In this document: positions 1-64,000 of the stretch, in pieces | Layout of the letters: every line of letters begins with the position of its first letter | Numbering within the stretch: the stretch's first letter is position 1 | Assembly (NCBI RefSeq): GCF_014841125.1 | Contig: NZ_JACYTQ010000002.1 | Span: 496,001-560,000, forward strand | Direction of reading: 5' to 3' | DNA from: Echinicola arenosa | Lineage (GTDB): Bacteria; Bacteroidota; Bacteroidia; Cytophagales; Cyclobacteriaceae | DNA: 64,000 nt | Notes under the pieces: generated by a model | What the model was told of the DNA's origin: nothing | Seen by the model: only the letters and a program-made list of their open reading frames with translations | The model's database searches: none | Made by a program: the position numbers and the translations under genes

Positions 1-1622
1 AAGATTTATTTGCCATTAAGACTTTTGGGTTTAGGGGAGAAGCCATGGCATCTATTGCTGCTGTGGCCCAAGTGGAAATGAAAACCAGGCCGCAAGGAGA
101 AGAACTTGGCACACAAATCTGTATAGAGGGTTCTGAAATCAAAAAACAGGAACCAGTTGTCTGCCCCCAAGGCACTTCCATTGCAGTTAAAAACCTCTTT
201 TTCAATGTTCCAGCCAGGAGGAATTTCCTCAAATCCAATCCTGTGGAGATGAAGCACATTGTCGAGGAATTTCAACGGGTAGCCCTGTCCTATCCTGGAA
301 TCAGCTTTAGTTTGACGCACAACGACATGGAACTGTTCAGACTCAGCCCTGGAAAACTAAGTCAAAGAATAGTAGGGATATTTGGGAAGAACTATCAGGG
401 ACAATTGGTGGCTTGTGAGGAAGACACGCCCCATGTGACGATCAAAGGCTATGTTGGCAAGCCTGAAAATGCCAAAAAGTCGCGGGGAGAGCAATACTTC
501 TTTGTAAACAACAGGTTCATCAAAAGCAATTACCTGAACCATGCTGTTTCCAATGCTTATGAAGGGTTAATGGCTTCAGACCAACACCCATTTTATGTGC
601 TTTTCCTTGAAATCGATCCTTCCCACATAGACATCAACGTCCACCCCACCAAAACCGAAATCAAGTTTGATGATGAAAGGACGATCTATTCTGTGGTGCG
701 GGCTGGGGTAAAGCAGGCTTTGGGTGCTCATAATGTCGTGCCCACCTTGGATTTTAGCCTAGATGTGAATTTTACAGAAACCTGGAAAAACGACGAAGTA
801 AGGAAAGAAGAAGTAAGCCGAGAAAACAGCTATAAGACCTACAGTTCTCCATCCTTTAAGAAACAGGATACTTCAGGTTGGGAAAAACTTTTTGAGGGAG
901 GAAAGAACAGTGCTTCTGACCTCAGTCAAGACGCATTCAAAGAAGGAGCCTCCTCTCCTTCCATTGAGACACTTACTTTCTCCAGCAAGGCCAATGATGA
1001 AGAAAAAGAAGCTTTACAACCTGAACAAGCACTTCATTTTCCTCAAGAGGAAACCAATACAGGAACAACTTTTCAAGTAGAAATGAGTTATATTGTTGCT
1101 CAGCTCGGCAATGGCATGTTATTGCTTGACCAGCAAGCCAGTCATGAGCGCATCTTGTATGAAAGGTACCTGAAACAATTGAAAAATTCGGGAGGCGCCT
1201 CCCAGCAATGTCTTTTTCCACAAAGCATCAATGTAAGTCCAGCAGACTTTGCTCTCGTCATGGATCTTCATGATGAACTGACCAACCTTGGCTTTGTGGT
1301 CGAAGAGTTTGGAAAAAACACCTTGTTGATAAAAGGTGTCCCTGCAGACATTCAAATTAATAATGAAAAAGCCCTTTTTGAAGGCCTTTTGGAACAGTTC
1401 AAACATTTTAAATCTGAACTTTCCTTGGACAACAAAGAAAATCTGGCGCGATCTTTGGCCAAAAAATCTTCCATTAAGAAAGGGGCAAAACTTAACAGCC
1501 AGGAAATGGAAACCATCGTAGGGCAACTATTTGCCTGTCAAAATCCAAATTATGGCTTGTCAGGGAACAAAACCTTTATCAAACTTGATTTAACTAGAAT
1601 AAGAAGTTTTTTTGAAAAATAA
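1..1622 (+). CDS. mutL: DNA mismatch repair protein MutL (5' end outside window)
   Basis: MutL is the mismatch-repair ATPase that links MutS recognition to strand incision. The frame is open from base 3 and reads through the GHKL motif GFRGEA (bases 27-44), followed by SIAAVAQ, so the true start lies upstream and the ATG at base 45 is internal. The transducer domain runs to about base 720 and includes the DINVHPTK stretch. A variable, charged linker covers about 780-1065. The C-terminal dimerization domain follows and contains DQQASHERILYE from base 1128, a variant of the endonuclease motif DQHAxxExxxxE in which His is replaced by Gln, and ACQNPNYG near the end. The stop is 3 bases before the rhomboid start, so the genes are probably cotranscribed. 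Family identity is certain. Whether the variant motif is nuclease-active cannot be read from sequence. Confidence 0.96.
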   Translation, partial: DLFAIKTFGFRGEAMASIAAVAQVEMKTRPQGEELGTQICIEGSEIKKQEPVVCPQGTSIAVKNLFFNVPARRNFLKSNPVEMKHIVEEFQRVALSYPGISFSLTHNDMELFRLSPGKLSQRIVGIFGKNYQGQLVACEEDTPHVTIKGYVGKPENAKKSRGEQYFFVNNRFIKSNYLNHAVSNAYEGLMASDQHPFYVLFLEIDPSHIDINVHPTKTEIKFDDERTIYSVVRAGVKQALGAHNVVPTLDFSLDVNFTETWKNDEVRKEEVSRENSYKTYSSPSFKKQDTSGWEKLFEGGKNSASDLSQDAFKEGASSPSIETLTFSSKANDEEKEALQPEQALHFPQEETNTGTTFQVEMSYIVAQLGNGMLLLDQQASHERILYERYLKQLKNSGGASQQCLFPQSINVSPADFALVMDLHDELTNLGFVVEEFGKNTLLIKGVPADIQINNEKALFEGLLEQFKHFKSELSLDNKENLARSLAKKSSIKKGAKLNSQEMETIVGQLFACQNPNYGLSGNKTFIKLDLTRIRSFFEK

Positions 1623-1625
1623 TCT

Positions 1626-2417
1626 ATGTTTAGAAACCTAACACCCGTTGTCAAAAACCTGCTCTTGATAAACGTGGGCATTTTCTTTATAGCAACCTAC
1701 TTCATTCCGCAGTTGCAGGCCATGTTTGCGCTTTACTATATAGAAAGTAGGTTGTTTATGCCTTTTCAGTTTTTGACCTATATGTTTATGCATGCCGGAA
1801 TCTGGCATTTGTTCAGCAACATGTTCGGTTTGTTTATATTTGGCCCATTATTGGAACAGTTTTTAGGCCCAAAAAAAATCCTAACACTATGGATGATTTG
1901 TGGTATCGGCTCCGGTGTGCTTTATTCAGGCTACACGGCCTTCCAAATGCATCAACTGGACAACAAAATTGAATCTTTTTACAATAATCCAGATCCAGAA
2001 ATTTTCAATCAGTTTGTCTCTGATAACAACTATATGTTCAAGTCAAGCATCTATGACTTTATAGATAAATTTAGCAGAGCTCCTGAAAATGAAAGTTACA
2101 TTCAGCAAGCTAAAGACAACATGCAAGCTGTCAGGGAAAATAAGTCCAACATTCCTATGGTAGGTGCCTCTGGGGCTTTATTTGGTATTTTGATCGCCTT
2201 TGGAATGCTCTTCCCCAATACCCAGTTATTCCTATTATTCCCCCCGATGCCGATCAAAGCAAAATATTTGGTGCTCTTTTATGGGCTCTACACGGTTTAC
2301 AATGTGATTGTCAATAACCCTACAGATAATGTGGCACATTTTGCCCACTTAAGTGGTTTAATAATAGGTGCGATTTTGGTAACTTTCTGGAAAAAGAACA
2401 GAACTAGCTTTTATTAA
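1626..2417 (+). CDS. Rhomboid family intramembrane serine protease, copy 1
   Basis: This is a membrane-embedded serine protease that cleaves transmembrane substrates. The first helix is at about residues 10-30. The oxyanion signature HLFSN lies at 61-65, the catalytic Ser182 sits in GASGALFG, and the catalytic His is probably His241 in AHLSG. About 70 polar, charged residues (roughly 105-175) are inserted between the third membrane segment and the Ser helix, an unusually long loop for a rhomboid. The gene sits 3 bp after mutL and 2 bp before a second rhomboid gene, so the three probably form one transcript. Substrates are unknown. Fold and catalytic residues are clear. Confidence 0.92.
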   Translation: MFRNLTPVVKNLLLINVGIFFIATYFIPQLQAMFALYYIESRLFMPFQFLTYMFMHAGIWHLFSNMFGLFIFGPLLEQFLGPKKILTLWMICGIGSGVLYSGYTAFQMHQLDNKIESFYNNPDPEIFNQFVSDNNYMFKSSIYDFIDKFSRAPENESYIQQAKDNMQAVRENKSNIPMVGASGALFGILIAFGMLFPNTQLFLLFPPMPIKAKYLVLFYGLYTVYNVIVNNPTDNVAHFAHLSGLIIGAILVTFWKKNRTSFY

Positions 2418-2419
2418 TC

Positions 2420-3340
2420 ATGTACGGAGGATTCTGGTATTATTTAAAAAACGCTTTCAACCATAAAGACAATAGTCTCTATAAGATATTGGCCATTAAT
2501 ATTTTGGTATTTTTGGCTTTTCTGGTGCTTAGGGTTTTCTTGACTATCGGAGGGGGTGAAGCCCTCTATAGCAGGATCCTTTCTTACTTTATGATGCCAG
2601 CTGCCTTGGATCACTTCATTCTTCAGCCTTGGTCCATCATCACTTATATGTTTTTGCATGAGGGCATCTTCCATATTTTATTCAACATGCTCTTTCTGTA
2701 TTGGTTTGGCTTACTGGTTCAAGAATACTTGGGAAGCAGAAAGCTAACCAACCTATATGTCCTTGGCGGAATAGCAGGCGCTCTTTTGTACGTTTTGATG
2801 TATAATTTTGCTCCTTATTTCAGTAACCATAGAGATGCCGCATTGATGTTGGGAGCAAGTGCAGGCGTATATGCCATTGTTGTAGGAGCTGCGACACTGA
2901 CCCCTGACACCACTTTCCACCTTATCTTACTCGGCCCAGTAAAGATAAAATACATTGCCATATTCTATGTAGTGGTGGCATTTGCCAACAGCACTGGCAG
3001 CAATGCAGGAGGAGAACTAGCACATTTGGGCGGGGCAGCGTTAGGCTACTTCTACATTTCACTATTGAGAAAAGGAACAGACTTAGGCAGACCAGTTCAA
3101 GCTGTGGGCCAGTTTTTTGAGAACCTGTTTTCTGGTAGGCCCAATGTAAAAGTCACTTACCGCAAGAAAAATACTCCCTATAAGAGTGAACCCTTAAAAA
3201 AAGAAGATCGAAAAACAGACTCATCTCAAGCCACCACTCAAGAGGAAATTGACAAAATTTTAGATAAAATTGCAGAGAAGGGTTATGACAGCCTTTCTAA
3301 AGAAGAAAAGAGAAAGCTATTTGAATACAGTAATAAATAA
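2420..3340 (+). CDS. Rhomboid family intramembrane serine protease, copy 2, with soluble tail
   Basis: This is the second rhomboid in tandem, with about six membrane segments between residues 22 and 215. HILFN is at 85-89, Ser147 is in GASAG (145-149), and His202 is in ELAHLGG. It lacks the long loop of its neighbour. Instead it carries a hydrophilic C-terminal tail (about 225-306) with many Lys and Glu. The tail ends in an acidic helical segment (EEIDKILDKIAEKGYDSLS...) resembling the short C-terminal domain found on many Bacteroidota rhomboids (DUF6576-like, by recall). The two rhomboids are diverged and probably not redundant. The 276-bp gap after it shows no terminator-like hairpin. Confidence 0.92.
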   Translation: MYGGFWYYLKNAFNHKDNSLYKILAINILVFLAFLVLRVFLTIGGGEALYSRILSYFMMPAALDHFILQPWSIITYMFLHEGIFHILFNMLFLYWFGLLVQEYLGSRKLTNLYVLGGIAGALLYVLMYNFAPYFSNHRDAALMLGASAGVYAIVVGAATLTPDTTFHLILLGPVKIKYIAIFYVVVAFANSTGSNAGGELAHLGGAALGYFYISLLRKGTDLGRPVQAVGQFFENLFSGRPNVKVTYRKKNTPYKSEPLKKEDRKTDSSQATTQEEIDKILDKIAEKGYDSLSKEEKRKLFEYSNK

Positions 3341-3616
3341 AATGGTTTTACAAACCTTAATTACCAAAGTACACAGAACTGCTTACTAATTTTCATTCTA
3401 TAAATATCAATCCGACCCAACCCTCAACTAAGACAGCTTCAGTCTAATGCAACTATAGGCTTGCTGATTTTTGAGGTAAGCAGAAACAATCAAACCGATA
3501 GGATTAATTCTTAATAAATACCCCCCTTTCATCTCCATAAGCTTTACTGTAGCAATATTTCATCTGCACCAAAAGATGAGTAACTTAGTGTTAATTTTCA
3601 TCCACAGTTTAGTTTA

Positions 3617-5743
3617 ATGACTCCAAAAGAGGTACTCAAAAATTTTTACGGTTACGATAACTTTAGAGGTCAGCAAGAGGCCATTATCAAATCCATTTTA
3701 AGCGACAAAGACACTATTGTATTGATGCCTACAGGTGGAGGGAAATCGGTTTGCTATCAAGTTCCGGCAATGGTTTATGAAGGGCTTACATTGGTTATTT
3801 CCCCCCTCATTGCCCTGATGAAAGACCAGGTGGACGCCCTTAATGCCAATGGCATTCCTTCTGCTTATTTAAATTCCACCCAAAGCACCTCAGAGCAACG
3901 CTTTATTCATCAGGAAATACAATCTGGCAAAATAAAACTGCTTTATGTCGCCCCAGAAAGATTATTTGGAGGAGCCTTCCCATTGACCGAGTTATTGCAA
4001 GACATCAAGCTAGCACTTGTCGCCATTGACGAAGCCCACTGCGTTTCACAATGGGGACATGATTTTAGACCTGATTATTTACAAATTGGCATGTTGAGGA
4101 AGGAGTTTCCTGCGGTGCCATTCATAGCCCTTACAGCCACAGCAGATAAACAAACCCGAAAAGATATAGCAGATAAACTGGGGCTTATTCATCCCAAATG
4201 GTTTATTTCCAGTTTTGATCGACCGAACATCACTTATAGGGTCACGCCCAAGAGGAATTCCTTTGAAAAACTTTTAGAGTTTTTAGAATATCACCAAAAG
4301 AGCTCAGGCATCATTTATTGCCTTTCTCGGAAAAATGTTGAAGATACCGCCGAAAAGCTTCAAGCAGCCGGACTTTCCGTACTTCCCTATCACGCAGGAC
4401 TGAACCGAGAAACCCGGGCTGCCAACCAAGAAAAGTTCATTAAAGATGAAGTAAAAATCATGGTCGCTACCATTGCTTTCGGAATGGGGATCGATAAATC
4501 GAATGTTCGTTTTGTGGTCCATATGAATATGCCACAAAACATCGAAGGGTATTATCAAGAAACCGGAAGAGCAGGAAGAGATGGCCTTCCTAGTGAAGCT
4601 TTGCTTTTTTACAGCTATGGCGATTTTATGACTTTAAAGCGCATGATCGACACGCCAGACAATCCTGAATATGCGTCCATTATGGCCACTAAGCTGACTA
4701 AAATGAAAGACTTCTGCCAGAGCAGCAAATGCAGAAGACGATACCTCATGAGCTATTTTGGTGAACAAACTGATGAAGCTTGTGGCAATTGTGACATTTG
4801 CTTTTCTGAAGGGAACCAAGAAGACATGACCATTCCCTCCCAGATGTTATTGTCCACACTCGCAAGACTTAAGGAATCATTTGGTATGGGCTATACTATT
4901 CTAGTGCTTCGCGGTTCTCAATCTGTCAAAGTCCAAGAGGAACACAAACAACTTTCGGTTTATGGTATTGGCAAAGACAAAACTGAAGACTTTTGGAAGC
5001 TTTTAGGGCAACAACTGATTCAAGAAGGCTATATTGCTGAGGCAGGTCAGCAATTCCCTACCCTTAAACTGACCACCTTGGCTTGGACCAAGCTTAAGAA
5101 AAAACAAAAGATACTGCTAAGCATGCAGGACAATTCCATGCTTAGAAAAACCAAAAAAGTAGCCTATGAGGAAGCTCTTTTTGAAGAACTCAAGTCTATC
5201 CGGTTTGAAATAGCCCAAAAAGAAAACGTTCCTCCCTATGTGGTTTTCTCTGACGCCAGCTTAGTGGAGATGGCTACTTACTTGCCCGTAAACAATGATA
5301 GTTTCTTAACGATTTCAGGCGTTGGACAAACTAAGTCTGAAAATTACGGGAGCCAGTTCACAACTGTCATTTCCAAGTATGTCCAAAAGCATCAGCTTTC
5401 ACCAAGAAAAAAATTAACCTCATCAAAAAAAACGGTAAACACTTCAACAAACGGGATTTCAAGTACGGAGAAAATGACACTAAAACTCCATCAGGACGGT
5501 ATGGACATTTACCAAATTGCAAAGACAAGGGAAATGGCACTTACTACTATTGAAGGACACCTGACCAAATTAGTTAAGCTTGGAAAAATAGATGCAGAGC
5601 AGTTTGTTTCCAAAGATGATCTGCTGAATATTCGCCTTTTTTCTAGAAGGCAGGAAAATAATTACTTAAAACCCATCAAAGAGCATTTTGGAGAAAGATA
5701 CTCTTACTTCCAAATCAAAGTAGCATTAGCCACTGATAAATAA
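3617..5743 (+). CDS. recQ: ATP-dependent DNA helicase RecQ
   Basis: RecQ is a 3'-5' superfamily 2 DNA helicase that acts in recombination and repair. Walker A is TGGGKS at residues 39-44 and the DEAH box is at 138-141, followed by VSQWGHDFRPDY. Motif VI is QETGRAGRDG near 320. The zinc-binding subdomain has four cysteines (CQSSKC then CGNCDIC, about 372-397). An RQC winged helix follows, then an HRDC domain at about 510-590 (contains VFSDASL). The C-terminal segment (about 610-708) resembles the helix-turn-helix tail of long Bacteroidota RecQ proteins. The length of 708 residues fits that group. The ATG at 3617 lies just before the conserved N-terminus. A strong terminator follows at 5817. 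Confidence 0.96.
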   Translation: MTPKEVLKNFYGYDNFRGQQEAIIKSILSDKDTIVLMPTGGGKSVCYQVPAMVYEGLTLVISPLIALMKDQVDALNANGIPSAYLNSTQSTSEQRFIHQEIQSGKIKLLYVAPERLFGGAFPLTELLQDIKLALVAIDEAHCVSQWGHDFRPDYLQIGMLRKEFPAVPFIALTATADKQTRKDIADKLGLIHPKWFISSFDRPNITYRVTPKRNSFEKLLEFLEYHQKSSGIIYCLSRKNVEDTAEKLQAAGLSVLPYHAGLNRETRAANQEKFIKDEVKIMVATIAFGMGIDKSNVRFVVHMNMPQNIEGYYQETGRAGRDGLPSEALLFYSYGDFMTLKRMIDTPDNPEYASIMATKLTKMKDFCQSSKCRRRYLMSYFGEQTDEACGNCDICFSEGNQEDMTIPSQMLLSTLARLKESFGMGYTILVLRGSQSVKVQEEHKQLSVYGIGKDKTEDFWKLLGQQLIQEGYIAEAGQQFPTLKLTTLAWTKLKKKQKILLSMQDNSMLRKTKKVAYEEALFEELKSIRFEIAQKENVPPYVVFSDASLVEMATYLPVNNDSFLTISGVGQTKSENYGSQFTTVISKYVQKHQLSPRKKLTSSKKTVNTSTNGISSTEKMTLKLHQDGMDIYQIAKTREMALTTIEGHLTKLVKLGKIDAEQFVSKDDLLNIRLFSRRQENNYLKPIKEHFGERYSYFQIKVALATDK

Positions 5744-5816
5744 ACACTTATAAAACAATTTATAATAGTTCAGTAAACGATAAAGACAATATTTTTATAT
5801 ACAAATGGCACAAAAA

Positions 5817-5848
5817 CCAAAAAATACCCCAAATGGGGTATTTTTTGG
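5817..5848 (+). terminator. Intrinsic terminator after recQ
   Basis: A perfect 14-bp stem (CCAAAAAATACCCC / GGGGTATTTTTTGG) with an AAAT loop contains the A/T tracts of a classic intrinsic terminator. It lies 74 bp after the recQ stop. It is nearly symmetric and could also stop opposing transcription. The rest of the 319-bp gap 5744-6062 shows nothing further except the minus-strand terminator at 6001-6037. Confidence 0.85.
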
Positions 5849-6000
5849 TACTTGAATAAGTTATACATTTGAGGAGGGTGATTAAGCAACTTTTTCCACT
5901 TTGTTTTAAGTGTTTAAACGAAATCTCAAGAGGCCATTTTAATTCTTACTTTTTAAGGCCTCTTACTTTAACTTCCCTACATCCTATCCAACGCCCCTTG

Positions 6001-6037
6001 AAAAAAAGAAAAAGCCAACAATTTCTTGTCAGCTTTT
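6001..6037 (-). terminator. Intrinsic terminator of the desaturase gene
   Basis: Read on the minus strand, the sequence AAAAGCTGACAA / TTGTTGGCTTTT forms a 12-bp RNA stem (two G-U pairs) with a GAAA tetraloop. It is followed by a U-rich tract, the complement of bases 6001-6013. It lies about 25 bp after the desaturase stop codon. Confidence 0.8.
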
Positions 6038-6062
6038 AGTATTTTCTATTGATGCTATTTTC

Positions 6063-7064
6063 CTATTTCAACCAGGCAAGACTGATTTCATCTGGAGCTT
6101 TCATTCGATCGGCCAACCTCATGTATCTGTCTGATAGGCCAGCCAAATAATCTTGTGCTTTGGCCGCGGCTCCCTCAAGACCAGTGATAGACTCAATCTT
6201 CCACAACTTCACCAAGTGATCAATAATCCTTGCATAATCCCAACCCGTGTAAACACCAATCTTTTGGGTAATGGCAGAAAACTGATCAAACAAAGTTGGG
6301 TTGCTACCTCCTTTGCCCATCAAAACCGCTGGCATAACAATCTGCTTTCGCATCATTTTCTCAAAAGCAAGCATGGCACCATTCGGATCGATTTCAAAGA
6401 TTCGCTTCATAAAGGACTTGTAAGCCTTTTCATGTCGTGCTTCGTCACCAGCAATCTGCTTACATATCCTTGCCAGCACTGTATCTCCTGCTTTATCAGC
6501 TAACTTTCCTGTATTGACATGACTGACCTTAGTGGCCCTTTCCTGAAATGAAGTATAAATGATTGCTTGAAAAGGATCTTTTTCTGATTTAGGGTCAAAA
6601 CCATTATAGATCAATCTATGAATCGTCTGCTCCACTTTTCGCATATCTGCCCTTCCGGAAAGATAAAGATACTTATTCAACAGGTCACCATGGCGGTTTT
6701 CCTCAGCAGTCCAGGCTTTTGACCATCTTACCCAACCCCTGTCGCTCAGAAGGCTTCCTTCTGGATTAATACCTTCCAAGAGATTAAAATACGTTTGATA
6801 ACTTGGCAAAGCCTCCTCTGTGATCATATTACCAATCAAAGAAGTAATAATCGTATCAGGAATTCCAGCAGCACGCTCTTGAAGCTTTTTCACCTCATCA
6901 AAAGCATCAGGCGTACTCATATCAGGGAGAAAATCTGTAGGCTGCCAACAGTCATCTGGATTCAACAAAGTGTTATCCACTGCTTCACCTACAAAGGCAT
7001 CCAGCTGACTGATCACCTCCATATTTTTCTCCAGTTCGTAATTTATAGCTACTGTATCTTTCAT
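6063..7064 (-). CDS. Acyl-ACP desaturase (stearoyl-ACP 9-desaturase family)
   Basis: This is a soluble di-iron desaturase (FA_desaturase_2) that inserts a cis double bond into acyl chains carried on ACP, using ferredoxin electrons and O2. Ligand motifs of the four-helix bundle are visible: E83/E84 in ITEEALPSY, E121-E122-N-R-H125, E175 in SFQERAT, and D207-E208-A-R-H211. The 333 residues match the family. The gene stands alone between two terminators and probably serves membrane-lipid unsaturation. The ATG at 7064 gives the expected N-terminus. I found no TAnnTTTG promoter match upstream. The cofactor partner is not in this window. Confidence 0.93.
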   Translation of the reverse strand: MKDTVAINYELEKNMEVISQLDAFVGEAVDNTLLNPDDCWQPTDFLPDMSTPDAFDEVKKLQERAAGIPDTIITSLIGNMITEEALPSYQTYFNLLEGINPEGSLLSDRGWVRWSKAWTAEENRHGDLLNKYLYLSGRADMRKVEQTIHRLIYNGFDPKSEKDPFQAIIYTSFQERATKVSHVNTGKLADKAGDTVLARICKQIAGDEARHEKAYKSFMKRIFEIDPNGAMLAFEKMMRKQIVMPAVLMGKGGSNPTLFDQFSAITQKIGVYTGWDYARIIDHLVKLWKIESITGLEGAAAKAQDYLAGLSDRYMRLADRMKAPDEISLAWLK

Positions 7065-7317
7065 ACTATCTTATATAAAGTGTTTCGAAGAAACTTGACC
7101 TGCCATTCCCTTCACACATTCATTTTTATTTCACCACTTCAGGCCAATTCAATCGAGTGGTATTTATGAAAACGAACATTCAATTAAGATGTTTTCTAAA
7201 ACAGCACAAGTTAGGCATTTAAAAGCTAGCACCATAATAATGAGAAAGATTTAAATAAGGCAAGACAATGCATTCAGCCATAGAAAATTTTAAAAAAAGC
7301 CACTGTTTAGACATAAA

Positions 7318-7349
7318 AAAAGTGCTGCATGAATTCATGCAGCACTTTT
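7318..7349 (-). terminator. Terminator of the first SusC/SusD operon (32-bp perfect palindrome)
   Basis: Bases 7318-7333 (AAAAGTGCTGCATGAA) are followed directly by their exact inverse to 7349, centred on GAATTC. On the minus strand the hairpin is followed by T-rich sequence, placing it as the terminator of the susD-like gene ending at 7388. The rest of the 323-bp gap 7065-7387 holds the unrecognised desaturase promoter and nothing else I can name. Confidence 0.8.
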
Positions 7350-7387
7350 CCAATATATTGGCCTACTATTTTAAAATAGCGTTCCGA

Positions 7388-8833
7388 TTAATTCATGTCC
7401 CAGAAAATGGCTGAAGTTGTTTTATCTCCTCCAAGGGCCGAACTAGCTGATGTATAGTTAGTCGTGTTGATCAATGGCTCATTGGTTGGGAAAATCAACC
7501 TTTTCGGGTTGGCAACACCGTTTGAAACAGCTGTTAGCAATTGTGGATAATCCAATCTTCTTGCCTCTGTCCAAGCTTCATGACCTTGATTATAAAGTGC
7601 AATGTACTTTTGCATACCGATTTTCTGCTTGTAATCACCAGCAGCAGTAAGATAGTTTACTGATGGTTGCGCCAAATAAAGCGTCGCCTCAGCATCTGTC
7701 AAACCCCAAGTGGCAAAAGATGCACGAACACCTGCTTCGTAATACTCAGCCGCACTTCCAGAGATAAAATCTCTCTCAACTGCTTCTGCAAGAGAGAACG
7801 CTACAAAAGAGTAGTCCAAAATAGTCCCTGGGAATGTTGCCTCAGCGATAGCCGGATTAATGTGTGTCAAAGAAGCGTAAGCATTACCTGACGCACCATA
7901 ATTACCACCTACATATCCAGCCTCAATATTATCATCAAAGTAAGCATCCATTCTTGGGTCATTCACATCCTCCAACATATCAATGAAGAATTGAGTAACC
8001 ACAAAGTCAGAAGCCCTGCTATCTACTTCAAAATAGTCATAGATGGGATTAGTATATGGCTGAGAACTGCTGAATTGGTAAACCGCATTATCTGCATTTG
8101 ATTCAAACACACCAGCTGCAACTGCCTCAGAAACCAAAGTAGCTGCCTCTGTTGGATTAGAATCAGCCAATCTCATTCCGATTTTCAACTTGATAGAGTT
8201 GGCAAACTTCTTCCATGCTGCGATATCTCCTCCATAAAGAATATCAGAAGAAGCACTGAATCCAGCTGCAGTTTCATCAAGGTTTGCTATGGCTACATCT
8301 AAGCTATCGATGATTGCACCATATACAAATTCACCATCATCATAAACTGGAGTAACATTAGTTACGTCCAAAGCTTCCGTATAAGGAATGCTACCAAAGT
8401 TATCAACAAGATACTGATAAGCATAAACCTCCATTACAGAAATCATTGCCAATTGGTTGTCTCTTTGAGGAACCAATGCTGCACTAACCTCACGAGATTT
8501 GATGATGTCTTTGGCTTCTTTCAATTCATACAATGTTTCAGTATAAATATTGTCCCAAAGGCTACCTCCTACATCTCTGTTGGCCGCATCATAACTAGAT
8601 TCTTGGATATATGTAGTTTGGGTTAGAAAGTTAGCCCAAAATCTGTCCAAGTTATTATTATAGTCAATGTTGACCATTTGGTTTACCAAGTTGTACTGTC
8701 CATATGTAAACAACACTTCTGGTTCAACCTCTACCGGATTCTTAGGATCCGTGTTCAGATCGGAAAGATTTTCATCACAAGAAGAAAATAGTCCCGCTGC
8801 TGCTATACCTAATATTAATAATGACTTTTTCAT
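7388..8833 (-). CDS. SusD/RagB-family outer-membrane lipoprotein (SusD-like_2 type)
   Basis: This is a surface lipoprotein that caps a SusC TonB-dependent channel and helps capture its ligand. The N-terminus is a lipoprotein signal, MKKSLLILGIAAAGLFSSC, with Cys19 as the lipidation site. The helical, Asn/Asp/Ala-rich body and the ending TTSAIFWDMN fit the SusD-like_2 group (PF12771), whose members often serve loci without polysaccharidases. It lies 12 bp after its SusC partner and is the last gene of that operon, followed by the 7318 terminator. The ligand cannot be predicted from sequence. A peptide or small oligomer is plausible because peptidase genes lie nearby and no glycoside hydrolase does. 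Confidence 0.9.
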   Translation of the reverse strand: MKKSLLILGIAAAGLFSSCDENLSDLNTDPKNPVEVEPEVLFTYGQYNLVNQMVNIDYNNNLDRFWANFLTQTTYIQESSYDAANRDVGGSLWDNIYTETLYELKEAKDIIKSREVSAALVPQRDNQLAMISVMEVYAYQYLVDNFGSIPYTEALDVTNVTPVYDDGEFVYGAIIDSLDVAIANLDETAAGFSASSDILYGGDIAAWKKFANSIKLKIGMRLADSNPTEAATLVSEAVAAGVFESNADNAVYQFSSSQPYTNPIYDYFEVDSRASDFVVTQFFIDMLEDVNDPRMDAYFDDNIEAGYVGGNYGASGNAYASLTHINPAIAEATFPGTILDYSFVAFSLAEAVERDFISGSAAEYYEAGVRASFATWGLTDAEATLYLAQPSVNYLTAAGDYKQKIGMQKYIALYNQGHEAWTEARRLDYPQLLTAVSNGVANPKRLIFPTNEPLINTTNYTSASSALGGDKTTSAIFWDMN

Positions 8834-8845
8834 TGTGATTCAGTT

Positions 8846-11800
8846 TTAGAATTTAACATTTACGTTGAAACCGAATTCTCTGGTGGCTGGTAAAGCACCA
8901 TTCTGGATACCTTGTAGGTTACCTGAACTGGCACTGTACTCAGGATCAGAGTAAGGAAGGTTTTTGTGAATGATCCACAAGTTTCTACCAAAACCACCAA
9001 CAGATACCTGATTGATGAATAGGTTGTCAAAAAACCTAGTAGGTAGATCATACATCAAGCTAACCTCTCTCAATTTCACAAATGAAGCATCATAAACCAA
9101 TGCTGCATCTGGAGCATAAGTACCAGTCTCGCTAGAACCACCATAGTATCCAAATGGAGTCAAATAATCCCCAGCATTCGCTCTAATATCATTTGGAGCA
9201 GAGTTAGAAACTGTGTAGCTGCCATCCTCATTGAATGCAACATCTCCTTTGACACCTGGAAGAATGACACCTCCTGAAGTTTCATCATTGGTGATAGGGT
9301 CTCTCATTGGATTACCCAACTCATTCAAAGCAGCAGTTTCAGCATATAGACCAGTAGCACTACCAAAGCCCATATCATAACTGATCACGTCTCCACCTTT
9401 TTGCATGTCAATCAAGAAACTGAATGATAAGCCTTTGTACTTGAAAGTGTTGTTGATACCACCAACCCAGTCAGGCTGGATGTTACCGATCACTTCATTA
9501 GTAGATTCAGTTCTTAGGTACTTACCATCAGAACCTACTACTTTCTGGCCAGACTCATCAAATATATAGTTAGTACCAGTGATCGTACCATAAGCTTCAC
9601 CCTTTCTAGCATTGATCGCAGTAGACCAAGCAGAATAGATCAACAAGTTTTCTCCTCCTTCATAAAGGGATACTACCTTATTTACGTTTTTCGCCCAGTT
9701 AACATTTACTCTCCAAGAGAAGTCAGGAGTTTTGATAGGATCACCGAATAAACTTAACTCAACCCCTTTGTTTTCCATCTCACCAGCATTCACATATTTA
9801 TAGTTAAATCCAGTAGCTGAAGAAACTTCAACAGGAAGGATCTGGTCAATCGTGCTTTTCTGATACAAAGAGATGTCAGCTCCAACTCTATTGTTCAAGA
9901 AGTTAACCTCCAAACCAATCTCCATTTCGTCTGTTTTTTCTGGCATAAGATCAGGATTATTAGAAGTGTCAGGAGTAAAGAACATTGGCACACCATCAAA
10001 TGGAGTCGCTGAACTGAATGTGTTGATTACACTATACGGATCACCTGACCCACGAACACTCGCATATCCAAGTCTCAACTTTCCGAAACTCAAAGCAGAG
10101 CTTTCGATCAATTCACTGAACACAAAGCTACCTGCCACAGAAGGGTAGAAATAGCTGTTATTACCGGTAGGCAACGTAGAAGCACGGTCAACCCTTCCAG
10201 TCATATCAAGATATAACATGTCCATATAACCAAAAGTCAACTGGCCATAGTATCCATATTTTCTAATATGATAATCACTTTCCGTAGGTGGCTCCAAAGC
10301 ATTGGCAGAATTGCTCAAGGCATAGATTCCAGGAACAACCAATCCTCCATTTGTAGATGCTCTTGTGGCATTTACTCGGGTATTTCTAATATTAAAACCT
10401 AATAAACCTGTCAAAGACAATGATTCATTTAAGTTTTTATCAAATGACAAGATGAAGTCACTGTTGTACTGTTCAAAAGTTCTTTGGAATTTAGAGTATT
10501 CAGATTGATCCAAACTTCCTACAGCAATTCTTTCTTCCTGAAGATCAGAATAAGAATCAATACCAAATCTGGCCATAGCAGTCAACCAATCCGTGATTTC
10601 GTAATTGGCTTGGAATTTACCAAAGAACCTGTTACGCTGATCGTTCTGATAGTTTTCAAACAATGTCCAATAAGGGTTATCGAAATAGTGAGGAGACGTA
10701 TCACCAGAACCATTAGGGTTCCAAGTGATGTTCTTTCCTGTCATATTATAAGCCTCTTCCTGAGCCTTGAGGTCCACATTGGTACCAAACCACTGACGCA
10801 AGCCCTGAACAACGTTCTTTCCATCATATCCCGTACCATATCTACCCTTACCTTCTACTCTGGTATAAGTAGCTTTTCCGTCAATGGACAATCGATCACT
10901 CAGCTTATAGTTGGCATGAATATCTACTACATTTCTTTTGATTTTACTGTTTGGTAGAATACCCGAACGATCATCATTGGTATAACCGAACCTTACGGAA
11001 CCATTTTCATTTCCACCTTCTAAACCAACATTGGTAATGTTACCAACACCAGTTTGGAAAATATAATCAGGACCATTTTGAGCGGCTACCCATGGAGATG
11101 GCGTCAAATAAGTATCCAGTTCAGGATAGAAAGATTCCCATCCATAAACCATCAAATTAGGATCATAAGCAGCTCCAAAAGATGCATCCTCTCCAGCTGG
11201 AACTTCAAGATCTAACTCTCCATCACCATTTACATCTACATCGTAGAATCCGCCAGTTTCACCATAAATAGCACCATAACCTTGACCGTACTTATTTTGG
11301 TATTTAGGGAAGGTGCTTTTATCCACCATGCTGAAGTTGGTCGCATGGCTTAATGTAACACCTAAACCGTTCTTCTTCTTAGATCCTTTTTTAGTAGTGA
11401 TCATGATCACACCATTTACAGCATCAGAACCATAAAGAGCAGCAGCAGTAGCACCTTTCAATACAGATATTGATTCGATAGTTTCAGGATCAATATCAGA
11501 AGCAGCGTTACCGTAGTCATAACCTCCGCCTCCAGACATCTGGCCAGAAGTGTTCAGGTTAGAGTTACTAATTGGAATACCATCTACAACGAACAAAGCT
11601 TGGTTATTTCCTGTAAATGAGTTAGATCCTCTGATTACAGCATTTACAGAACCACCGATGGAATTACTCTTCTTAATACTAAGACCAGCAACCTTACCGG
11701 ATAAAGAACTGATAAAACTTGACTCTTTCGCCTTGCTTACCTCATCGCCTGTCACTTCCTGAACAGAATAGCCAAGAGATCTTTCTTCTCTTTCAATACC

Positions 11801-12130
11801 CAATGCAGTCACTACAACTTCAGACAATTCTTCAGCGTCAGAAACCAAAGCAACATCAATAACCGATTGATCACCGATAGTCACTTCTTTGGTAGTCATA
11901 CCAATAAATGAAAAAATTAAGATCTTTCCTTCAGATGGTACAGAAAGGGTGTATTTACCATCAAGATCAGTTACAGCACCTTTTGAGGTACCTTTTACCA
12001 GGATACTTACGCCTGGGATCGGCTCTCCATTATCTGCTGAAGTCACCGTGCCTCTTACTGATGCAGTCTGTGCAAAAGAAAATTGCAAAAACAGGCATAG
12101 CAAGAGGGTTAATTGTACTCTTTTCATCAT
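8846..12130 (-). CDS. SusC/RagA-family TonB-linked outer-membrane receptor, copy 1
   Basis: This is a TonB-dependent outer-membrane channel that imports the ligand held by the SusD partner. An open frame extends to 12229, but a signal peptide begins at the tandem ATGs at 12130/12127 (MMKRVQLTLLLCLFLQFSFAQ), so I chose 12130. A carboxypeptidase-D-like beta-sandwich follows (VRGTVTSADNGEPIPGVSIL). The plug domain contains the SusC signature SISVLKGATAAALYGSDAVNG. The rest is a large beta-barrel ending in FGFNVNVKF, with the aromatic C-terminus expected for BAM insertion. No STN domain is present, so it is not coupled to an anti-sigma factor. It is a close paralogue of the receptor at 14548. Confidence 0.95.
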   Translation of the reverse strand: MMKRVQLTLLLCLFLQFSFAQTASVRGTVTSADNGEPIPGVSILVKGTSKGAVTDLDGKYTLSVPSEGKILIFSFIGMTTKEVTIGDQSVIDVALVSDAEELSEVVVTALGIEREERSLGYSVQEVTGDEVSKAKESSFISSLSGKVAGLSIKKSNSIGGSVNAVIRGSNSFTGNNQALFVVDGIPISNSNLNTSGQMSGGGGYDYGNAASDIDPETIESISVLKGATAAALYGSDAVNGVIMITTKKGSKKKNGLGVTLSHATNFSMVDKSTFPKYQNKYGQGYGAIYGETGGFYDVDVNGDGELDLEVPAGEDASFGAAYDPNLMVYGWESFYPELDTYLTPSPWVAAQNGPDYIFQTGVGNITNVGLEGGNENGSVRFGYTNDDRSGILPNSKIKRNVVDIHANYKLSDRLSIDGKATYTRVEGKGRYGTGYDGKNVVQGLRQWFGTNVDLKAQEEAYNMTGKNITWNPNGSGDTSPHYFDNPYWTLFENYQNDQRNRFFGKFQANYEITDWLTAMARFGIDSYSDLQEERIAVGSLDQSEYSKFQRTFEQYNSDFILSFDKNLNESLSLTGLLGFNIRNTRVNATRASTNGGLVVPGIYALSNSANALEPPTESDYHIRKYGYYGQLTFGYMDMLYLDMTGRVDRASTLPTGNNSYFYPSVAGSFVFSELIESSALSFGKLRLGYASVRGSGDPYSVINTFSSATPFDGVPMFFTPDTSNNPDLMPEKTDEMEIGLEVNFLNNRVGADISLYQKSTIDQILPVEVSSATGFNYKYVNAGEMENKGVELSLFGDPIKTPDFSWRVNVNWAKNVNKVVSLYEGGENLLIYSAWSTAINARKGEAYGTITGTNYIFDESGQKVVGSDGKYLRTESTNEVIGNIQPDWVGGINNTFKYKGLSFSFLIDMQKGGDVISYDMGFGSATGLYAETAALNELGNPMRDPITNDETSGGVILPGVKGDVAFNEDGSYTVSNSAPNDIRANAGDYLTPFGYYGGSSETGTYAPDAALVYDASFVKLREVSLMYDLPTRFFDNLFINQVSVGGFGRNLWIIHKNLPYSDPEYSASSGNLQGIQNGALPATREFGFNVNVKF

Positions 12131-12307
12131 ATGCGGTTGATTTGATTTTGCCACAAAGTAGAAATCCATACTCGAAAAAAAAATTTTATGATTTTTTAAC
12201 ATTAGATTAACAATAGAAAATAACTCCATAAAAATCTGGTTTACAGTTGTTTATGAATTTAAAAAAAAATTAAAAAAAATTTGTCCTTTTCTAATACACA
12301 ATATGAA

Positions 12308-12336
12308 TTTCCTAACGAATAAAATTCGTTAGGAAA
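12308..12336. promoter_or_regulatory. Perfect inverted repeat upstream of SusC copy 1
   Basis: The arms TTTCCTAACGAAT and ATTCGTTAGGAAA are exact inverses (13 bp) around an AAA spacer. Neither side is followed by a T-tract, so it does not look like an intrinsic terminator. It lies about 180 bp upstream of the SusC start and could be an operator or a 5'-UTR hairpin. Confidence 0.45.
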
Positions 12337-12369
12337 ACCATTTCTCTACAAATAAAAGAGGTTCATTTT

Positions 12370-12392
12370 TGAACAAAACGCAATTTTGTTCA
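12370..12392. promoter_or_regulatory. Second inverted repeat upstream of SusC copy 1
   Basis: The arms TGAACAAAA and TTTTGTTCA (9 bp, exact) flank a CGCAA spacer. The centre lies about 59 bp from the centre of the repeat at 12308. The arms differ in sequence from that repeat, so two different binding factors or RNA hairpins are possible. The role is unknown. Confidence 0.4.
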
Positions 12393-12904
12393 GGTATTAT
12401 AATAAAAACCCATTTTTAATTCTAAAGTTTCCATTACGATCACGTTGCATCCAACTAAATATTACATTAAAGCTATTTTTCAGACTATTACGATTATTAA
12501 ATTCAGAATATTATTTGGTTTTCTTAAATTCAAGAGCCAACTGAATACCAAGTAAAATAGCTTAAAATCATGTCAAAAAACTAACAATTAAACCTAATAA
12601 CGAAACAAAACAATGTCATTTCATAAGTGATTTCACATAAAATATTTACTATAATCATCAAAAATCACCAGTAAAGATAATTGAATTTAACCAATAAACT
12701 ACATAACAATATTTAGTAAAACGCAATTAGAACACAGTAAGATAAAGGACAAAAATTGTATATTATACACTAATAGAAACACTTATCACACAATATATTG
12801 CTCTTTAAAATTTGAGACGTCTACCACGACCATCTCGATCATTGAAATAGATGTACTCCATCAAAAAATACTTACACCATCATCCTTTACAAGACGCAAA
12901 TAGT

Positions 12905-12932
12905 AAAAAAGCCACTCCAAGGGAGCGGCTTT
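12905..12932 (-). terminator. Intrinsic terminator of the second SusC/SusD operon
   Basis: Arms AAAGCC and CTCC pair with GGAG and GGCTTT around an AAG loop, with one mismatched position in the stem. On the minus strand the complement of the A-run at 12905-12910 supplies the U-tract. It lies 28 bp after the susD-like stop at 12961. Confidence 0.75.
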
Positions 12933-12960
12933 CCTGTTGTTAAAGTCTGGAATTACCAAT

Positions 12961-14535
12961 TTAATTCACATCCCACCAAAGTTTTGAATTCAGTACATCA
13001 CCATTGGACAAACGACTCACAGCCTCACTTCTATTGGAACCATTTAAGGTCCTTTCAAAGTCAGGATACTGCAACCTAAAAGGAATATCTGTAAGTCCTT
13101 CCACCAATGAAGAAAATGTATAATCAATGGTAGTACCAGGTACAGGAGTCACGCTAAAATCTGTTCCAGGCAAAATCAAGGTATGCGGATACCCTGTTCG
13201 TCTATACTCCTGCCAAGCCGTATGCGCATCCATATAGAGGGCAATATATTTCTGCGTCAGTACATTCTCTTCGTTTGCAGGTGGTAATGCCGCTATGTAA
13301 GCATCAATTTCACTTGTAGCCACTCCCCATTTCTCCATAGATGCCCTAACCCCATTCTCATAGTGAGCCTGATCCCAACCATTCAATTCAGATAGAATAA
13401 AAGATATTTCAGCAAATTCGATTACAGATTGACTATAATCCGGCTTATTGATGATATCATCTCCAGGAGAGCTTTCCCATGGGAAAACACCAGCATCTGC
13501 TGAGTTTTCACTCACTGGCATTCCAACATAATTGCCATCTCTATTAGGAATAGCAAACTTTTCCAGACGTGGATCTTCAGTCCCAAAGAACGGATTTGCA
13601 GTAATATCCACACCATTATGATCTACCAAGTTATTTCCTAAAAGCAATTGACAAAACGGATGGGAGATAGCAAAATCAGTTCTATTGTTGACATTAAATG
13701 CCCTATAAAAAGGGGATGCATTCACATCACTGGATTCATATATAAATCCAGCATTATCCGCATTGGAGGTAAAAACACCTTTCGATAAGGCATCCGCAAT
13801 GTGGGAATCAGCCAAAGAAGGGTTTATTCCCCTAATCTTTAAAGCAATCCTTAAACGCAGAGAGTTGGCAAGTTTTTTCCACAAAGCCATTTGCTCATCC
13901 TGTCCTCCATAGATATTGTCTGCCTGCACCTCCAATGCATCCACATCGATCATTGCCTCAGCATCTTGCAGTTCATTCAATATATCTTCATAAATCTTGG
14001 ACTGTGCAGCATAAACAGGAGAAAGGATTTCCTCCTCCGAATCTGCAACTTGCAAGGCCTGAAAATCAGGATCATCTGAACCATAAGAGTAATAAGGTAT
14101 ATCTCCCCAGGTGTCAGCCATAATATTAAATGTCCAAGACATTAAAATTCGGGCCACCGCTATTTGGTTTTCATTGGATCCATACTGGCTATTTTCCACC
14201 ATGGTCTCTTCATTGCTGTTTAAGTAGATGACCTTTCTTAAATTTTCCAAATTGGCATAGAAGTCCTCCCAAGTTTCCCTTTGAGACTCCCGATACACAT
14301 AACGGTCTTCATCAGCGTAGGCAGTCTGCGTCCAATACTGCATACCTACCAAAGTAAACCTACCTTGAAACCACTCATCGTAAAAGTCATCCATCATCTT
14401 CTTTACTGCATCATTTAGCAGGCCCGTCGTTGGAGGATTATTAGTCTCATTCGGGTTTTGCTCATAATCCAGATCACAAGCAACCATCAATGCTGTCAAT
14501 CCAAATACAAATATTTTTATTTTGATGCTTTTCAT
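12961..14535 (-). CDS. SusD/RagB-family outer-membrane lipoprotein, second pair
   Basis: This is a 524-residue SusD-like lipoprotein and the partner of the SusC encoded 12 bp upstream. Its lipoprotein signal ends in LMVAC, with Cys20 lipidated. It ends in SRLSNGDVLNSKLWWDVN, the same kind of ending as the first SusD-like protein, so both belong to the SusD-like_2 type. The two operons have the same architecture and 12-bp gene spacing, consistent with an old duplication followed by divergence of ligand specificity. The ligand is unknown. Confidence 0.9.
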   Translation of the reverse strand: MKSIKIKIFVFGLTALMVACDLDYEQNPNETNNPPTTGLLNDAVKKMMDDFYDEWFQGRFTLVGMQYWTQTAYADEDRYVYRESQRETWEDFYANLENLRKVIYLNSNEETMVENSQYGSNENQIAVARILMSWTFNIMADTWGDIPYYSYGSDDPDFQALQVADSEEEILSPVYAAQSKIYEDILNELQDAEAMIDVDALEVQADNIYGGQDEQMALWKKLANSLRLRIALKIRGINPSLADSHIADALSKGVFTSNADNAGFIYESSDVNASPFYRAFNVNNRTDFAISHPFCQLLLGNNLVDHNGVDITANPFFGTEDPRLEKFAIPNRDGNYVGMPVSENSADAGVFPWESSPGDDIINKPDYSQSVIEFAEISFILSELNGWDQAHYENGVRASMEKWGVATSEIDAYIAALPPANEENVLTQKYIALYMDAHTAWQEYRRTGYPHTLILPGTDFSVTPVPGTTIDYTFSSLVEGLTDIPFRLQYPDFERTLNGSNRSEAVSRLSNGDVLNSKLWWDVN

Positions 14536-14547
14536 ACTGTTGAATAT

Positions 14548-17500
14548 TTATAGTCCAATATCTACCTTAAACCCAAATGTTCTCGAAGTAGGCATAAATG
14601 CACCTTCAATTCCTTGAATATTACCAGAACCGTTGACCGCTATTTCAGGATCCAAGCCTTTGTAATCCAATCCAAAAGTCCAAAGGTTTCTTCCATAGGC
14701 AGAAACTCTTAAGCTTCTGATAAACTCATTGCTTCCCATATCAAAGTTGTAACCCAGAGCCAATTCCCTGACTTTGATGTAATCTGCATCAAAAACACTC
14801 TGGGCACTTGGCATCCCAAATCCATGATAATAACGGGCCGCCCATCCCTGTCCTGATACATAGGTTTCATTTGGAGCAGTGTTACTGACAGAATATGAAC
14901 CGTCCTCATTGAACTCTATATCTCCTGTGACACCTTCAAGCTTGATGCCACCTCCATCAGCTACCGGCGAACGTATTTCATTGCCTTGATCATTGATTCC
15001 TGCGGTAGGCCCCCATGTACCTGCATAATGACCCCACATATGGGAAACTGAATAAAACTTACCTCCTTTTTGGATATCGATCAGTGCACTCAAATCAAAT
15101 CCTCCATAAGTAAAATAGTTTCTAATCCCCATATTATAATCAGGCATAACCGAACCCAGTGGAACCAGGTTTTGAGTCCTCGCCCAATAACCATTATCCT
15201 GAACTACTCGGTTACCTTGATCATCGTAGATGTAATCATATCCCCACAACTGGCCATACCTTTCACCCACCGAGGCCCTCAATGTAACTCCATCAAATGG
15301 TGCACTACCAATATCCATTGCTTCAATACCATCTATTATACTGATGACCTCATTGTCGATTTTAGTATAGTTAACCGTAATGTCCCATCGGAAATCCCTA
15401 ATCTGAACAGGGGTACCCCTTAGCATGATCTCAATGCCTTTGTTCACTATCTCACCGGCATTAATAAATTTGGCATCATAACCTGTGGCTCTAGAAAGCT
15501 CCAAAGGAATGATCTGATCCGTTGTAACATTTTTAAAATAAGTAACATCAAAGCCTACCCGGTCTTTAAATAAACTTGCCTCAAGCCCAACCTCCCAAGT
15601 ATCGGTATTCTCTGGCTTCAACTCACTATTTAACAATTCTTCCGGAGTATAAACCCTTGGAGAACCTTGAAACGTACCGTCTGTATTGAACTTATAGGTG
15701 GTATATACATTATAAGGATCAGTATCTTTAGAAACCCTTGCCGCACCGATCCTCACCTTACCAAAGCTTAACCAAGGCAAACTGACCACATCAGAGAATA
15801 AGAAACTCAAAGAGGCTGAAGGATAAAAATAACTGTTGTTGTCCTCAGGCAAAGTAGTAGACCAGTCATTCCTCGCTGTCAAGTCCAAATACAACATGTC
15901 CTTGTAGCCGAGGTTTGCTGTAGCAAACAAACTATTAATTGATTTTTTGGTTGTCTCGTCATTGACCAATACAGCTCCTGCTGAATTCAGCAAATTATAC
16001 AATTCAGGAACTACCAGTCCACCCGAAGTCTCCCCTCTGTTCAAATGGAGCCTTTGCCTCATTTGGTTACCACCTACCAAAGCACTTAAGTTCAAGTCTT
16101 CATTAAGTTGCCTTTGGTATCTCAGGGTCAGTTCATAATTGTACTCATAATTGTTCCTTACCGCCTCATAATAATAGGATTGCGCTTGCGACCCTACGGC
16201 AACCCTTTCACGATTGTAGAAAGTATACAAATCGCCACTGACTCTACCTCCTAGATTTAAGCCTTCAATTATTTCATAACTCAAACCTACATTTCCATAG
16301 AACCTATCCCGCTCATCATCGGCATAGTTTTTATAAGCAGCCCAATAATGATTGTCTGAATAATGCGGAGTTGGATCATCCCATGAGTTTCGGTTCCATG
16401 AACGCTGTGTACCGTCACTGTTCAGGTATTTTTTGGAACGTTCATAATCGATTTGTCTTTGGGTCCACTGAAACAAAATTTGCCCTAAAGGACTACCATA
16501 TGGCTGGTTAGAAGCTGGGTACCCCAATAATGGCCGGCCTTTGGTAGCAGTTCGGACATAATTCAAAGAAGATTGCGCAGTCAGCTTCTCTAAAACCTTG
16601 GTCTGACCGTTAATAGAAAAATTGTTTTTGGTAAGTTCAGAGCCAGGTAAAGTTCCCGAAGTTTTCGTGTTGGAATAGGCCAAGCGAACCGAAGAATTCA
16701 CGTTAGAACTTGATACAGAGACGGAGTTTACATAGGACACACCTGTTTCAAAAAAATCTCGAACATCATTTGCCGGTGCTACCCATGGTCTGGGCTGTAA
16801 GTAATCTTCCGGATAATCTTCACTAAAAGCATCCCAATGTAAAACCGAAATATTAGGGTCATACCTGGGCCCCCAACTCTCATCCACTCCATATTGAACG
16901 ACCTTATAATCTGTTCCATTGATATTTGCTACTTCAAAACCATCTTGGCCGCCGTCCTCATCACTGATGATCGCACCTCCACCATACTTCCTTTGTAGTT
17001 CTGGCATCAAGTACACACTCTCGAAATTTACCGAAGAACTAACATCGACACTAAAGCTTTCTTGGCCCGGTGTACCTTTTTTGGTTGTAATCACAATCAC
17101 ACCGTTTGCAGCTCTCGAACCATACAAAGCCGCGGCTGTACCTTTCAAGACAGAAATACTCTCTATATCATTAGGATTAAGGTCATTCAACATATTCCCA
17201 TAGTCAAATCCACCATTCCCTTCCTGCATGTTCTCATCATTGAAATTGGAATTGTTTACCGGCAGACCATCAATAACAATCAATGGCTGATTTTCCCCAA
17301 AGAAAGAACTGGCTCCACGAATGGTAATCCTTTTAGAGCCTCCCATATTGGTAGATGAAGATAGTTGCACCCCAGAAACCCGGCCAGCAAGAGAACTCAA
17401 TACATCAGTCTGCTGAGACTTATTCAGCTCTTCTGACTCAACAGCCTGTACTGAATAGCCCAAGGAAGCTTTCTCTCTGGTGATACCCATAGCAGTCACC

Positions 17501-17817
17501 ACCACCTCTGTCAATTCCTTGGCATCAGATGCCAAAGCAACATCAATCTGAGTTCTTCCTCCAATTACCACCTCCCTAGTGGTCATTCCAATAAAAGAGA
17601 AAATCAACACTTCTCCACCTGATGGTACATCCAAAGAGTACACACCATCCAAATCTGTGACGGCACCTGTAGAGGTCCCTTTCACCAGAATACTAACACC
17701 CGGAATCGGTTCTCCATTATCCTCTGAAGTCACCGTTCCTGTCACTGTAACTGATTGTGCAAAAGCATAATGCACCATCATACATAGCAACAAGGCTAAA
17801 CGTACACTTTTCTTCAT
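14548..17817 (-). CDS. SusC/RagA-family TonB-linked outer-membrane receptor, copy 2
   Basis: This TonB-dependent receptor has 1089 residues. The signal peptide is MKKSVRLALLLCMMVHYAFA. A carboxypeptidase-D-like domain (VTGTVTSEDNGEPIPGVSIL) and the plug signature SISVLKGTAAALYGSRAANG follow, then the barrel, which ends in TFGFKVDIGL. It shares long blocks with the receptor at 8846 (for example GEPIPGVSILVKGTS), so the two are paralogues. It lacks an STN domain. Its upstream region carries a 12-bp direct repeat at 18007-18038. It probably imports a peptide-like or other non-polysaccharide ligand, by the same reasoning as for the first pair. Confidence 0.95.
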   Translation of the reverse strand: MKKSVRLALLLCMMVHYAFAQSVTVTGTVTSEDNGEPIPGVSILVKGTSTGAVTDLDGVYSLDVPSGGEVLIFSFIGMTTREVVIGGRTQIDVALASDAKELTEVVVTAMGITREKASLGYSVQAVESEELNKSQQTDVLSSLAGRVSGVQLSSSTNMGGSKRITIRGASSFFGENQPLIVIDGLPVNNSNFNDENMQEGNGGFDYGNMLNDLNPNDIESISVLKGTAAALYGSRAANGVIVITTKKGTPGQESFSVDVSSSVNFESVYLMPELQRKYGGGAIISDEDGGQDGFEVANINGTDYKVVQYGVDESWGPRYDPNISVLHWDAFSEDYPEDYLQPRPWVAPANDVRDFFETGVSYVNSVSVSSSNVNSSVRLAYSNTKTSGTLPGSELTKNNFSINGQTKVLEKLTAQSSLNYVRTATKGRPLLGYPASNQPYGSPLGQILFQWTQRQIDYERSKKYLNSDGTQRSWNRNSWDDPTPHYSDNHYWAAYKNYADDERDRFYGNVGLSYEIIEGLNLGGRVSGDLYTFYNRERVAVGSQAQSYYYEAVRNNYEYNYELTLRYQRQLNEDLNLSALVGGNQMRQRLHLNRGETSGGLVVPELYNLLNSAGAVLVNDETTKKSINSLFATANLGYKDMLYLDLTARNDWSTTLPEDNNSYFYPSASLSFLFSDVVSLPWLSFGKVRIGAARVSKDTDPYNVYTTYKFNTDGTFQGSPRVYTPEELLNSELKPENTDTWEVGLEASLFKDRVGFDVTYFKNVTTDQIIPLELSRATGYDAKFINAGEIVNKGIEIMLRGTPVQIRDFRWDITVNYTKIDNEVISIIDGIEAMDIGSAPFDGVTLRASVGERYGQLWGYDYIYDDQGNRVVQDNGYWARTQNLVPLGSVMPDYNMGIRNYFTYGGFDLSALIDIQKGGKFYSVSHMWGHYAGTWGPTAGINDQGNEIRSPVADGGGIKLEGVTGDIEFNEDGSYSVSNTAPNETYVSGQGWAARYYHGFGMPSAQSVFDADYIKVRELALGYNFDMGSNEFIRSLRVSAYGRNLWTFGLDYKGLDPEIAVNGSGNIQGIEGAFMPTSRTFGFKVDIGL

Positions 17818-18006
17818 AAGAAACTGATTTGATTTGATTAGTTTGTTTCCGTTAAATGCCCATGCAAAAAATCATTAGTGCAAGCTGGCATCATCATTCT
17901 TCCGAATACCTAAACGACTGATTAACATTAATTTAATCAAAACAATATCAATATCAAACAAGGATTGTATTTTTTAAATATTATATGTAATTAACAATAT
18001 ACACCA

Positions 18007-18038
18007 GGTGATTTTTTATTCTAATCGGTGATTTTTTA
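18007..18038. promoter_or_regulatory. 12-bp direct repeat, 20-bp period, upstream of SusC copy 2
   Basis: GGTGATTTTTTA occurs at 18007-18018 and again at 18027-18038, exactly 20 bp apart (about two helical turns). It lies 190-220 bp upstream of the SusC start. Same-face direct repeats of this kind suit a dimeric regulator, but no regulator gene is adjacent. Apart from this and the terminator, the 314-bp gap 17818-18131 shows nothing I recognise. Confidence 0.4.
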
Positions 18039-18074
18039 AGAAATCATACAATAATAAATATGAATTTTATGTCA

Positions 18075-18104
18075 TAAAAAAAGAGTGAAGAAGGCCTTCA
18101 CTCT
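18075..18104 (-). terminator. Terminator after the beta-propeller lipoprotein gene
   Basis: A 9-bp stem, AGAGTGAAG / CTTCACTCT, encloses AAGGC. It is preceded on the plus strand by a run of A, which gives a U-tract on the minus-strand transcript. It lies just after the stop at 18132. Confidence 0.8.
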
Positions 18105-18131
18105 CAAGTATTTCATCTCAAATTAGATAGC

Positions 18132-19022
18132 TTAATATACCAATTTGTATGCTACTACCTTGTTTTTCATAAATGTAGGTACCAAAATGATTTTTTCATC
18201 CTCCAAATAACCAATATCGGCCGTATTAGATCCAGCATCTTTTGTATCTAATAGCTTTGTTTCCCCATTTTCATCTATAATCCATATCTCGCCAACCCAT
18301 CTACTAGCAATATAAGTATCATCGCCTAAGATGATCAAACCATCACCACCAGTCACTTTGCTGTTAAGAATTTCGGCAGTACCACTTTCTCCATACTTTT
18401 TAAGTCCCTCACCGTCCAAACCATATAAGGTACCATCTTCAGATAATCTCACACCATTGATACTAGCTTGGCCTTCTGCCACAACACTTATCTCCCCGTC
18501 TGCCAACACATGAATAAGCCCTTTTTCCATATCGGAGAAATAGACCTTCCCTCCATGCACATCAACATCATTTAGAAAACCCGCACCTTCAATAGGATAA
18601 GTATTGGATACTTTTGCACTTTCCACATCTATCTCTACTAACTCATCTATATTGGTCACATACAACTTTCCATCAAGAAGTCCCATTCCTTTGGGAGCAT
18701 CAATTCCTGAAACCCACTCTTTTTCTATGATTTCTCCATCTTTTGAAATAATCGAAATGAAGCCCTCTCCATCTTTAGCCCTTGGATCTCCTGCAATATT
18801 TGAAACATAGATGGTTCCTGATTTCTCATCCACCAAAACAGACTCACAAGTAGTGAGCTCATCCGGCGTTTCCCACAATAATGTCAAAGATGGCTGCACT
18901 TCCTCTTTCACCTCCACCATTGGTTCTTCTTTTATCACTTCCTTTTTTTCGGCACCTCCACATTGCCAAAAAAGCAAGGGCGCAGCTATTAACAGCAATA
19001 ATAATTTGTTTGTCTTTTTCAT
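18132..19022 (-). CDS. SMP-30/gluconolactonase-like beta-propeller lipoprotein
   Basis: This is a 296-residue lipoprotein. Its signal ends in LLFWQC (Cys21), followed by an acidic Glu/Lys linker to about residue 45. The rest consists of repeated beta-propeller blades with the pattern of SMP-30/LRE or NHL-like proteins, for example GKLYVTNIDELVEID, GGKVYFSDMEKG and DDTYIASRWVGEIW. Members include lactonases, but many are periplasmic binding or sensing propellers, and no catalytic metal set can be assigned with confidence here. It faces the M19 peptidase gene across a 202-bp divergent region. It could process or bind a product imported by the neighbouring SusC/SusD systems (inference). Confidence 0.75.
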   Translation of the reverse strand: MKKTNKLLLLLIAAPLLFWQCGGAEKKEVIKEEPMVEVKEEVQPSLTLLWETPDELTTCESVLVDEKSGTIYVSNIAGDPRAKDGEGFISIISKDGEIIEKEWVSGIDAPKGMGLLDGKLYVTNIDELVEIDVESAKVSNTYPIEGAGFLNDVDVHGGKVYFSDMEKGLIHVLADGEISVVAEGQASINGVRLSEDGTLYGLDGEGLKKYGESGTAEILNSKVTGGDGLIILGDDTYIASRWVGEIWIIDENGETKLLDTKDAGSNTADIGYLEDEKIILVPTFMKNKVVAYKLVY

Positions 19023-19224
19023 GTTTTAGTTTTTTATGGTTAAAGTTCTTTTTGAAAAATTATTCTCTAAACTTAGTAAAAATCCTTCCTATTTAATAAG
19101 TTTTGACCTTCATAGAAGCAACTGACTTCTTAAAAATTTGTTTAAAGAATATTTACACCGTTTATAAATCTTTTCAGAAAAAGGTCTTATCCTATATTAA
19201 CTTAAGACCTAAAATTATCCGTAT

Positions 19225-20481
19225 ATGAAAAAATCACTACTAACAAAAGCATCTGTACTCTTACTTGCCTCAGCAATAGGCTGCCAAGAAAAGCCAGTAG
19301 AAGTTGACTACACCATTATGAGTGACGAAGAAAGGCTGGAAGCTGCTAAAGAAATAGCTCATGAAACAATCATGGTAGATGGCCATGTCGACTTACCCTA
19401 CAGGATGAAAGTTGGAGGTTTTACCCTGCAAAGGGAAATACTGGACGTTTCTGAAAGAACAGATGGAGGCAACTTTGACTTTCCTCGATCCAAAGAAGGA
19501 GGCCTTGATGCCCCATTTATGTCTATCTACCTTCCTGCAAGGTATCAGGAAATGGGAGGTGCCAAAAATTTGGCTGACTCTTTAATACTGATGACCAAAA
19601 GACTGGCTGATACATGGCCTGAAAAATTTGCCATGGCCTACAGCCCTGACGATATAGAAGCCAATTTTAAAGCAGGGAAAATCTCCCTTCCAATGGGTAT
19701 GGAAAACGGAGCAGGCATTGAGGATGACATTGAAAATGTAGCCTACTTTCATGAAAAAGGTATTCGGTACATCACGCTAACCCACGGCAAAGACAACCTT
19801 ATAGGAGACTCTTCTTATGATACAGCAAGAACACATGGAGGCCTCACTGAATTTGGCAAAGAGGTGGTCAAAGAAATGAACAAGGTGGGTATTATGGTTG
19901 ACATTTCCCATGTTTCAGATGACACTTTTTATGATGTGATGGAGCTGACTGATGTTCCTGTTATAGCATCTCATAGTTCTTGCAGAAAATATACCCCTGG
20001 CTTTGAACGAAACATGGATGATGATATGATCAAGAGACTAGGTGAGGAAAATGGCATTATCATGATCAATTTTGGTGGCAGCTTCATTGATGGAAACTAC
20101 AATGACAGAACAGCCGAGGTCAGAGAACACATCGTAAACTGGCTGGCTCAAAATGAATTCAGCAGAAGCGACTCTGCGGCACAAGCTTACATCGAAAAAT
20201 ACACAGCAGAACATAATGTCTTTCCTGATGTGAAATTGGTAGCTGACCACATTGACCATGTTGTAAGCATTGCAGGCATCGACCATGTTGGTTTCGGCTC
20301 TGACTTTGATGGGGTAGGTGATTCATTGCCTAATGGCTTGAAGGACGTTTCCATGTATCCCAACTTGATTGCAGAATTACTAAAAAGGGGATACAGCAAA
20401 GAGGATATTGAGAAAATTTGCTACAAAAATGTATTCAGAGTTTGGAGAGCGGTTGAAGATGCTGCAACAAAAATGAGCTAA
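19225..20481 (+). CDS. Membrane dipeptidase (peptidase family M19), lipoprotein
   Basis: This is a zinc dipeptidase of the renal dipeptidase family, cleaving dipeptides including D-residue-containing ones. The lipoprotein signal MKKSLLTKASVLLLASAIGC places Cys20 at the membrane anchor. Zinc ligands are visible: His54 and Asp56 in VDGHVDLP, the bridging Glu160 in MGMENG, His229 in VDISHVSD and His250 in IASHSS, with the late Asp in GFGSDFDG. At 418 residues it is full length. It is convergent with the M1 peptidase gene, with a shared terminator between them, and it lies near two SusC/SusD pairs. Together this suggests extracytoplasmic peptide use. Confidence 0.93.
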   Translation: MKKSLLTKASVLLLASAIGCQEKPVEVDYTIMSDEERLEAAKEIAHETIMVDGHVDLPYRMKVGGFTLQREILDVSERTDGGNFDFPRSKEGGLDAPFMSIYLPARYQEMGGAKNLADSLILMTKRLADTWPEKFAMAYSPDDIEANFKAGKISLPMGMENGAGIEDDIENVAYFHEKGIRYITLTHGKDNLIGDSSYDTARTHGGLTEFGKEVVKEMNKVGIMVDISHVSDDTFYDVMELTDVPVIASHSSCRKYTPGFERNMDDDMIKRLGEENGIIMINFGGSFIDGNYNDRTAEVREHIVNWLAQNEFSRSDSAAQAYIEKYTAEHNVFPDVKLVADHIDHVVSIAGIDHVGFGSDFDGVGDSLPNGLKDVSMYPNLIAELLKRGYSKEDIEKICYKNVFRVWRAVEDAATKMS

Positions 20482-20494
20482 TCCCAATCTCGAG

Positions 20495-20526
20495 GTGCTT
20501 TCTGGAATTTCATTTCCAGAAAGCAC
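20495..20526 (+). terminator. Bidirectional terminator between convergent peptidase genes
   Basis: A perfect 13-bp stem, GTGCTTTCTGGAA / TTCCAGAAAGCAC, has a 6-nt loop. It sits 13 bp after the M19 stop and 10 bp before the end of the convergent M1 gene, so it probably serves both. Confidence 0.8.
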
Positions 20527-20536
20527 TTTAATCCCC

Positions 20537-22123
20537 TTACTTATCCAACAAATACCAGCCATTAGGATCCACCACTATTGGCCGATCACTTTTTACTCTT
20601 ACCGCTTCTTTACTTAAAACTACCTTTTCAATCCCTTCCGAAGTTTGAATTTCCATTGGCAAGCTTAAATCAACATTAGTCAATTTAATGTCAAACCTGT
20701 TTTTCCCCTTTGGGTTAATCTTAACTTTTGGAAGGTCAGTTGAATACAGATAAATTTGAAAAAAATCTTCTAAATCTTTTCCGCTGTAATTCTCCACAAA
20801 ATCTATAAAATCTTTTGTATTGACTTGATTTGTATAGGTATAGCGACTATCAACAGCAAAAGCTTTGATCATTGGGAAAAACATCTCATCGCCTAACAAA
20901 AACCTTAATGAATGCATTATATAAGCCCCTTTAGTATAAATATCTCCTTGGTAAGCTTCTTCTGAAGTTTTATTGGGAGTCAGTGCTATTGGCTGTTTGT
21001 TTTCTATACCTCTTGCAGCGGTCAATACATGTTCATGGTAAGCTTCTTCCCCTCCATGTTCAAGGTAAAATAACATATCCCCATAGGAGCATATTCCCTC
21101 ATGTATCCAAAAATCGGCCCAGTCTGAAACGGATATTTTGTTCCCCCACCATTCGTGACCTAATTCATGATGCAACAACCAATCGAAATTTACATCACCC
21201 ACTTGGGTATATTGAAAGTTATTGCCATAGCCATTGATGGTTTGATGCTCCATTCCCAAATAAGGAGTTTCTACTACAGCAATTTTGTCATCTGGAAAAG
21301 GATATGGACCAAAATATTTTTCCTGGGTTATTACACTTCTTTCCAATACTTCCAACAAGCCAGAAGCTTTTGCCTTGTTTTCTTCCAAAACAAATACCTT
21401 CATAGGTATTTCCCTTCCACTTGTTGAACTAAATTTCTTGGACAATTCAAAAAAACGCCCCATCGTGAAATTGATATTGTAATTATTGACAGGATAAGCT
21501 GTTGCCCAATGAAAATAATTATAACCTAAGCCTGTTCCTTGATTTAACAATCTTCCATTTGCAGCTACAAAATACGGGAAGGGAACTTTAAAATACATGT
21601 CCACACCATGAGATGGTTCACTGGAAGGATGATCTAGACAAGGCATAAAAATCTTCGCCCCTTCATGCTGGCAGGAAAGTCCTACCCAATAATTCCCATT
21701 TTGGTCTTTTTCCCAAGTAAAGCCTCCCGACCAAGGAGGATTCTTAGCAACAGGTGGCTTGCCTCTATAATAAATCTTTACACTATTAGCATTCTCTGGG
21801 GGAAGCATATCCAAGACTTTACCATGGTGATTAAAACTTATCTCCTCATCTCCAACCTCCACCTTGGTCACTTGGTAGTTATCGATAAGATTGAGCCTCA
21901 AGGTATCTAATTTCCCTATCCTACGAAAAGTCATCTCCATAGAAGCATTGATACCTTGAATCTTAGGTAAGATCTCAATATCAAGTGAATAATGTATTAC
22001 CTCATATCGCTCTTGAAGCGGATCCATTTTTCCTCCCCATGTCCATTTGTGCTCTTGGGCAACTACCTCAAAAACACCAACAAAAATCATAATTATCGAA
22101 AAAATTAGTTTCATTTTACTCAA
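20537..22123 (-). CDS. M1-family zinc aminopeptidase-like metallopeptidase
   Basis: This is a secreted or periplasmic M1 peptidase that removes N-terminal residues from peptides. It has a signal peptide (residues 1-22), an N-terminal beta domain, and the exopeptidase motif GMEH at 290-293. The zinc site is H319-E320-L-G-H323, with the third ligand Glu342 in WIHEGICSYGD. A catalytic Tyr is probably in KGAYIMHSLR. At 528 residues it is shorter than classic aminopeptidase N because the large C-terminal helical domain is absent. It pairs logically with the convergent M19 dipeptidase. Confidence 0.92.
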   Translation of the reverse strand: MSKMKLIFSIIMIFVGVFEVVAQEHKWTWGGKMDPLQERYEVIHYSLDIEILPKIQGINASMEMTFRRIGKLDTLRLNLIDNYQVTKVEVGDEEISFNHHGKVLDMLPPENANSVKIYYRGKPPVAKNPPWSGGFTWEKDQNGNYWVGLSCQHEGAKIFMPCLDHPSSEPSHGVDMYFKVPFPYFVAANGRLLNQGTGLGYNYFHWATAYPVNNYNINFTMGRFFELSKKFSSTSGREIPMKVFVLEENKAKASGLLEVLERSVITQEKYFGPYPFPDDKIAVVETPYLGMEHQTINGYGNNFQYTQVGDVNFDWLLHHELGHEWWGNKISVSDWADFWIHEGICSYGDMLFYLEHGGEEAYHEHVLTAARGIENKQPIALTPNKTSEEAYQGDIYTKGAYIMHSLRFLLGDEMFFPMIKAFAVDSRYTYTNQVNTKDFIDFVENYSGKDLEDFFQIYLYSTDLPKVKINPKGKNRFDIKLTNVDLSLPMEIQTSEGIEKVVLSKEAVRVKSDRPIVVDPNGWYLLDK

Positions 22124-22333
22124 TCTAGGCTAATCTTTACTGTTTCAAACACTTCAAACATCAATTTACGGACACTCGTACAGAAAATGATGAATATCCT
22201 AAGATTTCACTAAATAAATACTTGAACGGTATATTTATTCTCACCTACTGTTTATCAACACTTTCATATCAAATATTCTATCTACCCTATAAAATCAAAT
22301 CCATTTTATCATATATTTTCTTTATTTAATACA

Positions 22334-22366
22334 TTACTATTTTCTTCTTCAAGAAAAAAATAGTAA
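22334..22366. promoter_or_regulatory. Near-perfect hairpin upstream of the porin/BCCT/USP operon
   Basis: Arms TTACTATTTT and AAAATAGTAA (10 bp) continue inward through one mismatch into TTCTT / AAGAA around a single C. It lies 86 bp upstream of the porin-like gene, in the 328-bp divergent region 22124-22451. There is no T-run on the plus side. It may be an operator or leader hairpin. Nothing else in that region stands out. Confidence 0.4.
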
Positions 22367-22451
22367 ATTGATATGTGTCAAATACAAGCTTGATATTCAA
22401 GTTTAATTTTTGAAATAAGTCTTTTGTTCAAAGCCATAGCGCAATGCCAAA

Positions 22452-23822
22452 ATGTACTATCTGATTAAACCTTATTTCTTTTTTATCTCCTTTTTTGTGG
22501 CTTTAATAATTTCCTCTTCCAGCTACGCAAAATCAACGGATATACTTTTGTCAAAAGATTCTATAGAATCCAAACTGTCAAACTCTTCATTGTTCAGCAA
22601 AGACTACGGAATACATAAATCAAGCCTTGAAAATGTAAGTTCTTTGTATCATCAAACCAAAAAAGACACCTCTTGGCTTAAAATCGGCGGAGCACTTAGA
22701 CTCAATACGATTTATGCTATCTATGAAGGGCAAACTTTCCCACTGGGAACTGACTCAAGAAATGAATGGACTTGGGACACCTGGAGAATCAATGTTGACT
22801 CCTACGCTAACGGATTGCGATTTGCTTTCGAATACAGATTTTATCCCACTTTCAACACCCATTTCATAAAGTATGGTTGGATAGGCTATCGTTTTTCAGA
22901 CCAATACAACTTGCAGTTTGGCATCACCCAAGTACCTTTTGGCTTATTGACCTATGCCTCCCATAGTTGGTGGTTTCAGGCTCCCTATTATTTAGGGCTT
23001 GAAGACGATCATCAGATTGGCTTCAACTTAACCAAGAAATTTGACAAGTGGACTTTTAATCTTGCCTACTTCCCTTTATCTGAACCAAGGGGCACCAATG
23101 ACCCAAAATTTGGTGCATATTCAAGCGCAAGGTATTCCTATGATGTGGTGCCCATAGAGGGCAATAATAACATCGAAAGGAACCAAATCAACCTTAGAAC
23201 CACCTATCAACTTCACGGTACCGAGTTAGGTATTTCGGTACAACAAATGGAAATTTATAACCAATCTTCCAAAAACAAAGGACATCAGTGGGCTACTGCC
23301 TTGCATGCAGAATGGGCCAAATCCAAATGGAACCTAAAATCTGAAATCATATACTATCATTATACCAACGTTGAAAATGATGCAGGTGCTGACCTGAGTA
23401 GCGTCCAAATGGGTGCCTATGGATTCGGGACATATGACGTGGCATCAGAAGCCTTACTTTATGTCATAGGAATAGCTTATGATATCCCAGTAAAATGGGG
23501 CCCCATATCAAACATACAAGTATATAATGATTACAGCTATGTTCAAAAAGCAGGAAAAACCCTAATAAACGGAATGCAACAGCAATTTCAGGACACCCAA
23601 CAAAATGTACTTGGGGCCTTAATCTCGGCTGGTAAGATTTACACTTACTTTGACTTTGCATCAGGCTATAACCACCCTTGGATCAGTGACTCTTTTGGGG
23701 GAAATGCTTTGGGTGCAGGACGTGGTGTAAGTTACCAAGAGCCAATTTCAGATAATAACCCGATAGACCGTTCCCCATACTGGAACACACGAATCAATAT
23801 TAATCTAGGCTATTACTTCTAA
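22452..23822 (+). CDS. Porin-like outer-membrane beta-barrel protein, unassigned family
   Basis: I do not recognise a named family with certainty. The protein has 456 residues, an N-terminal hydrophobic signal (about 1-27, ending SSSYA), then alternating amphipathic strands rich in Trp, Tyr and Phe (for example FAFEYRFYPTFNTHF, YNLQFGITQVPFGLL). It ends INLGYYF, with a C-terminal aromatic typical of outer-membrane barrels. It resembles phosphate-selective-porin-like (O/P) proteins in style. It lies 10 bp before a BCCT transporter gene. I infer that it is the outer-membrane entry port for the BCCT substrate. Confidence 0.7.
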   Translation: MYYLIKPYFFFISFFVALIISSSSYAKSTDILLSKDSIESKLSNSSLFSKDYGIHKSSLENVSSLYHQTKKDTSWLKIGGALRLNTIYAIYEGQTFPLGTDSRNEWTWDTWRINVDSYANGLRFAFEYRFYPTFNTHFIKYGWIGYRFSDQYNLQFGITQVPFGLLTYASHSWWFQAPYYLGLEDDHQIGFNLTKKFDKWTFNLAYFPLSEPRGTNDPKFGAYSSARYSYDVVPIEGNNNIERNQINLRTTYQLHGTELGISVQQMEIYNQSSKNKGHQWATALHAEWAKSKWNLKSEIIYYHYTNVENDAGADLSSVQMGAYGFGTYDVASEALLYVIGIAYDIPVKWGPISNIQVYNDYSYVQKAGKTLINGMQQQFQDTQQNVLGALISAGKIYTYFDFASGYNHPWISDSFGGNALGAGRGVSYQEPISDNNPIDRSPYWNTRININLGYYF

Positions 23823-23832
23823 AAGCATAATT

Positions 23833-25422
23833 ATGAACAATAAATATTTTGATGTACATGCACCTGTATTCTGGCCTGCCACTGTTCTGATCATTGCCTT
23901 TATCGCCATAACGATCATTGTGGGGGAACCAATGGAAAATATTTTCGACCAAATTCAGGTTTTCATTACAGACAAAACCGGCTGGCTCTTTATCATTTCA
24001 GTAAATGCTTTTATCGTATTTTGCTTCTATCTTGGATTCAGCAAATTTGGCAACATTAAACTTGGAGGTAAAAATGCAGAAACGGAATTCTCGACCTCCG
24101 CTTGGTTTGCTATGTTATTCAGCGCAGGGATGGGAATTGGCCTACTTTTTTGGGGCGTGGCCGAACCAGTTTCCCATTACTCAAAGCCTCCATATGGAGA
24201 GCCATTTTCAGTAGCTTCTGCAGAAAGGGCCATGAACCTTACTTTCCTTCATTGGGGTTTCCATGCTTGGGCGATTTATGCTATCGTAGCTTTGGCATTG
24301 GCCTTTTTTACTTACAACAGAAAATTACCCTTGACCATACGTTCGATATTCTATCCAATCTTGGGAGATAGAATTCATGGATGGATAGGTGACGTCATCG
24401 ATGTCATGGCAGTCTTGGCAACTCTATTTGGCTTAGCCACGTCCTTGGGCTTTGGTGTTCAACAAGTCAATGGGGGATTATCCTATCTATTTGGAATCCC
24501 TGTATCTACTACAATCCAAGTTTTACTCATTACGGGCATTACCATTGTGGCTACATTCTCTGTCTTTTCTGGAATTGATAAAGGGGTGAAATTTTTAAGT
24601 GAATGGAATGTTAGGATTGCTGCCATCATGCTGATTTTTGTTTTGATTGTTGGACCTACCCTTTTTATTTTCAGAAGCCTGATACAAAACTTAGGAAACT
24701 ACATCAACCAAATCATACAAGTCTCCACATGGACAGAAGCATATCGCGACAATGGATGGCAAGGTTCCTGGACTATCTTTTACTGGGCCTGGTGGGTTTC
24801 ATGGTCACCTTTTGTTGGGATGTTCATCGCCCGGGTTTCAAGAGGAAGAACCATTAGGGAATTTATCTTTGGCGTTCTATTAGTACCTGCCTTGCTCACT
24901 TTTGTATGGTTAACTGCTATGGGAGGAAGCGCTATTTTCATGGACATGCAAAATGAAGGACATCAACTTGCCAAAGACATTGTAGCTGACGAATCTACTG
25001 CCCTATTTGTATTTCTGCATGAATTTCCATTGAGAACTATTGGATCAGCCGTGGGAGTGCTGTTGGTGATCAGTTTTTTCGTCACCTCCTCAGACTCGGG
25101 CTCATTGGTTATTGATAGCATTACGGCCGGTGGAAAGTTAGACGCCCCAGTTGGTCAAAGGATATTTTGGGCCATTTCAGAAGGGGCTGTAGCCGCGGTC
25201 CTACTAATAGGAGGTGGGCTTTCAGCCTTGCAAACAGCAGCCATAACCACAGGCCTTCCATTTCTAGTGGTTTTACTCATCATGATGTATAGCCTGTACA
25301 AAGGCCTGCAAAATGAATACGCTAGAAATGAAGCACTTAAAAAAGACCTAGATAAAAAATCCTACGAAAAAAATCTAGCACAAATAGTGCAAAAGAACAT
25401 TCAAAAAAATAAGTCGAAATGA
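23833..25422 (+). CDS. BCCT-family (betaine/carnitine/choline) transporter
   Basis: This is a cytoplasmic-membrane, ion-coupled secondary transporter for quaternary-ammonium compounds such as glycine betaine or choline. About 12 membrane segments are visible. The family signature GMGIGLLFWGVAEP lies at about 99-112, and the Trp box FYWAWWVSW at about 317-325 provides the aromatic cage (W319, W321, W322, W325). The GMGIG form is the one typical of sodium-coupled betaine carriers. The last about 40 residues are a charged cytoplasmic tail, as in osmosensing members. It overlaps the USP gene by 4 bp (ATGA) and follows a porin-like gene, so the operon probably serves osmoprotectant uptake. Confidence 0.94.
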   Translation: MNNKYFDVHAPVFWPATVLIIAFIAITIIVGEPMENIFDQIQVFITDKTGWLFIISVNAFIVFCFYLGFSKFGNIKLGGKNAETEFSTSAWFAMLFSAGMGIGLLFWGVAEPVSHYSKPPYGEPFSVASAERAMNLTFLHWGFHAWAIYAIVALALAFFTYNRKLPLTIRSIFYPILGDRIHGWIGDVIDVMAVLATLFGLATSLGFGVQQVNGGLSYLFGIPVSTTIQVLLITGITIVATFSVFSGIDKGVKFLSEWNVRIAAIMLIFVLIVGPTLFIFRSLIQNLGNYINQIIQVSTWTEAYRDNGWQGSWTIFYWAWWVSWSPFVGMFIARVSRGRTIREFIFGVLLVPALLTFVWLTAMGGSAIFMDMQNEGHQLAKDIVADESTALFVFLHEFPLRTIGSAVGVLLVISFFVTSSDSGSLVIDSITAGGKLDAPVGQRIFWAISEGAVAAVLLIGGGLSALQTAAITTGLPFLVVLLIMMYSLYKGLQNEYARNEALKKDLDKKSYEKNLAQIVQKNIQKNKSK

Positions 25423-26279
25423 AAAAAATAAGACATATCGCCTTGTGTCTGGACCTCACGGAGATGGACAACTTGCTGCTTTCTTATGTAAAGCGATTAG
25501 ATGATTATTTTGAATTTGATTCACTCACCTTGCTTCACTTAATAGAAATCGAAGAGCTACCTTCTGAAATCAATTCTATAGTTCCTGAATTAGGAAAATC
25601 GATAGAAGAAGTTATCCAAAACGAGCTATCCGAAAAAGCCGAAACTTATTTTGGCAAAGACAATGAAAACATCAGGTTCCATATTCATCAAGGAGGAGAC
25701 GTAGAAACATTTGCTTCATATATGGACAAAGAAGATTTTGGACTTGTGATCTTAGGAAAAAAAAGCGCCTATTTAGGCTCTGGAATATTGAGTGGAAAAA
25801 TCGTCAGACTGATTAACTGTAATACGTTATTTGTTCCGGAAATCACGAATCCAAACTTTGAAAACGTAGTGATTACCTTGGACTTCAGCTCATATTCGGA
25901 CAAAGTCATTAATATTGGACTTAATTTGAAAAATATAATCAATAGTTCTCTTCACCCAGTACACGTCATCAAATCAGGTGTTCAATATTTCCCCTACATC
26001 AAAAACTTCAACAAATATGCTCAAGAATTGGAAAACGAAGCTAAAAAGCAATACAAGCGTTTTCAAAAAAAGCATCATCTTTCAGAAGAAATCACCTTAT
26101 TAAAAGATAGCGACTTACACATCAGCAAATTAATTTATAATTATGCTGTTCGAGAATCTGCTAACTTAATCATTGCAGGCAACAAAGGGAAAAAGGATGA
26201 AGGTGACCTATTGATTGGAAGTATAGCCGAACAATTGATTGCTCATGACAAAAACCTCCCTGTGCTTATTGTGAAATAA
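25419..26279 (+). CDS. Tandem universal stress protein (two USP domains)
   Basis: This is a cytoplasmic protein of 286 residues with two Usp folds, at about 3-140 and 150-286. The first domain contains VILGKKSAYLGSG, and the second ends in ANLIIAGNKGKKDEGDLLIGSIAEQLI, resembling the G-x2-G-x9-G-S/T nucleotide loop in degenerate form. Translational coupling to the BCCT gene by ATGA overlap suggests it modulates or responds to that transporter; USP domains fused or linked to transporters are known in other osmolyte systems. The ligand is unknown. Confidence 0.85.
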   Translation: MKKIRHIALCLDLTEMDNLLLSYVKRLDDYFEFDSLTLLHLIEIEELPSEINSIVPELGKSIEEVIQNELSEKAETYFGKDNENIRFHIHQGGDVETFASYMDKEDFGLVILGKKSAYLGSGILSGKIVRLINCNTLFVPEITNPNFENVVITLDFSSYSDKVINIGLNLKNIINSSLHPVHVIKSGVQYFPYIKNFNKYAQELENEAKKQYKRFQKKHHLSEEITLLKDSDLHISKLIYNYAVRESANLIIAGNKGKKDEGDLLIGSIAEQLIAHDKNLPVLIVK

Positions 26280-26290
26280 TTCCAACAAAA

Positions 26291-26314
26291 ATCCCCAGCT
26301 AAAAAGCCGGGGAT
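26291..26314 (-). terminator. Terminator after the UPF0158-like gene
   Basis: ATCCCC and GC pair with GC and GGGGAT around a TAAAAA loop, with one mismatch in the stem. On the minus strand it is followed by a T-run (complement of bases 26286-26290). It lies 12 bp after the stop at 26326 and also sits close behind the opposing USP gene. Confidence 0.7.
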
Positions 26315-26325
26315 GCCATCAAAAT

Positions 26326-26766
26326 TTATTCTTCTAAAGTATTATAGCTATCGACTTGCTCCATTACCCAATCTTTGTATTTTTGGAGACGGTAATCTAG
26401 CCACTTTTGCCTGTATTTTTTTGATTCCTCAATTAAAAAAGTGAATCTCTCCATGGCCTTACTTTTGGTCAGGGCGTCGTATAAATCTTCCTGAAAAGAT
26501 TTATTTTCCACAAACTGCTCTGTAAACTGATCCATGACCAACGATTCTTGAGCAGGCTCCATTTTCACGAATTCCGCAAAATTCATTGGATCAGAATCTA
26601 TCTCATCCAACAAATCTTCCTCCTCAGGTGTAAGATCTTCATTAAAATTATCCTCTTCATCTGGAAGATGATGAATAATTTTTTTGTCTTCTTGGTAATA
26701 ACAAACCTTGCCTTTAAGTAAATAACCGGCTATTGTAACAATTTCTTTTTCAGATAGGGTAAGCAT
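26326..26766 (-). CDS. Small acidic UPF0158-like protein, function unknown
   Basis: This is a 146-residue soluble protein with no signal peptide. The N-terminal helix (LSEKEIVTIAGYLL) is followed by a very acidic stretch (about 35-60) and a helical C-terminus in which FLIEESKKYRQKWLDYRLQKYKDW resembles the Trp-rich ending of UPF0158 proteins (PF03682). I assign the family by recall and only moderately. It is a single gene between a terminator and the PAS sensor gene. No function is proposed. Confidence 0.6.
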   Translation of the reverse strand: MLTLSEKEIVTIAGYLLKGKVCYYQEDKKIIHHLPDEEDNFNEDLTPEEEDLLDEIDSDPMNFAEFVKMEPAQESLVMDQFTEQFVENKSFQEDLYDALTKSKAMERFTFLIEESKKYRQKWLDYRLQKYKDWVMEQVDSYNTLEE

Positions 26767-26879
26767 TGCTTTGTTTATATAATCAAAATCTATTGAAAAA
26801 TAAGGAACCCTTTATAAAAATCAAATAACCTCCTTTTAAATAAAAAAAATAATGTGAAAATCAGTCAAAAAAACCTTCA

Positions 26880-28565
26880 TTACCCCTTCACTTTTTCGGC
26901 TTTCTTTACGATTCGCCGAATCACCTCATCCAGCTCAACACAAGAACTGCTGATCAACTCAACGGCTTCATCTTCTTTCATCAGTTGAAGCCCATGTTCC
27001 TGGAGTAAATTACATACAGCCATTAATCTAGCCAAAGGAGCCCTTACTTCATGAGACTGCATCCAGGTAATTTCACACAACTCTGTGTTTTGCCTTTCTA
27101 TTTTATCTATGTAAGACCTGATGTGTGTAATATCCTGCATCGCTCCTACCATCCGGTAAGGCTTGCCATTCACATCTTTAATTAAGTACCCTTTATCCAA
27201 AACATAAGCATACTCTCCACATCTCTTCTGGAAACGGTACTCTTGCTCCCATCGTACATCCGACTGTCTTTCAACAAAATCTTTTATAAAAGAAACAATT
27301 TTTTCCCTATCATCTGGGTGCAACCTCTTTTCCCAATGATCGATTGAGCTTACCCCTCCACTCAGTTTGTGGCCAAATAAATGCGAATAACTATCTCCCC
27401 AATAAACCACTCCACCTTCTATATCCCATTCCCAAATTGCCTCATTGGAAGCTTTGGAAACATATTTGAATCTTTTGTTAATAATATCAATAGTTTCATT
27501 GGCATGGATCAACTCAGTAATATCATTTAAATGAATGATTAGACCATGATTCTTACTTCCTTCTTGAATGATATGGGCTGTGACCATTACATACTTTATT
27601 TGTCCCCTCATTGCCTTAAATGAAAACTTAAAATTATTCACCCGTTCGCCTAGTCGTGCTTTCTCCACCACCTCTATATAGAACTTTTGATAATCACTTT
27701 CTGAGTAAAATACCTCTCTCATATTTGGAAAATTATCCAATCTCCCAAAAGGGAACATCTGATGTGAAGCAGGATTGGCATAAATTACTTCATCCTCAAT
27801 GGACAAGACCATAACCCCATGATTTAAGCTTTTGAGTATCTTCTTTGAGTCCAAAGACCTTGTAACATCAAACAACTTATACTTCCCCAAAGCCAGTATG
27901 GAACTGAAAGTAAAAATCGATAGTAAAAAAGAAGTCATAGGAATTTCTTTTAAGCCCAAAGAAGGCAGCATTACTTGTGTTACCCCACCAATGATTAATG
28001 GTGCCAATCCTCCTAATGCTAAAACCTTATATTGCTTTCGCTTATTAGCAGAACCTTCCTTATTGAATGAAGAAACCACTAGTATACTTAAACCTAGAAA
28101 AGATTGGAAAAAAATCCATATCCGCTGAACCAAATCCGTGGTATTTGGCCTGACATTGACAACATAACCCCAAAAGCCTTGGTAACTTACTTCAAATGTC
28201 GTAGGGTCAGCCTGATGAAAAACATAGAATACTATACTAGGTCCATATACAATAAGATAACTGACTCGATGGTTAAATAATTTTTTTTCTGTGAGGATAC
28301 AAACAAAATGAAACAATAAAGAACTGATCATCATCCATCCAATACTGAAAAGTTCAAACACAAATCTGGCCGAACTTTCACTTATTCCTACTCTAAGTAA
28401 AAAATCTTGAGACTGCCAAAAAATCAAAGCAAGGATAAACATGGAAAACACATTGGTCTCGCGGCGCTTGGGCATCCAAAACAGGATGTAAGCCAAAATC
28501 CCCACATTGAAAAACACTGGTAAAGCCCCAATAGTTACATACATCCAATTTATACCCTGAAACAT
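26880..28565 (-). CDS. Membrane PAS sensor ending just after a histidine-kinase H-box (no ATPase domain)
   Basis: The frame is open to 28637. I chose the ATG at 28565 because a good promoter lies at 28600-28632, inside the longer frame. The N-terminal half has about seven hydrophobic segments (histidine-kinase N-terminal 7TM type). Two PAS domains follow, at about 265-385 and 390-510, the second with WEWDIEGGVVYWGDSY and a PAC-like GAMQDITHI. Next comes the dimerization/phosphoacceptor helix SHEVRAPLARLM. The protein stops 57 residues after that His, so the HATPase_c domain with its N and G boxes is absent. No ATPase-domain gene follows. It may act as an accessory or dimerization partner, or as a non-kinase sensor. 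Confidence 0.85.
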   Translation of the reverse strand: MFQGINWMYVTIGALPVFFNVGILAYILFWMPKRRETNVFSMFILALIFWQSQDFLLRVGISESSARFVFELFSIGWMMISSLLFHFVCILTEKKLFNHRVSYLIVYGPSIVFYVFHQADPTTFEVSYQGFWGYVVNVRPNTTDLVQRIWIFFQSFLGLSILVVSSFNKEGSANKRKQYKVLALGGLAPLIIGGVTQVMLPSLGLKEIPMTSFLLSIFTFSSILALGKYKLFDVTRSLDSKKILKSLNHGVMVLSIEDEVIYANPASHQMFPFGRLDNFPNMREVFYSESDYQKFYIEVVEKARLGERVNNFKFSFKAMRGQIKYVMVTAHIIQEGSKNHGLIIHLNDITELIHANETIDIINKRFKYVSKASNEAIWEWDIEGGVVYWGDSYSHLFGHKLSGGVSSIDHWEKRLHPDDREKIVSFIKDFVERQSDVRWEQEYRFQKRCGEYAYVLDKGYLIKDVNGKPYRMVGAMQDITHIRSYIDKIERQNTELCEITWMQSHEVRAPLARLMAVCNLLQEHGLQLMKEDEAVELISSSCVELDEVIRRIVKKAEKVKG

Positions 28566-28599
28566 AATCGCTATATGAAAATTAAAAAACTGTAATAGC

Positions 28600-28632
28600 C
28601 AAACATATATCAACTCCAATTTAGCTATACAA
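28600..28632 (-). promoter_or_regulatory. Bacteroidota-type promoter of the PAS sensor gene
   Basis: On the minus strand TATGTTTG (28607-28600) matches TAnnTTTG exactly, with TTG 22 bp further upstream (28632-28630). Transcription would start about 28 bp before the ATG at 28565, which supports that start over the longer frame. Confidence 0.5.
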
Positions 28633-28799
28633 TACAATTAACTTAGTTCAAAAAGCAAATCTCACACAATTCAAGCTGACAATCTGAATAAGTCAGATTT
28701 ATGTCATCAACCAACATTCTTTTGCCACCTACAATCTCTTAATTGATTTGGTTTCCATAAAATTCAGTCTAATCGATGAAACCAAAAAATCACAAATAA

Positions 28800-28850
28800 A
28801 AAAAGGATACCATTTGGTACCCTTCGTAGTAGCGGGAACTGGACTATTCA
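28800..28850 (-). other. Degenerate tRNA-3'-end-like sequence with terminator (possible att scar A)
   Basis: Read on the minus strand, the sequence runs GAATAGTCCAGTTCCCGCTA, then CTACG, then a hairpin (AAGGGTACC / GGTATCCTT, loop AAAT) and a T-run. This is the layout of a T-arm plus acceptor strand followed by a tRNA terminator. No 5' half of a tRNA is present, so it is not a functional tRNA. A similar arrangement occurs at 58701-58760. The rest of the gap 28633-28882 shows nothing else. Confidence 0.4.
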
Positions 28851-29134
28851 AAAACACTGGTAAACAGAATATTATAAAAAAAGGGGGACAAATAGGAGGA
28901 CAGGTTCATTTTGGTTTTATAGCGCTAAATTTATTTGAATCATATTATTCTATAGTGGCTCTAATTGCCAAATAAGCTCATTTCTCGATTCGAATTTTTG
29001 AATGGTCTTTTTTCTTTTTGATGTAAAAAGCATAAAATCGACCTACTTGAAGATGGACAAATTTTTGAAAACGAACCTTTGATTTAGAATTGAATTCATT
29101 TGCATGTTTTTGAATATTATCTCCACCTCGTAAA

Positions 29135-29178
29135 ATTCGTACGGTACGAGGGGTACGAGCCGTACGAAGTGTACGAAT
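29135..29178. repeat. Iteron core A: ATTCGTAC, three 9-bp units, GTACGAAT
   Basis: The 8-bp arm ATTCGTAC is followed by GGTACGAGG, GGTACGAGC, CGTACGAAG, then T and the exact inverse arm GTACGAAT, 44 bp in all. Each unit contains the palindrome GTAC. It lies 25 bp 3' of the broken higA gene. Confidence 0.85.
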
Positions 29179-29202
29179 TCTGAACTATCTTTTCCATGCA
29201 AT

Positions 29203-29594
29203 TTAAACACTCATTTTTTCTTGCTTGCCATCCAGTTCGTAGGGCTGGACCAGTACCTCAACAGGTAAGTTGGAGTAGCTGGAAAGAATTCTGACATTTT
29301 CGACGGTAAACGGTCTTTTCCTGTTCAACACCAAGCTGACAATAGTTTTACTGCCTATCGCCGGAATCAGATGCTTGTCTTTTAAGCCTTTTCACTCCAT
29401 TGTTTCTTTTATGGCCTAAATAGGTTGAGGTAAGGCAATAAGGTGCTTTTCCTTCTATTATTTTCGATGAGGGTAACCAAAAATTCTGCCTCCATCCCTT
29501 CTGCACTGTCTGGATCTGACTCAAAGATTTGGGAAAGTCTAGCAAGGGATTCTTTATATTCCTGTTCAATCGTAATGATCTTTTCCCACTTCAT
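29203..29594 (-). pseudogene. Broken HigA-family antitoxin, copy A
   Basis: The N-terminal half reads MKWEKIITIEQEYKESLARL and continues to FLVTLIEN, as in HigA/HTH-XRE antitoxins. At about 29458 the frame is lost: relative to copy D one A is missing in the A-run of the LIEK codons, so the reading frame leaves the HTH half. The helix-turn-helix part is still recognisable downstream by comparison with copy D. No higB toxin gene is next to it, so no working toxin-antitoxin pair is present here. Confidence 0.75.
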
Positions 29595-29680
29595 GATTTT
29601 AAGTTAATTTTCGATTTTAAAACTGATCTACTGTATTCGCATCCACCTTATCGTACTCGGAGTGTGTGCCTTCCTGCTTA

Positions 29681-29900
29681 TTAATTTTCCAGTATGTTCA
29701 TCAATTTCTGGTTCAAGTATAATTTTTCCTTTCCTACTCTGACAGATTTCAGGAAGCCTTCTTCTTCCAATGCGCTGAGATAATTTCCAACTGTTTTTGG
29801 TGTTCCTAAATCAATGTCAATTAGGTTTTGCCTTTTGGTATATGGCAGCTTAAAAATGACCTCAACCAAATCCTTAGAATATACTTTCGGAAGCTTTTCT
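29681..29900 (-). pseudogene. 3' fragment of a Fic-family gene (copy of the end of the fic at 59428)
   Basis: The last about 72 codons (EKLPKVYSKDLVEV... to LMNILEN) equal the C-terminal winged-helix part of the Fic protein at 59428-60510. Identity stops at 29900. Upstream of that the frame reads 11-12 unrelated residues to a chance ATG at 29935. The FIC catalytic core is missing, so this is a remnant. Confidence 0.85.
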
Positions 29901-30263
29901 ATAATTACACCATCAAATGACATAAGATCAACCAAATGATTTTATGTCACTAATAACTCCGGTTCTACTTTACTATTAATACAGGTATCTAGCTTCAGAA
30001 TTCCGAAGACTTTAGCCATGGATCTAAGATCACTAGCATCTTTAAGAAGAATCAGTTTTTTCATAAACGACAATCCCCCATATATTAAAAACATTTACTT
30101 TCAGGGCTAACGATTGAAAGCCTATTGTAGCTTAGAAATAGTTTTATGGAATTGTAATTTTGAAAGGTAATTAATTGTATTTTTCGATACGTTAGTCAGA
30201 ATTAACAAACAACCTAGAAGTCTAATTAAAATTGATCCTTGCTAAGATTCAAATAATCTTTCA
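29901..30263. other. Intergenic stretch without recognisable features
   Basis: This is 363 bp between the fic remnant and the fucosidase remnant. I see no open frame of note, no hairpin and no match to other parts of the window. Confidence 0.5.
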
Positions 30264-30755
30264 ATGCTTAAATAACGGGTTCTCCTTTTGACTCTTTGAT
30301 CATCAATCTTAATCCATCCACTTCCATATCTTCCAACACTATGATATGCTTATGTCCAATAGAGCTTCCAGTATAGATTTCTTTCCATTTCCCATTGACT
30401 TTCCCTTCCAATACAAAAGCCCGGATGCGTTCGCCAAAACGAATATCTTCCTGCAGTACAACATGATTGATCACTTCACCCGTTTCCAGTTTTAGCATAA
30501 GTTTTTTTCCGGTACCGGATGTTTCGGCAATTGGTGAAGCATATATTCTTTTTACCTCATCACCAAATTCCTTCATTCGATTGGCATCTTTTACAGGAAC
30601 CAGTCCATTATCATCAGGAGTAATTCCCAAAATCAAAGTACTGTTGTGACCAACACTGTTTTCATACATATTCATCAAATTCTCCAAAGGGAAAATATGG
30701 TCCTCATCTCCAGGTTCCCAATACCTTCCATTTCTTCCATCTTATCCCCTTAATA
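30264..30755 (-). pseudogene. 3' fragment of the GH29 a-L-fucosidase gene (partial duplication)
   Basis: A 139-codon frame (30268-30687) encodes MENLMNMYENSVGHN... to KGEPVI, nearly identical to the C-terminal third of the fucosidase at 34644-36038 (visible changes include Glu to Asp and Ile to Val). DNA similarity runs from about 30264 to 30704 at near identity, then decays to about 30755. The catalytic region and signal peptide are absent. It lies on the far side of the two sulfatase genes from the intact copy, as a direct repeat about 4.4 kb away. Confidence 0.88.
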
Positions 30756-30875
30756 CCATTTTATTTCTAACTTTAACTATTTTCTCCAAAAAAAGTCAAT
30801 AAATGCTTAAGGTACTTCCTTGAATTAGCATTCCCAGTTTAGAATTATAGATTCCTTTTGGTTAAAACAGTAATT

Positions 30876-32339
30876 TCACATTCGGATCAACTCTTCTAAT
30901 TGGACTTGAAACGCTTTAATTTTCTCAGGGTATTGGTCGGCCAAATTATTCTTTTCATTGGGGTCATTTGACAAGTCAAAAAGAGAAAAACTCCATGAAC
31001 CATCTTTTGATGATCGATGCGGAATAAATTTCCAGTTTCCGTCTCTCAAAGCGTATTGTCCAGAGTAGGTATGGTGCACCATTCGTTTTCTCGAGGACTT
31101 AATGTTGTTGTTTTTCAATAAGGGCAAAAAGCTTATTCCATCTCCTGTTGCTATAGGCACTTGAAAAATATCTGCTACTGTCGCATAAATATCCATTATG
31201 CTAACCAATCCATCATTGGTAGAGTTTTCTGGCACAACATTAGGCCATCTCACAATAAAGGGTACTCTATGTCCTCCTTCCAAAAGTGAGGCTTTGAACC
31301 CATTTAGATTGCCACAGGATTGATGTCCATAATCATTACCATCATCACTGGTAGGAGTTCCTCCGTTGTCACTAGAAACAATCAACAATGTATTATCCGT
31401 TATGCCCAATGCATCCAATTTTTCCATAATTTGTCCAAGGGCCCAGTCAAATTCATAAACCATATCTCCTCTTTCCCCTGCCTGGCTTTTTCCTTTGGCA
31501 AAATCAGCAGGAGTACAAGGTCGATGGGGTGCCACTGTAGGAAGATATAAGAAAAAAGGCTTTCCTAGCGCTGTATTTTCTTCAATAAATTGAAGTGATT
31601 TTTTTGTAAGTGTAGGTCCTATCTCCGTATCATCCCATCCTTCAATCATCCAGCCCTCATGTACTTCACTAGCCGAAATCTCTTCTTTGGACGGCTGACC
31701 CTTTTCTCTCCATATTGTTGGCAAACCATATGTATATCTGTTTTCTATGAAAACATGGGGCTCCATATTATGTCCTCCTCCTGAACCAAAAAAATAATCA
31801 AAACCTAAATCATTTGGGCCACCGTATGAAGGATTCATAAAATTCACATCACGTGTACCTTTCAATCCTTTCTCATGCCAATCTTTAGCTTCAACATATT
31901 CAAATCCCTGATTTTTAAAGAAATTTATTCCTAGATGCCATTTACCTACTACCGCTGTAGCATAGCCCTGATCTTTGAGCATATCAGCAATGGTCACTTC
32001 AGATTTATCAATCAAGGGATCATTAAAAGTAGACCAAAGGACCTCCCGTTTCAAATCAGATCTCCAAGCATACTTCCCTGTGATAAAACTGTATCGAGAT
32101 GGAGTACAAACTGAAGATGCAGCATGGGCATCTGTAAATACCATTCCTTCTTTAGCCAAACGATTCATATTGGGAGTTGGAATCTTTGAATCTGGATTAT
32201 AACATTGTGGATCACCATAACCCATATCATCAGCCATAATGAAAATTACATTAGGCCTAGTCGAATGTTGAGCCATAACCTGAAAGCCAAGTAAGAACAG
32301 GACAATTTGTATCTTCAGTATTTTGGATTTTATCCTCAT
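30876..32339 (-). CDS. S1-family sulfatase, signature CTPSR
   Basis: This is an exported sulfatase of 487 residues with a signal peptide ending VMAQ (about 24). The metal site starts with MADDMGYGD (Asp37, Asp38). The formylglycine signature C78-T-P-S-R82 with SFITG after it is complete, so Cys78 should be converted by an anaerobic or FGE-type maturase, none of which is in this window. SSDNGGTPT and GKWHLG are further conserved pieces. It is probably the last gene of the fucose PUL and likely removes sulfate esters from glycan fragments. The precise S1 subfamily cannot be assigned. Confidence 0.92.
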   Translation of the reverse strand: MRIKSKILKIQIVLFLLGFQVMAQHSTRPNVIFIMADDMGYGDPQCYNPDSKIPTPNMNRLAKEGMVFTDAHAASSVCTPSRYSFITGKYAWRSDLKREVLWSTFNDPLIDKSEVTIADMLKDQGYATAVVGKWHLGINFFKNQGFEYVEAKDWHEKGLKGTRDVNFMNPSYGGPNDLGFDYFFGSGGGHNMEPHVFIENRYTYGLPTIWREKGQPSKEEISASEVHEGWMIEGWDDTEIGPTLTKKSLQFIEENTALGKPFFLYLPTVAPHRPCTPADFAKGKSQAGERGDMVYEFDWALGQIMEKLDALGITDNTLLIVSSDNGGTPTSDDGNDYGHQSCGNLNGFKASLLEGGHRVPFIVRWPNVVPENSTNDGLVSIMDIYATVADIFQVPIATGDGISFLPLLKNNNIKSSRKRMVHHTYSGQYALRDGNWKFIPHRSSKDGSWSFSLFDLSNDPNEKNNLADQYPEKIKAFQVQLEELIRM

Positions 32340-32789
32340 GTTTACATTCGTTTTGATTTAATAATCCGACAACCCTACTACTACAGAAGTATTGTTTGTT
32401 GTAACTGATTCTCCTTAATGATATATCCAAAACTGATTATCAGAATAATACCGGTAATCTTTGACCAAGCCACTGTAAGATTAAAACACTAATAATGAAT
32501 CAGTTGACACCTATACCAAAAAGATCATATGAATACGCTTTTAACCTTTACGGGAAAAATAGCGAATATACATATTCCAAAATATCAGTAAGCTAATTTA
32601 ATTTCTTCAACATGCTAATATAATTCTTACTTCAATTTTCTAATTTGTTTCCCAAGTTAAAAAATTGAGGCAATAAACTGTATATAGGCCGATCTTCGAG
32701 GTATTCTTTTGCATGAACTTATGCAAACAAAGTGCTTGGGAAAATATATAATAATGATGTGAAAATATTTTCATATACAATTTTCTATA
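32340..32789. other. Intergenic region between sulfatase genes
   Basis: This is 450 bp of AT-rich sequence between two minus-strand sulfatase genes. I see no hairpin of terminator quality, no promoter match and no gene. The gap makes a separate promoter for the downstream sulfatase likely. Confidence 0.5.
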
Positions 32790-34568
32790 TCAAACTGCCT
32801 TCATTCTATCCAACAAAACGTAAATCATTATCCGATTTCCCCATTGATTGTCTGGATTGGACAGCTCCACTTCAAGTTCCAATTCCAACGTACCAGTCTC
32901 GGACTTGGAGAATTCCCCTAAATCCAAAACCGAATTATCCCCAGTTTTGATAAAAGATATAATGGGATTACCACTTTCTCTAAGCTTCCCATAGTCTCGT
33001 TCTGTTCTCAATTCAATGGATAAACTATCAAGATTTCTCAATACCTCTCCACTTTTTGAAATTTTGACATGCTTGATTTTAACATCTGCATAGGTCAACC
33101 CCGAATTTGAAGACTCATATGCCCTGGCTACCCTCAATTGATAGACTTGGTCAGTACTTGAAATGAACTTACTTAAATCAATCCTTATGGTTTTTGTCTG
33201 AGGTGTAAATTCGAGATTGTCATAAATATACCCACCTAACATTACCTTGTCTCTAATTCTTTTATAATCCCCGTACTTGGCCATCAGCTTCTGTTTGGTA
33301 GGATACTTTGAAAGCTCGCTGTTTTCAAAAACATTATCAAATTCACCTTCCAAGATCGTTCTGGTAACAGCTGTAATTTCCGAATCATTTTGTTTATAAA
33401 AAGGATGTAATTCCCTTGGGTCCTCCTTTAGATTATATAATCTCCCATCGTAATACAGTTTATACTCCTTGTCCCTTATATAAGTGGACAGAGGATGAAA
33501 GAAAGTCGAAAAAATATAAGGTTTGCCTACTCTTTCTTCTTGATCAAGAACAGGCAGTAGGGATACGCCATCCAATTTTTTATTTACCTCTGATAAGTCA
33601 TATCCGGCCAAATCTGCCAACGTCGGATAAAAATCAGTAAAATCCACAAGCTCATCAGATGTTTGCCTTTTACCATCATATTTCACTAGCAACGGGACAT
33701 GTACACCGTCATGACTTGCGGTACCTTTTCCACCATAGATCACCTCACCATTACTCATGTGATGTTCTAATGTTTTACTTCCATTATCGGTGGTATAGAT
33801 GATTATCGTGTTTTCATAAAGTCCATTTTCTTTGAGTTTTTGGACCACGTTTCCAATCATCTTGTCAGCATATGTCACCATATCCTCAAAGTTTTGCTGC
33901 CAGTCAGTGGAACTGGGATCTTCGCTATCCGGAGTTGGCTCAAAAGGATTGTGTGCCAAGGACATAGGATAATATATAAAAAAAGGCTGGTCTTGGTTTT
34001 TCTCAATAAAATCCAATGTCCTTTCATTAAATCGATCAGGTGCATAATCGGCAACAAATGGCCCACCATTTTCTTCCAAAGGGCAATTGTAAAAATACCT
34101 TTTAAAAAACTCAGCATACGAAAGCTCCCCGGGGCTGCCATTGAACAAGCAGAATTCGTCAAAGCCAAGCTGATCAGGAGTCTTGCTGAGGTGCCATTTT
34201 CCAAATGCCGCGGTTGCATAACCTGCAGCTTTCATCATCTTTCCCAATGGAGGCAGCTCAAGTTCAAAACTGCCCCACCCAGTATAGTTACGATAATTAT
34301 ACTGTCCAGTAATTAATTTAACCCTTGTGGGCACGCAAAGTGGTTGGGAATCGCAATTAACAAAATCGGTGCTTTCATGCGCCAATGCATCCAAATTGGG
34401 AGTATGAAAGTTCAAAACCTCCTTATATCCCAAGGTCTCATAACCCATATCATCTCCTAGGATAAAAATAATATTTGGTTTTGATGATCTGGCATTTCCC
34501 TGATCTTCAGCTGCCGAGTCCCAACAACTCAATATAAAAATTCCAGCAAATATGAAGTACTTGATCAT
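32790..34568 (-). CDS. S1-family sulfatase with C-terminal extension, signature CVPTR
   Basis: This is a 592-residue lipoprotein: the signal is short, with lipobox ILSC (Cys15). LGDDMGYETLGY supplies metal ligands. The formylglycine signature is C78-V-P-T-R82, followed by VKLITG; Thr in place of Ser is a permitted variation. TTDNGSKTLEHH and KYDGKR fit later conserved motifs. About 170 residues at the C-terminus (from about 420) are outside the sulfatase core and look like a beta-rich accessory domain. It lies 75 bp after the fucosidase gene, so the two probably act on the same sulfated fucoside. Confidence 0.9.
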   Translation of the reverse strand: MIKYFIFAGIFILSCWDSAAEDQGNARSSKPNIIFILGDDMGYETLGYKEVLNFHTPNLDALAHESTDFVNCDSQPLCVPTRVKLITGQYNYRNYTGWGSFELELPPLGKMMKAAGYATAAFGKWHLSKTPDQLGFDEFCLFNGSPGELSYAEFFKRYFYNCPLEENGGPFVADYAPDRFNERTLDFIEKNQDQPFFIYYPMSLAHNPFEPTPDSEDPSSTDWQQNFEDMVTYADKMIGNVVQKLKENGLYENTIIIYTTDNGSKTLEHHMSNGEVIYGGKGTASHDGVHVPLLVKYDGKRQTSDELVDFTDFYPTLADLAGYDLSEVNKKLDGVSLLPVLDQEERVGKPYIFSTFFHPLSTYIRDKEYKLYYDGRLYNLKEDPRELHPFYKQNDSEITAVTRTILEGEFDNVFENSELSKYPTKQKLMAKYGDYKRIRDKVMLGGYIYDNLEFTPQTKTIRIDLSKFISSTDQVYQLRVARAYESSNSGLTYADVKIKHVKISKSGEVLRNLDSLSIELRTERDYGKLRESGNPIISFIKTGDNSVLDLGEFSKSETGTLELELEVELSNPDNQWGNRIMIYVLLDRMKAV

Positions 34569-34643
34569 CTTTATGCTTTTTGAATGGATCTTTCACGAAT
34601 CATCACACAACAATTCCTCTTAAAACAGGCTTCCAGTTTCATC

Positions 34644-36038
34644 TTAATATACTGAAAGTGCTTGAATAATGGGTTCTCCTTTTGACTCTTTGATCATCAA
34701 TCTTAATCCATCCACTTCCATCTCTTCCAATACTATGATATGCTTATGTCCAATAGAGCTTCCAGTATAGATTTCCTTCCATTTCCCATTGACTTTCCCT
34801 TCCAATACAAAAGCCCGGATGCGTTCGCCAAAACGAATATCTTCCTGCAGTACAACATGATTGATCACTTCACCCGTTTCCAGTTTTAGCATAAGCTTTT
34901 TTCCGGTACCGGATGTTTCGGCAATTGGTGAAGCATATATTCTTTTTACCTCATCACCAAATTCCTTCATTCGATTGGCATCTTTTACAGGAACCAGTCC
35001 ATTATCATCAGGAGTAATTCCCAAAATCAAAGTACTGTTGTGACCAACACTGTTTTCATACATATTCATCAAATTCTCCAAAGGGAAAATATGGTCCTCA
35101 TCTCCAGGTTCCCAAAACCATTCATGTCTTCCTTCATATCCCCTTAGGGGAGCGTCACTCATAGCTGGCATATAATAATCCCCATCGGGATCTCCATATT
35201 TTATAGGTCTAAAACCTATGGAATCCCCTCTGTTGGCAAACCATGAAGGTGCATGATATGTTCCCCAACAAGGATATGGAACGGTCCCCGATTCACTTCC
35301 TCCCCATCGGATATCAGCCCTTTCCAGATTATGATAGAAAATGGCATTGGGTTGGTTCCTTTCCACTATCCCCTGGACATCAGGCCCACCCTGCTTGGGA
35401 CCATGGGCACCACCATCAAACCAAATAATTGCCAAATCCCCATACTTGGAAGTAAGCTCTTCTACCATACCCTCGCACATCCTATTATAATGTTCTTGCC
35501 TGTTTTTAGAAAATCCACCTTCTCCCTGAACTTTAAAATCATGGATTCCATAAAAGGAATTCCAGCGTATACCTATATAAATCCCTGGTTCAATCCCATA
35601 TTTACGACAGGATTCAACAAAGTCCCCAACTATGTCCCCTTTACCATCACGCCACTTTAGTGCCTTTAGACTATACGGGTTGACATCACTTTGATAGATA
35701 GCAAATCCTGTCTCATGGGTCGCCGTTAGAATGGCTATTTTAGCCCCCATGTCCTTGGCAGATTTCACCCATTGATCTGTATCCAATTGTTCCGGGTTGA
35801 AAATATTGTAATCAGCAACAGGGGTAATCCTGTTTTCTCGTTGCACATATTTTTTCCCATCAAACACATGTAGGTCATAATGAAAGACAGCAACCAACTC
35901 GGCATTCTGCCATGCCAATTGAGCCGGTGTGGGAAGGGGCACTGTACTCTCAGAAACTTCTTGAGCAGAAACTGAGAAAATAATACAATACATCAATCCT
36001 AATAACAACCTAATTTTCATTTTGTTAAGCTTGTTCAT
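34644..36038 (-). CDS. a-L-fucosidase, GH29
   Basis: This is a retaining exo-a-L-fucosidase, exported by a signal peptide (about 1-25, MNKLNKMKIRLLLGLMY...SAQ). LTATHETGF occupies the place of the usual TAKHHDGF. YIGIRWNSFYGI follows, and the probable nucleophile Asp208 sits in IIWFDGG. FPLENLMNMYENSVGHNSTL begins the C-terminal part, which is also present as a detached duplicate at 30264. It is a GH29 enzyme of 464 residues. The position between SusC/SusD and sulfatases points to a sulfated fucose-containing polysaccharide. A terminator at 36076 separates it from the SusC/SusD genes, so it probably has its own promoter. Confidence 0.9.
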   Translation of the reverse strand: MNKLNKMKIRLLLGLMYCIIFSVSAQEVSESTVPLPTPAQLAWQNAELVAVFHYDLHVFDGKKYVQRENRITPVADYNIFNPEQLDTDQWVKSAKDMGAKIAILTATHETGFAIYQSDVNPYSLKALKWRDGKGDIVGDFVESCRKYGIEPGIYIGIRWNSFYGIHDFKVQGEGGFSKNRQEHYNRMCEGMVEELTSKYGDLAIIWFDGGAHGPKQGGPDVQGIVERNQPNAIFYHNLERADIRWGGSESGTVPYPCWGTYHAPSWFANRGDSIGFRPIKYGDPDGDYYMPAMSDAPLRGYEGRHEWFWEPGDEDHIFPLENLMNMYENSVGHNSTLILGITPDDNGLVPVKDANRMKEFGDEVKRIYASPIAETSGTGKKLMLKLETGEVINHVVLQEDIRFGERIRAFVLEGKVNGKWKEIYTGSSIGHKHIIVLEEMEVDGLRLMIKESKGEPIIQALSVY

Positions 36039-36075
36039 TTAAAAACCAATTTCTATATAAAATATTCAATATCTA

Positions 36076-36107
36076 AAAAAGGGGAAAAGTTAAACTTCCC
36101 CCTTTTC
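36076..36107 (-). terminator. Terminator after the PUL SusD gene
   Basis: On the minus strand AAAAGGGGGAAG pairs with TTTTCCCCTTTT (two G-U pairs) around TTTAAC, followed by more T. It lies 24 bp after the SusD stop at 36131. Confidence 0.7.
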
Positions 36108-36130
36108 TTATAAGACTTCTATTAAATCAA

Positions 36131-37726
36131 TTACCAATCAGTATTTTGACTGAAATTTGGATTAAGCTCCAACTCTCTCAGAGGAAGAGGGAATAAGTAT
36201 TGTCTTGGGGCTTCAAAAGAACGAGCTTCTGAACTTTCGGCTATTATCACACCATTTTCATCCAAATTGATATCAGAACCTGGATCTAAATCAGGGTAAT
36301 TATCCTGCTGAAATACTGCTCCTAACACACCCATTGGCAGGTCGATCTCAGCTGTTTTCCACCTCATGATGTCGTCATAACGAAATCCCTCGCCAGCCAA
36401 CTCTACCCTACGTTCTCTTCGTAATTCCTCTAGCATTTCAAGACCATTGGCAGTTACAAATTGATTGCTCAAGGGAGGCATATCAACTCCTGATCTATTT
36501 CTCAAAATATTGATGGAATTATCTAATTCTGCATCACTAATACTTCCACTAAGTTCATAAACTGCTTCAGCATAGTTCAGTAAAATTTCAGCATAACGCA
36601 TCAAAATCACATCAGTATAAACAAAAGTTACTGTCTGTGCCAGTGGGTCTCCAGGCTTTTTAGGCCAATAACCTGTAGCTGTCCTAGTCAAATCCGGCAC
36701 CAAAGGTTGGCCGTCAAACATGGTACCTGGTTCCCAAATAGTGGCCTTCATTCTCGGATCCCTATTTTCAAATTCGGATGCTAGTGATTCGTACCCCATG
36801 AATAAGGAGGATTTTTCAATTGGAAGCCCATCCGAACACAAAAAAGCGTCAGCCAAATATTTAGTCGGTTCCTGGGAAGCATCTATCACATGTCCTCTGC
36901 CCCTTGGACTTACACCTGTTTGCTCTTCATCATATCTTATTGAGAACATCACCTCAGAATTATCCTGATTTTCAAAGTAAAAAACCTCTTCCAAAGGACC
37001 TTGAAACAAACTATACTCTCCTTCATCAATTACCTCTTTTGCAGCATCTCGAGCAATGGTCAATAAGCTATTTGCATCTCCGTAGCCATGATATTTGGCT
37101 CTTGTACCCTCATAAAGGGCTATCCTACTTAAATACCCTAAAACCACTCCCCTAGTTATTCTTCCTACTTCATTTGACATCAGTTCACTTTTTCTAGGCA
37201 ATTGATCAGCTGCGAAATTGAAATCAGCAATAATTGCTTCTACAACCAAAGACCGATCATCTCTTTCTGGAGTAACATCCGAAAAATCCAAGGTCTTATC
37301 TGTATAAGGTATGTCCCCATACCTCTTCATTAGCAATGCATGGTAAAACCCTCTAAAGAACCTCGCTTCTGCAACATACCTATTCGTAACCGATTCACTT
37401 AAAACGGAAGTAGCAGCATTTTCAATGAGATCATTTGCCCGACGAATTCTTGTATATGCGCTGGACCAAAATCCTCCATCTGTATTCGAGGCCTGGAACG
37501 TTCCGTTACTTACTGAGTTCCTTGCAAAATAATCTATGGACTGTACATCCTCAATAGTACTTAATCCAATTCCTGCATATAGATCATTGGCGGCCAATTT
37601 GAAGTCATTCTCGGAGATCCAAAAGGTTTCTGCAGAGATATCATCCAAAGGTGATTTTTCCAATATGCCTTCACAAGCTGTGAATAAAAGGCCTCCAATG
37701 ACAAATAATATATATATCCTTTTCAT
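36131..37726 (-). CDS. RagB/SusD-family nutrient-uptake lipoprotein of the fucose PUL
   Basis: This is a 531-residue SusD homologue of the classic RagB/SusD type, different in sequence style from the two SusD-like proteins upstream. The lipoprotein signal ends LLFTAC (Cys18). An ELRRERRVELAGEGFRYDDI block near the C-terminus and the final LPLRELELNPNFSQNTDW are characteristic of classic SusD proteins. It lies 18 bp after its SusC. It binds the glycan at the cell surface and lids the transporter. Confidence 0.94.
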   Translation of the reverse strand: MKRIYILFVIGGLLFTACEGILEKSPLDDISAETFWISENDFKLAANDLYAGIGLSTIEDVQSIDYFARNSVSNGTFQASNTDGGFWSSAYTRIRRANDLIENAATSVLSESVTNRYVAEARFFRGFYHALLMKRYGDIPYTDKTLDFSDVTPERDDRSLVVEAIIADFNFAADQLPRKSELMSNEVGRITRGVVLGYLSRIALYEGTRAKYHGYGDANSLLTIARDAAKEVIDEGEYSLFQGPLEEVFYFENQDNSEVMFSIRYDEEQTGVSPRGRGHVIDASQEPTKYLADAFLCSDGLPIEKSSLFMGYESLASEFENRDPRMKATIWEPGTMFDGQPLVPDLTRTATGYWPKKPGDPLAQTVTFVYTDVILMRYAEILLNYAEAVYELSGSISDAELDNSINILRNRSGVDMPPLSNQFVTANGLEMLEELRRERRVELAGEGFRYDDIMRWKTAEIDLPMGVLGAVFQQDNYPDLDPGSDINLDENGVIIAESSEARSFEAPRQYLFPLPLRELELNPNFSQNTDW

Positions 37727-37744
37727 CTTATCAGCAGTTTTGAT

Positions 37745-40700
37745 TTAAAATGTGAAATTAAGACCCAGTGAGAAATTACGGTTCAGTGGATAAGATTGAC
37801 CATTCTGTGATGTCACTTCAGGGTCAAACAAAATCAAATTGGTTTTTTCCCAAAGGTTCTCCCCACTAAAATAAACACGGGCGTTGGACACCCCTATCTT
37901 ACTCAACAACCCATCAGGAAGAGAGTAGCCCAATTGCAGATTCTTCAACCTTATATAAGAAGCATTCTGCACCCAATAATCAGAAAACTGATAATTCAGA
38001 CCTCCTTGAAAAGGTCTAGGATATTTAGCGTCGGTATTTTCAGCTGTCCAATAATCTGTAAGCTCTGCAAATGCCCAGTTATCCCAAGGGTTTCTAAATG
38101 GGCCAACGGCATCTGCATTAATGTAGTAGTTCCTTTTACCGACCCCTTGGAAGAATACGGAAAAGTCGAAGCCCTTCCATTCTGCCCCAAGGTTAATCCC
38201 ATAAAGCTTCCGAGGAGTTGTTGTTCCTATAAATTCTACGTCATTTGGCTGGGTAATTTTACCATCGCCATCTATATCTATATATTTGAGATCTCCGGGA
38301 GCAACATTATTGTTCAAAGTAGCACTATTGTCTACTTCTTCTTGAGTCTGAAATAATCCGTCCGTCCTGTAGGCAAAGATAGAATTCACTGGAAACCCTT
38401 GAATATTTCTTATGCCACTGCCTACATTAACAAACTCTTGATTTAGGTCAACAATTTTGTCCTTTTGATCTGAAAAATTAAAACCTATATGATACCTAAG
38501 TCCAATAGATTGAATTTGATCCCTCCATCTTAGATCAATTTCATATCCCTTTGTTTCCAATTCACCATTATTGCTTGTCGGAACAGAAATACCAATAATA
38601 GACGGTATCTCAACTCCAATCAACATATCTTCATTTCGCTTGATATAATAGTTAAATTCAGTAGTCAATCTATTATCCCAAAATCCCATATCCAAACCGA
38701 TATTGGTGGACTTGACAGTTTCCCAAGTCCTCTGTTGAGAAGGCAGTCTTGGGTTCCATGCCTGCTGACCTAAGCCTCCAGGAAAAGGAATCCCTCCATT
38801 CGAAATAGTGTATACCGGAATATGATCATATAATCCAATCCCAGACTGATTTCCTGTTTCACCATACGACGCCCGAAGTTTCAAATTCGAAAAGATCCGT
38901 TGAGACCCCATAAACGACTCATTATCAATACGCCAAGCCATCATAACAGAAGGGAAAGTCCCCCATTTGTTCAAATCGGAAAACCTACTGGATCCATCTC
39001 TTCTAAAAGTTCCCTCGAGGATATAACGGTCGTCATAATTATAGTTAACACGACCAAAATAGGACAACAAACCCCATTCTCCAGCACTCCATGAATTGGT
39101 AGAACTTTCCTGATCACCCAAATTCAAAGCAGGCAGCTCGTTTCCTAAAATATTCAAACGTTGTGTAGAAGTTTCCTCAGAATAATTTTCCTCTGCTGAA
39201 ATCCCCACCATACCGCTGAAAGTATGTTTATCAACAGTTTTGCTATACCGTGCTATTAGCTGGCTTGTGTAATATCTAAAATAGGAATTACTCAATACTA
39301 CCCTGTTTGGCTGATTTATCCACCTTGGGATTCCATCAGGGTCAACTACTTCTCCAGCAGTGTTATGTTTATAATATCCTCTTCCAAACATGGTACCTTT
39401 GTTCCAACCAACGTTGTAACCCAAGAGACCTTCTAAAGAAAGTCCACTGATGATGTTGTAATTTAAACCAATACGTCCTTCAAACCGATTGTTTTTATTT
39501 TCATCAAAACCTGCCTCACGCAACAATTGTAATGTGTTTTGTTGGAAGCGGTACCTTGAGTAATTACCATTTGGATCATAAAGCTCTTGATTTCTTCCTG
39601 CCTGAAAAACACTTTGTATAAGACCTCCTTGATTAGATGCCTGTAAACGGTCTCCATTAACAAAACTTATATTAGTATTCAATACCAGTTTATTTGGAAT
39701 CAAGTCATTACTTAAATTGGTTCTTAGGGTATATCGATCAAAATTATCTGGCCCAAACTCTGAGAAATAGCCATTTTGATCCAACCAACTTAGTGAAACA
39801 TTATAAGCATTACGCTCTCCTCCACCTTTCACTGACAGGGTATGAGACTGTTGAAAGGATTTATCATAAAAGTATTCAACCCAATCAAAATCCCCTGTAA
39901 AGAAAAAGTCTCTGGTATTACTTGCGTTTGGTACCGCAGTGACATTCGGGTCAGCCAAAGCGTCCAATACATATTGAGGATAAAATGCACCTTGCCCAGC
40001 ATTTGCAGCGGCTAAATTACCATACTCAGCTGAGGCCAATGGTGACATTTGCTCAGGAACAATCGTTGGTGTATTGATGCTGACGTTACCATTATAGCTT
40101 ACTGATAGGCCTTGATTTTTCTTACCTTTCTTGGTAGTCACCAAGATCACACCTTCAGAAGCCCTAGCTCCATAAATAGACGCTGATGCTCCATCCTTCA
40201 GTACTGATATACTCTCAATATCATTTGGGTTAATATTATCCAAAACTCCCGGAATACCGTCAACAATTACAAGGGCTCCTCCTCCGTTTAGTGAAGACTC
40301 TCCCCTGATAGTAATATTATAACCTGCCCCTGGCTGTCCTGAAGTGGGCTGGATACTTACACCGGCAATTTGGCCTTGAAGAGCTTGAGAGACATTTGTA
40401 ACGGGCCTATCCTGTAATGCCTCTCCATCAACTTGAGCTACAGCCCCTGCTACGTTTATCTTTTTCTGCTCACCATATCCAATTACAACCACTTCTTCAA
40501 GTCCCTTATAGTCTTCCTCCAAACTAACTTCTATGGCGGATTGATTATTTATGGTTACTTCTTGAGGCTTATAACCAACAAAAGAAATTACCAAAACCGC
40601 ACCTTCATCAGGTACCTCAATTGAGAAATTACCATCTATATCGGTAACAGTTCCCCTGGTAGAGTTCTTTACCAATACCGTTGCACCAGGAATGGGCTGC

Positions 40701-41140
40701 CCATCGGAACTTGAAATGACTGTTCCATTTACAGTAAATTCCCTAATAGCATATTCAATTATTTTCTTCTTTGATGAAGCCTTGGTTACACTGATATTAT
40801 TGTTAACCTGTTTAAACCTGAGTTTTTTCTCCTTGGCTATTTCGATCAAAACATCTTCAACACTTTGCTCCTTCTTCACAAGACTAATTCTTTCTGATAA
40901 GAACGGATCATTCTTATCATACACGAACACAAAAGGGGTCTTCAATTCCAGCTCCCCAAATAGATCAACAAGCTTCTTGTTATCAAAGCCAACATTGACA
41001 CTTACTTCTTTCATGCTTTTGACACTTTGGGCATTGGAATCCGTGGCCCATAGCATATTTACAAATAACACCTGCATGAACAGCCCAATTATAGAATAGG
41101 TAAATCCCATGAGCAATAGTTTTAGTACTCTTTTTTTCAT
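37745..41140 (-). CDS. SusC-family TonB-dependent transducer with STN domain (fucose PUL)
   Basis: This is an outer-membrane receptor of 1131 residues. Signal sequence runs to about 38. An STN (secretin/TonB short N-terminal) domain follows at about 45-120 (VSVNVGFDNKKLVDLFGELE), then a carboxypeptidase-D-like domain (FTVNGTVISSSDGQPIPGAT), the plug with SISVLKDGASASIYGARASEG, and the barrel ending NFSLGLNFTF. The STN domain marks it as a trans-envelope signalling transducer, which fits the FecR anti-sigma gene immediately upstream. Ligand binding should therefore induce this locus through the ECF sigma factor. Confidence 0.96.
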   Translation of the reverse strand: MKKRVLKLLLMGFTYSIIGLFMQVLFVNMLWATDSNAQSVKSMKEVSVNVGFDNKKLVDLFGELELKTPFVFVYDKNDPFLSERISLVKKEQSVEDVLIEIAKEKKLRFKQVNNNISVTKASSKKKIIEYAIREFTVNGTVISSSDGQPIPGATVLVKNSTRGTVTDIDGNFSIEVPDEGAVLVISFVGYKPQEVTINNQSAIEVSLEEDYKGLEEVVVIGYGEQKKINVAGAVAQVDGEALQDRPVTNVSQALQGQIAGVSIQPTSGQPGAGYNITIRGESSLNGGGALVIVDGIPGVLDNINPNDIESISVLKDGASASIYGARASEGVILVTTKKGKKNQGLSVSYNGNVSINTPTIVPEQMSPLASAEYGNLAAANAGQGAFYPQYVLDALADPNVTAVPNASNTRDFFFTGDFDWVEYFYDKSFQQSHTLSVKGGGERNAYNVSLSWLDQNGYFSEFGPDNFDRYTLRTNLSNDLIPNKLVLNTNISFVNGDRLQASNQGGLIQSVFQAGRNQELYDPNGNYSRYRFQQNTLQLLREAGFDENKNNRFEGRIGLNYNIISGLSLEGLLGYNVGWNKGTMFGRGYYKHNTAGEVVDPDGIPRWINQPNRVVLSNSYFRYYTSQLIARYSKTVDKHTFSGMVGISAEENYSEETSTQRLNILGNELPALNLGDQESSTNSWSAGEWGLLSYFGRVNYNYDDRYILEGTFRRDGSSRFSDLNKWGTFPSVMMAWRIDNESFMGSQRIFSNLKLRASYGETGNQSGIGLYDHIPVYTISNGGIPFPGGLGQQAWNPRLPSQQRTWETVKSTNIGLDMGFWDNRLTTEFNYYIKRNEDMLIGVEIPSIIGISVPTSNNGELETKGYEIDLRWRDQIQSIGLRYHIGFNFSDQKDKIVDLNQEFVNVGSGIRNIQGFPVNSIFAYRTDGLFQTQEEVDNSATLNNNVAPGDLKYIDIDGDGKITQPNDVEFIGTTTPRKLYGINLGAEWKGFDFSVFFQGVGKRNYYINADAVGPFRNPWDNWAFAELTDYWTAENTDAKYPRPFQGGLNYQFSDYWVQNASYIRLKNLQLGYSLPDGLLSKIGVSNARVYFSGENLWEKTNLILFDPEVTSQNGQSYPLNRNFSLGLNFTF

Positions 41141-41189
41141 ATTTTTGAATGGTTTTATTGTTTTAAGAAAGGCAATTGAACTTCTTATT

Positions 41190-41219
41190 TACCGTATTGA
41201 TTGGCAGATCAATACGGTA
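41190..41219 (+). other. Strong hairpin between fecR and susC with T-run on the plus strand
   Basis: TACCGTATTGAT and ATCAATACGGTA are exact 12-bp inverses around GGCA, with TGGCAG forming the open loop region. Seven T follow on the plus strand, so it looks like a plus-strand terminator, yet all genes here run on the minus strand. On the minus strand it precedes the SusC start by about 50 bp and has no T-run after it. Confidence 0.6.
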
Positions 41220-41245
41220 TTTTTTTCATAGGCTAGGTCGTTTTT

Positions 41246-42268
41246 TCAATTAAACATCAATATCAATTTCTTGTCATCCAGTTCATATTTAAAATCCTTA
41301 TTATAGGAAACCGCATCCAGGATATTCGATAAATATTCATTTTTGAAAGTTCCCTTTAGGTTCCAGTTTTGATCAGGAACTCCCTTGATTTCTACGCTTA
41401 CACCATACCACCTGCTAATTTCATTTACAAAACCTGAAAGGTCCGTTCCATCGAAAATCAATTCCCCATTTCTCCATAAAGTAGCCTTATCAAATGTATT
41501 TGCATCATTTTCTTTGCTGAACTCATGAAATGCATTTAGAGATTTAAGATAGGTCAGGCCTTTCCCGGGTGTTAGGGAAAGCTCTTTCTCATAACCCTTC
41601 TTATGATTTTTTACTTTGACAGCCCCTTCCAATAGTGCCACGCTTGATCTATCATTTCCTTTAAAAGCATGAACATTGAACTCTGTGCCCAATACTTCCA
41701 CCTCCAGGTCTTCAACTTTTACTACAAAAGGTCTACTTGTGTCAGTTACTATATCAAAAAATGCTTCACCCTCAAGTGTCACAAACCTACCAGAGTCCGA
41801 AAAATGCTCCGGGTAAGAAAGTTTGCTTTCTGCATTGAGCCAAACTTTGGAACCATCCGGTAACTGAAATTGAGACTTTTGTCCTCTTGGGTTTGATTTG
41901 TGGACCTTAGTAAGTGAAATAGGTTGAATTGCTTCCTCATGCTTATTGAAAAATACGATGGACAAGACCAAAATTGCTACCAAAGAAGCGGCTACACCAT
42001 AACTTGTCCTCCTAATATCCCAGCTTCCTTTTCTTCTCTTGGCCCCTTCGCTTAAATATTGTTCCCAAATTTTGATTTTTTGATCCTCATGATTGATCAG
42101 CTTATTGTCCTCGAGGTCAGTACGCCAAAAAGCCTGAAGTTTTTCAAACTCATATTGGTTTCTATGATCCTTTTTCACCCAGTCGTACACAGCCTTCTTT
42201 TCAGAAGAAGAGGCACTTCCTTGAAAAAATCTGATTAATAAAATTTCTATATCTTGGTTCTTGTCCAT
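41246..42268 (-). CDS. FecR-family anti-sigma factor
   Basis: This is an inner-membrane regulator of 340 residues. A cytoplasmic N-terminal part (about 1-80, with YDWVKKDHRNQYEFEKLQAFW) binds the sigma factor. A single membrane segment follows at about 90-107 (GVAASLVAILVLSIVFF). The periplasmic FecR domain contains GQKSQFQLPDGSKVWLNAES and LEGEAFFDI, and a C-terminal domain of the DUF4974 type contacts the STN domain of the receptor. It sits between its sigma factor (146-bp gap) and the STN-SusC gene, the usual order for such a switch. Confidence 0.94.
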   Translation of the reverse strand: MDKNQDIEILLIRFFQGSASSSEKKAVYDWVKKDHRNQYEFEKLQAFWRTDLEDNKLINHEDQKIKIWEQYLSEGAKRRKGSWDIRRTSYGVAASLVAILVLSIVFFNKHEEAIQPISLTKVHKSNPRGQKSQFQLPDGSKVWLNAESKLSYPEHFSDSGRFVTLEGEAFFDIVTDTSRPFVVKVEDLEVEVLGTEFNVHAFKGNDRSSVALLEGAVKVKNHKKGYEKELSLTPGKGLTYLKSLNAFHEFSKENDANTFDKATLWRNGELIFDGTDLSGFVNEISRWYGVSVEIKGVPDQNWNLKGTFKNEYLSNILDAVSYNKDFKYELDDKKLILMFN

Positions 42269-42414
42269 GAAGTCATAATATCTCGATCAATATTAAAGAC
42301 AACAGTTCGCAATAAAACCCGTAATGAAAATTTAATTATTTTTACTTTTTCAGAAAAAAAATTAAGAATAGAACAACAAGCACAAAAAAATATCCTTTTC
42401 TATATGTCCCTATA

Positions 42415-43026
42415 CTAAAGAAACAATGACAGAAACCGTTGGTTTGAAACTAAAATCCTTCCTTGATATTCATCATAAAATTGTTGGAGGGTACCCCTCA
42501 AATCCGTAATGGCCAGTTTCAAGTGCACTTCAACCGTCCTCTCTGATATTTCTAATATCTCTGCCACCTCTTTGTAGGACAAATTCTCATCTTTTACCAT
42601 TTTGAAAACCAACCTTCTTTTGGGTGGTAAGTTTGCAATCACCCGGTTGAGTTCCCTTTTTAAATCCCCATTGATCATCTTCTTTTCAGGGTCTGAAACA
42701 TCGGGGATAAGATAATCCTGTATATCATCAATACTTATTTTTCCTTTTTCCCTCGAGGAAGCCTTAATCGAATTCAAGGCCCGATTTTTTACCATTTTGA
42801 AAAGATACCCTTCAAAGTTCTGAATTTGGAGCAAGCCTTCCCTTTTCTGAAGTAATTTTAAAATCACCTCGGAAACTAACTCTTCTGCCTGTTGGTAATT
42901 GGGTAAAAACAATAAAGCTAAATTGAGAAGTCTTGTGTGATAGTGGTCAAAGAAAACCGAAAAAGCCTTCTCATCATTTTTTTCTACTATCTTTTTTAAA
43001 ATATGGTTAAGCTTTATTGGGTTCAT
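42415..43026 (-). CDS. ECF RNA polymerase sigma factor (Bacteroidota PUL type)
   Basis: This is a 203-residue sigma-70-family ECF factor. Region 2 covers about 15-95 (AFSVFFDHYHTRLLNLA... FEGYLFKMVKNRALNSI). Region 4 covers about 130-190 (LPPKRRLVFKMVKDENLSYKEVAEIL then SERTVEVHLKLA), the promoter -35 reading helix. It heads the minus-strand order sigma, FecR, SusC, SusD and should activate the PUL when glycan binding releases it from FecR. Confidence 0.94.
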   Translation of the reverse strand: MNPIKLNHILKKIVEKNDEKAFSVFFDHYHTRLLNLALLFLPNYQQAEELVSEVILKLLQKREGLLQIQNFEGYLFKMVKNRALNSIKASSREKGKISIDDIQDYLIPDVSDPEKKMINGDLKRELNRVIANLPPKRRLVFKMVKDENLSYKEVAEILEISERTVEVHLKLAITDLRGTLQQFYDEYQGRILVSNQRFLSLFL

Positions 43027-43090
43027 TGTATTTCAGGAATAAGCTTTGAGAGGAAAAGGTTGAATAATTCTATAGTAAGGTAATTCAATC

Positions 43091-43098
43091 CAAAACTA
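43091..43098 (-). promoter_or_regulatory. Candidate -7 element of the ECF sigma gene
   Basis: On the minus strand TAGTTTTG matches TAnnTTTG. It lies 65 bp upstream of the start codon. The nearest TTG is 25 bp further upstream, longer than usual, so this is only a candidate. Confidence 0.35.
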
Positions 43099-43325
43099 AA
43101 TATAGACCATTTGACCTAAAAAACAAATTTATTCTAGAATACTTTCATAAATCCAAACATGTGATGCCACGCCTATTTCTTGGACACAGTACCGAAGAGA
43201 ATCTTGCTTTCAATTTTTATTCGGACATTTTCGGAAAACTTCGCTATATCAATCATTTAGTCCAACACTTGGTTTACTATTTTCAATTAAAATTATATCA
43301 ACTATTTCATAACATAACCGTGGGC

Positions 43326-44462
43326 TTATAGTGAACGGCCGTCTACCCGACTACCAGCTGGCAATCCTATCAATTCGTAATTGGTACTTCTTCCTCCTGC
43401 TGCTTCCTTTTGCAGGATTCCTTTCCCAATAAGGTCGTTAATATCCCTAACTGCTGAATCTTTAGAGCACTTTGCAATCTTTGCCCATTTGGACGAGGTT
43501 AATTTCCCGTCAAATCCATCCACTAGCCTATTCAACAATTTTCTTTGTCGGTCATTTATTGCAGTATCTATGTGCTTCCGCCAAAAATCTGCTTTGAACA
43601 GAACTTTTGAAAGTATTAAATCCGTGGACCTTAAAGCGTTGATCAAACAGTTTAAAAACCAAACAATCCAATCAGTTATATCCAAATTCCCCTTTTGCGT
43701 TTTTTCCAATATCTCATAATACTGTTTTCTTTCCAAACGGATCTGGGCAGACATACTGTAAAAACGTTGGTTACTTTTGTCGGCTTGCGCTAGTAGCATA
43801 TCGGTCAATGCCCTTGTTATTCTTCCATTTCCATCTTCAAAAGGGTGGATTGTTACAAACCATAAATGGGCGATTGCTGCTTTAATTACCAAGTCAATTT
43901 TACTATTGTTGAACCAATTTAGAAATCGGGTCATTTCTTTTTCAACCAGATTGAAATCAGGTGCTTGAAAATGAACCTTTTCTTTCCCCATTGCCCCGGA
44001 AACTACCTGCATAGGCCCAGTAGTATCTTTTCTCCAATCTGCTAAGTTAATTTTGTACATCCCACTTCTTCCTGTTGGAAACAATGCAGCATGCCAGTCA
44101 AAAAGCCTGTCAACTGTTAATGGGTCAAAGCATCTTTGGGTAGCGTCAAGCATCATTTCAACTACTCCTTCTACACTTCTGTCAGCATCCACTGCTCTTG
44201 CTACTTCCATTCCCAATCTACGTGCAATTGATGAACGCACTTGGTCAGGGTTAAGGAATTCGCCTTCTATCTCCGATGATTTTATTACATCAAGGGTCAA
44301 TGTATCAAGTAGGGCCTCATTTCTCAAATCGAAACCTAATGTTTCCATTTTTCCAATAAGCCTACCCTGTAAATTTCTTGCCTCACTTAACAGATCCAAG
44401 AAGTCATTACCGTTCCAGGTAAATTCTGGCCAATTATCTTTTTGATGTATAAAAGCTTTCAT
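43326..44462 (-). CDS. Fic-family protein with DUF4172 N-terminus and winged-helix C-terminus
   Basis: Fic proteins usually transfer AMP from ATP to target proteins. The N-terminal DUF4172 domain is at about 1-85 (FIHQKDNWPEFTW) and contains the autoinhibitory motif S62-S-E-I-E66-G67. The FIC core motif HPFEDGNGRITR starts at catalytic His206. A winged-helix domain follows at about 305-365 (SSKWAKIAKCSKDSAVRDINDLIGKG). At 378 residues it looks intact. A second, truncated copy lies at 60722-61292 with about 90 percent DNA identity by eye. It has a good promoter at 44508-44537, set among repeated TTCGTTGC-like motifs that suggest a dedicated repressor or autoregulation. Confidence 0.93.
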   Translation of the reverse strand: MKAFIHQKDNWPEFTWNGNDFLDLLSEARNLQGRLIGKMETLGFDLRNEALLDTLTLDVIKSSEIEGEFLNPDQVRSSIARRLGMEVARAVDADRSVEGVVEMMLDATQRCFDPLTVDRLFDWHAALFPTGRSGMYKINLADWRKDTTGPMQVVSGAMGKEKVHFQAPDFNLVEKEMTRFLNWFNNSKIDLVIKAAIAHLWFVTIHPFEDGNGRITRALTDMLLAQADKSNQRFYSMSAQIRLERKQYYEILEKTQKGNLDITDWIVWFLNCLINALRSTDLILSKVLFKADFWRKHIDTAINDRQRKLLNRLVDGFDGKLTSSKWAKIAKCSKDSAVRDINDLIGKGILQKEAAGGRSTNYELIGLPAGSRVDGRSL

Positions 44463-44474
44463 TCAATGTATTAT

Positions 44475-44561
44475 TTGCAACGAAAACAACCTTTATTCGA
44501 CGCAAATCAAAATTAATCGTTGCTTATTTTGCTTCAAATAGTACCCTTATTCGTTGCACGG
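44475..44561. promoter_or_regulatory. Promoter of the DUF4172 fic gene with reiterated TTCGTTGC motifs
   Basis: On the minus strand TAATTTTG (44515-44508) matches TAnnTTTG, and TTG (44537-44535) lies exactly 19 bp upstream, the usual spacing. Around it are related motifs: TTTGCAACGAAAA (44475-44487, inverted), TTATTCGACGCAA (44493-44505), TTAATCGTTGC (44513-44523) and TTATTCGTTGC (44548-44558). They overlap or flank the promoter, as operator sites would. Confidence 0.55.
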
Positions 44562-44639
44562 TTGTCTGTTTTGCTTTTGACTAACGCTTTTCTCAAGTAG
44601 TTTTAAATATATTGATTGGTACATTGTAGCGCAGTATTT

Positions 44640-44711
44640 TGAAATATCATTTCCACCTCGTAAAATTCGTACGGTACGAGAGATACGAGCCATACGAGGC
44701 GTACGAATTTA
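44640..44711. repeat. Dispersed repeat copy B with iteron core (44665-44708)
   Basis: The core is ATTCGTAC, then GGTACGAGA, GATACGAGC, CATACGAGG, then C and GTACGAAT, 44 bp. The 25 bp before it (ending CCACCTCGTAAA) match copies A and C; similarity ends right after the core. Unlike the others it has no higA remnant and lies about 180 bp upstream of the fic start. The remaining sequence of the 521-bp gap 44463-44983 shows only the fic promoter and a terminator. Confidence 0.85.
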
Positions 44712-44910
44712 GGAGTACTTCTATTTAGGGCATCGTCATCAATCCGCTTCTTCTCTCCAAGGTTTCGGTTTAAAAATACTGATTTCTAATTTCTTTACAG
44801 GATCCACTTTATCCGGTTATCTAGAGTCAAAAAGCAAAGTTAAGCTGGAAAAAGCATCATTGCTGATTATCGCATCCCTACTTTGATTTTGGAGAAGCTC
44901 ATTGGACTGC

Positions 44911-44947
44911 AAAAAGAAAAACAGCACCGAGCGAAACCCGATGCTGT
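44911..44947 (-). terminator. Terminator of the sulfatase gene
   Basis: On the minus strand ACAGCATCGGG pairs with CTCGGTGCTGT (11 bp, two G-U pairs) around TTTCG, followed by TTTTTC and TTTTTG. It lies 37 bp after the stop at 44984. Confidence 0.8.
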
Positions 44948-44983
44948 CAAATTTATCCTTATCAACTATAACGTTTTCTAGGA

Positions 44984-46510
44984 TCAATGACCACTTTTAG
45001 CGGACATATCATTCATAATCTTATCCATCATACCACTGAAATCCAAACTCTTTGCCCGCTGTACAGGAGGGTATTCCTCCATTGAGGTTTTGAATTCATT
45101 CAAATTCATCATGATAAAATCGTTGACAAACTGCTTTGACTGAATTGCCCAGGTTTGCTGATCCGTATTGTCATAAGATTCAAACGGATCCATCCGCAAG
45201 TTGAACATCAAAGGGAATTTGTATTTGGTATATGCTCCATAATAGTTTTCAGTAGCTTGGAAATTCACCTTCCAATTGCCCATTCGGATCGCCATTAAAT
45301 CCGACTCGTAAAAATAAAGCATGTTGTTACGGTTACTTTTGTTGGAATCCCCCAGCCAATATGCCAAGTTATCAACCCCGTCGATGTATTGCTTTTTCTC
45401 CTGAGCTACTTTTTCTGCCACATTGTTAACTCCTGCAGCCGAAGCCAAGGTGGTAAACAAATCCATGTGACTTTGTATACCATTCAGGTATTGTCCAGCA
45501 GGGATATGGTTCTTCCACATAACCATGGTCGGCACACGTAGCCCACCTTCAAAAGTGGTCATTTTATCCCCTCTAAATGGTGTCACTCCACCATGAAAAG
45601 TAGCCTCATGCTCCGGACCATTATCAGTGGTATAAACTACGATCGTATTTTCCAGCAAGCCGTTCTTCTCCATATAATCCAACAATTCGCCCACCATCGC
45701 ATCGTGCTCGATGACTCCGCTGCCATACATATCATCACCTGTAGTAAACTCCTTTGCCAAGTAGCGAGACTCGTCGCTCAAATGGGTGTGCATGTGCATC
45801 CGAACCGGATTTAACCATACGAAAAAAGGTTTTCCATCTTCCTTCGCTTCACTCATAAATTCCTCCGTTCTACCGAAAAATTCCTGATCAATGGTTTTCA
45901 TCCATTCGATAGTGAATTTTTCATCACTCAGGATTTTTTGTTTTCCGATCACACCAAACCTTTCGTCTGTCGTATTGTCAAAGGCGTCAGTCGCAACCGA
46001 ATGAATGATTCCTCTTGGCCCCCATTTTTTATGGTATTCCGGATCTGTTGGATAGTCGGAATCAGCATACTCTTCAGATACGTTTTGGTGATATAAGTTT
46101 CCGTAAAACACATCGAATCCATGTACTGTTGGGAGATTTTCGTTTTGATCACCCAGATGGTTTTTACCGAATTGTGCGGTGGCGTATCCTTGCCCTTTTA
46201 GAACCTCTGCAAGAGTTGGCGACTCGGCTTTCAGGCCAAGCGCATCACCAGGCCGTCCCACAGTAGTCATTCCACTGCGAATAGGATATTGTCCTGTAAT
46301 AAATGCTACCCTACCTGCCGTACAAGATGGTTGCGCATAATGATCAGTAAAAATGATACCTTCTCTACCGATCCTGTCCAGATTGGGCGTTGTGTATCCC
46401 ATGGTGCCCAATCCATAGGCACTTACATTTTGCCAGCCCATATCATCGGACATAATGACTAGAATGTTTGGCTTATCCTGGGCATAAGACATAGTCCCAA
46501 AGACTACCAA
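44984..46510 (-). CDS. S1-family sulfatase, signature CTAGR; in-frame stop within the signal peptide
   Basis: The mature sulfatase is intact: VIMSDDMGWQN (metal site), formylglycine signature C-T-A-G-R followed by VAFITG, TTDNGPEHEA, and about 500 residues in all. The start is abnormal. The natural ATG is at 46540, and the frame reads Met-Val-TGA (stop at 46534-46532), then SIISTVLLVVFGTMSYAQ, a normal signal-peptide core with its cleavage site. The stated start at 46510 is only a TTG inside that core. A single change from CGA (Arg) to TGA would explain it. The gene may be inactivated, poorly translated from an alternative start, or affected by a sequencing error. Confidence 0.8.
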   Translation of the reverse strand: MVVFGTMSYAQDKPNILVIMSDDMGWQNVSAYGLGTMGYTTPNLDRIGREGIIFTDHYAQPSCTAGRVAFITGQYPIRSGMTTVGRPGDALGLKAESPTLAEVLKGQGYATAQFGKNHLGDQNENLPTVHGFDVFYGNLYHQNVSEEYADSDYPTDPEYHKKWGPRGIIHSVATDAFDNTTDERFGVIGKQKILSDEKFTIEWMKTIDQEFFGRTEEFMSEAKEDGKPFFVWLNPVRMHMHTHLSDESRYLAKEFTTGDDMYGSGVIEHDAMVGELLDYMEKNGLLENTIVVYTTDNGPEHEATFHGGVTPFRGDKMTTFEGGLRVPTMVMWKNHIPAGQYLNGIQSHMDLFTTLASAAGVNNVAEKVAQEKKQYIDGVDNLAYWLGDSNKSNRNNMLYFYESDLMAIRMGNWKVNFQATENYYGAYTKYKFPLMFNLRMDPFESYDNTDQQTWAIQSKQFVNDFIMMNLNEFKTSMEEYPPVQRAKSLDFSGMMDKIMNDMSAKSGH

Positions 46511-46540
46511 TAAAACCGTTGAAATAATTGATCACACCAT

Positions 46541-47069
46541 ATTTTTTTATGTTTTGTTTAATATGTTACACCTCTAAAAATATTCATTTATAGCAGATCC
46601 CCTCCATTTTTTAATCAGGTTTTCAATCCGCTAGATTTATCTCCCTTGGACGCTACGATTGAATTACAATGGTCTTAACAGGCCAAAGTTTAATGTTTTA
46701 CTTTTCTCTTTGACTGAATAGGTATTCTATCAAAACGCATCGTACCAATTGATGATCATCTGTAAGATAAAAAGTATTTAGTTATTTTACATCAAAATAA
46801 GGCACGCAATGCTTGCTCAGCTCAATTTCAATAAATAACTTGTCCAATAGGAGGGTGTAAGGAAGCCTTTTTCAGATGTTTCAGCAGAAAATAGATACGA
46901 AAAACCTTCCTTAATTGGAAGGCAGAAAAGGGAAAACGATTTTGGGACTTCTACAAATTCCACTTGCGATTTTGTTCATTTTTAAACAAGCCCATCTACT
47001 GGATTTTGAATCGTAAATCAGTGAATATAAAAGTAAGGTTAAAAGGAATTTTTACCAAAGCACAACAAT
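46541..47069. other. Divergent region between two sulfatase genes
   Basis: This is 529 bp between the minus-strand and plus-strand sulfatase genes. Both promoters should lie here, but I found no exact TAnnTTTG element on either strand and no strong hairpin. Confidence 0.45.
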
Positions 47070-48656
47070 ATGAAACGATTAATTTCAGGAATTGCTATAG
47101 CACTGAGCATTAGCAGCCTCTATGCCCAAGAAAAGATCAGTGTTTTTGATATGACTGTGGTAGAGCGAGAAAATTTTGAACCGATCACACCGTATCCAGA
47201 ACAGGAAAAGATCGCTGATCAGAAGTTGGAAGACCTGGAAAAACGAATTGGCAAAAAGCCGAATGTCCTGATTTTCCTCGTCGATGATCTAGGCTGGGGA
47301 GATATCGGTGTGAATGGAGGAGGCGTCGCAGTAGGAGCTCCCACCCCTCATACCGACCGACTGGCGATGGAAGGGAAGCGGTTTACCTCTTTCTATTCCA
47401 CTCCTACCTGCACCTCATCCAGAGCTGCCCTGATGACCGGCCGCATTCCTCAACGGAGTGGTCTCATTCGGCCGCTTTTGAGCGGAGACAAGGTAAAAAC
47501 CAATCCTTGGGAAATCGAAATGTCACAAGCCAAACTCCTGAGTCAGGTAGGCTACAAAACAGCACTCATGGGCAAATGGCATATCGGTGAAGCAGAAGGA
47601 ATGCTACCCCACGAAGTAGGATTTGACTATTATTTTGGCCTCCCTTCCGTACAATCCGACTACACGCAGTTTCTGATGGACAGGCGCTATAGTGACATGA
47701 TCAATAATAAAGAAATCCACGATCTTGCTTTTCAATTGCAACCCGAGGGCTTGATCAAAGGCAAAAAAGGCGGCACACGCGAGGTAGGCTTTCCAATCAA
47801 AACCATCAGCGACGTTCGTAAAATAGACGAAGTACTCAAAAACGAATCTATCAAATTCATTCAGGAAAATACAGGTGGCGATCATCCCTTCTTTTTGATC
47901 CACTCTTTCACCGCAATCCACAACGATACCTATAGTGGGGAAGCCTACATAGGAAAGAGCCCTGCGGCAATGCCGGTGAAAGACGCCATCGTGGAAATGG
48001 ATGATATTGTAGGTGAAATCATGGCTGTACTGGAAGAATCTGGTGAGCTTGAGAACACACTCGTAATTTTCACATCTGACAATGGAGCAAACGAAGACGC
48101 ATTGCCGGACGGTGGCTATCATCCATGGAAAGGCGGAAAAGGAAATACCTGGGAAGGGGGCGTTAGAGTACCGATGATTGCCTACTGGAAAGGAATGATA
48201 GAGCCAGGTCAGGCCACCAATGGCATTATCGACCTCACTGATCTGTACATGACCGTTTTGAAAATCGGTGGAAACCTGCAAACAAAACTTCCCGACAATC
48301 TATACTACGATGGAATCGACCAGACCTCTTACCTATTGGCCGAAAATGGCGAATCCAAAAGACAGGCCGAATTCATTTGGAACAGGTCTGACATGTGTGC
48401 TGTACGCTGGAGAGACTACAAGATTCATTTCAAAATCTTTGATGTCAAACAAGCCGGACGAAACATCGATGCTTCGTTTGTAGGCGACATAGGAACCGCT
48501 CCCTGGGTGTACAACTTAAATGTCGATCCCAAAGAAATGGCCAGCCAAGGCCACTTGTATTTCGAATGGGGACTGCCTGCCGTGATGGCTTTTAGAGCAA
48601 GACACTTGGCAACCATGGTCAAATATCCCAATACAGACCTCGGGCTGGGATTGTAG
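47070..48656 (+). CDS. S1-family sulfatase, signature CTSSR
   Basis: This is an exported sulfatase of 528 residues with signal peptide MKRLISGIAIALSISSLYAQ. An extra N-terminal segment (about 21-62) precedes the core. The metal site is FLVDDLGWGD (Asp72, Asp73). The formylglycine signature is C114-T-S-S-R118 with AALMTG after it. GKWHIGE, FTSDNGAN and GGVRVPMIAYW are further conserved pieces. It is divergent from the CTAGR sulfatase and looks richer in GC than the PUL genes. The substrate is unknown and may be the same sulfated glycan. Confidence 0.92.
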   Translation: MKRLISGIAIALSISSLYAQEKISVFDMTVVERENFEPITPYPEQEKIADQKLEDLEKRIGKKPNVLIFLVDDLGWGDIGVNGGGVAVGAPTPHTDRLAMEGKRFTSFYSTPTCTSSRAALMTGRIPQRSGLIRPLLSGDKVKTNPWEIEMSQAKLLSQVGYKTALMGKWHIGEAEGMLPHEVGFDYYFGLPSVQSDYTQFLMDRRYSDMINNKEIHDLAFQLQPEGLIKGKKGGTREVGFPIKTISDVRKIDEVLKNESIKFIQENTGGDHPFFLIHSFTAIHNDTYSGEAYIGKSPAAMPVKDAIVEMDDIVGEIMAVLEESGELENTLVIFTSDNGANEDALPDGGYHPWKGGKGNTWEGGVRVPMIAYWKGMIEPGQATNGIIDLTDLYMTVLKIGGNLQTKLPDNLYYDGIDQTSYLLAENGESKRQAEFIWNRSDMCAVRWRDYKIHFKIFDVKQAGRNIDASFVGDIGTAPWVYNLNVDPKEMASQGHLYFEWGLPAVMAFRARHLATMVKYPNTDLGLGL

Positions 48657-48739
48657 CTTGATTGCCAAAATCAGCAACAGCAGTAGCGGAATCAAAAGAC
48701 TGCCATCAGTCATCCGTCTCTTGATCCGCTATTACTTAT

Positions 48740-48747
48740 TATTTTTG
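48740..48747 (+). promoter_or_regulatory. Candidate -7 element of the AraC gene
   Basis: TATTTTTG matches TAnnTTTG. The nearest TTG is 16 bp upstream, somewhat short. The element lies 57 bp before the ATG at 48805. Confidence 0.35.
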
Positions 48748-48804
48748 AGCAAACAAACCTTCCTATAGCCCAAAAGAAGCATTAACCCTGTGGCAAACCG
48801 TCCA

Positions 48805-49785
48805 ATGAAGCACAACCATCGCCAGGTTATCTCCTATCCACTTACGATTCCTACCGAATGGTACCTGACCCTGCAAGCCAGAAACTTAGGCACCATAGAC
48901 AAGGAGACTTTTACTTTTTATTCCGACATTGGCTTGGGTCAATTAAGGTACCAGGAGTTTCAAAAAGGTTTTTGGGCTCAACAAATGGATTTTACCCTCA
49001 AAGAGCCTTTGCCCCTGATCCAAACCGCCAGTAAATTCAACGAGCTATTTATCATCAATTTTTATTTGAGCAATGCCTCGATCAGGCAATATTCCGGGGA
49101 AACGCTTTTTGAATTCAACTTTGACAATATCAGCGTGATGCTCAGTTCATCCTCCGCCATTTGCCACTACAACATTCCGGCTGACGAGGATGTGAAAATC
49201 ATACAAATCGGATTCACCAGGGAGTGGCTGTTAGCCAATGCCTTTGACAATGATTCATCGGAGCTAAAGAGTTTGTTCACGGACGATCAGCCGATTTACA
49301 TAGCAGAGAATCTAGACTATCAGTTCAAGTACTTGGTAAGCGAGATGGATTTGGCCAGCGCTAACCGTCTCTTTCTGTTTTCCAGCGCCCTGCATTTGCT
49401 CAACACTTTGTTTTCCAAGCTGGAGCATCGGCAGCTCAACCAATCACATCACTCCAAGATCCACCACGAAGATTTGGAAAAGCTCCTTGAAATCAGAGCT
49501 GCTATGGATGAGAACCCGCTGGAGCCCATTAGTCTGGATGCACTTGCAATACAATCAGAGATGAGTCTGACCAAGTTTAAACGGAGTTTTAAACAGGTTT
49601 TTGGTGTGACTCCCTACCAATATCATTTGAAAAACAAATTGGCAATTGCCATGGATCGCCTGCATCAGCACTACTCGGTCTCCGAGGTGGCTTTCCTGAT
49701 CGGCTACACGAACCTGAGTCATTTTGCCAAATCATTCAAAAACCAGTATGGCAAACTCCCCAGTGAGGTACAAAAAGAGGCATGA
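48805..49785 (+). CDS. AraC-family transcriptional regulator
   Basis: This is a cytoplasmic DNA-binding regulator of 326 residues from the ATG at 48805; a GTG five codons earlier (48790) is the alternative. The N-terminal about 210 residues form an unassigned sensor domain. The two helix-turn-helix motifs are at the C-terminus (LDALAIQSEMSLTKFKRSFK, then VSEVAFLIGYTNLSHFAKSF, ending YGKLPSEVQ). It converges on the DUF1330/hchA/nitroreductase operon and may regulate that operon, or the sulfatase gene upstream of it. Neither link is proven by sequence. Confidence 0.9.
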   Translation: MKHNHRQVISYPLTIPTEWYLTLQARNLGTIDKETFTFYSDIGLGQLRYQEFQKGFWAQQMDFTLKEPLPLIQTASKFNELFIINFYLSNASIRQYSGETLFEFNFDNISVMLSSSSAICHYNIPADEDVKIIQIGFTREWLLANAFDNDSSELKSLFTDDQPIYIAENLDYQFKYLVSEMDLASANRLFLFSSALHLLNTLFSKLEHRQLNQSHHSKIHHEDLEKLLEIRAAMDENPLEPISLDALAIQSEMSLTKFKRSFKQVFGVTPYQYHLKNKLAIAMDRLHQHYSVSEVAFLIGYTNLSHFAKSFKNQYGKLPSEVQKEA

Positions 49786-49856
49786 TAATAAAATACCTGA
49801 GCCCAACTTATTGAAAGTCAGACCCAGGCAAATACTCGTGTTTAGCAGGATACTGC

Positions 49857-50156
49857 TTATCCCTGAGGTACAAATGCTTTGGCCATAATAACAGTATTGT
49901 CCTTGCTCGAATTGATTCTAAAAGGACGAACCGCAGTGTATTCCGGACCATTAAAGCATTCCATGGCGCGCTCATAGCTAGGGAATTTGATGATGGCATG
50001 CATCATTTTCTTTTCACCCTCGATGGCGATTGCATCCATATCCGAGACCAGCAGTTCCCCGTCGTATTGCTGCAGGATTTCCCAAACTGCGGGTGGGTAT
50101 TTTTGAAATGTCTCAAAATCCACGATGTCATAGCTGATGATAAAATATACTTCCAT
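49857..50156 (-). CDS. DUF1330 family protein
   Basis: This is a 99-residue protein of the DUF1330 / dimeric ferredoxin-like fold. The pattern DFETFQKYPPAVWEILQQYDGELLV and HAIIKFPSYERAMECFNGPEYTAVRPFR matches the family well. Function is unknown. It is the last gene of an operon with hchA (20-bp gap) and a nitroreductase, which suggests a role in detoxification of reactive small molecules. Confidence 0.88.
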   Translation of the reverse strand: MEVYFIISYDIVDFETFQKYPPAVWEILQQYDGELLVSDMDAIAIEGEKKMMHAIIKFPSYERAMECFNGPEYTAVRPFRINSSKDNTVIMAKAFVPQG

Positions 50157-50176
50157 TTCTTTCTTTATTATTTTGA

Positions 50177-51031
50177 TTAAATTTCATTCAATAAGGCCAT
50201 AGCCGATACGATTCCCAGCTCGTTTGCTGCTTTGGGGCCATCTCCCGTAATTAGTTTTCGGTCGATCATCACTTTGCCATTCATGATTTTGTTCACCACC
50301 TTAATGTCCAGCGCCCTTAGTTTTTCGCCAAAAAACCAGGGCATACTTCCCGGTAAATATCCGGTGGGAGGCAAAAGCTTATCCATCCCATCAGGACAGG
50401 CAGATATCGCATACCCACTGTAGGGTGAACTGGCTCCGGTGGACAGGAATGCCGAGGGTCCGTGACAGATGCTGATCATATGCTTATCCTGTGAAGAGCA
50501 CCAGTTCACCACCTGGCTCACCGCATCGCTAAACGGCAAATCTGCAATCACTCCATGCCCACCAGGAAAATAGACCGCCACGTAGGGGCTATTTTCATCG
50601 AGGTGGTCGACAAGCTGACGGAGATCAAGAGGTTGGGCGAGTTTGGGCTTATAGGCTTCAAATAGCTCCATCACCGCCGAATCCTCGGTCGGCAATGCCC
50701 ACCGCTCGAGCTGCAGGGGAGCACCGGTAGGCGTAGCAATGTCCAGGCTATATCCTGCCGCCTGCCAATGCAGCATCGGCACAAAGAGCTCCACGGGATG
50801 ATTACCCGTCTGAAACATCTTGCCGTTTTCCATTTTGAGCAGCTCTGTTTCGGTACCGACAATCAAAATCCTTTTGGAATGATCTTGATTTTTGGTACCA
50901 AAGTCCACGCTGGCGTAGTCGGTCTTTTTTTCCACTGCGAGTTTCAGCGCCAGCTTGGACGGAGAGTAGGTGTTGTCTCCCTCTTTTTGGGGAGTGACAC
51001 CTACGATTTGTTTTATGCAATCCATAATCAA
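50177..51031 (-). CDS. hchA: Hsp31/HchA-like glyoxalase III and chaperone
   Basis: This is a DJ-1/PfpI-superfamily protein of 284 residues, very like E. coli HchA in length and order. The catalytic Cys189-His190 pair sits in SICHGPSAF, the nucleophile elbow, with the acidic partner Glu81 in HPVELFVPM. VYFPGGHGVIADLPF and GYLPGSMPWFFGEKL are family hallmarks. Known activities are glutathione-independent glyoxalase III (methylglyoxal to lactate) and holdase. It lies 15 bp after the nitroreductase gene. Confidence 0.92.
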   Translation of the reverse strand: MIMDCIKQIVGVTPQKEGDNTYSPSKLALKLAVEKKTDYASVDFGTKNQDHSKRILIVGTETELLKMENGKMFQTGNHPVELFVPMLHWQAAGYSLDIATPTGAPLQLERWALPTEDSAVMELFEAYKPKLAQPLDLRQLVDHLDENSPYVAVYFPGGHGVIADLPFSDAVSQVVNWCSSQDKHMISICHGPSAFLSTGASSPYSGYAISACPDGMDKLLPPTGYLPGSMPWFFGEKLRALDIKVVNKIMNGKVMIDRKLITGDGPKAANELGIVSAMALLNEI

Positions 51032-51046
51032 TAATTCAGAAAGGGA

Positions 51047-51643
51047 TTAAATACTGTCGACCACTTCTTCAAGTGCCCGTCGGGATTTGGGGACGACCTC
51101 AAGGCGGTTGTAGTCGTCTTCCGCAGCAAACCCGACAGACATCGCGATAAGAGGCTTGTATTCGGTCAGGTTGAGAATCTGCGCAAAGTCATCGGAAGAG
51201 ATCCCTTCCATAGGCGTGGCATCCAATCCCAATGCAGCGCATCCCGCCAGACCCATCCCTAGGGAAATATACAGCTGTCTAGAAAACCACACCTTCAGCT
51301 CCGCCTCAGGCATACTCGCTCTGCCTTGGTTGTACCAATCCCGCAGCGCTTCGGGCAATTCTTTGTCTACTACTTTTTGAAAAGCATCGAGATCTTCTGC
51401 AACGCTGAACACAACTAGCAAGTCTGCTTGCTTGATCTTTGACTCGTTGAAAGAAGACGCTTCCGCAAGTCTGGACTTTACCGCTTCGTCCTGGATAAAA
51501 GTAAATTTCCAAGGCTGAATATTGATCGAGGAAGGTGAAAGGCGTAGAATTTCCTTGAGCGCCTCTACCTTTTCGGATGGAATCGGTTTGCTTTGGTATT
51601 TTTTGGTCGAATACCTATTCTGAGCTAAGTGCAATGCATTCAT
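51047..51643 (-). CDS. NAD(P)H-dependent nitroreductase family protein (NfsB-like)
   Basis: This is an FMN-binding nitroreductase of about 198 residues. I chose the ATG at 51643 (MNALHLAQNRYSTKKY), the usual N-terminus; a longer frame starts at 51658. The RYSTKKY motif and RLSPSSINIQPWKF contribute FMN contacts, and LGLDATPMEGIS is the conserved C-terminal piece. It is first in the minus-strand operon with hchA and the DUF1330 gene. Likely substrates are quinones or nitro compounds. Confidence 0.92.
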   Translation of the reverse strand: MNALHLAQNRYSTKKYQSKPIPSEKVEALKEILRLSPSSINIQPWKFTFIQDEAVKSRLAEASSFNESKIKQADLLVVFSVAEDLDAFQKVVDKELPEALRDWYNQGRASMPEAELKVWFSRQLYISLGMGLAGCAALGLDATPMEGISSDDFAQILNLTEYKPLIAMSVGFAAEDDYNRLEVVPKSRRALEEVVDSI

Positions 51644-51678
51644 AATGTTATAGATCAAATCAAAATTCTATTATGATG

Positions 51679-51686
51679 CAAAATTA
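51679..51686 (-). promoter_or_regulatory. Candidate -7 element of the nitroreductase operon
   Basis: On the minus strand TAATTTTG matches TAnnTTTG, 35 bp upstream of the ATG at 51643. No TTG occurs at the usual spacing. The following stretch 51687-52142 holds no gene I can support. Confidence 0.4.
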
Positions 51687-52416
51687 CCTACTTATTCCTT
51701 GTCACCGTTAGTCGAAAAAGACCAAGGAATGACGGAAAAAGGTTTTCTTCTATAGAGATTCTCCCCTGCAGAATGACAGGATTGGATTCTCAGACCGATT
51801 ACCAGCAGCCACCTTCAAACCGTAATAATATAACCTTCTGTTAAAGTGAAAATTGAAATGAGCGCTTTCGAAAAGGCATGAAATAAAAACACCTATGATG
51901 GCTACCCATATCCAATTAATCTTCATGAGCATCCCCCAATTATCAGGACACACTTTGAGCTAAACTTAAACCCTACAATAGCTGACGGTTGACCTCTATT
52001 CTTTCAAAAAGCTCCGCGCTTCATTTCAGTAAATCCAAATCCATTTGAATGATTTCGATACGATCTCTTTGACTTTCACAACCTACCAAGCGCTTGTACA
52101 TCACCTATACCTCTCAAAAATTGAGTGATAATACAGTTCTAAAAGGAGGACAAAAAAGGGACGATAAGGGGGACAAATAGGAGGACAGGTTCATTTTGGT
52201 TTTATAGCGCTAAATTTATTTGAATCGTATCTTTTAAAATCAGCTCTAATTACCATATAAGCTCATTTTTCGATTTGAATTTTTGAATGGTCTTTTTTTT
52301 TGATGTAAAAAGCAGAAAATCGACCTACTTGAAGATGGACAAATTTTTGAAAACGAACCTTTGATTTAGAATTGAATTCATTTGCTTGTTTTTGGATATT
52401 ATTTCCACCTCGTGGA

Positions 52417-52442
52417 ATTCGTACGGTACGAGGGGTACGAAT
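52417..52442. repeat. Iteron core C: ATTCGTAC, one 9-bp unit, GTACGAAT
   Basis: The arms are identical to the other copies, with only GGTACGAGG plus G between them, 26 bp. It is exactly 18 bp (two units) shorter than cores A and B. Confidence 0.85.
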
Positions 52443-52474
52443 TCTGAACTATCTATTCCATGGAATTTTAACAC

Positions 52475-52622
52475 TCATTTTTCTTGCTTGCCATCCAGTT
52501 CGTACTGCTGGACCAGTACCTCAACTGGTAAGTTTAAGTAGCTGGAAAGATTTCTGACCATTTCGATGGTAAGCGGTCTTTTCCTGTTCAACGCCAAGCT
52601 GACAATAGTTTTACTGCCTATT
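52475..52622 (-). pseudogene. HigA-family antitoxin 3' fragment, copy C
   Basis: It encodes GSKTIVSLALNRKRPLTIEM to YELDGKQEK, the HTH half of the antitoxin. The N-terminal half is missing: at 52622/52623 the sequence changes to an AraC-type gene. The open frame runs on to 52681 in the wrong frame of that gene. Confidence 0.8.
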
Positions 52623-52949
52623 TCTCCATTTAAAATATTCTCAACGAAGCTTGCCGATAGTTTCCATTCCAAAAAAATCAAAAAGGGAATGGTGCAAACG
52701 AAATAAGGCAGTTTGCTCCCGCAACACTATTATTTGATGGGGTGTCAAGGCCCAAAAAAGAGTGATTCTATTAGGAAGGATTTTGATTTTCCTTCCTTTG
52801 AATAAATAAGCAATCCCTTCTTCAGGGAAAAAGTTGATTTCAATTTCATTATGGCGATCTGGTCTATGCATCAGATTGGGCATCCACATTTCACAGGAAA
52901 AGCCATAAGGTTTAAAAACACTTCTTATTTCATCAAAACGTTTCATCAT
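52623..52949 (-). pseudogene. 5' fragment of an AraC-type regulator gene
   Basis: It encodes about 100 residues from MMKRFDEIRSVFKPYGFSCE, with a cupin-like sensor motif (HRPDRHNEIEINFFPEEGIAYLF and WALTPHQII) typical of AraC-family N-terminal domains. The helix-turn-helix half is gone, replaced by repeat copy C. The small frame ends at 52641. Confidence 0.75.
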
Positions 52950-53044
52950 CTAGGAATTCGATAGATTATTAAGATAATATGGGTAGTTTTTATCCAAATG
53001 CGAGAATAAATTTACATCCAATCTTTTCAATAACCCCAAGCAAG

Positions 53045-54340
53045 ATGATTTGCAATAAAAGTATTTTACTAGCCTTTGTAGGAATATTCATTTTTTTTGG
53101 AAGCTCCAGCTGCCAAGCACAACTGAATGAATCTGCCAAACCTAGAGTAATCGTCAGTTCGGACATTGGCGGAACAGATCCTGATGATTTCCAATCGATG
53201 ATACATTTAATGATGTATTCAGACCTTTTTCAGCTGGAAGGATTGGTTTCATCACCTTTCGGTGATGGAACCAAAAAGGACTTTTTAGATATGATTGATA
53301 TCTACGAAAAAGATTACAAACAGCTCCTACCCAATGCCCCAGAACTCCCAACTCCAAAGTCACTGAGGGAGATAACCAAACAAGGGCAAAAAGATGCAGC
53401 ACCGTTTAAAGGACACACCACTCCAACAGAAGGTTCGGAATGGATAATCGCCTGCGCCAAGAAGAAAAGTGATCAACCCCTTTGGATAATGGTTTGGGGT
53501 GGAATAGAGGATCTTGCTCAAGCCTTACACGATGCTCCTGAGATCAAAGAGAGTATCAGAGTTTATTGGATCGGAGGCCCTAATAAAAAATGGAGTATCA
53601 ATGCCTATTCTTATATAGCAGAGCATCACCCTGACCTTTGGATGATCGAGGCAAATGCAACGTATAGAGGCTGGTTTATGGACAATGATTCCCCGAATGA
53701 CCTGAAAGGAAATGCTTATTATGAAAATTACATTCAGGGACGCGGTGAATTGGGAAAGGATTTCATCAAGTATTATGATGGCAACATTAAAATGGGCGAT
53801 ACGCCTTCGCTTGCTTATCTGATGAATGGAGATCCTAATAATCCTACCGGAGAAAGTTGGGGTGGAAGTTTTGAAAAGATCCACCGTAGCTCCAGAAATG
53901 TATTCAAGGGTGGAAGTTCCCTTCAGGATACTGTGGCTGCATATGCGACGGTGGAATGGAGATTTATAGGACCGGAAATAAGTGTCCCCGAAGATTCTGT
54001 AGTTTTCCAGATAGAAGTCCAGAATCAGACTTGGCCGGGCTACTACATGGGAGATGGAGTTTATGGAGTAAGATATTCTTCAAAAAAACCGGAACAAGGA
54101 TCTTATAAAACCAGTAGTTCCATCGCCGAATTGGATGGACTGGAAGGTTCCTATATCAGTACGGTTCCATGGCCGGGAAAAGCAACGGCAGATGATTATC
54201 AACTTGGACCTAACTGGTACAGTGATAGGCAAAATCCAGCACTTTTTATCGAAGATCAGCAAGGGGCAAAAACCATCTCAAAATACAGAAAGGAGTTCTT
54301 GATGGACTGGGCGGAGCGATGGAAATGGTTGGAAAAGTGA
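53045..54340 (+). CDS. DUF1593 protein (nucleoside-hydrolase-like domain, Sde182 type), copy 1
   Basis: This is an exported protein of 431 residues from the ATG at 53045 (MICNKSILLAFVGIFIFFGS), which starts a signal peptide; the frame is open to 52979. VIVSSDIGGTDPDDFQS resembles the calcium-binding Asp cluster of nucleoside hydrolases, and PLWIMVWGG and DTPSLAYLM are DUF1593 hallmarks. The family includes the cellulose-associated protein Sde182. Function in this organism is unknown, probably glycan-related. A second member lies at 61340. Confidence 0.85.
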   Translation: MICNKSILLAFVGIFIFFGSSSCQAQLNESAKPRVIVSSDIGGTDPDDFQSMIHLMMYSDLFQLEGLVSSPFGDGTKKDFLDMIDIYEKDYKQLLPNAPELPTPKSLREITKQGQKDAAPFKGHTTPTEGSEWIIACAKKKSDQPLWIMVWGGIEDLAQALHDAPEIKESIRVYWIGGPNKKWSINAYSYIAEHHPDLWMIEANATYRGWFMDNDSPNDLKGNAYYENYIQGRGELGKDFIKYYDGNIKMGDTPSLAYLMNGDPNNPTGESWGGSFEKIHRSSRNVFKGGSSLQDTVAAYATVEWRFIGPEISVPEDSVVFQIEVQNQTWPGYYMGDGVYGVRYSSKKPEQGSYKTSSSIAELDGLEGSYISTVPWPGKATADDYQLGPNWYSDRQNPALFIEDQQGAKTISKYRKEFLMDWAERWKWLEK

Positions 54341-54612
54341 TAGGGACAATCTAAAGTATTTAGCCTACACCTTAACTATGGAAAAAACCTATTTGATGGT
54401 AGTCTTGATAATAATTATCTTTCCCCAAGCACCCTCATTGTTCTAATACCCCATTTATCTAAACCCAGTTGACCAACTATCATCATTTAGCCTTTCAGAC
54501 TAATCCTCTGCCGAAGGTGGGAAACCTCCTAAAACTGACCTAATTCAATTTTAAGTCAATTCAACGTTTATTTTCCTCGTACAGATTACCCTGATTATTT
54601 CCGAAGGCACAC

Positions 54613-54972
54613 TTAAACGGCCTGCACTTGTTTAAAAAGTCTCTTCTTGTGATTTATTCCCCAATCTTTCAATGCATAGATTATCGGGTTTAACGTATCT
54701 GCATATGGTGTCAGTTTATACGAGATTTTTACAGGATAATCGTCAATGACAATTCTTTTGATCAACTGATGTTCTTCTAAATCCTTCAGCTCTTTGGCCA
54801 AAACCTTTGGCATCAATCCATCAATACTATCCTATATATCCGTAAATCTTTCATTCCCAAAACCTAGGGAAATAATGATTTGCAATTTCCATTTGCCATT
54901 GATCACCTCTAAGGTATCGCGCACGGGTTTCACCGTATCCAGACAATTTTTATATCCTTTTTTTACTGCCAT
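54613..54972 (-). pseudogene. HxlR-family regulator gene interrupted by an in-frame TAG
   Basis: Both halves read in the same frame. The N-terminal part from the ATG at 54972 is MAVKKGYKNCLDTVKPVRDTLEVINGKWKLQII..., ending FTDI at TAG (54834-54832). The C-terminal part continues DSIDGLMPKVLAKELKDLEE to KKRLFKQVQAV. The HxlR winged-helix signature INGKWKLQIIISL and the N-terminal Cys are present. One base change would restore a normal gene of about 119 residues. It is divergent from the metallophosphoesterase gene. The gap before it (54341-54612) shows nothing. Confidence 0.85.
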
Positions 54973-54995
54973 CTCTTCAAGATTCACACTTTCCT

Positions 54996-55003
54996 TAAAT
55001 TTG
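54996..55003 (+). promoter_or_regulatory. Candidate -7 element of the metallophosphoesterase gene
   Basis: TAAATTTG matches TAnnTTTG, 66 bp before the ATG at 55070, in the 97-bp divergent region with the broken hxlR gene. No TTG lies at the usual distance. Confidence 0.35.
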
Positions 55004-55069
55004 CAACAGCAATTCAATAGGAGACTAAATATTGCTGTCCTACCGCTTTTACAAAATGGAAAACAATAG

Positions 55070-56353
55070 ATGGGACAAATATTGAGTATCGCATTGATTA
55101 TTAAGGATATAAACCAGTATTTAGAGGATTTTGCTTACCCTAAATTTGAACACAAACTCAAGAGATTCGCACACACTTTTGCTCCTGAGGTTATAGTACT
55201 TTGCGAAGTAATAACTCATCTTTCATTTTCATATCATTCAATGAATTGGTTCTTGATTATAGCAATTTCAATTTGCTCCTTATTATTAGTTTTTTTAGGC
55301 TTTAGGACTACCGGAATAGGTGCATACTCTTGGCTGGTAGCAGCAATACTTATTGGCCTAATCCTGATGTATCCTTTGGTATGGTATGGAGTACTGCCAG
55401 AGCTGCCCGATAAAATACTCAGAGCCATTGTTCATTTTGATATGGGAATGGTGGGTTTGATCATCACTTTCATTTTAGTGCGAGATCTGGTATTTCTCCC
55501 TCTACATGCCATAAAAGTGGATTGGGCGCATTGGGGCTTTTCAAAATCGGGCACCTTTCTTATGTTCATTATATCTTTTGCATTGCTTTCCATAGGCAAT
55601 TGGAGGGCGCAGCGCGGCCCGGAATTAGTACAAGTCTCCATCCCAATCGGAAACCTCCCTTCTTCGTTAGAAAATTATAAAATCCTGCAATTAAGTGATC
55701 TCCACACTGGGCCTGGTATTAATGCCGCTTACGTAGATAATGTAATTGACATGGCCCTGAGGCAGGAAGCCGACATTGTTGTTTTGACTGGTGATATTGC
55801 AGATGGTAATTTTGAAAAATATAAGGATTCCTTGAAGCCACTATCTAAACTTACTGCAAAAACACAGGTATTGTATGTTGTAGGGAATCATGAGTACCTA
55901 AAAGACAGTGATCAATGGCTTGATTATTTTAGGAGTCTTGGTATTCAGGTGCTACTTAATGACCATTGGGTCATGTCGAGTAGAGAAAATCCCATCCTCT
56001 TTGCAGGAATTATAGACCCAGAGGTAAAAGAAGTAGACCCTACTAGTGGTCCTGATCTACAAAAAGCACTGTATGGAAGTCCGGATGCAGATCTTAAAAT
56101 ATTGCTCGCACATCAACCCAACATTGCTGAAGAAGCTTCGCAATATTTTGATTTACAACTATCAGGGCATACTCACGCAGGACAATTCTTCCCAGGGAAT
56201 ATTCTTATAAAACTTTTTCAACCTTTCGCGAAAGGGCTTAACAAATGTAACAATATGTGGGTATATACGAACTCCGGAACCGGTTATTGGGGACCTCCAT
56301 TTAGATTGGGCACCACTTCAGAAATCACCTTACTCAAATTGATAAAACAATAG
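55070..56353 (+). CDS. Membrane-anchored metallophosphoesterase (YkuE-like)
   Basis: This protein of 427 residues has about four to five membrane segments between about 55 and 175, then a calcineurin-like phosphoesterase domain. Metal motifs are clear: D210-L-H212, G241-D242, GNHE at 272-275, and SGHTHAGQF near the end, the form seen in YkuE-type enzymes acting on lipid or nucleotide phosphates. The domain is predicted to sit on one face of the membrane; which face cannot be decided by eye. Confidence 0.9.
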   Translation: MGQILSIALIIKDINQYLEDFAYPKFEHKLKRFAHTFAPEVIVLCEVITHLSFSYHSMNWFLIIAISICSLLLVFLGFRTTGIGAYSWLVAAILIGLILMYPLVWYGVLPELPDKILRAIVHFDMGMVGLIITFILVRDLVFLPLHAIKVDWAHWGFSKSGTFLMFIISFALLSIGNWRAQRGPELVQVSIPIGNLPSSLENYKILQLSDLHTGPGINAAYVDNVIDMALRQEADIVVLTGDIADGNFEKYKDSLKPLSKLTAKTQVLYVVGNHEYLKDSDQWLDYFRSLGIQVLLNDHWVMSSRENPILFAGIIDPEVKEVDPTSGPDLQKALYGSPDADLKILLAHQPNIAEEASQYFDLQLSGHTHAGQFFPGNILIKLFQPFAKGLNKCNNMWVYTNSGTGYWGPPFRLGTTSEITLLKLIKQ

Positions 56354-56388
56354 CTGAAAGGGATTTGCATACAAACCCAAGAGATTTG

Positions 56389-56406
56389 AACACTTTCAAA
56401 AGTGTT
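56389..56406. promoter_or_regulatory. Inverted repeat upstream of the aldo/keto reductase gene
   Basis: AACACTTT and AAAGTGTT (8 bp, exact) are separated by CA, a compact 18-bp operator-like site 40 bp before the start codon. Confidence 0.35.
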
Positions 56407-56445
56407 TCATTTCTGAATTTTGCTTCAAATTAAAAATGACAATTA

Positions 56446-57447
56446 ATGAAAAATGTAAAATTAGGATCTCAAGGATTGGTAGTGCCACAAGTGGGGCTTG
56501 GATGCATGGGTATGACTCAATTTGCCGGTCACGATGTGTATAAGTCAGCAGACCAAGAGGAAGCAATACTAACAATTCACAGAGCGTTGGAATTAGGAGG
56601 GAACTTCCTGGATACGGCTGACCAATACGGTCCCGGAGACAATGAGCGCCTTATAGGAAAAGCGGTTCAGGGAAAAAGGGACCAATACATTATAGCAACA
56701 AAGTTTGGCTATGAAATAGATGACAAGGGTGAATTAACCTGGAAGAAAAATGCAACTCCCGAATATGTGCGCAAGGCTGTAGAACGCTCCTTAAAAAACC
56801 TGAATACAGATTATATTGATTTGTATTATCTGCACCGTTTAGACCCTAATGTCCCTATTGAAGATACCATCGGGGCAATGGCAGAATTGGTACAAGAAGG
56901 CAAAGTGAAATATTTAGGTCTGAGTGAAGTTGGTGTTAATACAATTAATAGAGCGCACAGCATACACCCCATTTCTGCTCTTCAGACCGAATATTCTTTA
57001 TTTGAAAGAACGGTTGAAGAAGCAGGTATTTTAAAAGCCTTAGAGGAGATGGAAATTGGTTTTGTACCTTATTCCCCTTTAGGAAGGGGCTTTATTTCCG
57101 GGGACATTAAAAGTCCATCAGACTTAAAAGAAGGTGATTGGCGTTTGAATATCCCACGTTTCCAGGGAGAACAGTTTCAAAAAAATCTAGACCTGGTAAA
57201 GGAAATTGGAATACTAGCGAATGAAAAACAGGTGACCACTGCGCAACTGGCTTTGGCCTGGGTGTTTTCCAAAGGCTATGTACCAATTCCGGGAACAGCT
57301 AAAAGAAAACATTTAGAGAAAAATATTGAAGCCACAGATATTACATTAAGTACCGAGGATATTGAGCGTTTAGAAAGTATTGTACCTCTGGGTTTGGACA
57401 CAGGTGCACGCTATGATGCTCATGGAATGGAAAGTATTGATCAATGA
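56446..57447 (+). CDS. Aldo/keto reductase
   Basis: This is an NADPH-dependent carbonyl reductase of 333 residues with the (beta/alpha)8 barrel signature. The catalytic tetrad is visible: Asp56, Tyr61 (DTADQYG), Lys86 (ATKFG) and His130 (YYLHR). The C-terminal PIPGTAKRKHLEKN binds NADPH. It is most like the YajO/Tas or AKR13 groups by recall. It lies 150 bp before an AraC gene on the same strand. Confidence 0.93.
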   Translation: MKNVKLGSQGLVVPQVGLGCMGMTQFAGHDVYKSADQEEAILTIHRALELGGNFLDTADQYGPGDNERLIGKAVQGKRDQYIIATKFGYEIDDKGELTWKKNATPEYVRKAVERSLKNLNTDYIDLYYLHRLDPNVPIEDTIGAMAELVQEGKVKYLGLSEVGVNTINRAHSIHPISALQTEYSLFERTVEEAGILKALEEMEIGFVPYSPLGRGFISGDIKSPSDLKEGDWRLNIPRFQGEQFQKNLDLVKEIGILANEKQVTTAQLALAWVFSKGYVPIPGTAKRKHLEKNIEATDITLSTEDIERLESIVPLGLDTGARYDAHGMESIDQ

Positions 57448-57601
57448 TAATAATAGCTGAAGGGGAATGGCGTAAGGCCGTTTCATTTCTTAATTTTAAT
57501 ATATGAAATGAGCATAAACTTAGAACCCCTAAATATACCAACCGAAAGATGAATAAGTTTATCGCGAATTCCATGTGACCATTGGAAATAAACTAACACA
57601 C

Positions 57602-58519
57602 ATGAAAAAGATAGCTACTCCTGTGCATGTCAAAACCGTTTCAGAGGCGCACCGTATTCTTGAAATAGCATCTCCAAAACATCCATTGGTAAGTGTCATT
57701 GATCTGAGTATGCTCAACCAAACTAACCCTGCAGTACCAGGAAGTTTTGTAAATGATTTTTATTCCGTTTTTATTAAAAAAGACTTTACGGGAAAATTAC
57801 GGTATGGCCAACAAAACTATGACTTTGACCATGGCGTGATGATGTTTTGCGCGCCCCAACAACTCATTTCAGTGCAGGATGCAGGGAAAAATAAGCCTAA
57901 CGGCTGGTGGTTACTTTTTCATCCGGATTTTCTTCAGACCTATCCATTGGCCAGCCGCATAAAAGAGTTCGGTTTTTTTAATTATGAAATGCATGAAGCC
58001 CTTCACTTGTCAGAAGACGAAGAAAGAGTAATTGAAGGTATTCTGAACAATATTGAGAAAGAGTATAGCTCCTCCATTGATAATTTTAGCCAGGATGTCA
58101 TTATTTCCCATATTGAGTTGCTTTTAAATTATTCCAACCGTTTTTATAACAGACAGTTCATCACCCGAAAATCAGCAAACAGTGGTTTGCTAAGCAAACT
58201 TGAACAACTACTAAACCACTATTTTGAAAATGATTTACCTATTTTGAAAGGTCTTCCTACAGTTGGTTTCCTATCAAACGAGTTAAACGTTTCACCTAAT
58301 TATCTGAGTGATATGCTGAGGGTAACCACGGGACAAACCACCCAGTACTACATTCACCAAAAGGTAATTGAAAAAGCAAAAATAATATTGTCTACCAGCA
58401 ACTTGACCGCCTCAGAAGTAGCTTATCAGCTGGGGTTTGATTATCCACAATCCTTTAGCAAATTATTCAAAGCGAAAACAAATATGTCACCCATTGAATA
58501 CAAGAAATCATTGAATTAA
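57602..58519 (+). CDS. AraC-family transcriptional regulator, copy 2
   Basis: This is a 305-residue regulator from the ATG at 57602 (MKKIATPVHVKTV); a longer frame begins at 57575. The N-terminal cupin-like region contains LRYGQQNYDFDHGVMMFCAP. The C-terminal helix-turn-helix pair is VGFLSNELNVSPNYLSDML and LTASEVAYQLGFDYPQSFSK, ending MSPIEYKKSLN. It probably regulates the aldo/keto reductase gene before it. Confidence 0.9.
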   Translation: MKKIATPVHVKTVSEAHRILEIASPKHPLVSVIDLSMLNQTNPAVPGSFVNDFYSVFIKKDFTGKLRYGQQNYDFDHGVMMFCAPQQLISVQDAGKNKPNGWWLLFHPDFLQTYPLASRIKEFGFFNYEMHEALHLSEDEERVIEGILNNIEKEYSSSIDNFSQDVIISHIELLLNYSNRFYNRQFITRKSANSGLLSKLEQLLNHYFENDLPILKGLPTVGFLSNELNVSPNYLSDMLRVTTGQTTQYYIHQKVIEKAKIILSTSNLTASEVAYQLGFDYPQSFSKLFKAKTNMSPIEYKKSLN

Positions 58520-58700
58520 AAGGAAGTTCTTTTATTAGGATTTAAGGTTTTCTAAAGTCATAGCATTCCGATTTTGATTTCTTGTTCGATTCAAATGCGT
58601 TCACAAAAACAGGAGAAATTAAGTGAAAAGAAGACAAATTGACCCACTGGGAAAAATTGGGATAGATTAATACCATAACCCACATACCCTCTTATAAACA

Positions 58701-58760
58701 AAAAAAAGGATACTATTTCTAGTATCCTTTGAAGTAACGGGAACAGCGCTTCAAACTGCT
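58701..58760 (-). other. Degenerate tRNA-3'-end-like sequence with terminator (possible att scar D)
   Basis: Minus-strand reading gives GTTTGAAGCGCTGTTCCCGT then TACTTC, resembling a T-arm and acceptor strand. A perfect 11-bp hairpin follows (AAAGGATACTA / TAGTATCCTTT, loop GAAA) and then eight T. Layout and sequence parallel the site at 28800-28850. No tRNA 5' half is present. The rest of 58520-58789 holds nothing recognisable. Confidence 0.4.
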
Positions 58761-58888
58761 ATTGACTTTCAATAATTTATGAGAAAAGAGGGACAAAAAG
58801 GGGGACAGATTCATTTTGCATTTACTTTTTTAAATTTATTTGAATTGAACCATTTGAACTGTTTTGAATCAAATTTCTCCTCCGTACC

Positions 58889-58923
58889 ATTCGTACGATA
58901 CGAGCCGTACGAGGTGTACGAAT
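58889..58923. repeat. Iteron core D: ATTCGTAC, two 9-bp units, GTACGAAT
   Basis: GATACGAGC and CGTACGAGG plus T lie between the invariant 8-bp arms, 35 bp in all. It is one 9-bp unit shorter than A and B and one longer than C. Confidence 0.85.
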
Positions 58924-58948
58924 TTCAGAACTATCTTTTCCATGGAAT

Positions 58949-59343
58949 TTAAACACTCATTTTTTCTTGCTTGCCATCCAGTTCGTACGGCTGGACCAGT
59001 ACCTCAACTGATATGTTTAAGTAGCTGGAAAGATTTCTGACCATTTCGATGGTAAGCGGTCTTTTCCTGTTCAATACCAAGCTGACAATATTCTTACTTC
59101 CTATCGCTGGAATCAGATCCTTGTCTTTTAAGCCTTTTCCCTCCATCGTTTCTTTGATGGCCTCAATAGGTTGAGGTAAGGCAATAAGGTGCTTTTCCTT
59201 CTATTATTTTTCGATGAGGGTAACCAAAAATTCTGCCTCCATCCCTTCTGCACTGTCTGGATCTGACTCAAAGATTTGGGAAAGTCTAGCAAGGGATTCT
59301 TTATATTCCTGTTCAGTCGTAATGATCTTTTCCCACATCATGA
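58949..59343 (-). pseudogene. HigA-family antitoxin with two in-frame stops, copy D
   Basis: The frame starts at MMWEKIITTEQEYKESLARL and reads to FLVTLIEK, then TAA-TAG, then continues in the same frame as KEKHLIALPQPIEAIKETME and the HTH half (GLKDKDLIPAIGSKNIVSLV to KQEKMSV). Canonical HigA proteins have a tyrosine-containing segment such as KYEEKH at this point. The downstream part could be translated alone from the ATG at 59146. It follows fic (82-bp gap) on the same strand. No higB is present. Confidence 0.8.
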
Positions 59344-59427
59344 TTTTAAGTTAATTTTCGATTTTAAAACTGATCTACTGTATTCGCATCCACCTTATCG
59401 TACTCGGAGTGTGTGCCTTCCTGCTTA

Positions 59428-60510
59428 TTAATTTTCCAGTATGTTCATCAATTTCTGGTTCAAGTATAATTTTTCCTTTCCTACTCTGACAGATTTCAGG
59501 AAGCCTTCTTCTTCCAATGCGCTAAGATAATTTCCAACTGTTTTTGGTGTTCCTAAATCAATGTCAATTAGGTTTTGCCTTTTGGTATATGGCAGCTTAA
59601 AAATGACCTCAACCAAATCCTTAGAATATACTTTCGGAAGCTTTTCTTTAATTTCTTGTCCAGTAATTTCCATAAGTCGAATTATTGATTCCAGCCTATC
59701 CAACCCTTTTATCGCTGTTGTTTCTACCATGTCCAGCATGTAGATTATGAATTTGGACCAGTCATTTTTTTCTGTTACGGCCCTTAATCCTTTATAATAT
59801 TGGTCTTTATGGTCAATAATGTATTCACTTAGGAATAAAGCAGGAATATCAAGTAATTGCTCCAGTTTTAATTGAAGTAAAAGTAGGATACGACCAGTTC
59901 TGCCATTACCATCCGAAAAAGGGTGAATGGCTTCAAATTGGTAATGGGATATAGCCATTTTTATCAGCGGGTCTATCGAGTCGTTTTCATTAATGAAAGT
60001 TTCGAGATTAGCCATTTTTTCCCGTATTACTTGTTCTCCTGAAGGAGGTGTGTAAGTTACCTCACCTTTGGTGTTGGATAGAGTAGTGCCAGGTGTAGTT
60101 CTAATACCTGCAGTATTTTGCTTAATACATTGAACCAGTTCTACACAAAGGTTTGTGGTTATGAAAGGTTTTTTCTCGAGCTTTTTAAACCCAAGCCAAA
60201 TAGCTTCTTTATAGCTAATTACTTCCTTAGTAGCTGGGTTATTGAATTTTTTGTCTGCCACTACGGCTTGATACAAGTCGTCATTTGTTGTTATTATGTT
60301 CTCAATTTCAGAACTAGCTTTTGCTTCTTGTAAGTGAAGGGTGTCAAGAAATAGACTAGGATTAGGAAGGTTTCTTATGGCACCATTTAGTTGAGCTAAT
60401 GCTCTACTGGCCTTAATGGTTTTAGTTAGTACCTCTTTGGTTTCCAAATCTGCTCTAGGCGGAAGTAGAGGTAGGTTGTTATAAGGTTGAGATTTATTGA
60501 AGTCGTTCAT
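59428..60510 (-). CDS. Fic-family protein (Fic_N type) with C-terminal winged helix
   Basis: This is a predicted protein AMPylase of 360 residues. The Fic_N domain (about 12-90, LPLLPPRADLETKEV) includes the autoinhibitory motif S66-S-E-I-E70-N71. The catalytic motif HPFSDGNGRTGR starts at His196. The C-terminal winged helix (about 290-355) ends LYLNQKLMNILEN and is also found as a detached fragment at 29681. It belongs to a different Fic subgroup from the protein at 43326. Palindromes GTAA-N3-TTAC at 60518 and 60588 lie in front of it, so autoregulation through the winged helix is an attractive idea (inference). Confidence 0.93.
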   Translation of the reverse strand: MNDFNKSQPYNNLPLLPPRADLETKEVLTKTIKASRALAQLNGAIRNLPNPSLFLDTLHLQEAKASSEIENIITTNDDLYQAVVADKKFNNPATKEVISYKEAIWLGFKKLEKKPFITTNLCVELVQCIKQNTAGIRTTPGTTLSNTKGEVTYTPPSGEQVIREKMANLETFINENDSIDPLIKMAISHYQFEAIHPFSDGNGRTGRILLLLQLKLEQLLDIPALFLSEYIIDHKDQYYKGLRAVTEKNDWSKFIIYMLDMVETTAIKGLDRLESIIRLMEITGQEIKEKLPKVYSKDLVEVIFKLPYTKRQNLIDIDLGTPKTVGNYLSALEEEGFLKSVRVGKEKLYLNQKLMNILEN

Positions 60511-60517
60511 AACGAGA

Positions 60518-60603
60518 GTAACTTTTACACTTGAGCTTTTTTCGAAGGTAAAAATACTAAATATTTACTCTTGTTTTGATATAAAAGGTAAGTTTTACGC
60601 TCG
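60518..60603. promoter_or_regulatory. Paired operator-like repeats upstream of the Fic_N fic gene
   Basis: GTAACTTTTACACTTG (60518-60533) and GTAAGTTTTACGCTCG (60588-60603) match at 13 of 16 positions and are exactly 70 bp apart. Each holds a GTAA-N3-TTAC palindrome. The first begins 8 bp from the ATG, where a bound protein would block translation initiation or transcription. Confidence 0.5.
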
Positions 60604-60680
60604 TTTTTGGCATATAAACCGACTGCTTAATAGAAGCGGCATGAATCGAGGGGCAATATTCTATCCCGCAGACTTGAGGG

Positions 60681-60721
60681 ACACGGTTCTGTGAGAGATT
60701 TAAGAGTGAGATTCCCCTTCA
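60681..60721 (+). other. Group II intron 3'-end-like tail (possible remnant)
   Basis: The sequence ACGGTTCTGTGAGAG, then GTGAGATTCCCC, then CACC immediately before CTACCCGAC resembles the domain V 3' strand, domain VI and splice junction of bacterial group II introns (by recall). The matching 5' strand of domain V is not evident upstream, and no reverse transcriptase is present, so at most a short 3' remnant is left. The rest of the 60604-60680 stretch is unassigned. Confidence 0.4.
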
Positions 60722-61292
60722 CCTACCCGACTACCAGCTGGCATTCCTATCAATTCGTAATTAGTGCTTCTTCCTCCTGCTGCTTCCTTTCTCAATAAGG
60801 TCGTTAATATCCCTGACTGCTGAATCTTTGGAGCACTTTGCAATCTTTGCCCATTTGGACGAGGTTAATTTCCCGTCAAAACCATCCATCAGCTTATTCA
60901 ATAATTTCCTTTGTCTGCCATTTAATGCAGTGTACATATGCTTTTGCCAAAAAGCAGCTTTGAACAGGACTTTTGAAAGTATCAAATCCGTGGATTTTAA
61001 GGCAATGATCAAACAGTTTAAAAACCAAACCATCCAATCAGTTATATCCAAATTCCCCTTTTGCATTTTTTCCAATATCTCATAATACTGTTTTCTTTCC
61101 AACCGGACCTGAGCAGACATACTGTAAAAACGTTGGTTACTTTTGTCAGCTTGCGCCAGGAGCATATCGGTCAATGCTCTTGTTATCCTTCCATTTCCAT
61201 CTTCAAAAGGGTGGATGGTTACAAACCATAAATGGGCGATTGCTGCTTTAATTACCAAGTCAATTTTACTGTTGTTGAACCAATCTAGAAAT
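60722..61292 (-). pseudogene. Truncated copy of the DUF4172 fic gene
   Basis: It corresponds to the C-terminal half of the Fic protein at 43326: it keeps HPFEDGNGRITR and the winged helix but has lost the DUF4172 domain and the inhibitory motif at a breakpoint near 61292. The 3' end is frameshifted by a 14-bp deletion between two AAAGGA repeats (near 60785), giving an aberrant ending after NDLIEKG. Similarity to the intact gene stops at CTACCCGAC on the 3' side. Confidence 0.88.
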
Positions 61293-61339
61293 ACAGGATT
61301 GTTTCCCAATTTTACACTGGAACTTTGCACATCAATTAG

Positions 61340-62731
61340 TCACTTCACCTCAACGATGATTCTTCTGTAACTGGTTAATTTTGGTGAGCCATTATCAGTC
61401 ACTTCGCAGAGGATATGGGTGGTCTTGCCGGAGGAATCACTTGGAAGATCAATTTTAATATGATTGGAGTCGCTATTCTGGATCTTTATCTCATCTTTAT
61501 AAGTACCTGCCTCAGGGATAATCCACCATTTGAAACTCAGCTCATCGCCTTCTGGATCGTAAGATCTGGATGCATCTAACTTTATAGTTTGGCGTTTCTT
61601 TGCCTTCACTCTTAGCAACTCTATGCCCTCCATTTTATTTATTACCACAATTGGGTTGCGGTTTCCTTTCCCTTCACTTGCCCAGTCCATTCTGGCAACG
61701 AAATTGTTATAGATTGCAGGGTAGAAGTAGCTTTCGTATTTCCTGGATATTTCAGCTTCCGGTGTTTGAAAGTTAGTAAAAGCTTTTGTTTCCTGATCTT
61801 CACTAATTCCCTTTTCGAAATATCCTCCCCAACCTACTTGGGAAGGAACCATTGGGTCGTTCAAACCATTTGGCATCAGATGTAAAAAAGCAGGTGTATC
61901 ACCTTCTACGCCGTATTTATATTTGGGATAGACTTTACCCAGATTTCCATGAGTCTGTATATCCACTTCATATTTTTCCCAATTACTTTTACCTGTTCCA
62001 TTCTGATATTTCCAGGCAGATTCATCCCAGATAAATAGTAAATCATCAGAAAACTCCCTTCTCATCCATTGGTGTGAGCTAATCGCAAAATCAGTTTTTT
62101 GATCTCTATCCTGATCGGTGATCGCATAGGTTGGGATTTTTTGAAGAAATGTCCTCAGTTCTGATTCTGATCTTGTTTGCTGCACTTTCCAGATAGCTTG
62201 GGCTAAGGTATTTCCTCCACCCCAAACGGTAATCCAAAGAGGGCGCTGATCCGACTCATCTGCAAGCTCGATGATCAATTCACTTCCTTCCGAATTGTTG
62301 TCTGCTCCAATAAATTGCTGACCTCGGTTTTTGCTGCCAAATACAGTAATGCTTCGCAAATAGTCCGGACTTGGCCAGTAACCTATGCTTTGATTTGATT
62401 CATCGGCAAGAAAGCCTTGTTGATTTGATCGTTTCATCAAGTTTGGAAGGTCCTTTTCATAAGCGTCTATTGCATCATGAATCAAGTCCATGAAATCATC
62501 TCGAGTTTTATCGAGACTCCAACCTGTAGTGAAAATCAGTCCCTCGATTTCATATAAATCTGCGTGGACAAACAATCTGACCAAAGATTCACTATCATCG
62601 GTTTCCCAAGTGGAAACATCCGTCAATACAACAATTCTCGGCTTTGGTATAGCTTTCTTTTGATCTTGCTGGGCAAAAGCACAGCAGGAAATAATAGACG
62701 CAAGGAAAAGAGCGGGAATTGATTTTTTCAT
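61340..62731 (-). CDS. DUF1593 protein (nucleoside-hydrolase-like domain, Sde182 type), copy 2
   Basis: This is an exported protein of 463 residues from the ATG at 62731 (MKKSIPALFLASIISCCAFAQ); the frame is open to 62752. VVLTDVSTWETDDSESLVR is the N-terminal Asp-rich motif, with PLWITVWGGGNTLAQA and GDTPAFLHLM after it. A C-terminal Ig-like domain (about 370-463, LDASRSYDPEGDELSFKWW) is more evident than in copy 1. It lies 76 bp after the pectate lyase gene on the same strand, so a role in plant or algal cell-wall glycan use is likely. Confidence 0.88.
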   Translation of the reverse strand: MKKSIPALFLASIISCCAFAQQDQKKAIPKPRIVVLTDVSTWETDDSESLVRLFVHADLYEIEGLIFTTGWSLDKTRDDFMDLIHDAIDAYEKDLPNLMKRSNQQGFLADESNQSIGYWPSPDYLRSITVFGSKNRGQQFIGADNNSEGSELIIELADESDQRPLWITVWGGGNTLAQAIWKVQQTRSESELRTFLQKIPTYAITDQDRDQKTDFAISSHQWMRREFSDDLLFIWDESAWKYQNGTGKSNWEKYEVDIQTHGNLGKVYPKYKYGVEGDTPAFLHLMPNGLNDPMVPSQVGWGGYFEKGISEDQETKAFTNFQTPEAEISRKYESYFYPAIYNNFVARMDWASEGKGNRNPIVVINKMEGIELLRVKAKKRQTIKLDASRSYDPEGDELSFKWWIIPEAGTYKDEIKIQNSDSNHIKIDLPSDSSGKTTHILCEVTDNGSPKLTSYRRIIVEVK

Positions 62732-62807
62732 TAAACAAAAGGTATGACTCAAGGAGCTAAGGAGAATTATAAATAATTTTGGGTTAGATTTAGAAGGTCG
62801 GGATTTT

Positions 62808-64000
62808 TTACTTGATTGAATTCAAATAATTTTCCAACATGGTATAACCTTCTTTAATAAGATTTCTATCTGCACCATCGGTAGGATTAAGACCATTCTC
62901 CAATTCCCATTCATCTGGCATTCCATCATGATCGGAGTCTTTAGGAGCTGGTAAACTCTTGAGTTCAGGCCATCCACCTACATCGTTTTGGGAATCAATG
63001 ATTCCTGATTTTTTTGAAGGATCGATCAATGAGTGATCCTTTCTGTAAGTTCCTCCTTCATATGTTGTAGATCCTCCTTTTGTCTCGTTGACTATCCTGA
63101 TATCCACTTCATCTCGTTTTGGCAGGATAGCGCCGGCGTTTGCTAATACCAATTCAAAAGCTTCTTCGGCCTTTTGTTGGTTTATGGGCATGGCATCCCA
63201 CGGTTTATTTAGCTTCACAAATTTCAAGTTTTCTTCCCCTCCTTGAGGCTGCACTCCGCCTTCCCAATTGTTGGCAGTCACTTTCTCATTGCCTATCATG
63301 ACATTCTCAGCAATATACCATTTTCCAAAATCACTCGTAGTATCCCGCATATTAGGGTTTACAAGTCTATATCGAACTTCTCCCTTCTCGGTAGCGGGTC
63401 CTGGTTTATAGTAGTTTGCGACCATATTGATCGTCGAAAATGCGAACTTCGGATTATTTACTTGTTGGTTTTCTCCTCCATAAGTGCTGTTGTATCCCCA
63501 ATTATAGACCACATTATTTCTATAATCTGTAAAGCCAGAACCTGACGCCATTCTTGGGTTTCGGCTACCATGATGAGCGAAAAGATTATGGTGATAGCTA
63601 CCGTAGTTGGATCCCCAAATTCCACCAAAACCATGAGCTCCTTTGATATGATTGGAGTCATGCATGCTCTCCGAAATTATACACCATTGTACAGTAATAC
63701 TGTCGCAATGGTATATGGACATGGTTTCATCCACACTCCAGCTTGCAGAAATATGATCTAAAATAATGTGTTTGGTATATCTACTTGAAACAGCATCTGT
63801 GTCCTCTCCAGATTCGTTACCGAGTCTTACTCTTATAAACCGAATGATCACATGATCAGCATCGATCATCAGAGGAAATTTTTTGAGGCAAACCCCATCT
63901 CCAGGAGCTGTTTGACCAGCTATGGTGATATAGGGATTTTTGATTCGAAGTGGGCTTTCTAATTCGATGGTTCCTGAAACTTTGAATACAACAGTTCTAG
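62808..64000 (-). CDS. Pectate lyase, PL1 family (5' end outside window)
   Basis: This is a right-handed parallel beta-helix lyase that cleaves polygalacturonate by beta-elimination. The frame is open to the window edge: before the ATG at 63869 it reads FKVSGTIELESPLRIKNPYI then TIAGQTAPGDGV, conserved PL1 sequence, so that ATG is internal. HIILDHISASWSVDE and HHGSRNPRMASGSGFTDYRN are further family motifs. The C-terminus holds a calcium-binding DSDHDGMPDEWE loop and a Leu-rich tail, common in Bacteroidota PL1 enzymes. It pairs with the DUF1593 gene downstream. Confidence 0.9.
   Translation of the reverse strand, partial: RTVVFKVSGTIELESPLRIKNPYITIAGQTAPGDGVCLKKFPLMIDADHVIIRFIRVRLGNESGEDTDAVSSRYTKHIILDHISASWSVDETMSIYHCDSITVQWCIISESMHDSNHIKGAHGFGGIWGSNYGSYHHNLFAHHGSRNPRMASGSGFTDYRNNVVYNWGYNSTYGGENQQVNNPKFAFSTINMVANYYKPGPATEKGEVRYRLVNPNMRDTTSDFGKWYIAENVMIGNEKVTANNWEGGVQPQGGEENLKFVKLNKPWDAMPINQQKAEEAFELVLANAGAILPKRDEVDIRIVNETKGGSTTYEGGTYRKDHSLIDPSKKSGIIDSQNDVGGWPELKSLPAPKDSDHDGMPDEWELENGLNPTDGADRNLIKEGYTMLENYLNSIK

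Follow-up and report, generated by a model that had tools for sequence, protein, structure and literature searches.

Arrays of 9-bp pitch in a tRNA-Met island of Echinicola arenosa as candidate binding platforms for an AAA_25 ATPase of integrative mobilizable elements

Four copies of a short repeat with perfectly inverted arms are dispersed over the window, the 64,000-nucleotide stretch of Echinicola arenosa DNA analysed here. What are these repeats, and which protein might read them?

Architecture and genomic occurrence of the arrays

The first-pass annotation had described the four copies as arms ATTCGTAC and GTACGAAT enclosing units of GRTACGAGN. Their coordinates, their lengths (44, 44, 26 and 35 bp), their common orientation and the constancy of both arms across the copies were all confirmed, but the internal register had to be revised. 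The outermost left unit had been overlooked (at 29128, 44658, 52410, as TCGTG, and 58882, as CCGTA), there is no extra base before the last arm, which is itself a unit in register, and GRTACGAGN fits some units but not others (copy 1 has CGTACGAAG). The array plan is two TCGTA sites, a 3-bp gap and two to four TACGA sites, with a 9-bp pitch throughout:

29128..29176, + strand: array 1, two TCGTA, gap of 3, four TACGA (six sites)
44658..44706, + strand: array 2, two TCGTA, gap of 3, four TACGA (six sites)
52410..52440, + strand: array 3, two TCGTA (one mutated), gap of 3, two TACGA
58882..58921, + strand: array 4, two TCGTA (one mutated), gap of 3, three TACGA

The pattern ATTCGTAC-10..28-GTACGAAT gave 0 matches in 100 order-1 Markov sequences of window length, versus the 4 observed. 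Over the whole 5.39-Mb genome the exact array pattern occurs only at the four window sites, and the reversed pattern, used as a control, gave 2 matches per strand. Two diverged copies, at C12:562756 (2.8 kb past the window end) and at C12:62745 (adjoining a tRNA-Ser gene), bring the number of array copies found in the genome to 6; no match to the pattern was found in viral contigs. Nor is the repetition confined to the array: a left flank of ~250 bp is common to copies 1 and 3, shortened in copy 4 and limited to ~28 bp in copy 2, and a right-side remnant is common to copies 1, 3 and 4. Single-strand DNA folds of the arrays gave z values of about -1.9 to -3.2, as palindromes would give. An RNA element was rejected, as no Rfam family reached the gathering threshold in window positions 28000-60500.

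The island around the arrays

The arrays lie inside a 41-kb island that is bounded on each side by a perfect 16-bp copy of the tRNA-Met 3' end. The 16-mer identical to the distal att core ends tRNA-Met at C12:566058, outside the window and 41.2 kb away. The features of the island that bear on the arrays are:

28827..28842, - strand: distal att core CCAGTTCCCGCTACTA, a copy of the tRNA-Met 3' end
28879..28892, - strand: putative integrase arm-type site TTTGTCCCCCTTTT
28881..29127, no strand: conserved terminal segment that separates the arm sites from the array
29206..29454, - strand: remnant flanking array 1 on the right; arrays 3 and 4 have related ones on that side
29684..29935, - strand: Fic C-terminal domain remnant, sharing 89% identity with the corresponding domain of 59431-60510
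43329..44462, - strand: Fic protein with a DUF4172 domain, beside array 2
52141..52177, - strand: two arm-type sites, left of array 3
58732..58747, - strand: possible decayed att core, 3 mismatches in 16
58784..58809, - strand: two arm-type sites, left of array 4
59431..60510, - strand: Fic_N / Fic / SoFic-like_C protein, right of array 4

Array 1 is 322 bp from the att core and 270 bp from an arm site; to the left of arrays 3 and 4, arm sites are found at distances of 267 bp and 107 bp, respectively. The conserved terminal segment appears again at about 52166-52409 and is shortened before array 4. No att or arm site was found near array 2, which is located ~200 bp upstream of the Fic gene. 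Repeats resembling TTTGTCCCCCTTTT also occur between tRNA-Met and int in three other genomes (G055, G320 and G325). An integron attC reading was dropped, with copies 6-15 kb apart and a position that att and arm sites account for.

Could the arrays simply be operators of the adjoining HigA-like or Fic genes? Arrays 1, 3 and 4, as well as that of G004, adjoin such genes or their remnants, and the Fic linkage proposed earlier does recur in several genomes (L020, L021, L022 and L024; by eye also L036, L037, L041 and L125). This linkage is nevertheless frequent rather than constant: arrays without HigA or Fic genes are found at most of the tRNA-Ser loci listed and behind ATPase genes. Moreover, the genes of the window and of G004 end at the array, with the sole exception of the array 2 Fic gene, whose start is at the array, and the HigA-like remnants tried (two relatives) had no Pfam match. 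We consider operators of this kind very improbable. By eye only, the remnant at 29206..29454 resembles a HigA C-terminus.

The queries used for integrase, ATPase, MobA, MobC and DUF6371 had no match in the island, and one C-terminal fragment of a tyrosine recombinase lies beyond the window end. With its att cores at both ends (the 16-bp repeats 41.2 kb apart), no integrase or relaxase of the types searched, and stacking at one tRNA, it resembles CIMEs and tandem accretion, as defined in the accessible part of PMC5704250. Unlike CIMEs as that part defines them, the window islands keep, besides their att sites, an array that would bind a replication-type protein. The window cluster seems to consist of stacked islands that kept the terminal array and lost the protein. 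The sulfatase and SusC/D gene cluster of this genome is likely cargo of the tRNA-Met island.

Arrays behind AAA_25 ATPase genes

The best-supported part of the first-pass annotation is a binding array for a helix-turn-helix (HTH) protein; the candidate protein is, however, an ATPase of integrative mobilizable elements. In Algoriphagus and relatives, an array of the window type stands right after the stop codon of a gene for an ATPase with AAA_25, DnaB-like and HTH domain matches, the HTH being C-terminal, and these genes are located in integrative mobilizable elements. The array was directly behind the ATPase stop in all 10 of the same-family loci inspected (L131, L132, L138-L144 and L152).

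We then surveyed 26 non-redundant ATPase homologs for four or more exact sites in the first 120 nt past the stop codon, at pitches of 6-14. Pitch 9 was found in 6 of the 26, and pitches 7, 8, 10 and 12 in 1, 2, 1 and 1 homologs, respectively. Controls gave 0 at pitch 9 and 1 at pitch 8 upstream of the genes, 0 in the early gene body, and 0 at pitch 9 and 2 at pitch 8 in the last 120 nt of the gene; 20 shuffled sets gave at most 0.05 per pitch. The other 15 homologs had fewer than 4 exact sites at every pitch from 6 to 14; some of these carry weaker arrays and others none by eye (e.g., L151, L201, L205, L207 and L212). Several diverged ATPases have arrays alike in plan and different in sequence. 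By eye, the unit tracks the HTH: SEGA[VI]RKW goes with TACGA, SESGVRRI with TGCGA, M[KR]V.R[VI]L with GTTAC/GTAAC and KSTVNRI with GTCCC.

From these comparisons, we estimate at roughly 70% the probability that the array is an iteron-like binding platform for the AAA_25 (DnaB-like) ATPase-HTH of tRNA-targeting integrative mobilizable elements in Bacteroidota. As in iteron origins, regular direct repeats are present, at a 9-bp pitch in the window and in its relatives, together with a replication-type protein that has a DNA-binding domain; internal arrays are located beside the gene of that protein, and window arrays are not. At E 1e-5, in a search run without a positive control, none of 11 genomes from the genus of the window gave an ATPase match, so the window arrays currently seem to lack a partner in this genus; related ATPase queries had matches in other genomes and none in G000. 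No sequence relative of the ATPase was found in the PDB at E 0.01.

The arrays might instead be oriT or relaxosome sites read by MobA/MobC rather than by the ATPase, and kept by the islands for mobilization in cis. The G055 array, which is located between the ATPase gene and mobC-mobA, would suit this, and an array retained in islands without the mobility genes searched fits a mobilization site. On the other hand, a nic region is unlike six 9-bp sites, in G310, G342 and G325 a distance of 8 to 11 kb separates the relaxase gene from the closer array, and the unit sequence tracks the HTH of the ATPase by eye, which makes a transfer origin unlikely.

Two kinds of array and their possible roles

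Across 52 arrays, six units were counted in 36, and 4, 5, 7 or 8 in the remainder, in agreement with the growth and shrinkage by 9 bp suggested earlier. Twenty-six are associated with att or arm sites of tRNA-Met, 9 with tRNA-Ser or its arms and 6 with an ATPase 3' end; array 2 of the window is one of the 11 with none of these nearby. Besides the internal kind behind the ATPase gene, Algoriphagus and relatives have a second, terminal kind at the opposite element end, close to att and to integrase arm sites, at tRNA-Met or tRNA-Ser. Judged by their sequence surroundings, the window arrays match this terminal kind. Terminal arrays are 295-365 bp from the tRNA-Met att core and 85-207 bp from tRNA-Ser-type arm sites, where such sites were found; the integration target proposed earlier is therefore right as to neighbourhood, but the array is not the att core itself. 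Their short side points towards att in 32 of 32 scorable cases, and 1 of 5 scorable internal arrays faces the opposite way.

This fixed orientation bears on whether the arrays belong to a passive REP- or MITE-like family of palindromic repeats multiplying in the neighbourhood of mobile DNA. The array is indeed short, palindromic, variable in 9-bp units and often intergenic. Such a family is very improbable, though, given the orientation to att, the arrays of similar plan and different sequence beside diverged ATPases, and the mere 6 copies found in the genome. Few or no further copies, or spacers of random length in unrelated surroundings, the outcome named at the outset as speaking against the first-pass reading, is not what the wider family presents, although copies per genome are few. 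A REP/RAYT origin, prompted by the flank motif GGGACAGGTTCATTTT, was also rejected: the motif sits at arm-type repeats and, with up to 2 mismatches, is present in 0 of the 30 Y1 transposase loci fetched, from 60 Y1 matches. The two Y1 genes of G000 are both on contig C17.

Two whole elements, G310 (75.7 kb) and G342 (62.2 kb), have identical 23-bp tRNA-Ser cores at each end, carry int, ATPase, primase-like and relaxase genes, and contain one internal and one terminal array each, both pointing inward. The G055 element has no terminal array, nor any other apart from the one between its ATPase gene and mobC-mobA, and in G674 and G676, whose element ends are unmapped, no distant second array of the same sequence was found within ~100 kb in either direction. 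A 10-kb Bacteroides circle yielded a single array, with pitches 8-11, which lies within the final 90 nt of its ATPase gene.

These elements also bear on a role in excision and integration, in which an ATPase bound near both element ends would help integrase and Xis to join the att sites. The constant distance and orientation of terminal arrays relative to att and arm sites would be explained. For NBU1, whose excision calls for genes and sequence other than int and the RDF, the accessible part of PMC5704250 names two additional genes, oriT and a portion of the relaxase gene. However, G055 has no terminal array, and the elements examined outside the family (G674, G676 and the Bacteroides circles) show arrays only at the ATPase 3' end; we regard this role as rather doubtful.

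Under the binding-platform reading, the six sites would be bound by the HTHs of one ATPase hexamer (2+4 or 3+3), a hexamer being expected from family membership. At the internal array, ATPase binding may start replication of the excised circle, in an oriV-like manner comparable to the region that follows rep in SGI1, and the terminal array may serve as a second loading or synapsis site. The window islands, without integrases of the types searched, would depend on an incoming element or be relics. As a tentative extension, clearly less probable than not, the six-site platform may fit a hexameric helicase with one HTH per subunit, the 9-bp pitch giving about -51 degrees per step, near a 60-degree staircase. 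An element would set one platform behind its helicase gene and a second, turned towards the first, within its distant att end. Satellite islands at the same tRNA would keep the far-end platform only, and the helicase of a relative that comes in would replicate or excise them. If so, whole islands for carbohydrate use and toxin-antitoxin functions could be carried with almost no mobility genes. The regular six-site spacing suggests a testable loading of a hexameric helicase at a defined site. More generally, mobilizable elements of Bacteroidota would be tied to a recognisable cis-site, whose sequence seems to vary with the ATPase HTH; this site offers a means to find such elements, to pair helpers with satellites and to test the copying of excised forms.

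In the literature searched, the arrays are undescribed in titles or abstract openings among the matches listed. Among the closest parallels is SGI1, for which the accessible part of PMC7433901 describes repeats directly downstream of rep, an excised form that replicates, and an oriV with four 17-bp GC-rich direct repeats and a putative DnaA box. Like SGI1 as described there, the present elements are integrative and mobilizable, with repeats directly downstream of a replication gene; in contrast, their 9-bp-pitch sites flip direction, their protein is DnaB/AAA_25-like with an HTH, the SGI1 Rep being of another type, and some carry another array at their distant att end. They share tRNA 3'-end sites with NBU1/Tn4555-type Bacteroides mobilizable elements, the sites of NBU1 and NBU2 being tRNA 3' ends in the accessible part of PMC5704250. 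The 10-kb circle (CP103138.1) has genes for an AAA ATPase, DUF6371, a mobilization protein, an integrase and an excisionase, and the terminal part of its ATPase gene contains a GTCCC array. This circle, which we take to be Tn4555-like, differs in its 8-bp pitch, in an array inside the coding end and in that no second array was found. The RSF1010-type RepA/RepC system also combines a RepA-like hexameric helicase with iterons; here, unlike in that system, the helicase-like ATPase itself carries the DNA-binding HTH as a fusion.

Geometry and distribution of the arrays

The four repeat stretches reported in the first-pass annotation are all present in the window, and their pattern exceeds chance expectation, as it had no match in 100 Markov sequences of window length.

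29128..29176 (+), array 1, iteron-like, four TACGA units
44658..44706 (+), array 2, iteron-like, four TACGA units
52410..52440 (+), array 3, iteron-like, two TACGA units
58882..58921 (+), array 4, iteron-like, three TACGA units

Read as 5-mers, each array consists of two TCGTA units at a 9-bp pitch, a gap of 3, and then TACGA units at a 9-bp pitch, whose number is lower in arrays 3 and 4. What had been described as a separate closing arm is the last unit of the array, and one left-hand unit had been overlooked. Two additional, more diverged copies were found in the genome, at C12:562756 and C12:62745 (C12, the source contig).

The exact pattern was detected in 8 contigs of a collection of named genomes, all from Algoriphagus. 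A screen of 98 genomes taken as relatives found it in 4, all belonging to the window's genus with its own genome counted; none of the viral contigs searched matched it. Using a longer query from A. chordae, whose genus (g113) is distinct from that of the window (g1), 40 of 390 genomes of the family, Cyclobacteriaceae (7 of 84 genera), matched at E 0.001, part of these matches being short or partial only.

tRNA ends and the window island

A 25-row alignment revealed a left flank conserved in most rows and a variable right flank. The left flank runs into GGGGGACA repeats and then into AGTAGCGGGAAC, which is the tRNA-Met(CAT) 3' end in reverse complement. The window and the 12 kb that follow it contain two copies of the 16-mer CCAGTTCCCGCTACTA and no more: one at 28827 and, 41.2 kb from it, one at the tRNA-Met gene at C12:566058. 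Position 58732 is possibly a decayed copy of this att core. Repeats of the TTTGTCCCCC type adjoin arrays 1, 3 and 4; they also lie next to the tRNA and to the array copy past the window end. No att or arm sites were found at array 2. Another nine arrays lie close to tRNA-Ser genes, with CAGTAGCGAA-type repeats recognised 85-207 bp away in six of them. In two Algoriphagus-group genomes (loci L122 and L124), a gene pair that is RelE/RelB-like by eye follows the array, 452-1008 bp away.

The island between the two tRNA-Met 3'-end copies encodes sulfatases and SusC/SusD-type proteins. It also holds Fic genes and remnants of a Fic gene and of a small protein that is HigA-like by eye; the integrase, MobA and MobC queries used gave no match in it. 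Our reading is a stack of islands, mostly decayed, in which array 1 lies at the outer limit. In another genome (G006), att cores were observed at the tRNA, 110 bp from it, and then in steps of ~15, ~12 and ~8 kb, with one array 295 bp inside each of the three stepped cores. A gene like that at 26883-28637, outside the island, borders the distal att in the window's genome, G004 and G007; in G006, G003, G010 and G005 it is present, with no core or tRNA within its 1.5-kb flanks. As tRNA-Met directly adjoins a distant homolog of this gene (28-31% identity) in G009 and G001, an empty site is weakly suggested there.

Three other features were noted. The segments 30252-30551 and 34646-34945 form a direct repeat (96% identical) in which the C-terminal part of gene 34644-36038 recurs 4.4 kb away; this recurrence suggests a duplication, and sulfatase genes lie between the copies. 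Fic/DUF4172 fragments occupy two frames at 60724-61291, with 88-91% identity to 43329-44462. To the right of the array copy past the window end, a tyrosine recombinase C-terminal fragment was seen at C12:562980-563183 (L008 ~1725-1928), and likewise in locus L035.

Arrays behind the ATPase gene and at element ends

Elements that carry an array behind the gene of an AAA_25 ATPase with a C-terminal HTH were reached through weak matches in two further genera. Around this gene lie those for a tyrosine integrase (Arm-DNA-bind/SAM-like), a small HTH protein interpreted as Xis, a primase-like protein of Toprim/CHC2 or DUF6371 type, and the MobC/MobA relaxase proteins, a set that is incomplete in some elements. 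Searches recovered the ATPase in 19 of 390 genomes of the order and 13 of 395 of the phylum. In the window's genus, 0 of 11 genomes matched at E 1e-5 in a search run without its own positive control; related queries did recover the gene from other genera, but not from the window's genome.

Many ATPase 3' ends carry an array of similar plan and other sequence (TGCGA, GTTAC, GTTTC, GGGAAC, TGTTCC, GTCCC and others). Among 26 homologs, non-redundant at 70% identity and drawn from 40, six had four or more exact sites at pitch 9 within 120 nt after the stop, and five others reached four or more at pitches 7, 8, 8, 10 and 12. The other 15 had fewer than four; the array is weaker in some of these (L135, L136, L147), and in others none was visible by eye. 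Among the controls, the upstream regions gave none at pitch 9 and one at pitch 8, the early gene body none, the last 120 nt of the gene two at pitch 8, and shuffled sequences at most 0.05.

Two whole elements were delimited, each with identical 23-bp tRNA-Ser 3'-end cores and arm repeats at both ends:

G310:C1 121391-197151, element
G342:C8 145176-207376, element

In both, the integrase and ATPase genes lie at one end; each element also has a relaxase gene and, by the patterns used, two arrays, one behind the ATPase (internal) and one beside the far arms (terminal). The layout of G325 is similar, at tRNA-Met: two att cores with terminal arrays lie at ~30 and ~40 kb, two extra, poorer arrays without core at 25 and 42 kb, and the internal array with the integrase and ATPase genes at 109-113 kb; the outer limit of its ATPase-bearing element was not found. 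Counter-evidence to a two-array layout comes from three genomes: G055, whose element (23 kb between att cores) has no array besides the internal one, and G674 and G676, where arrays of that sequence occur, in the 200 kb around each ATPase, only behind the gene (two in tandem and one, respectively).

The census comprised 52 arrays in 32 stretches after removal of one exact duplicate; one mismatch per unit was tolerated, and arrays with insertions escape (e.g., G007, L113 6981). Six units were counted in 36 arrays, five in 7, four in 6, seven in 2 and eight in 1. Stretches were picked for array or ATPase content, not for tRNA, and 26 arrays lie at tRNA-Met att or arms, 9 at tRNA-Ser or its arms, 6 at an ATPase 3' end; the remaining 11 are near none of these. 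The shorter side faces att in all 32 terminal arrays that could be scored, and it faces the ATPase in 4 of the 5 internal ones that could be. These counts are not independent, since some records share a species and copies within one genome are akin.

Possible role in replication and excision

The position, geometry and orientation of the arrays are established by observation, and their sequence, judged by eye, differs between ATPases with different HTHs. The HTH would bind the array units; DnaB-like proteins form hexamers, and six units would serve one ATPase hexamer. The excised circle would replicate from the internal array, by analogy with SGI1, whose oriV is situated directly downstream of rep (PMC7433901). 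Related Bacteroides elements have been deposited as circular sequences (10 and 11.6 kb), which fits an extrachromosomal form, short of proof of replication. The terminal array may serve as an additional loading site, may help synapsis during excision, or may be an origin that a helper reads on behalf of satellites.

The ATPase of locus L209 ends like that of the Bacteroides circles, whose array sits within the coding end. On a 51-kb Butyricimonas plasmid (L233, NZ_CP032820.1 45398-46741), GTCCC/GGGAC arrays were seen both within the end of the ATPase gene and in the gap that follows. A very long array follows the ATPase gene of L206 (G1081:C47), with GTAAC and GTTAC blocks at a 9-bp pitch and then GTTTC and GAAAC blocks.
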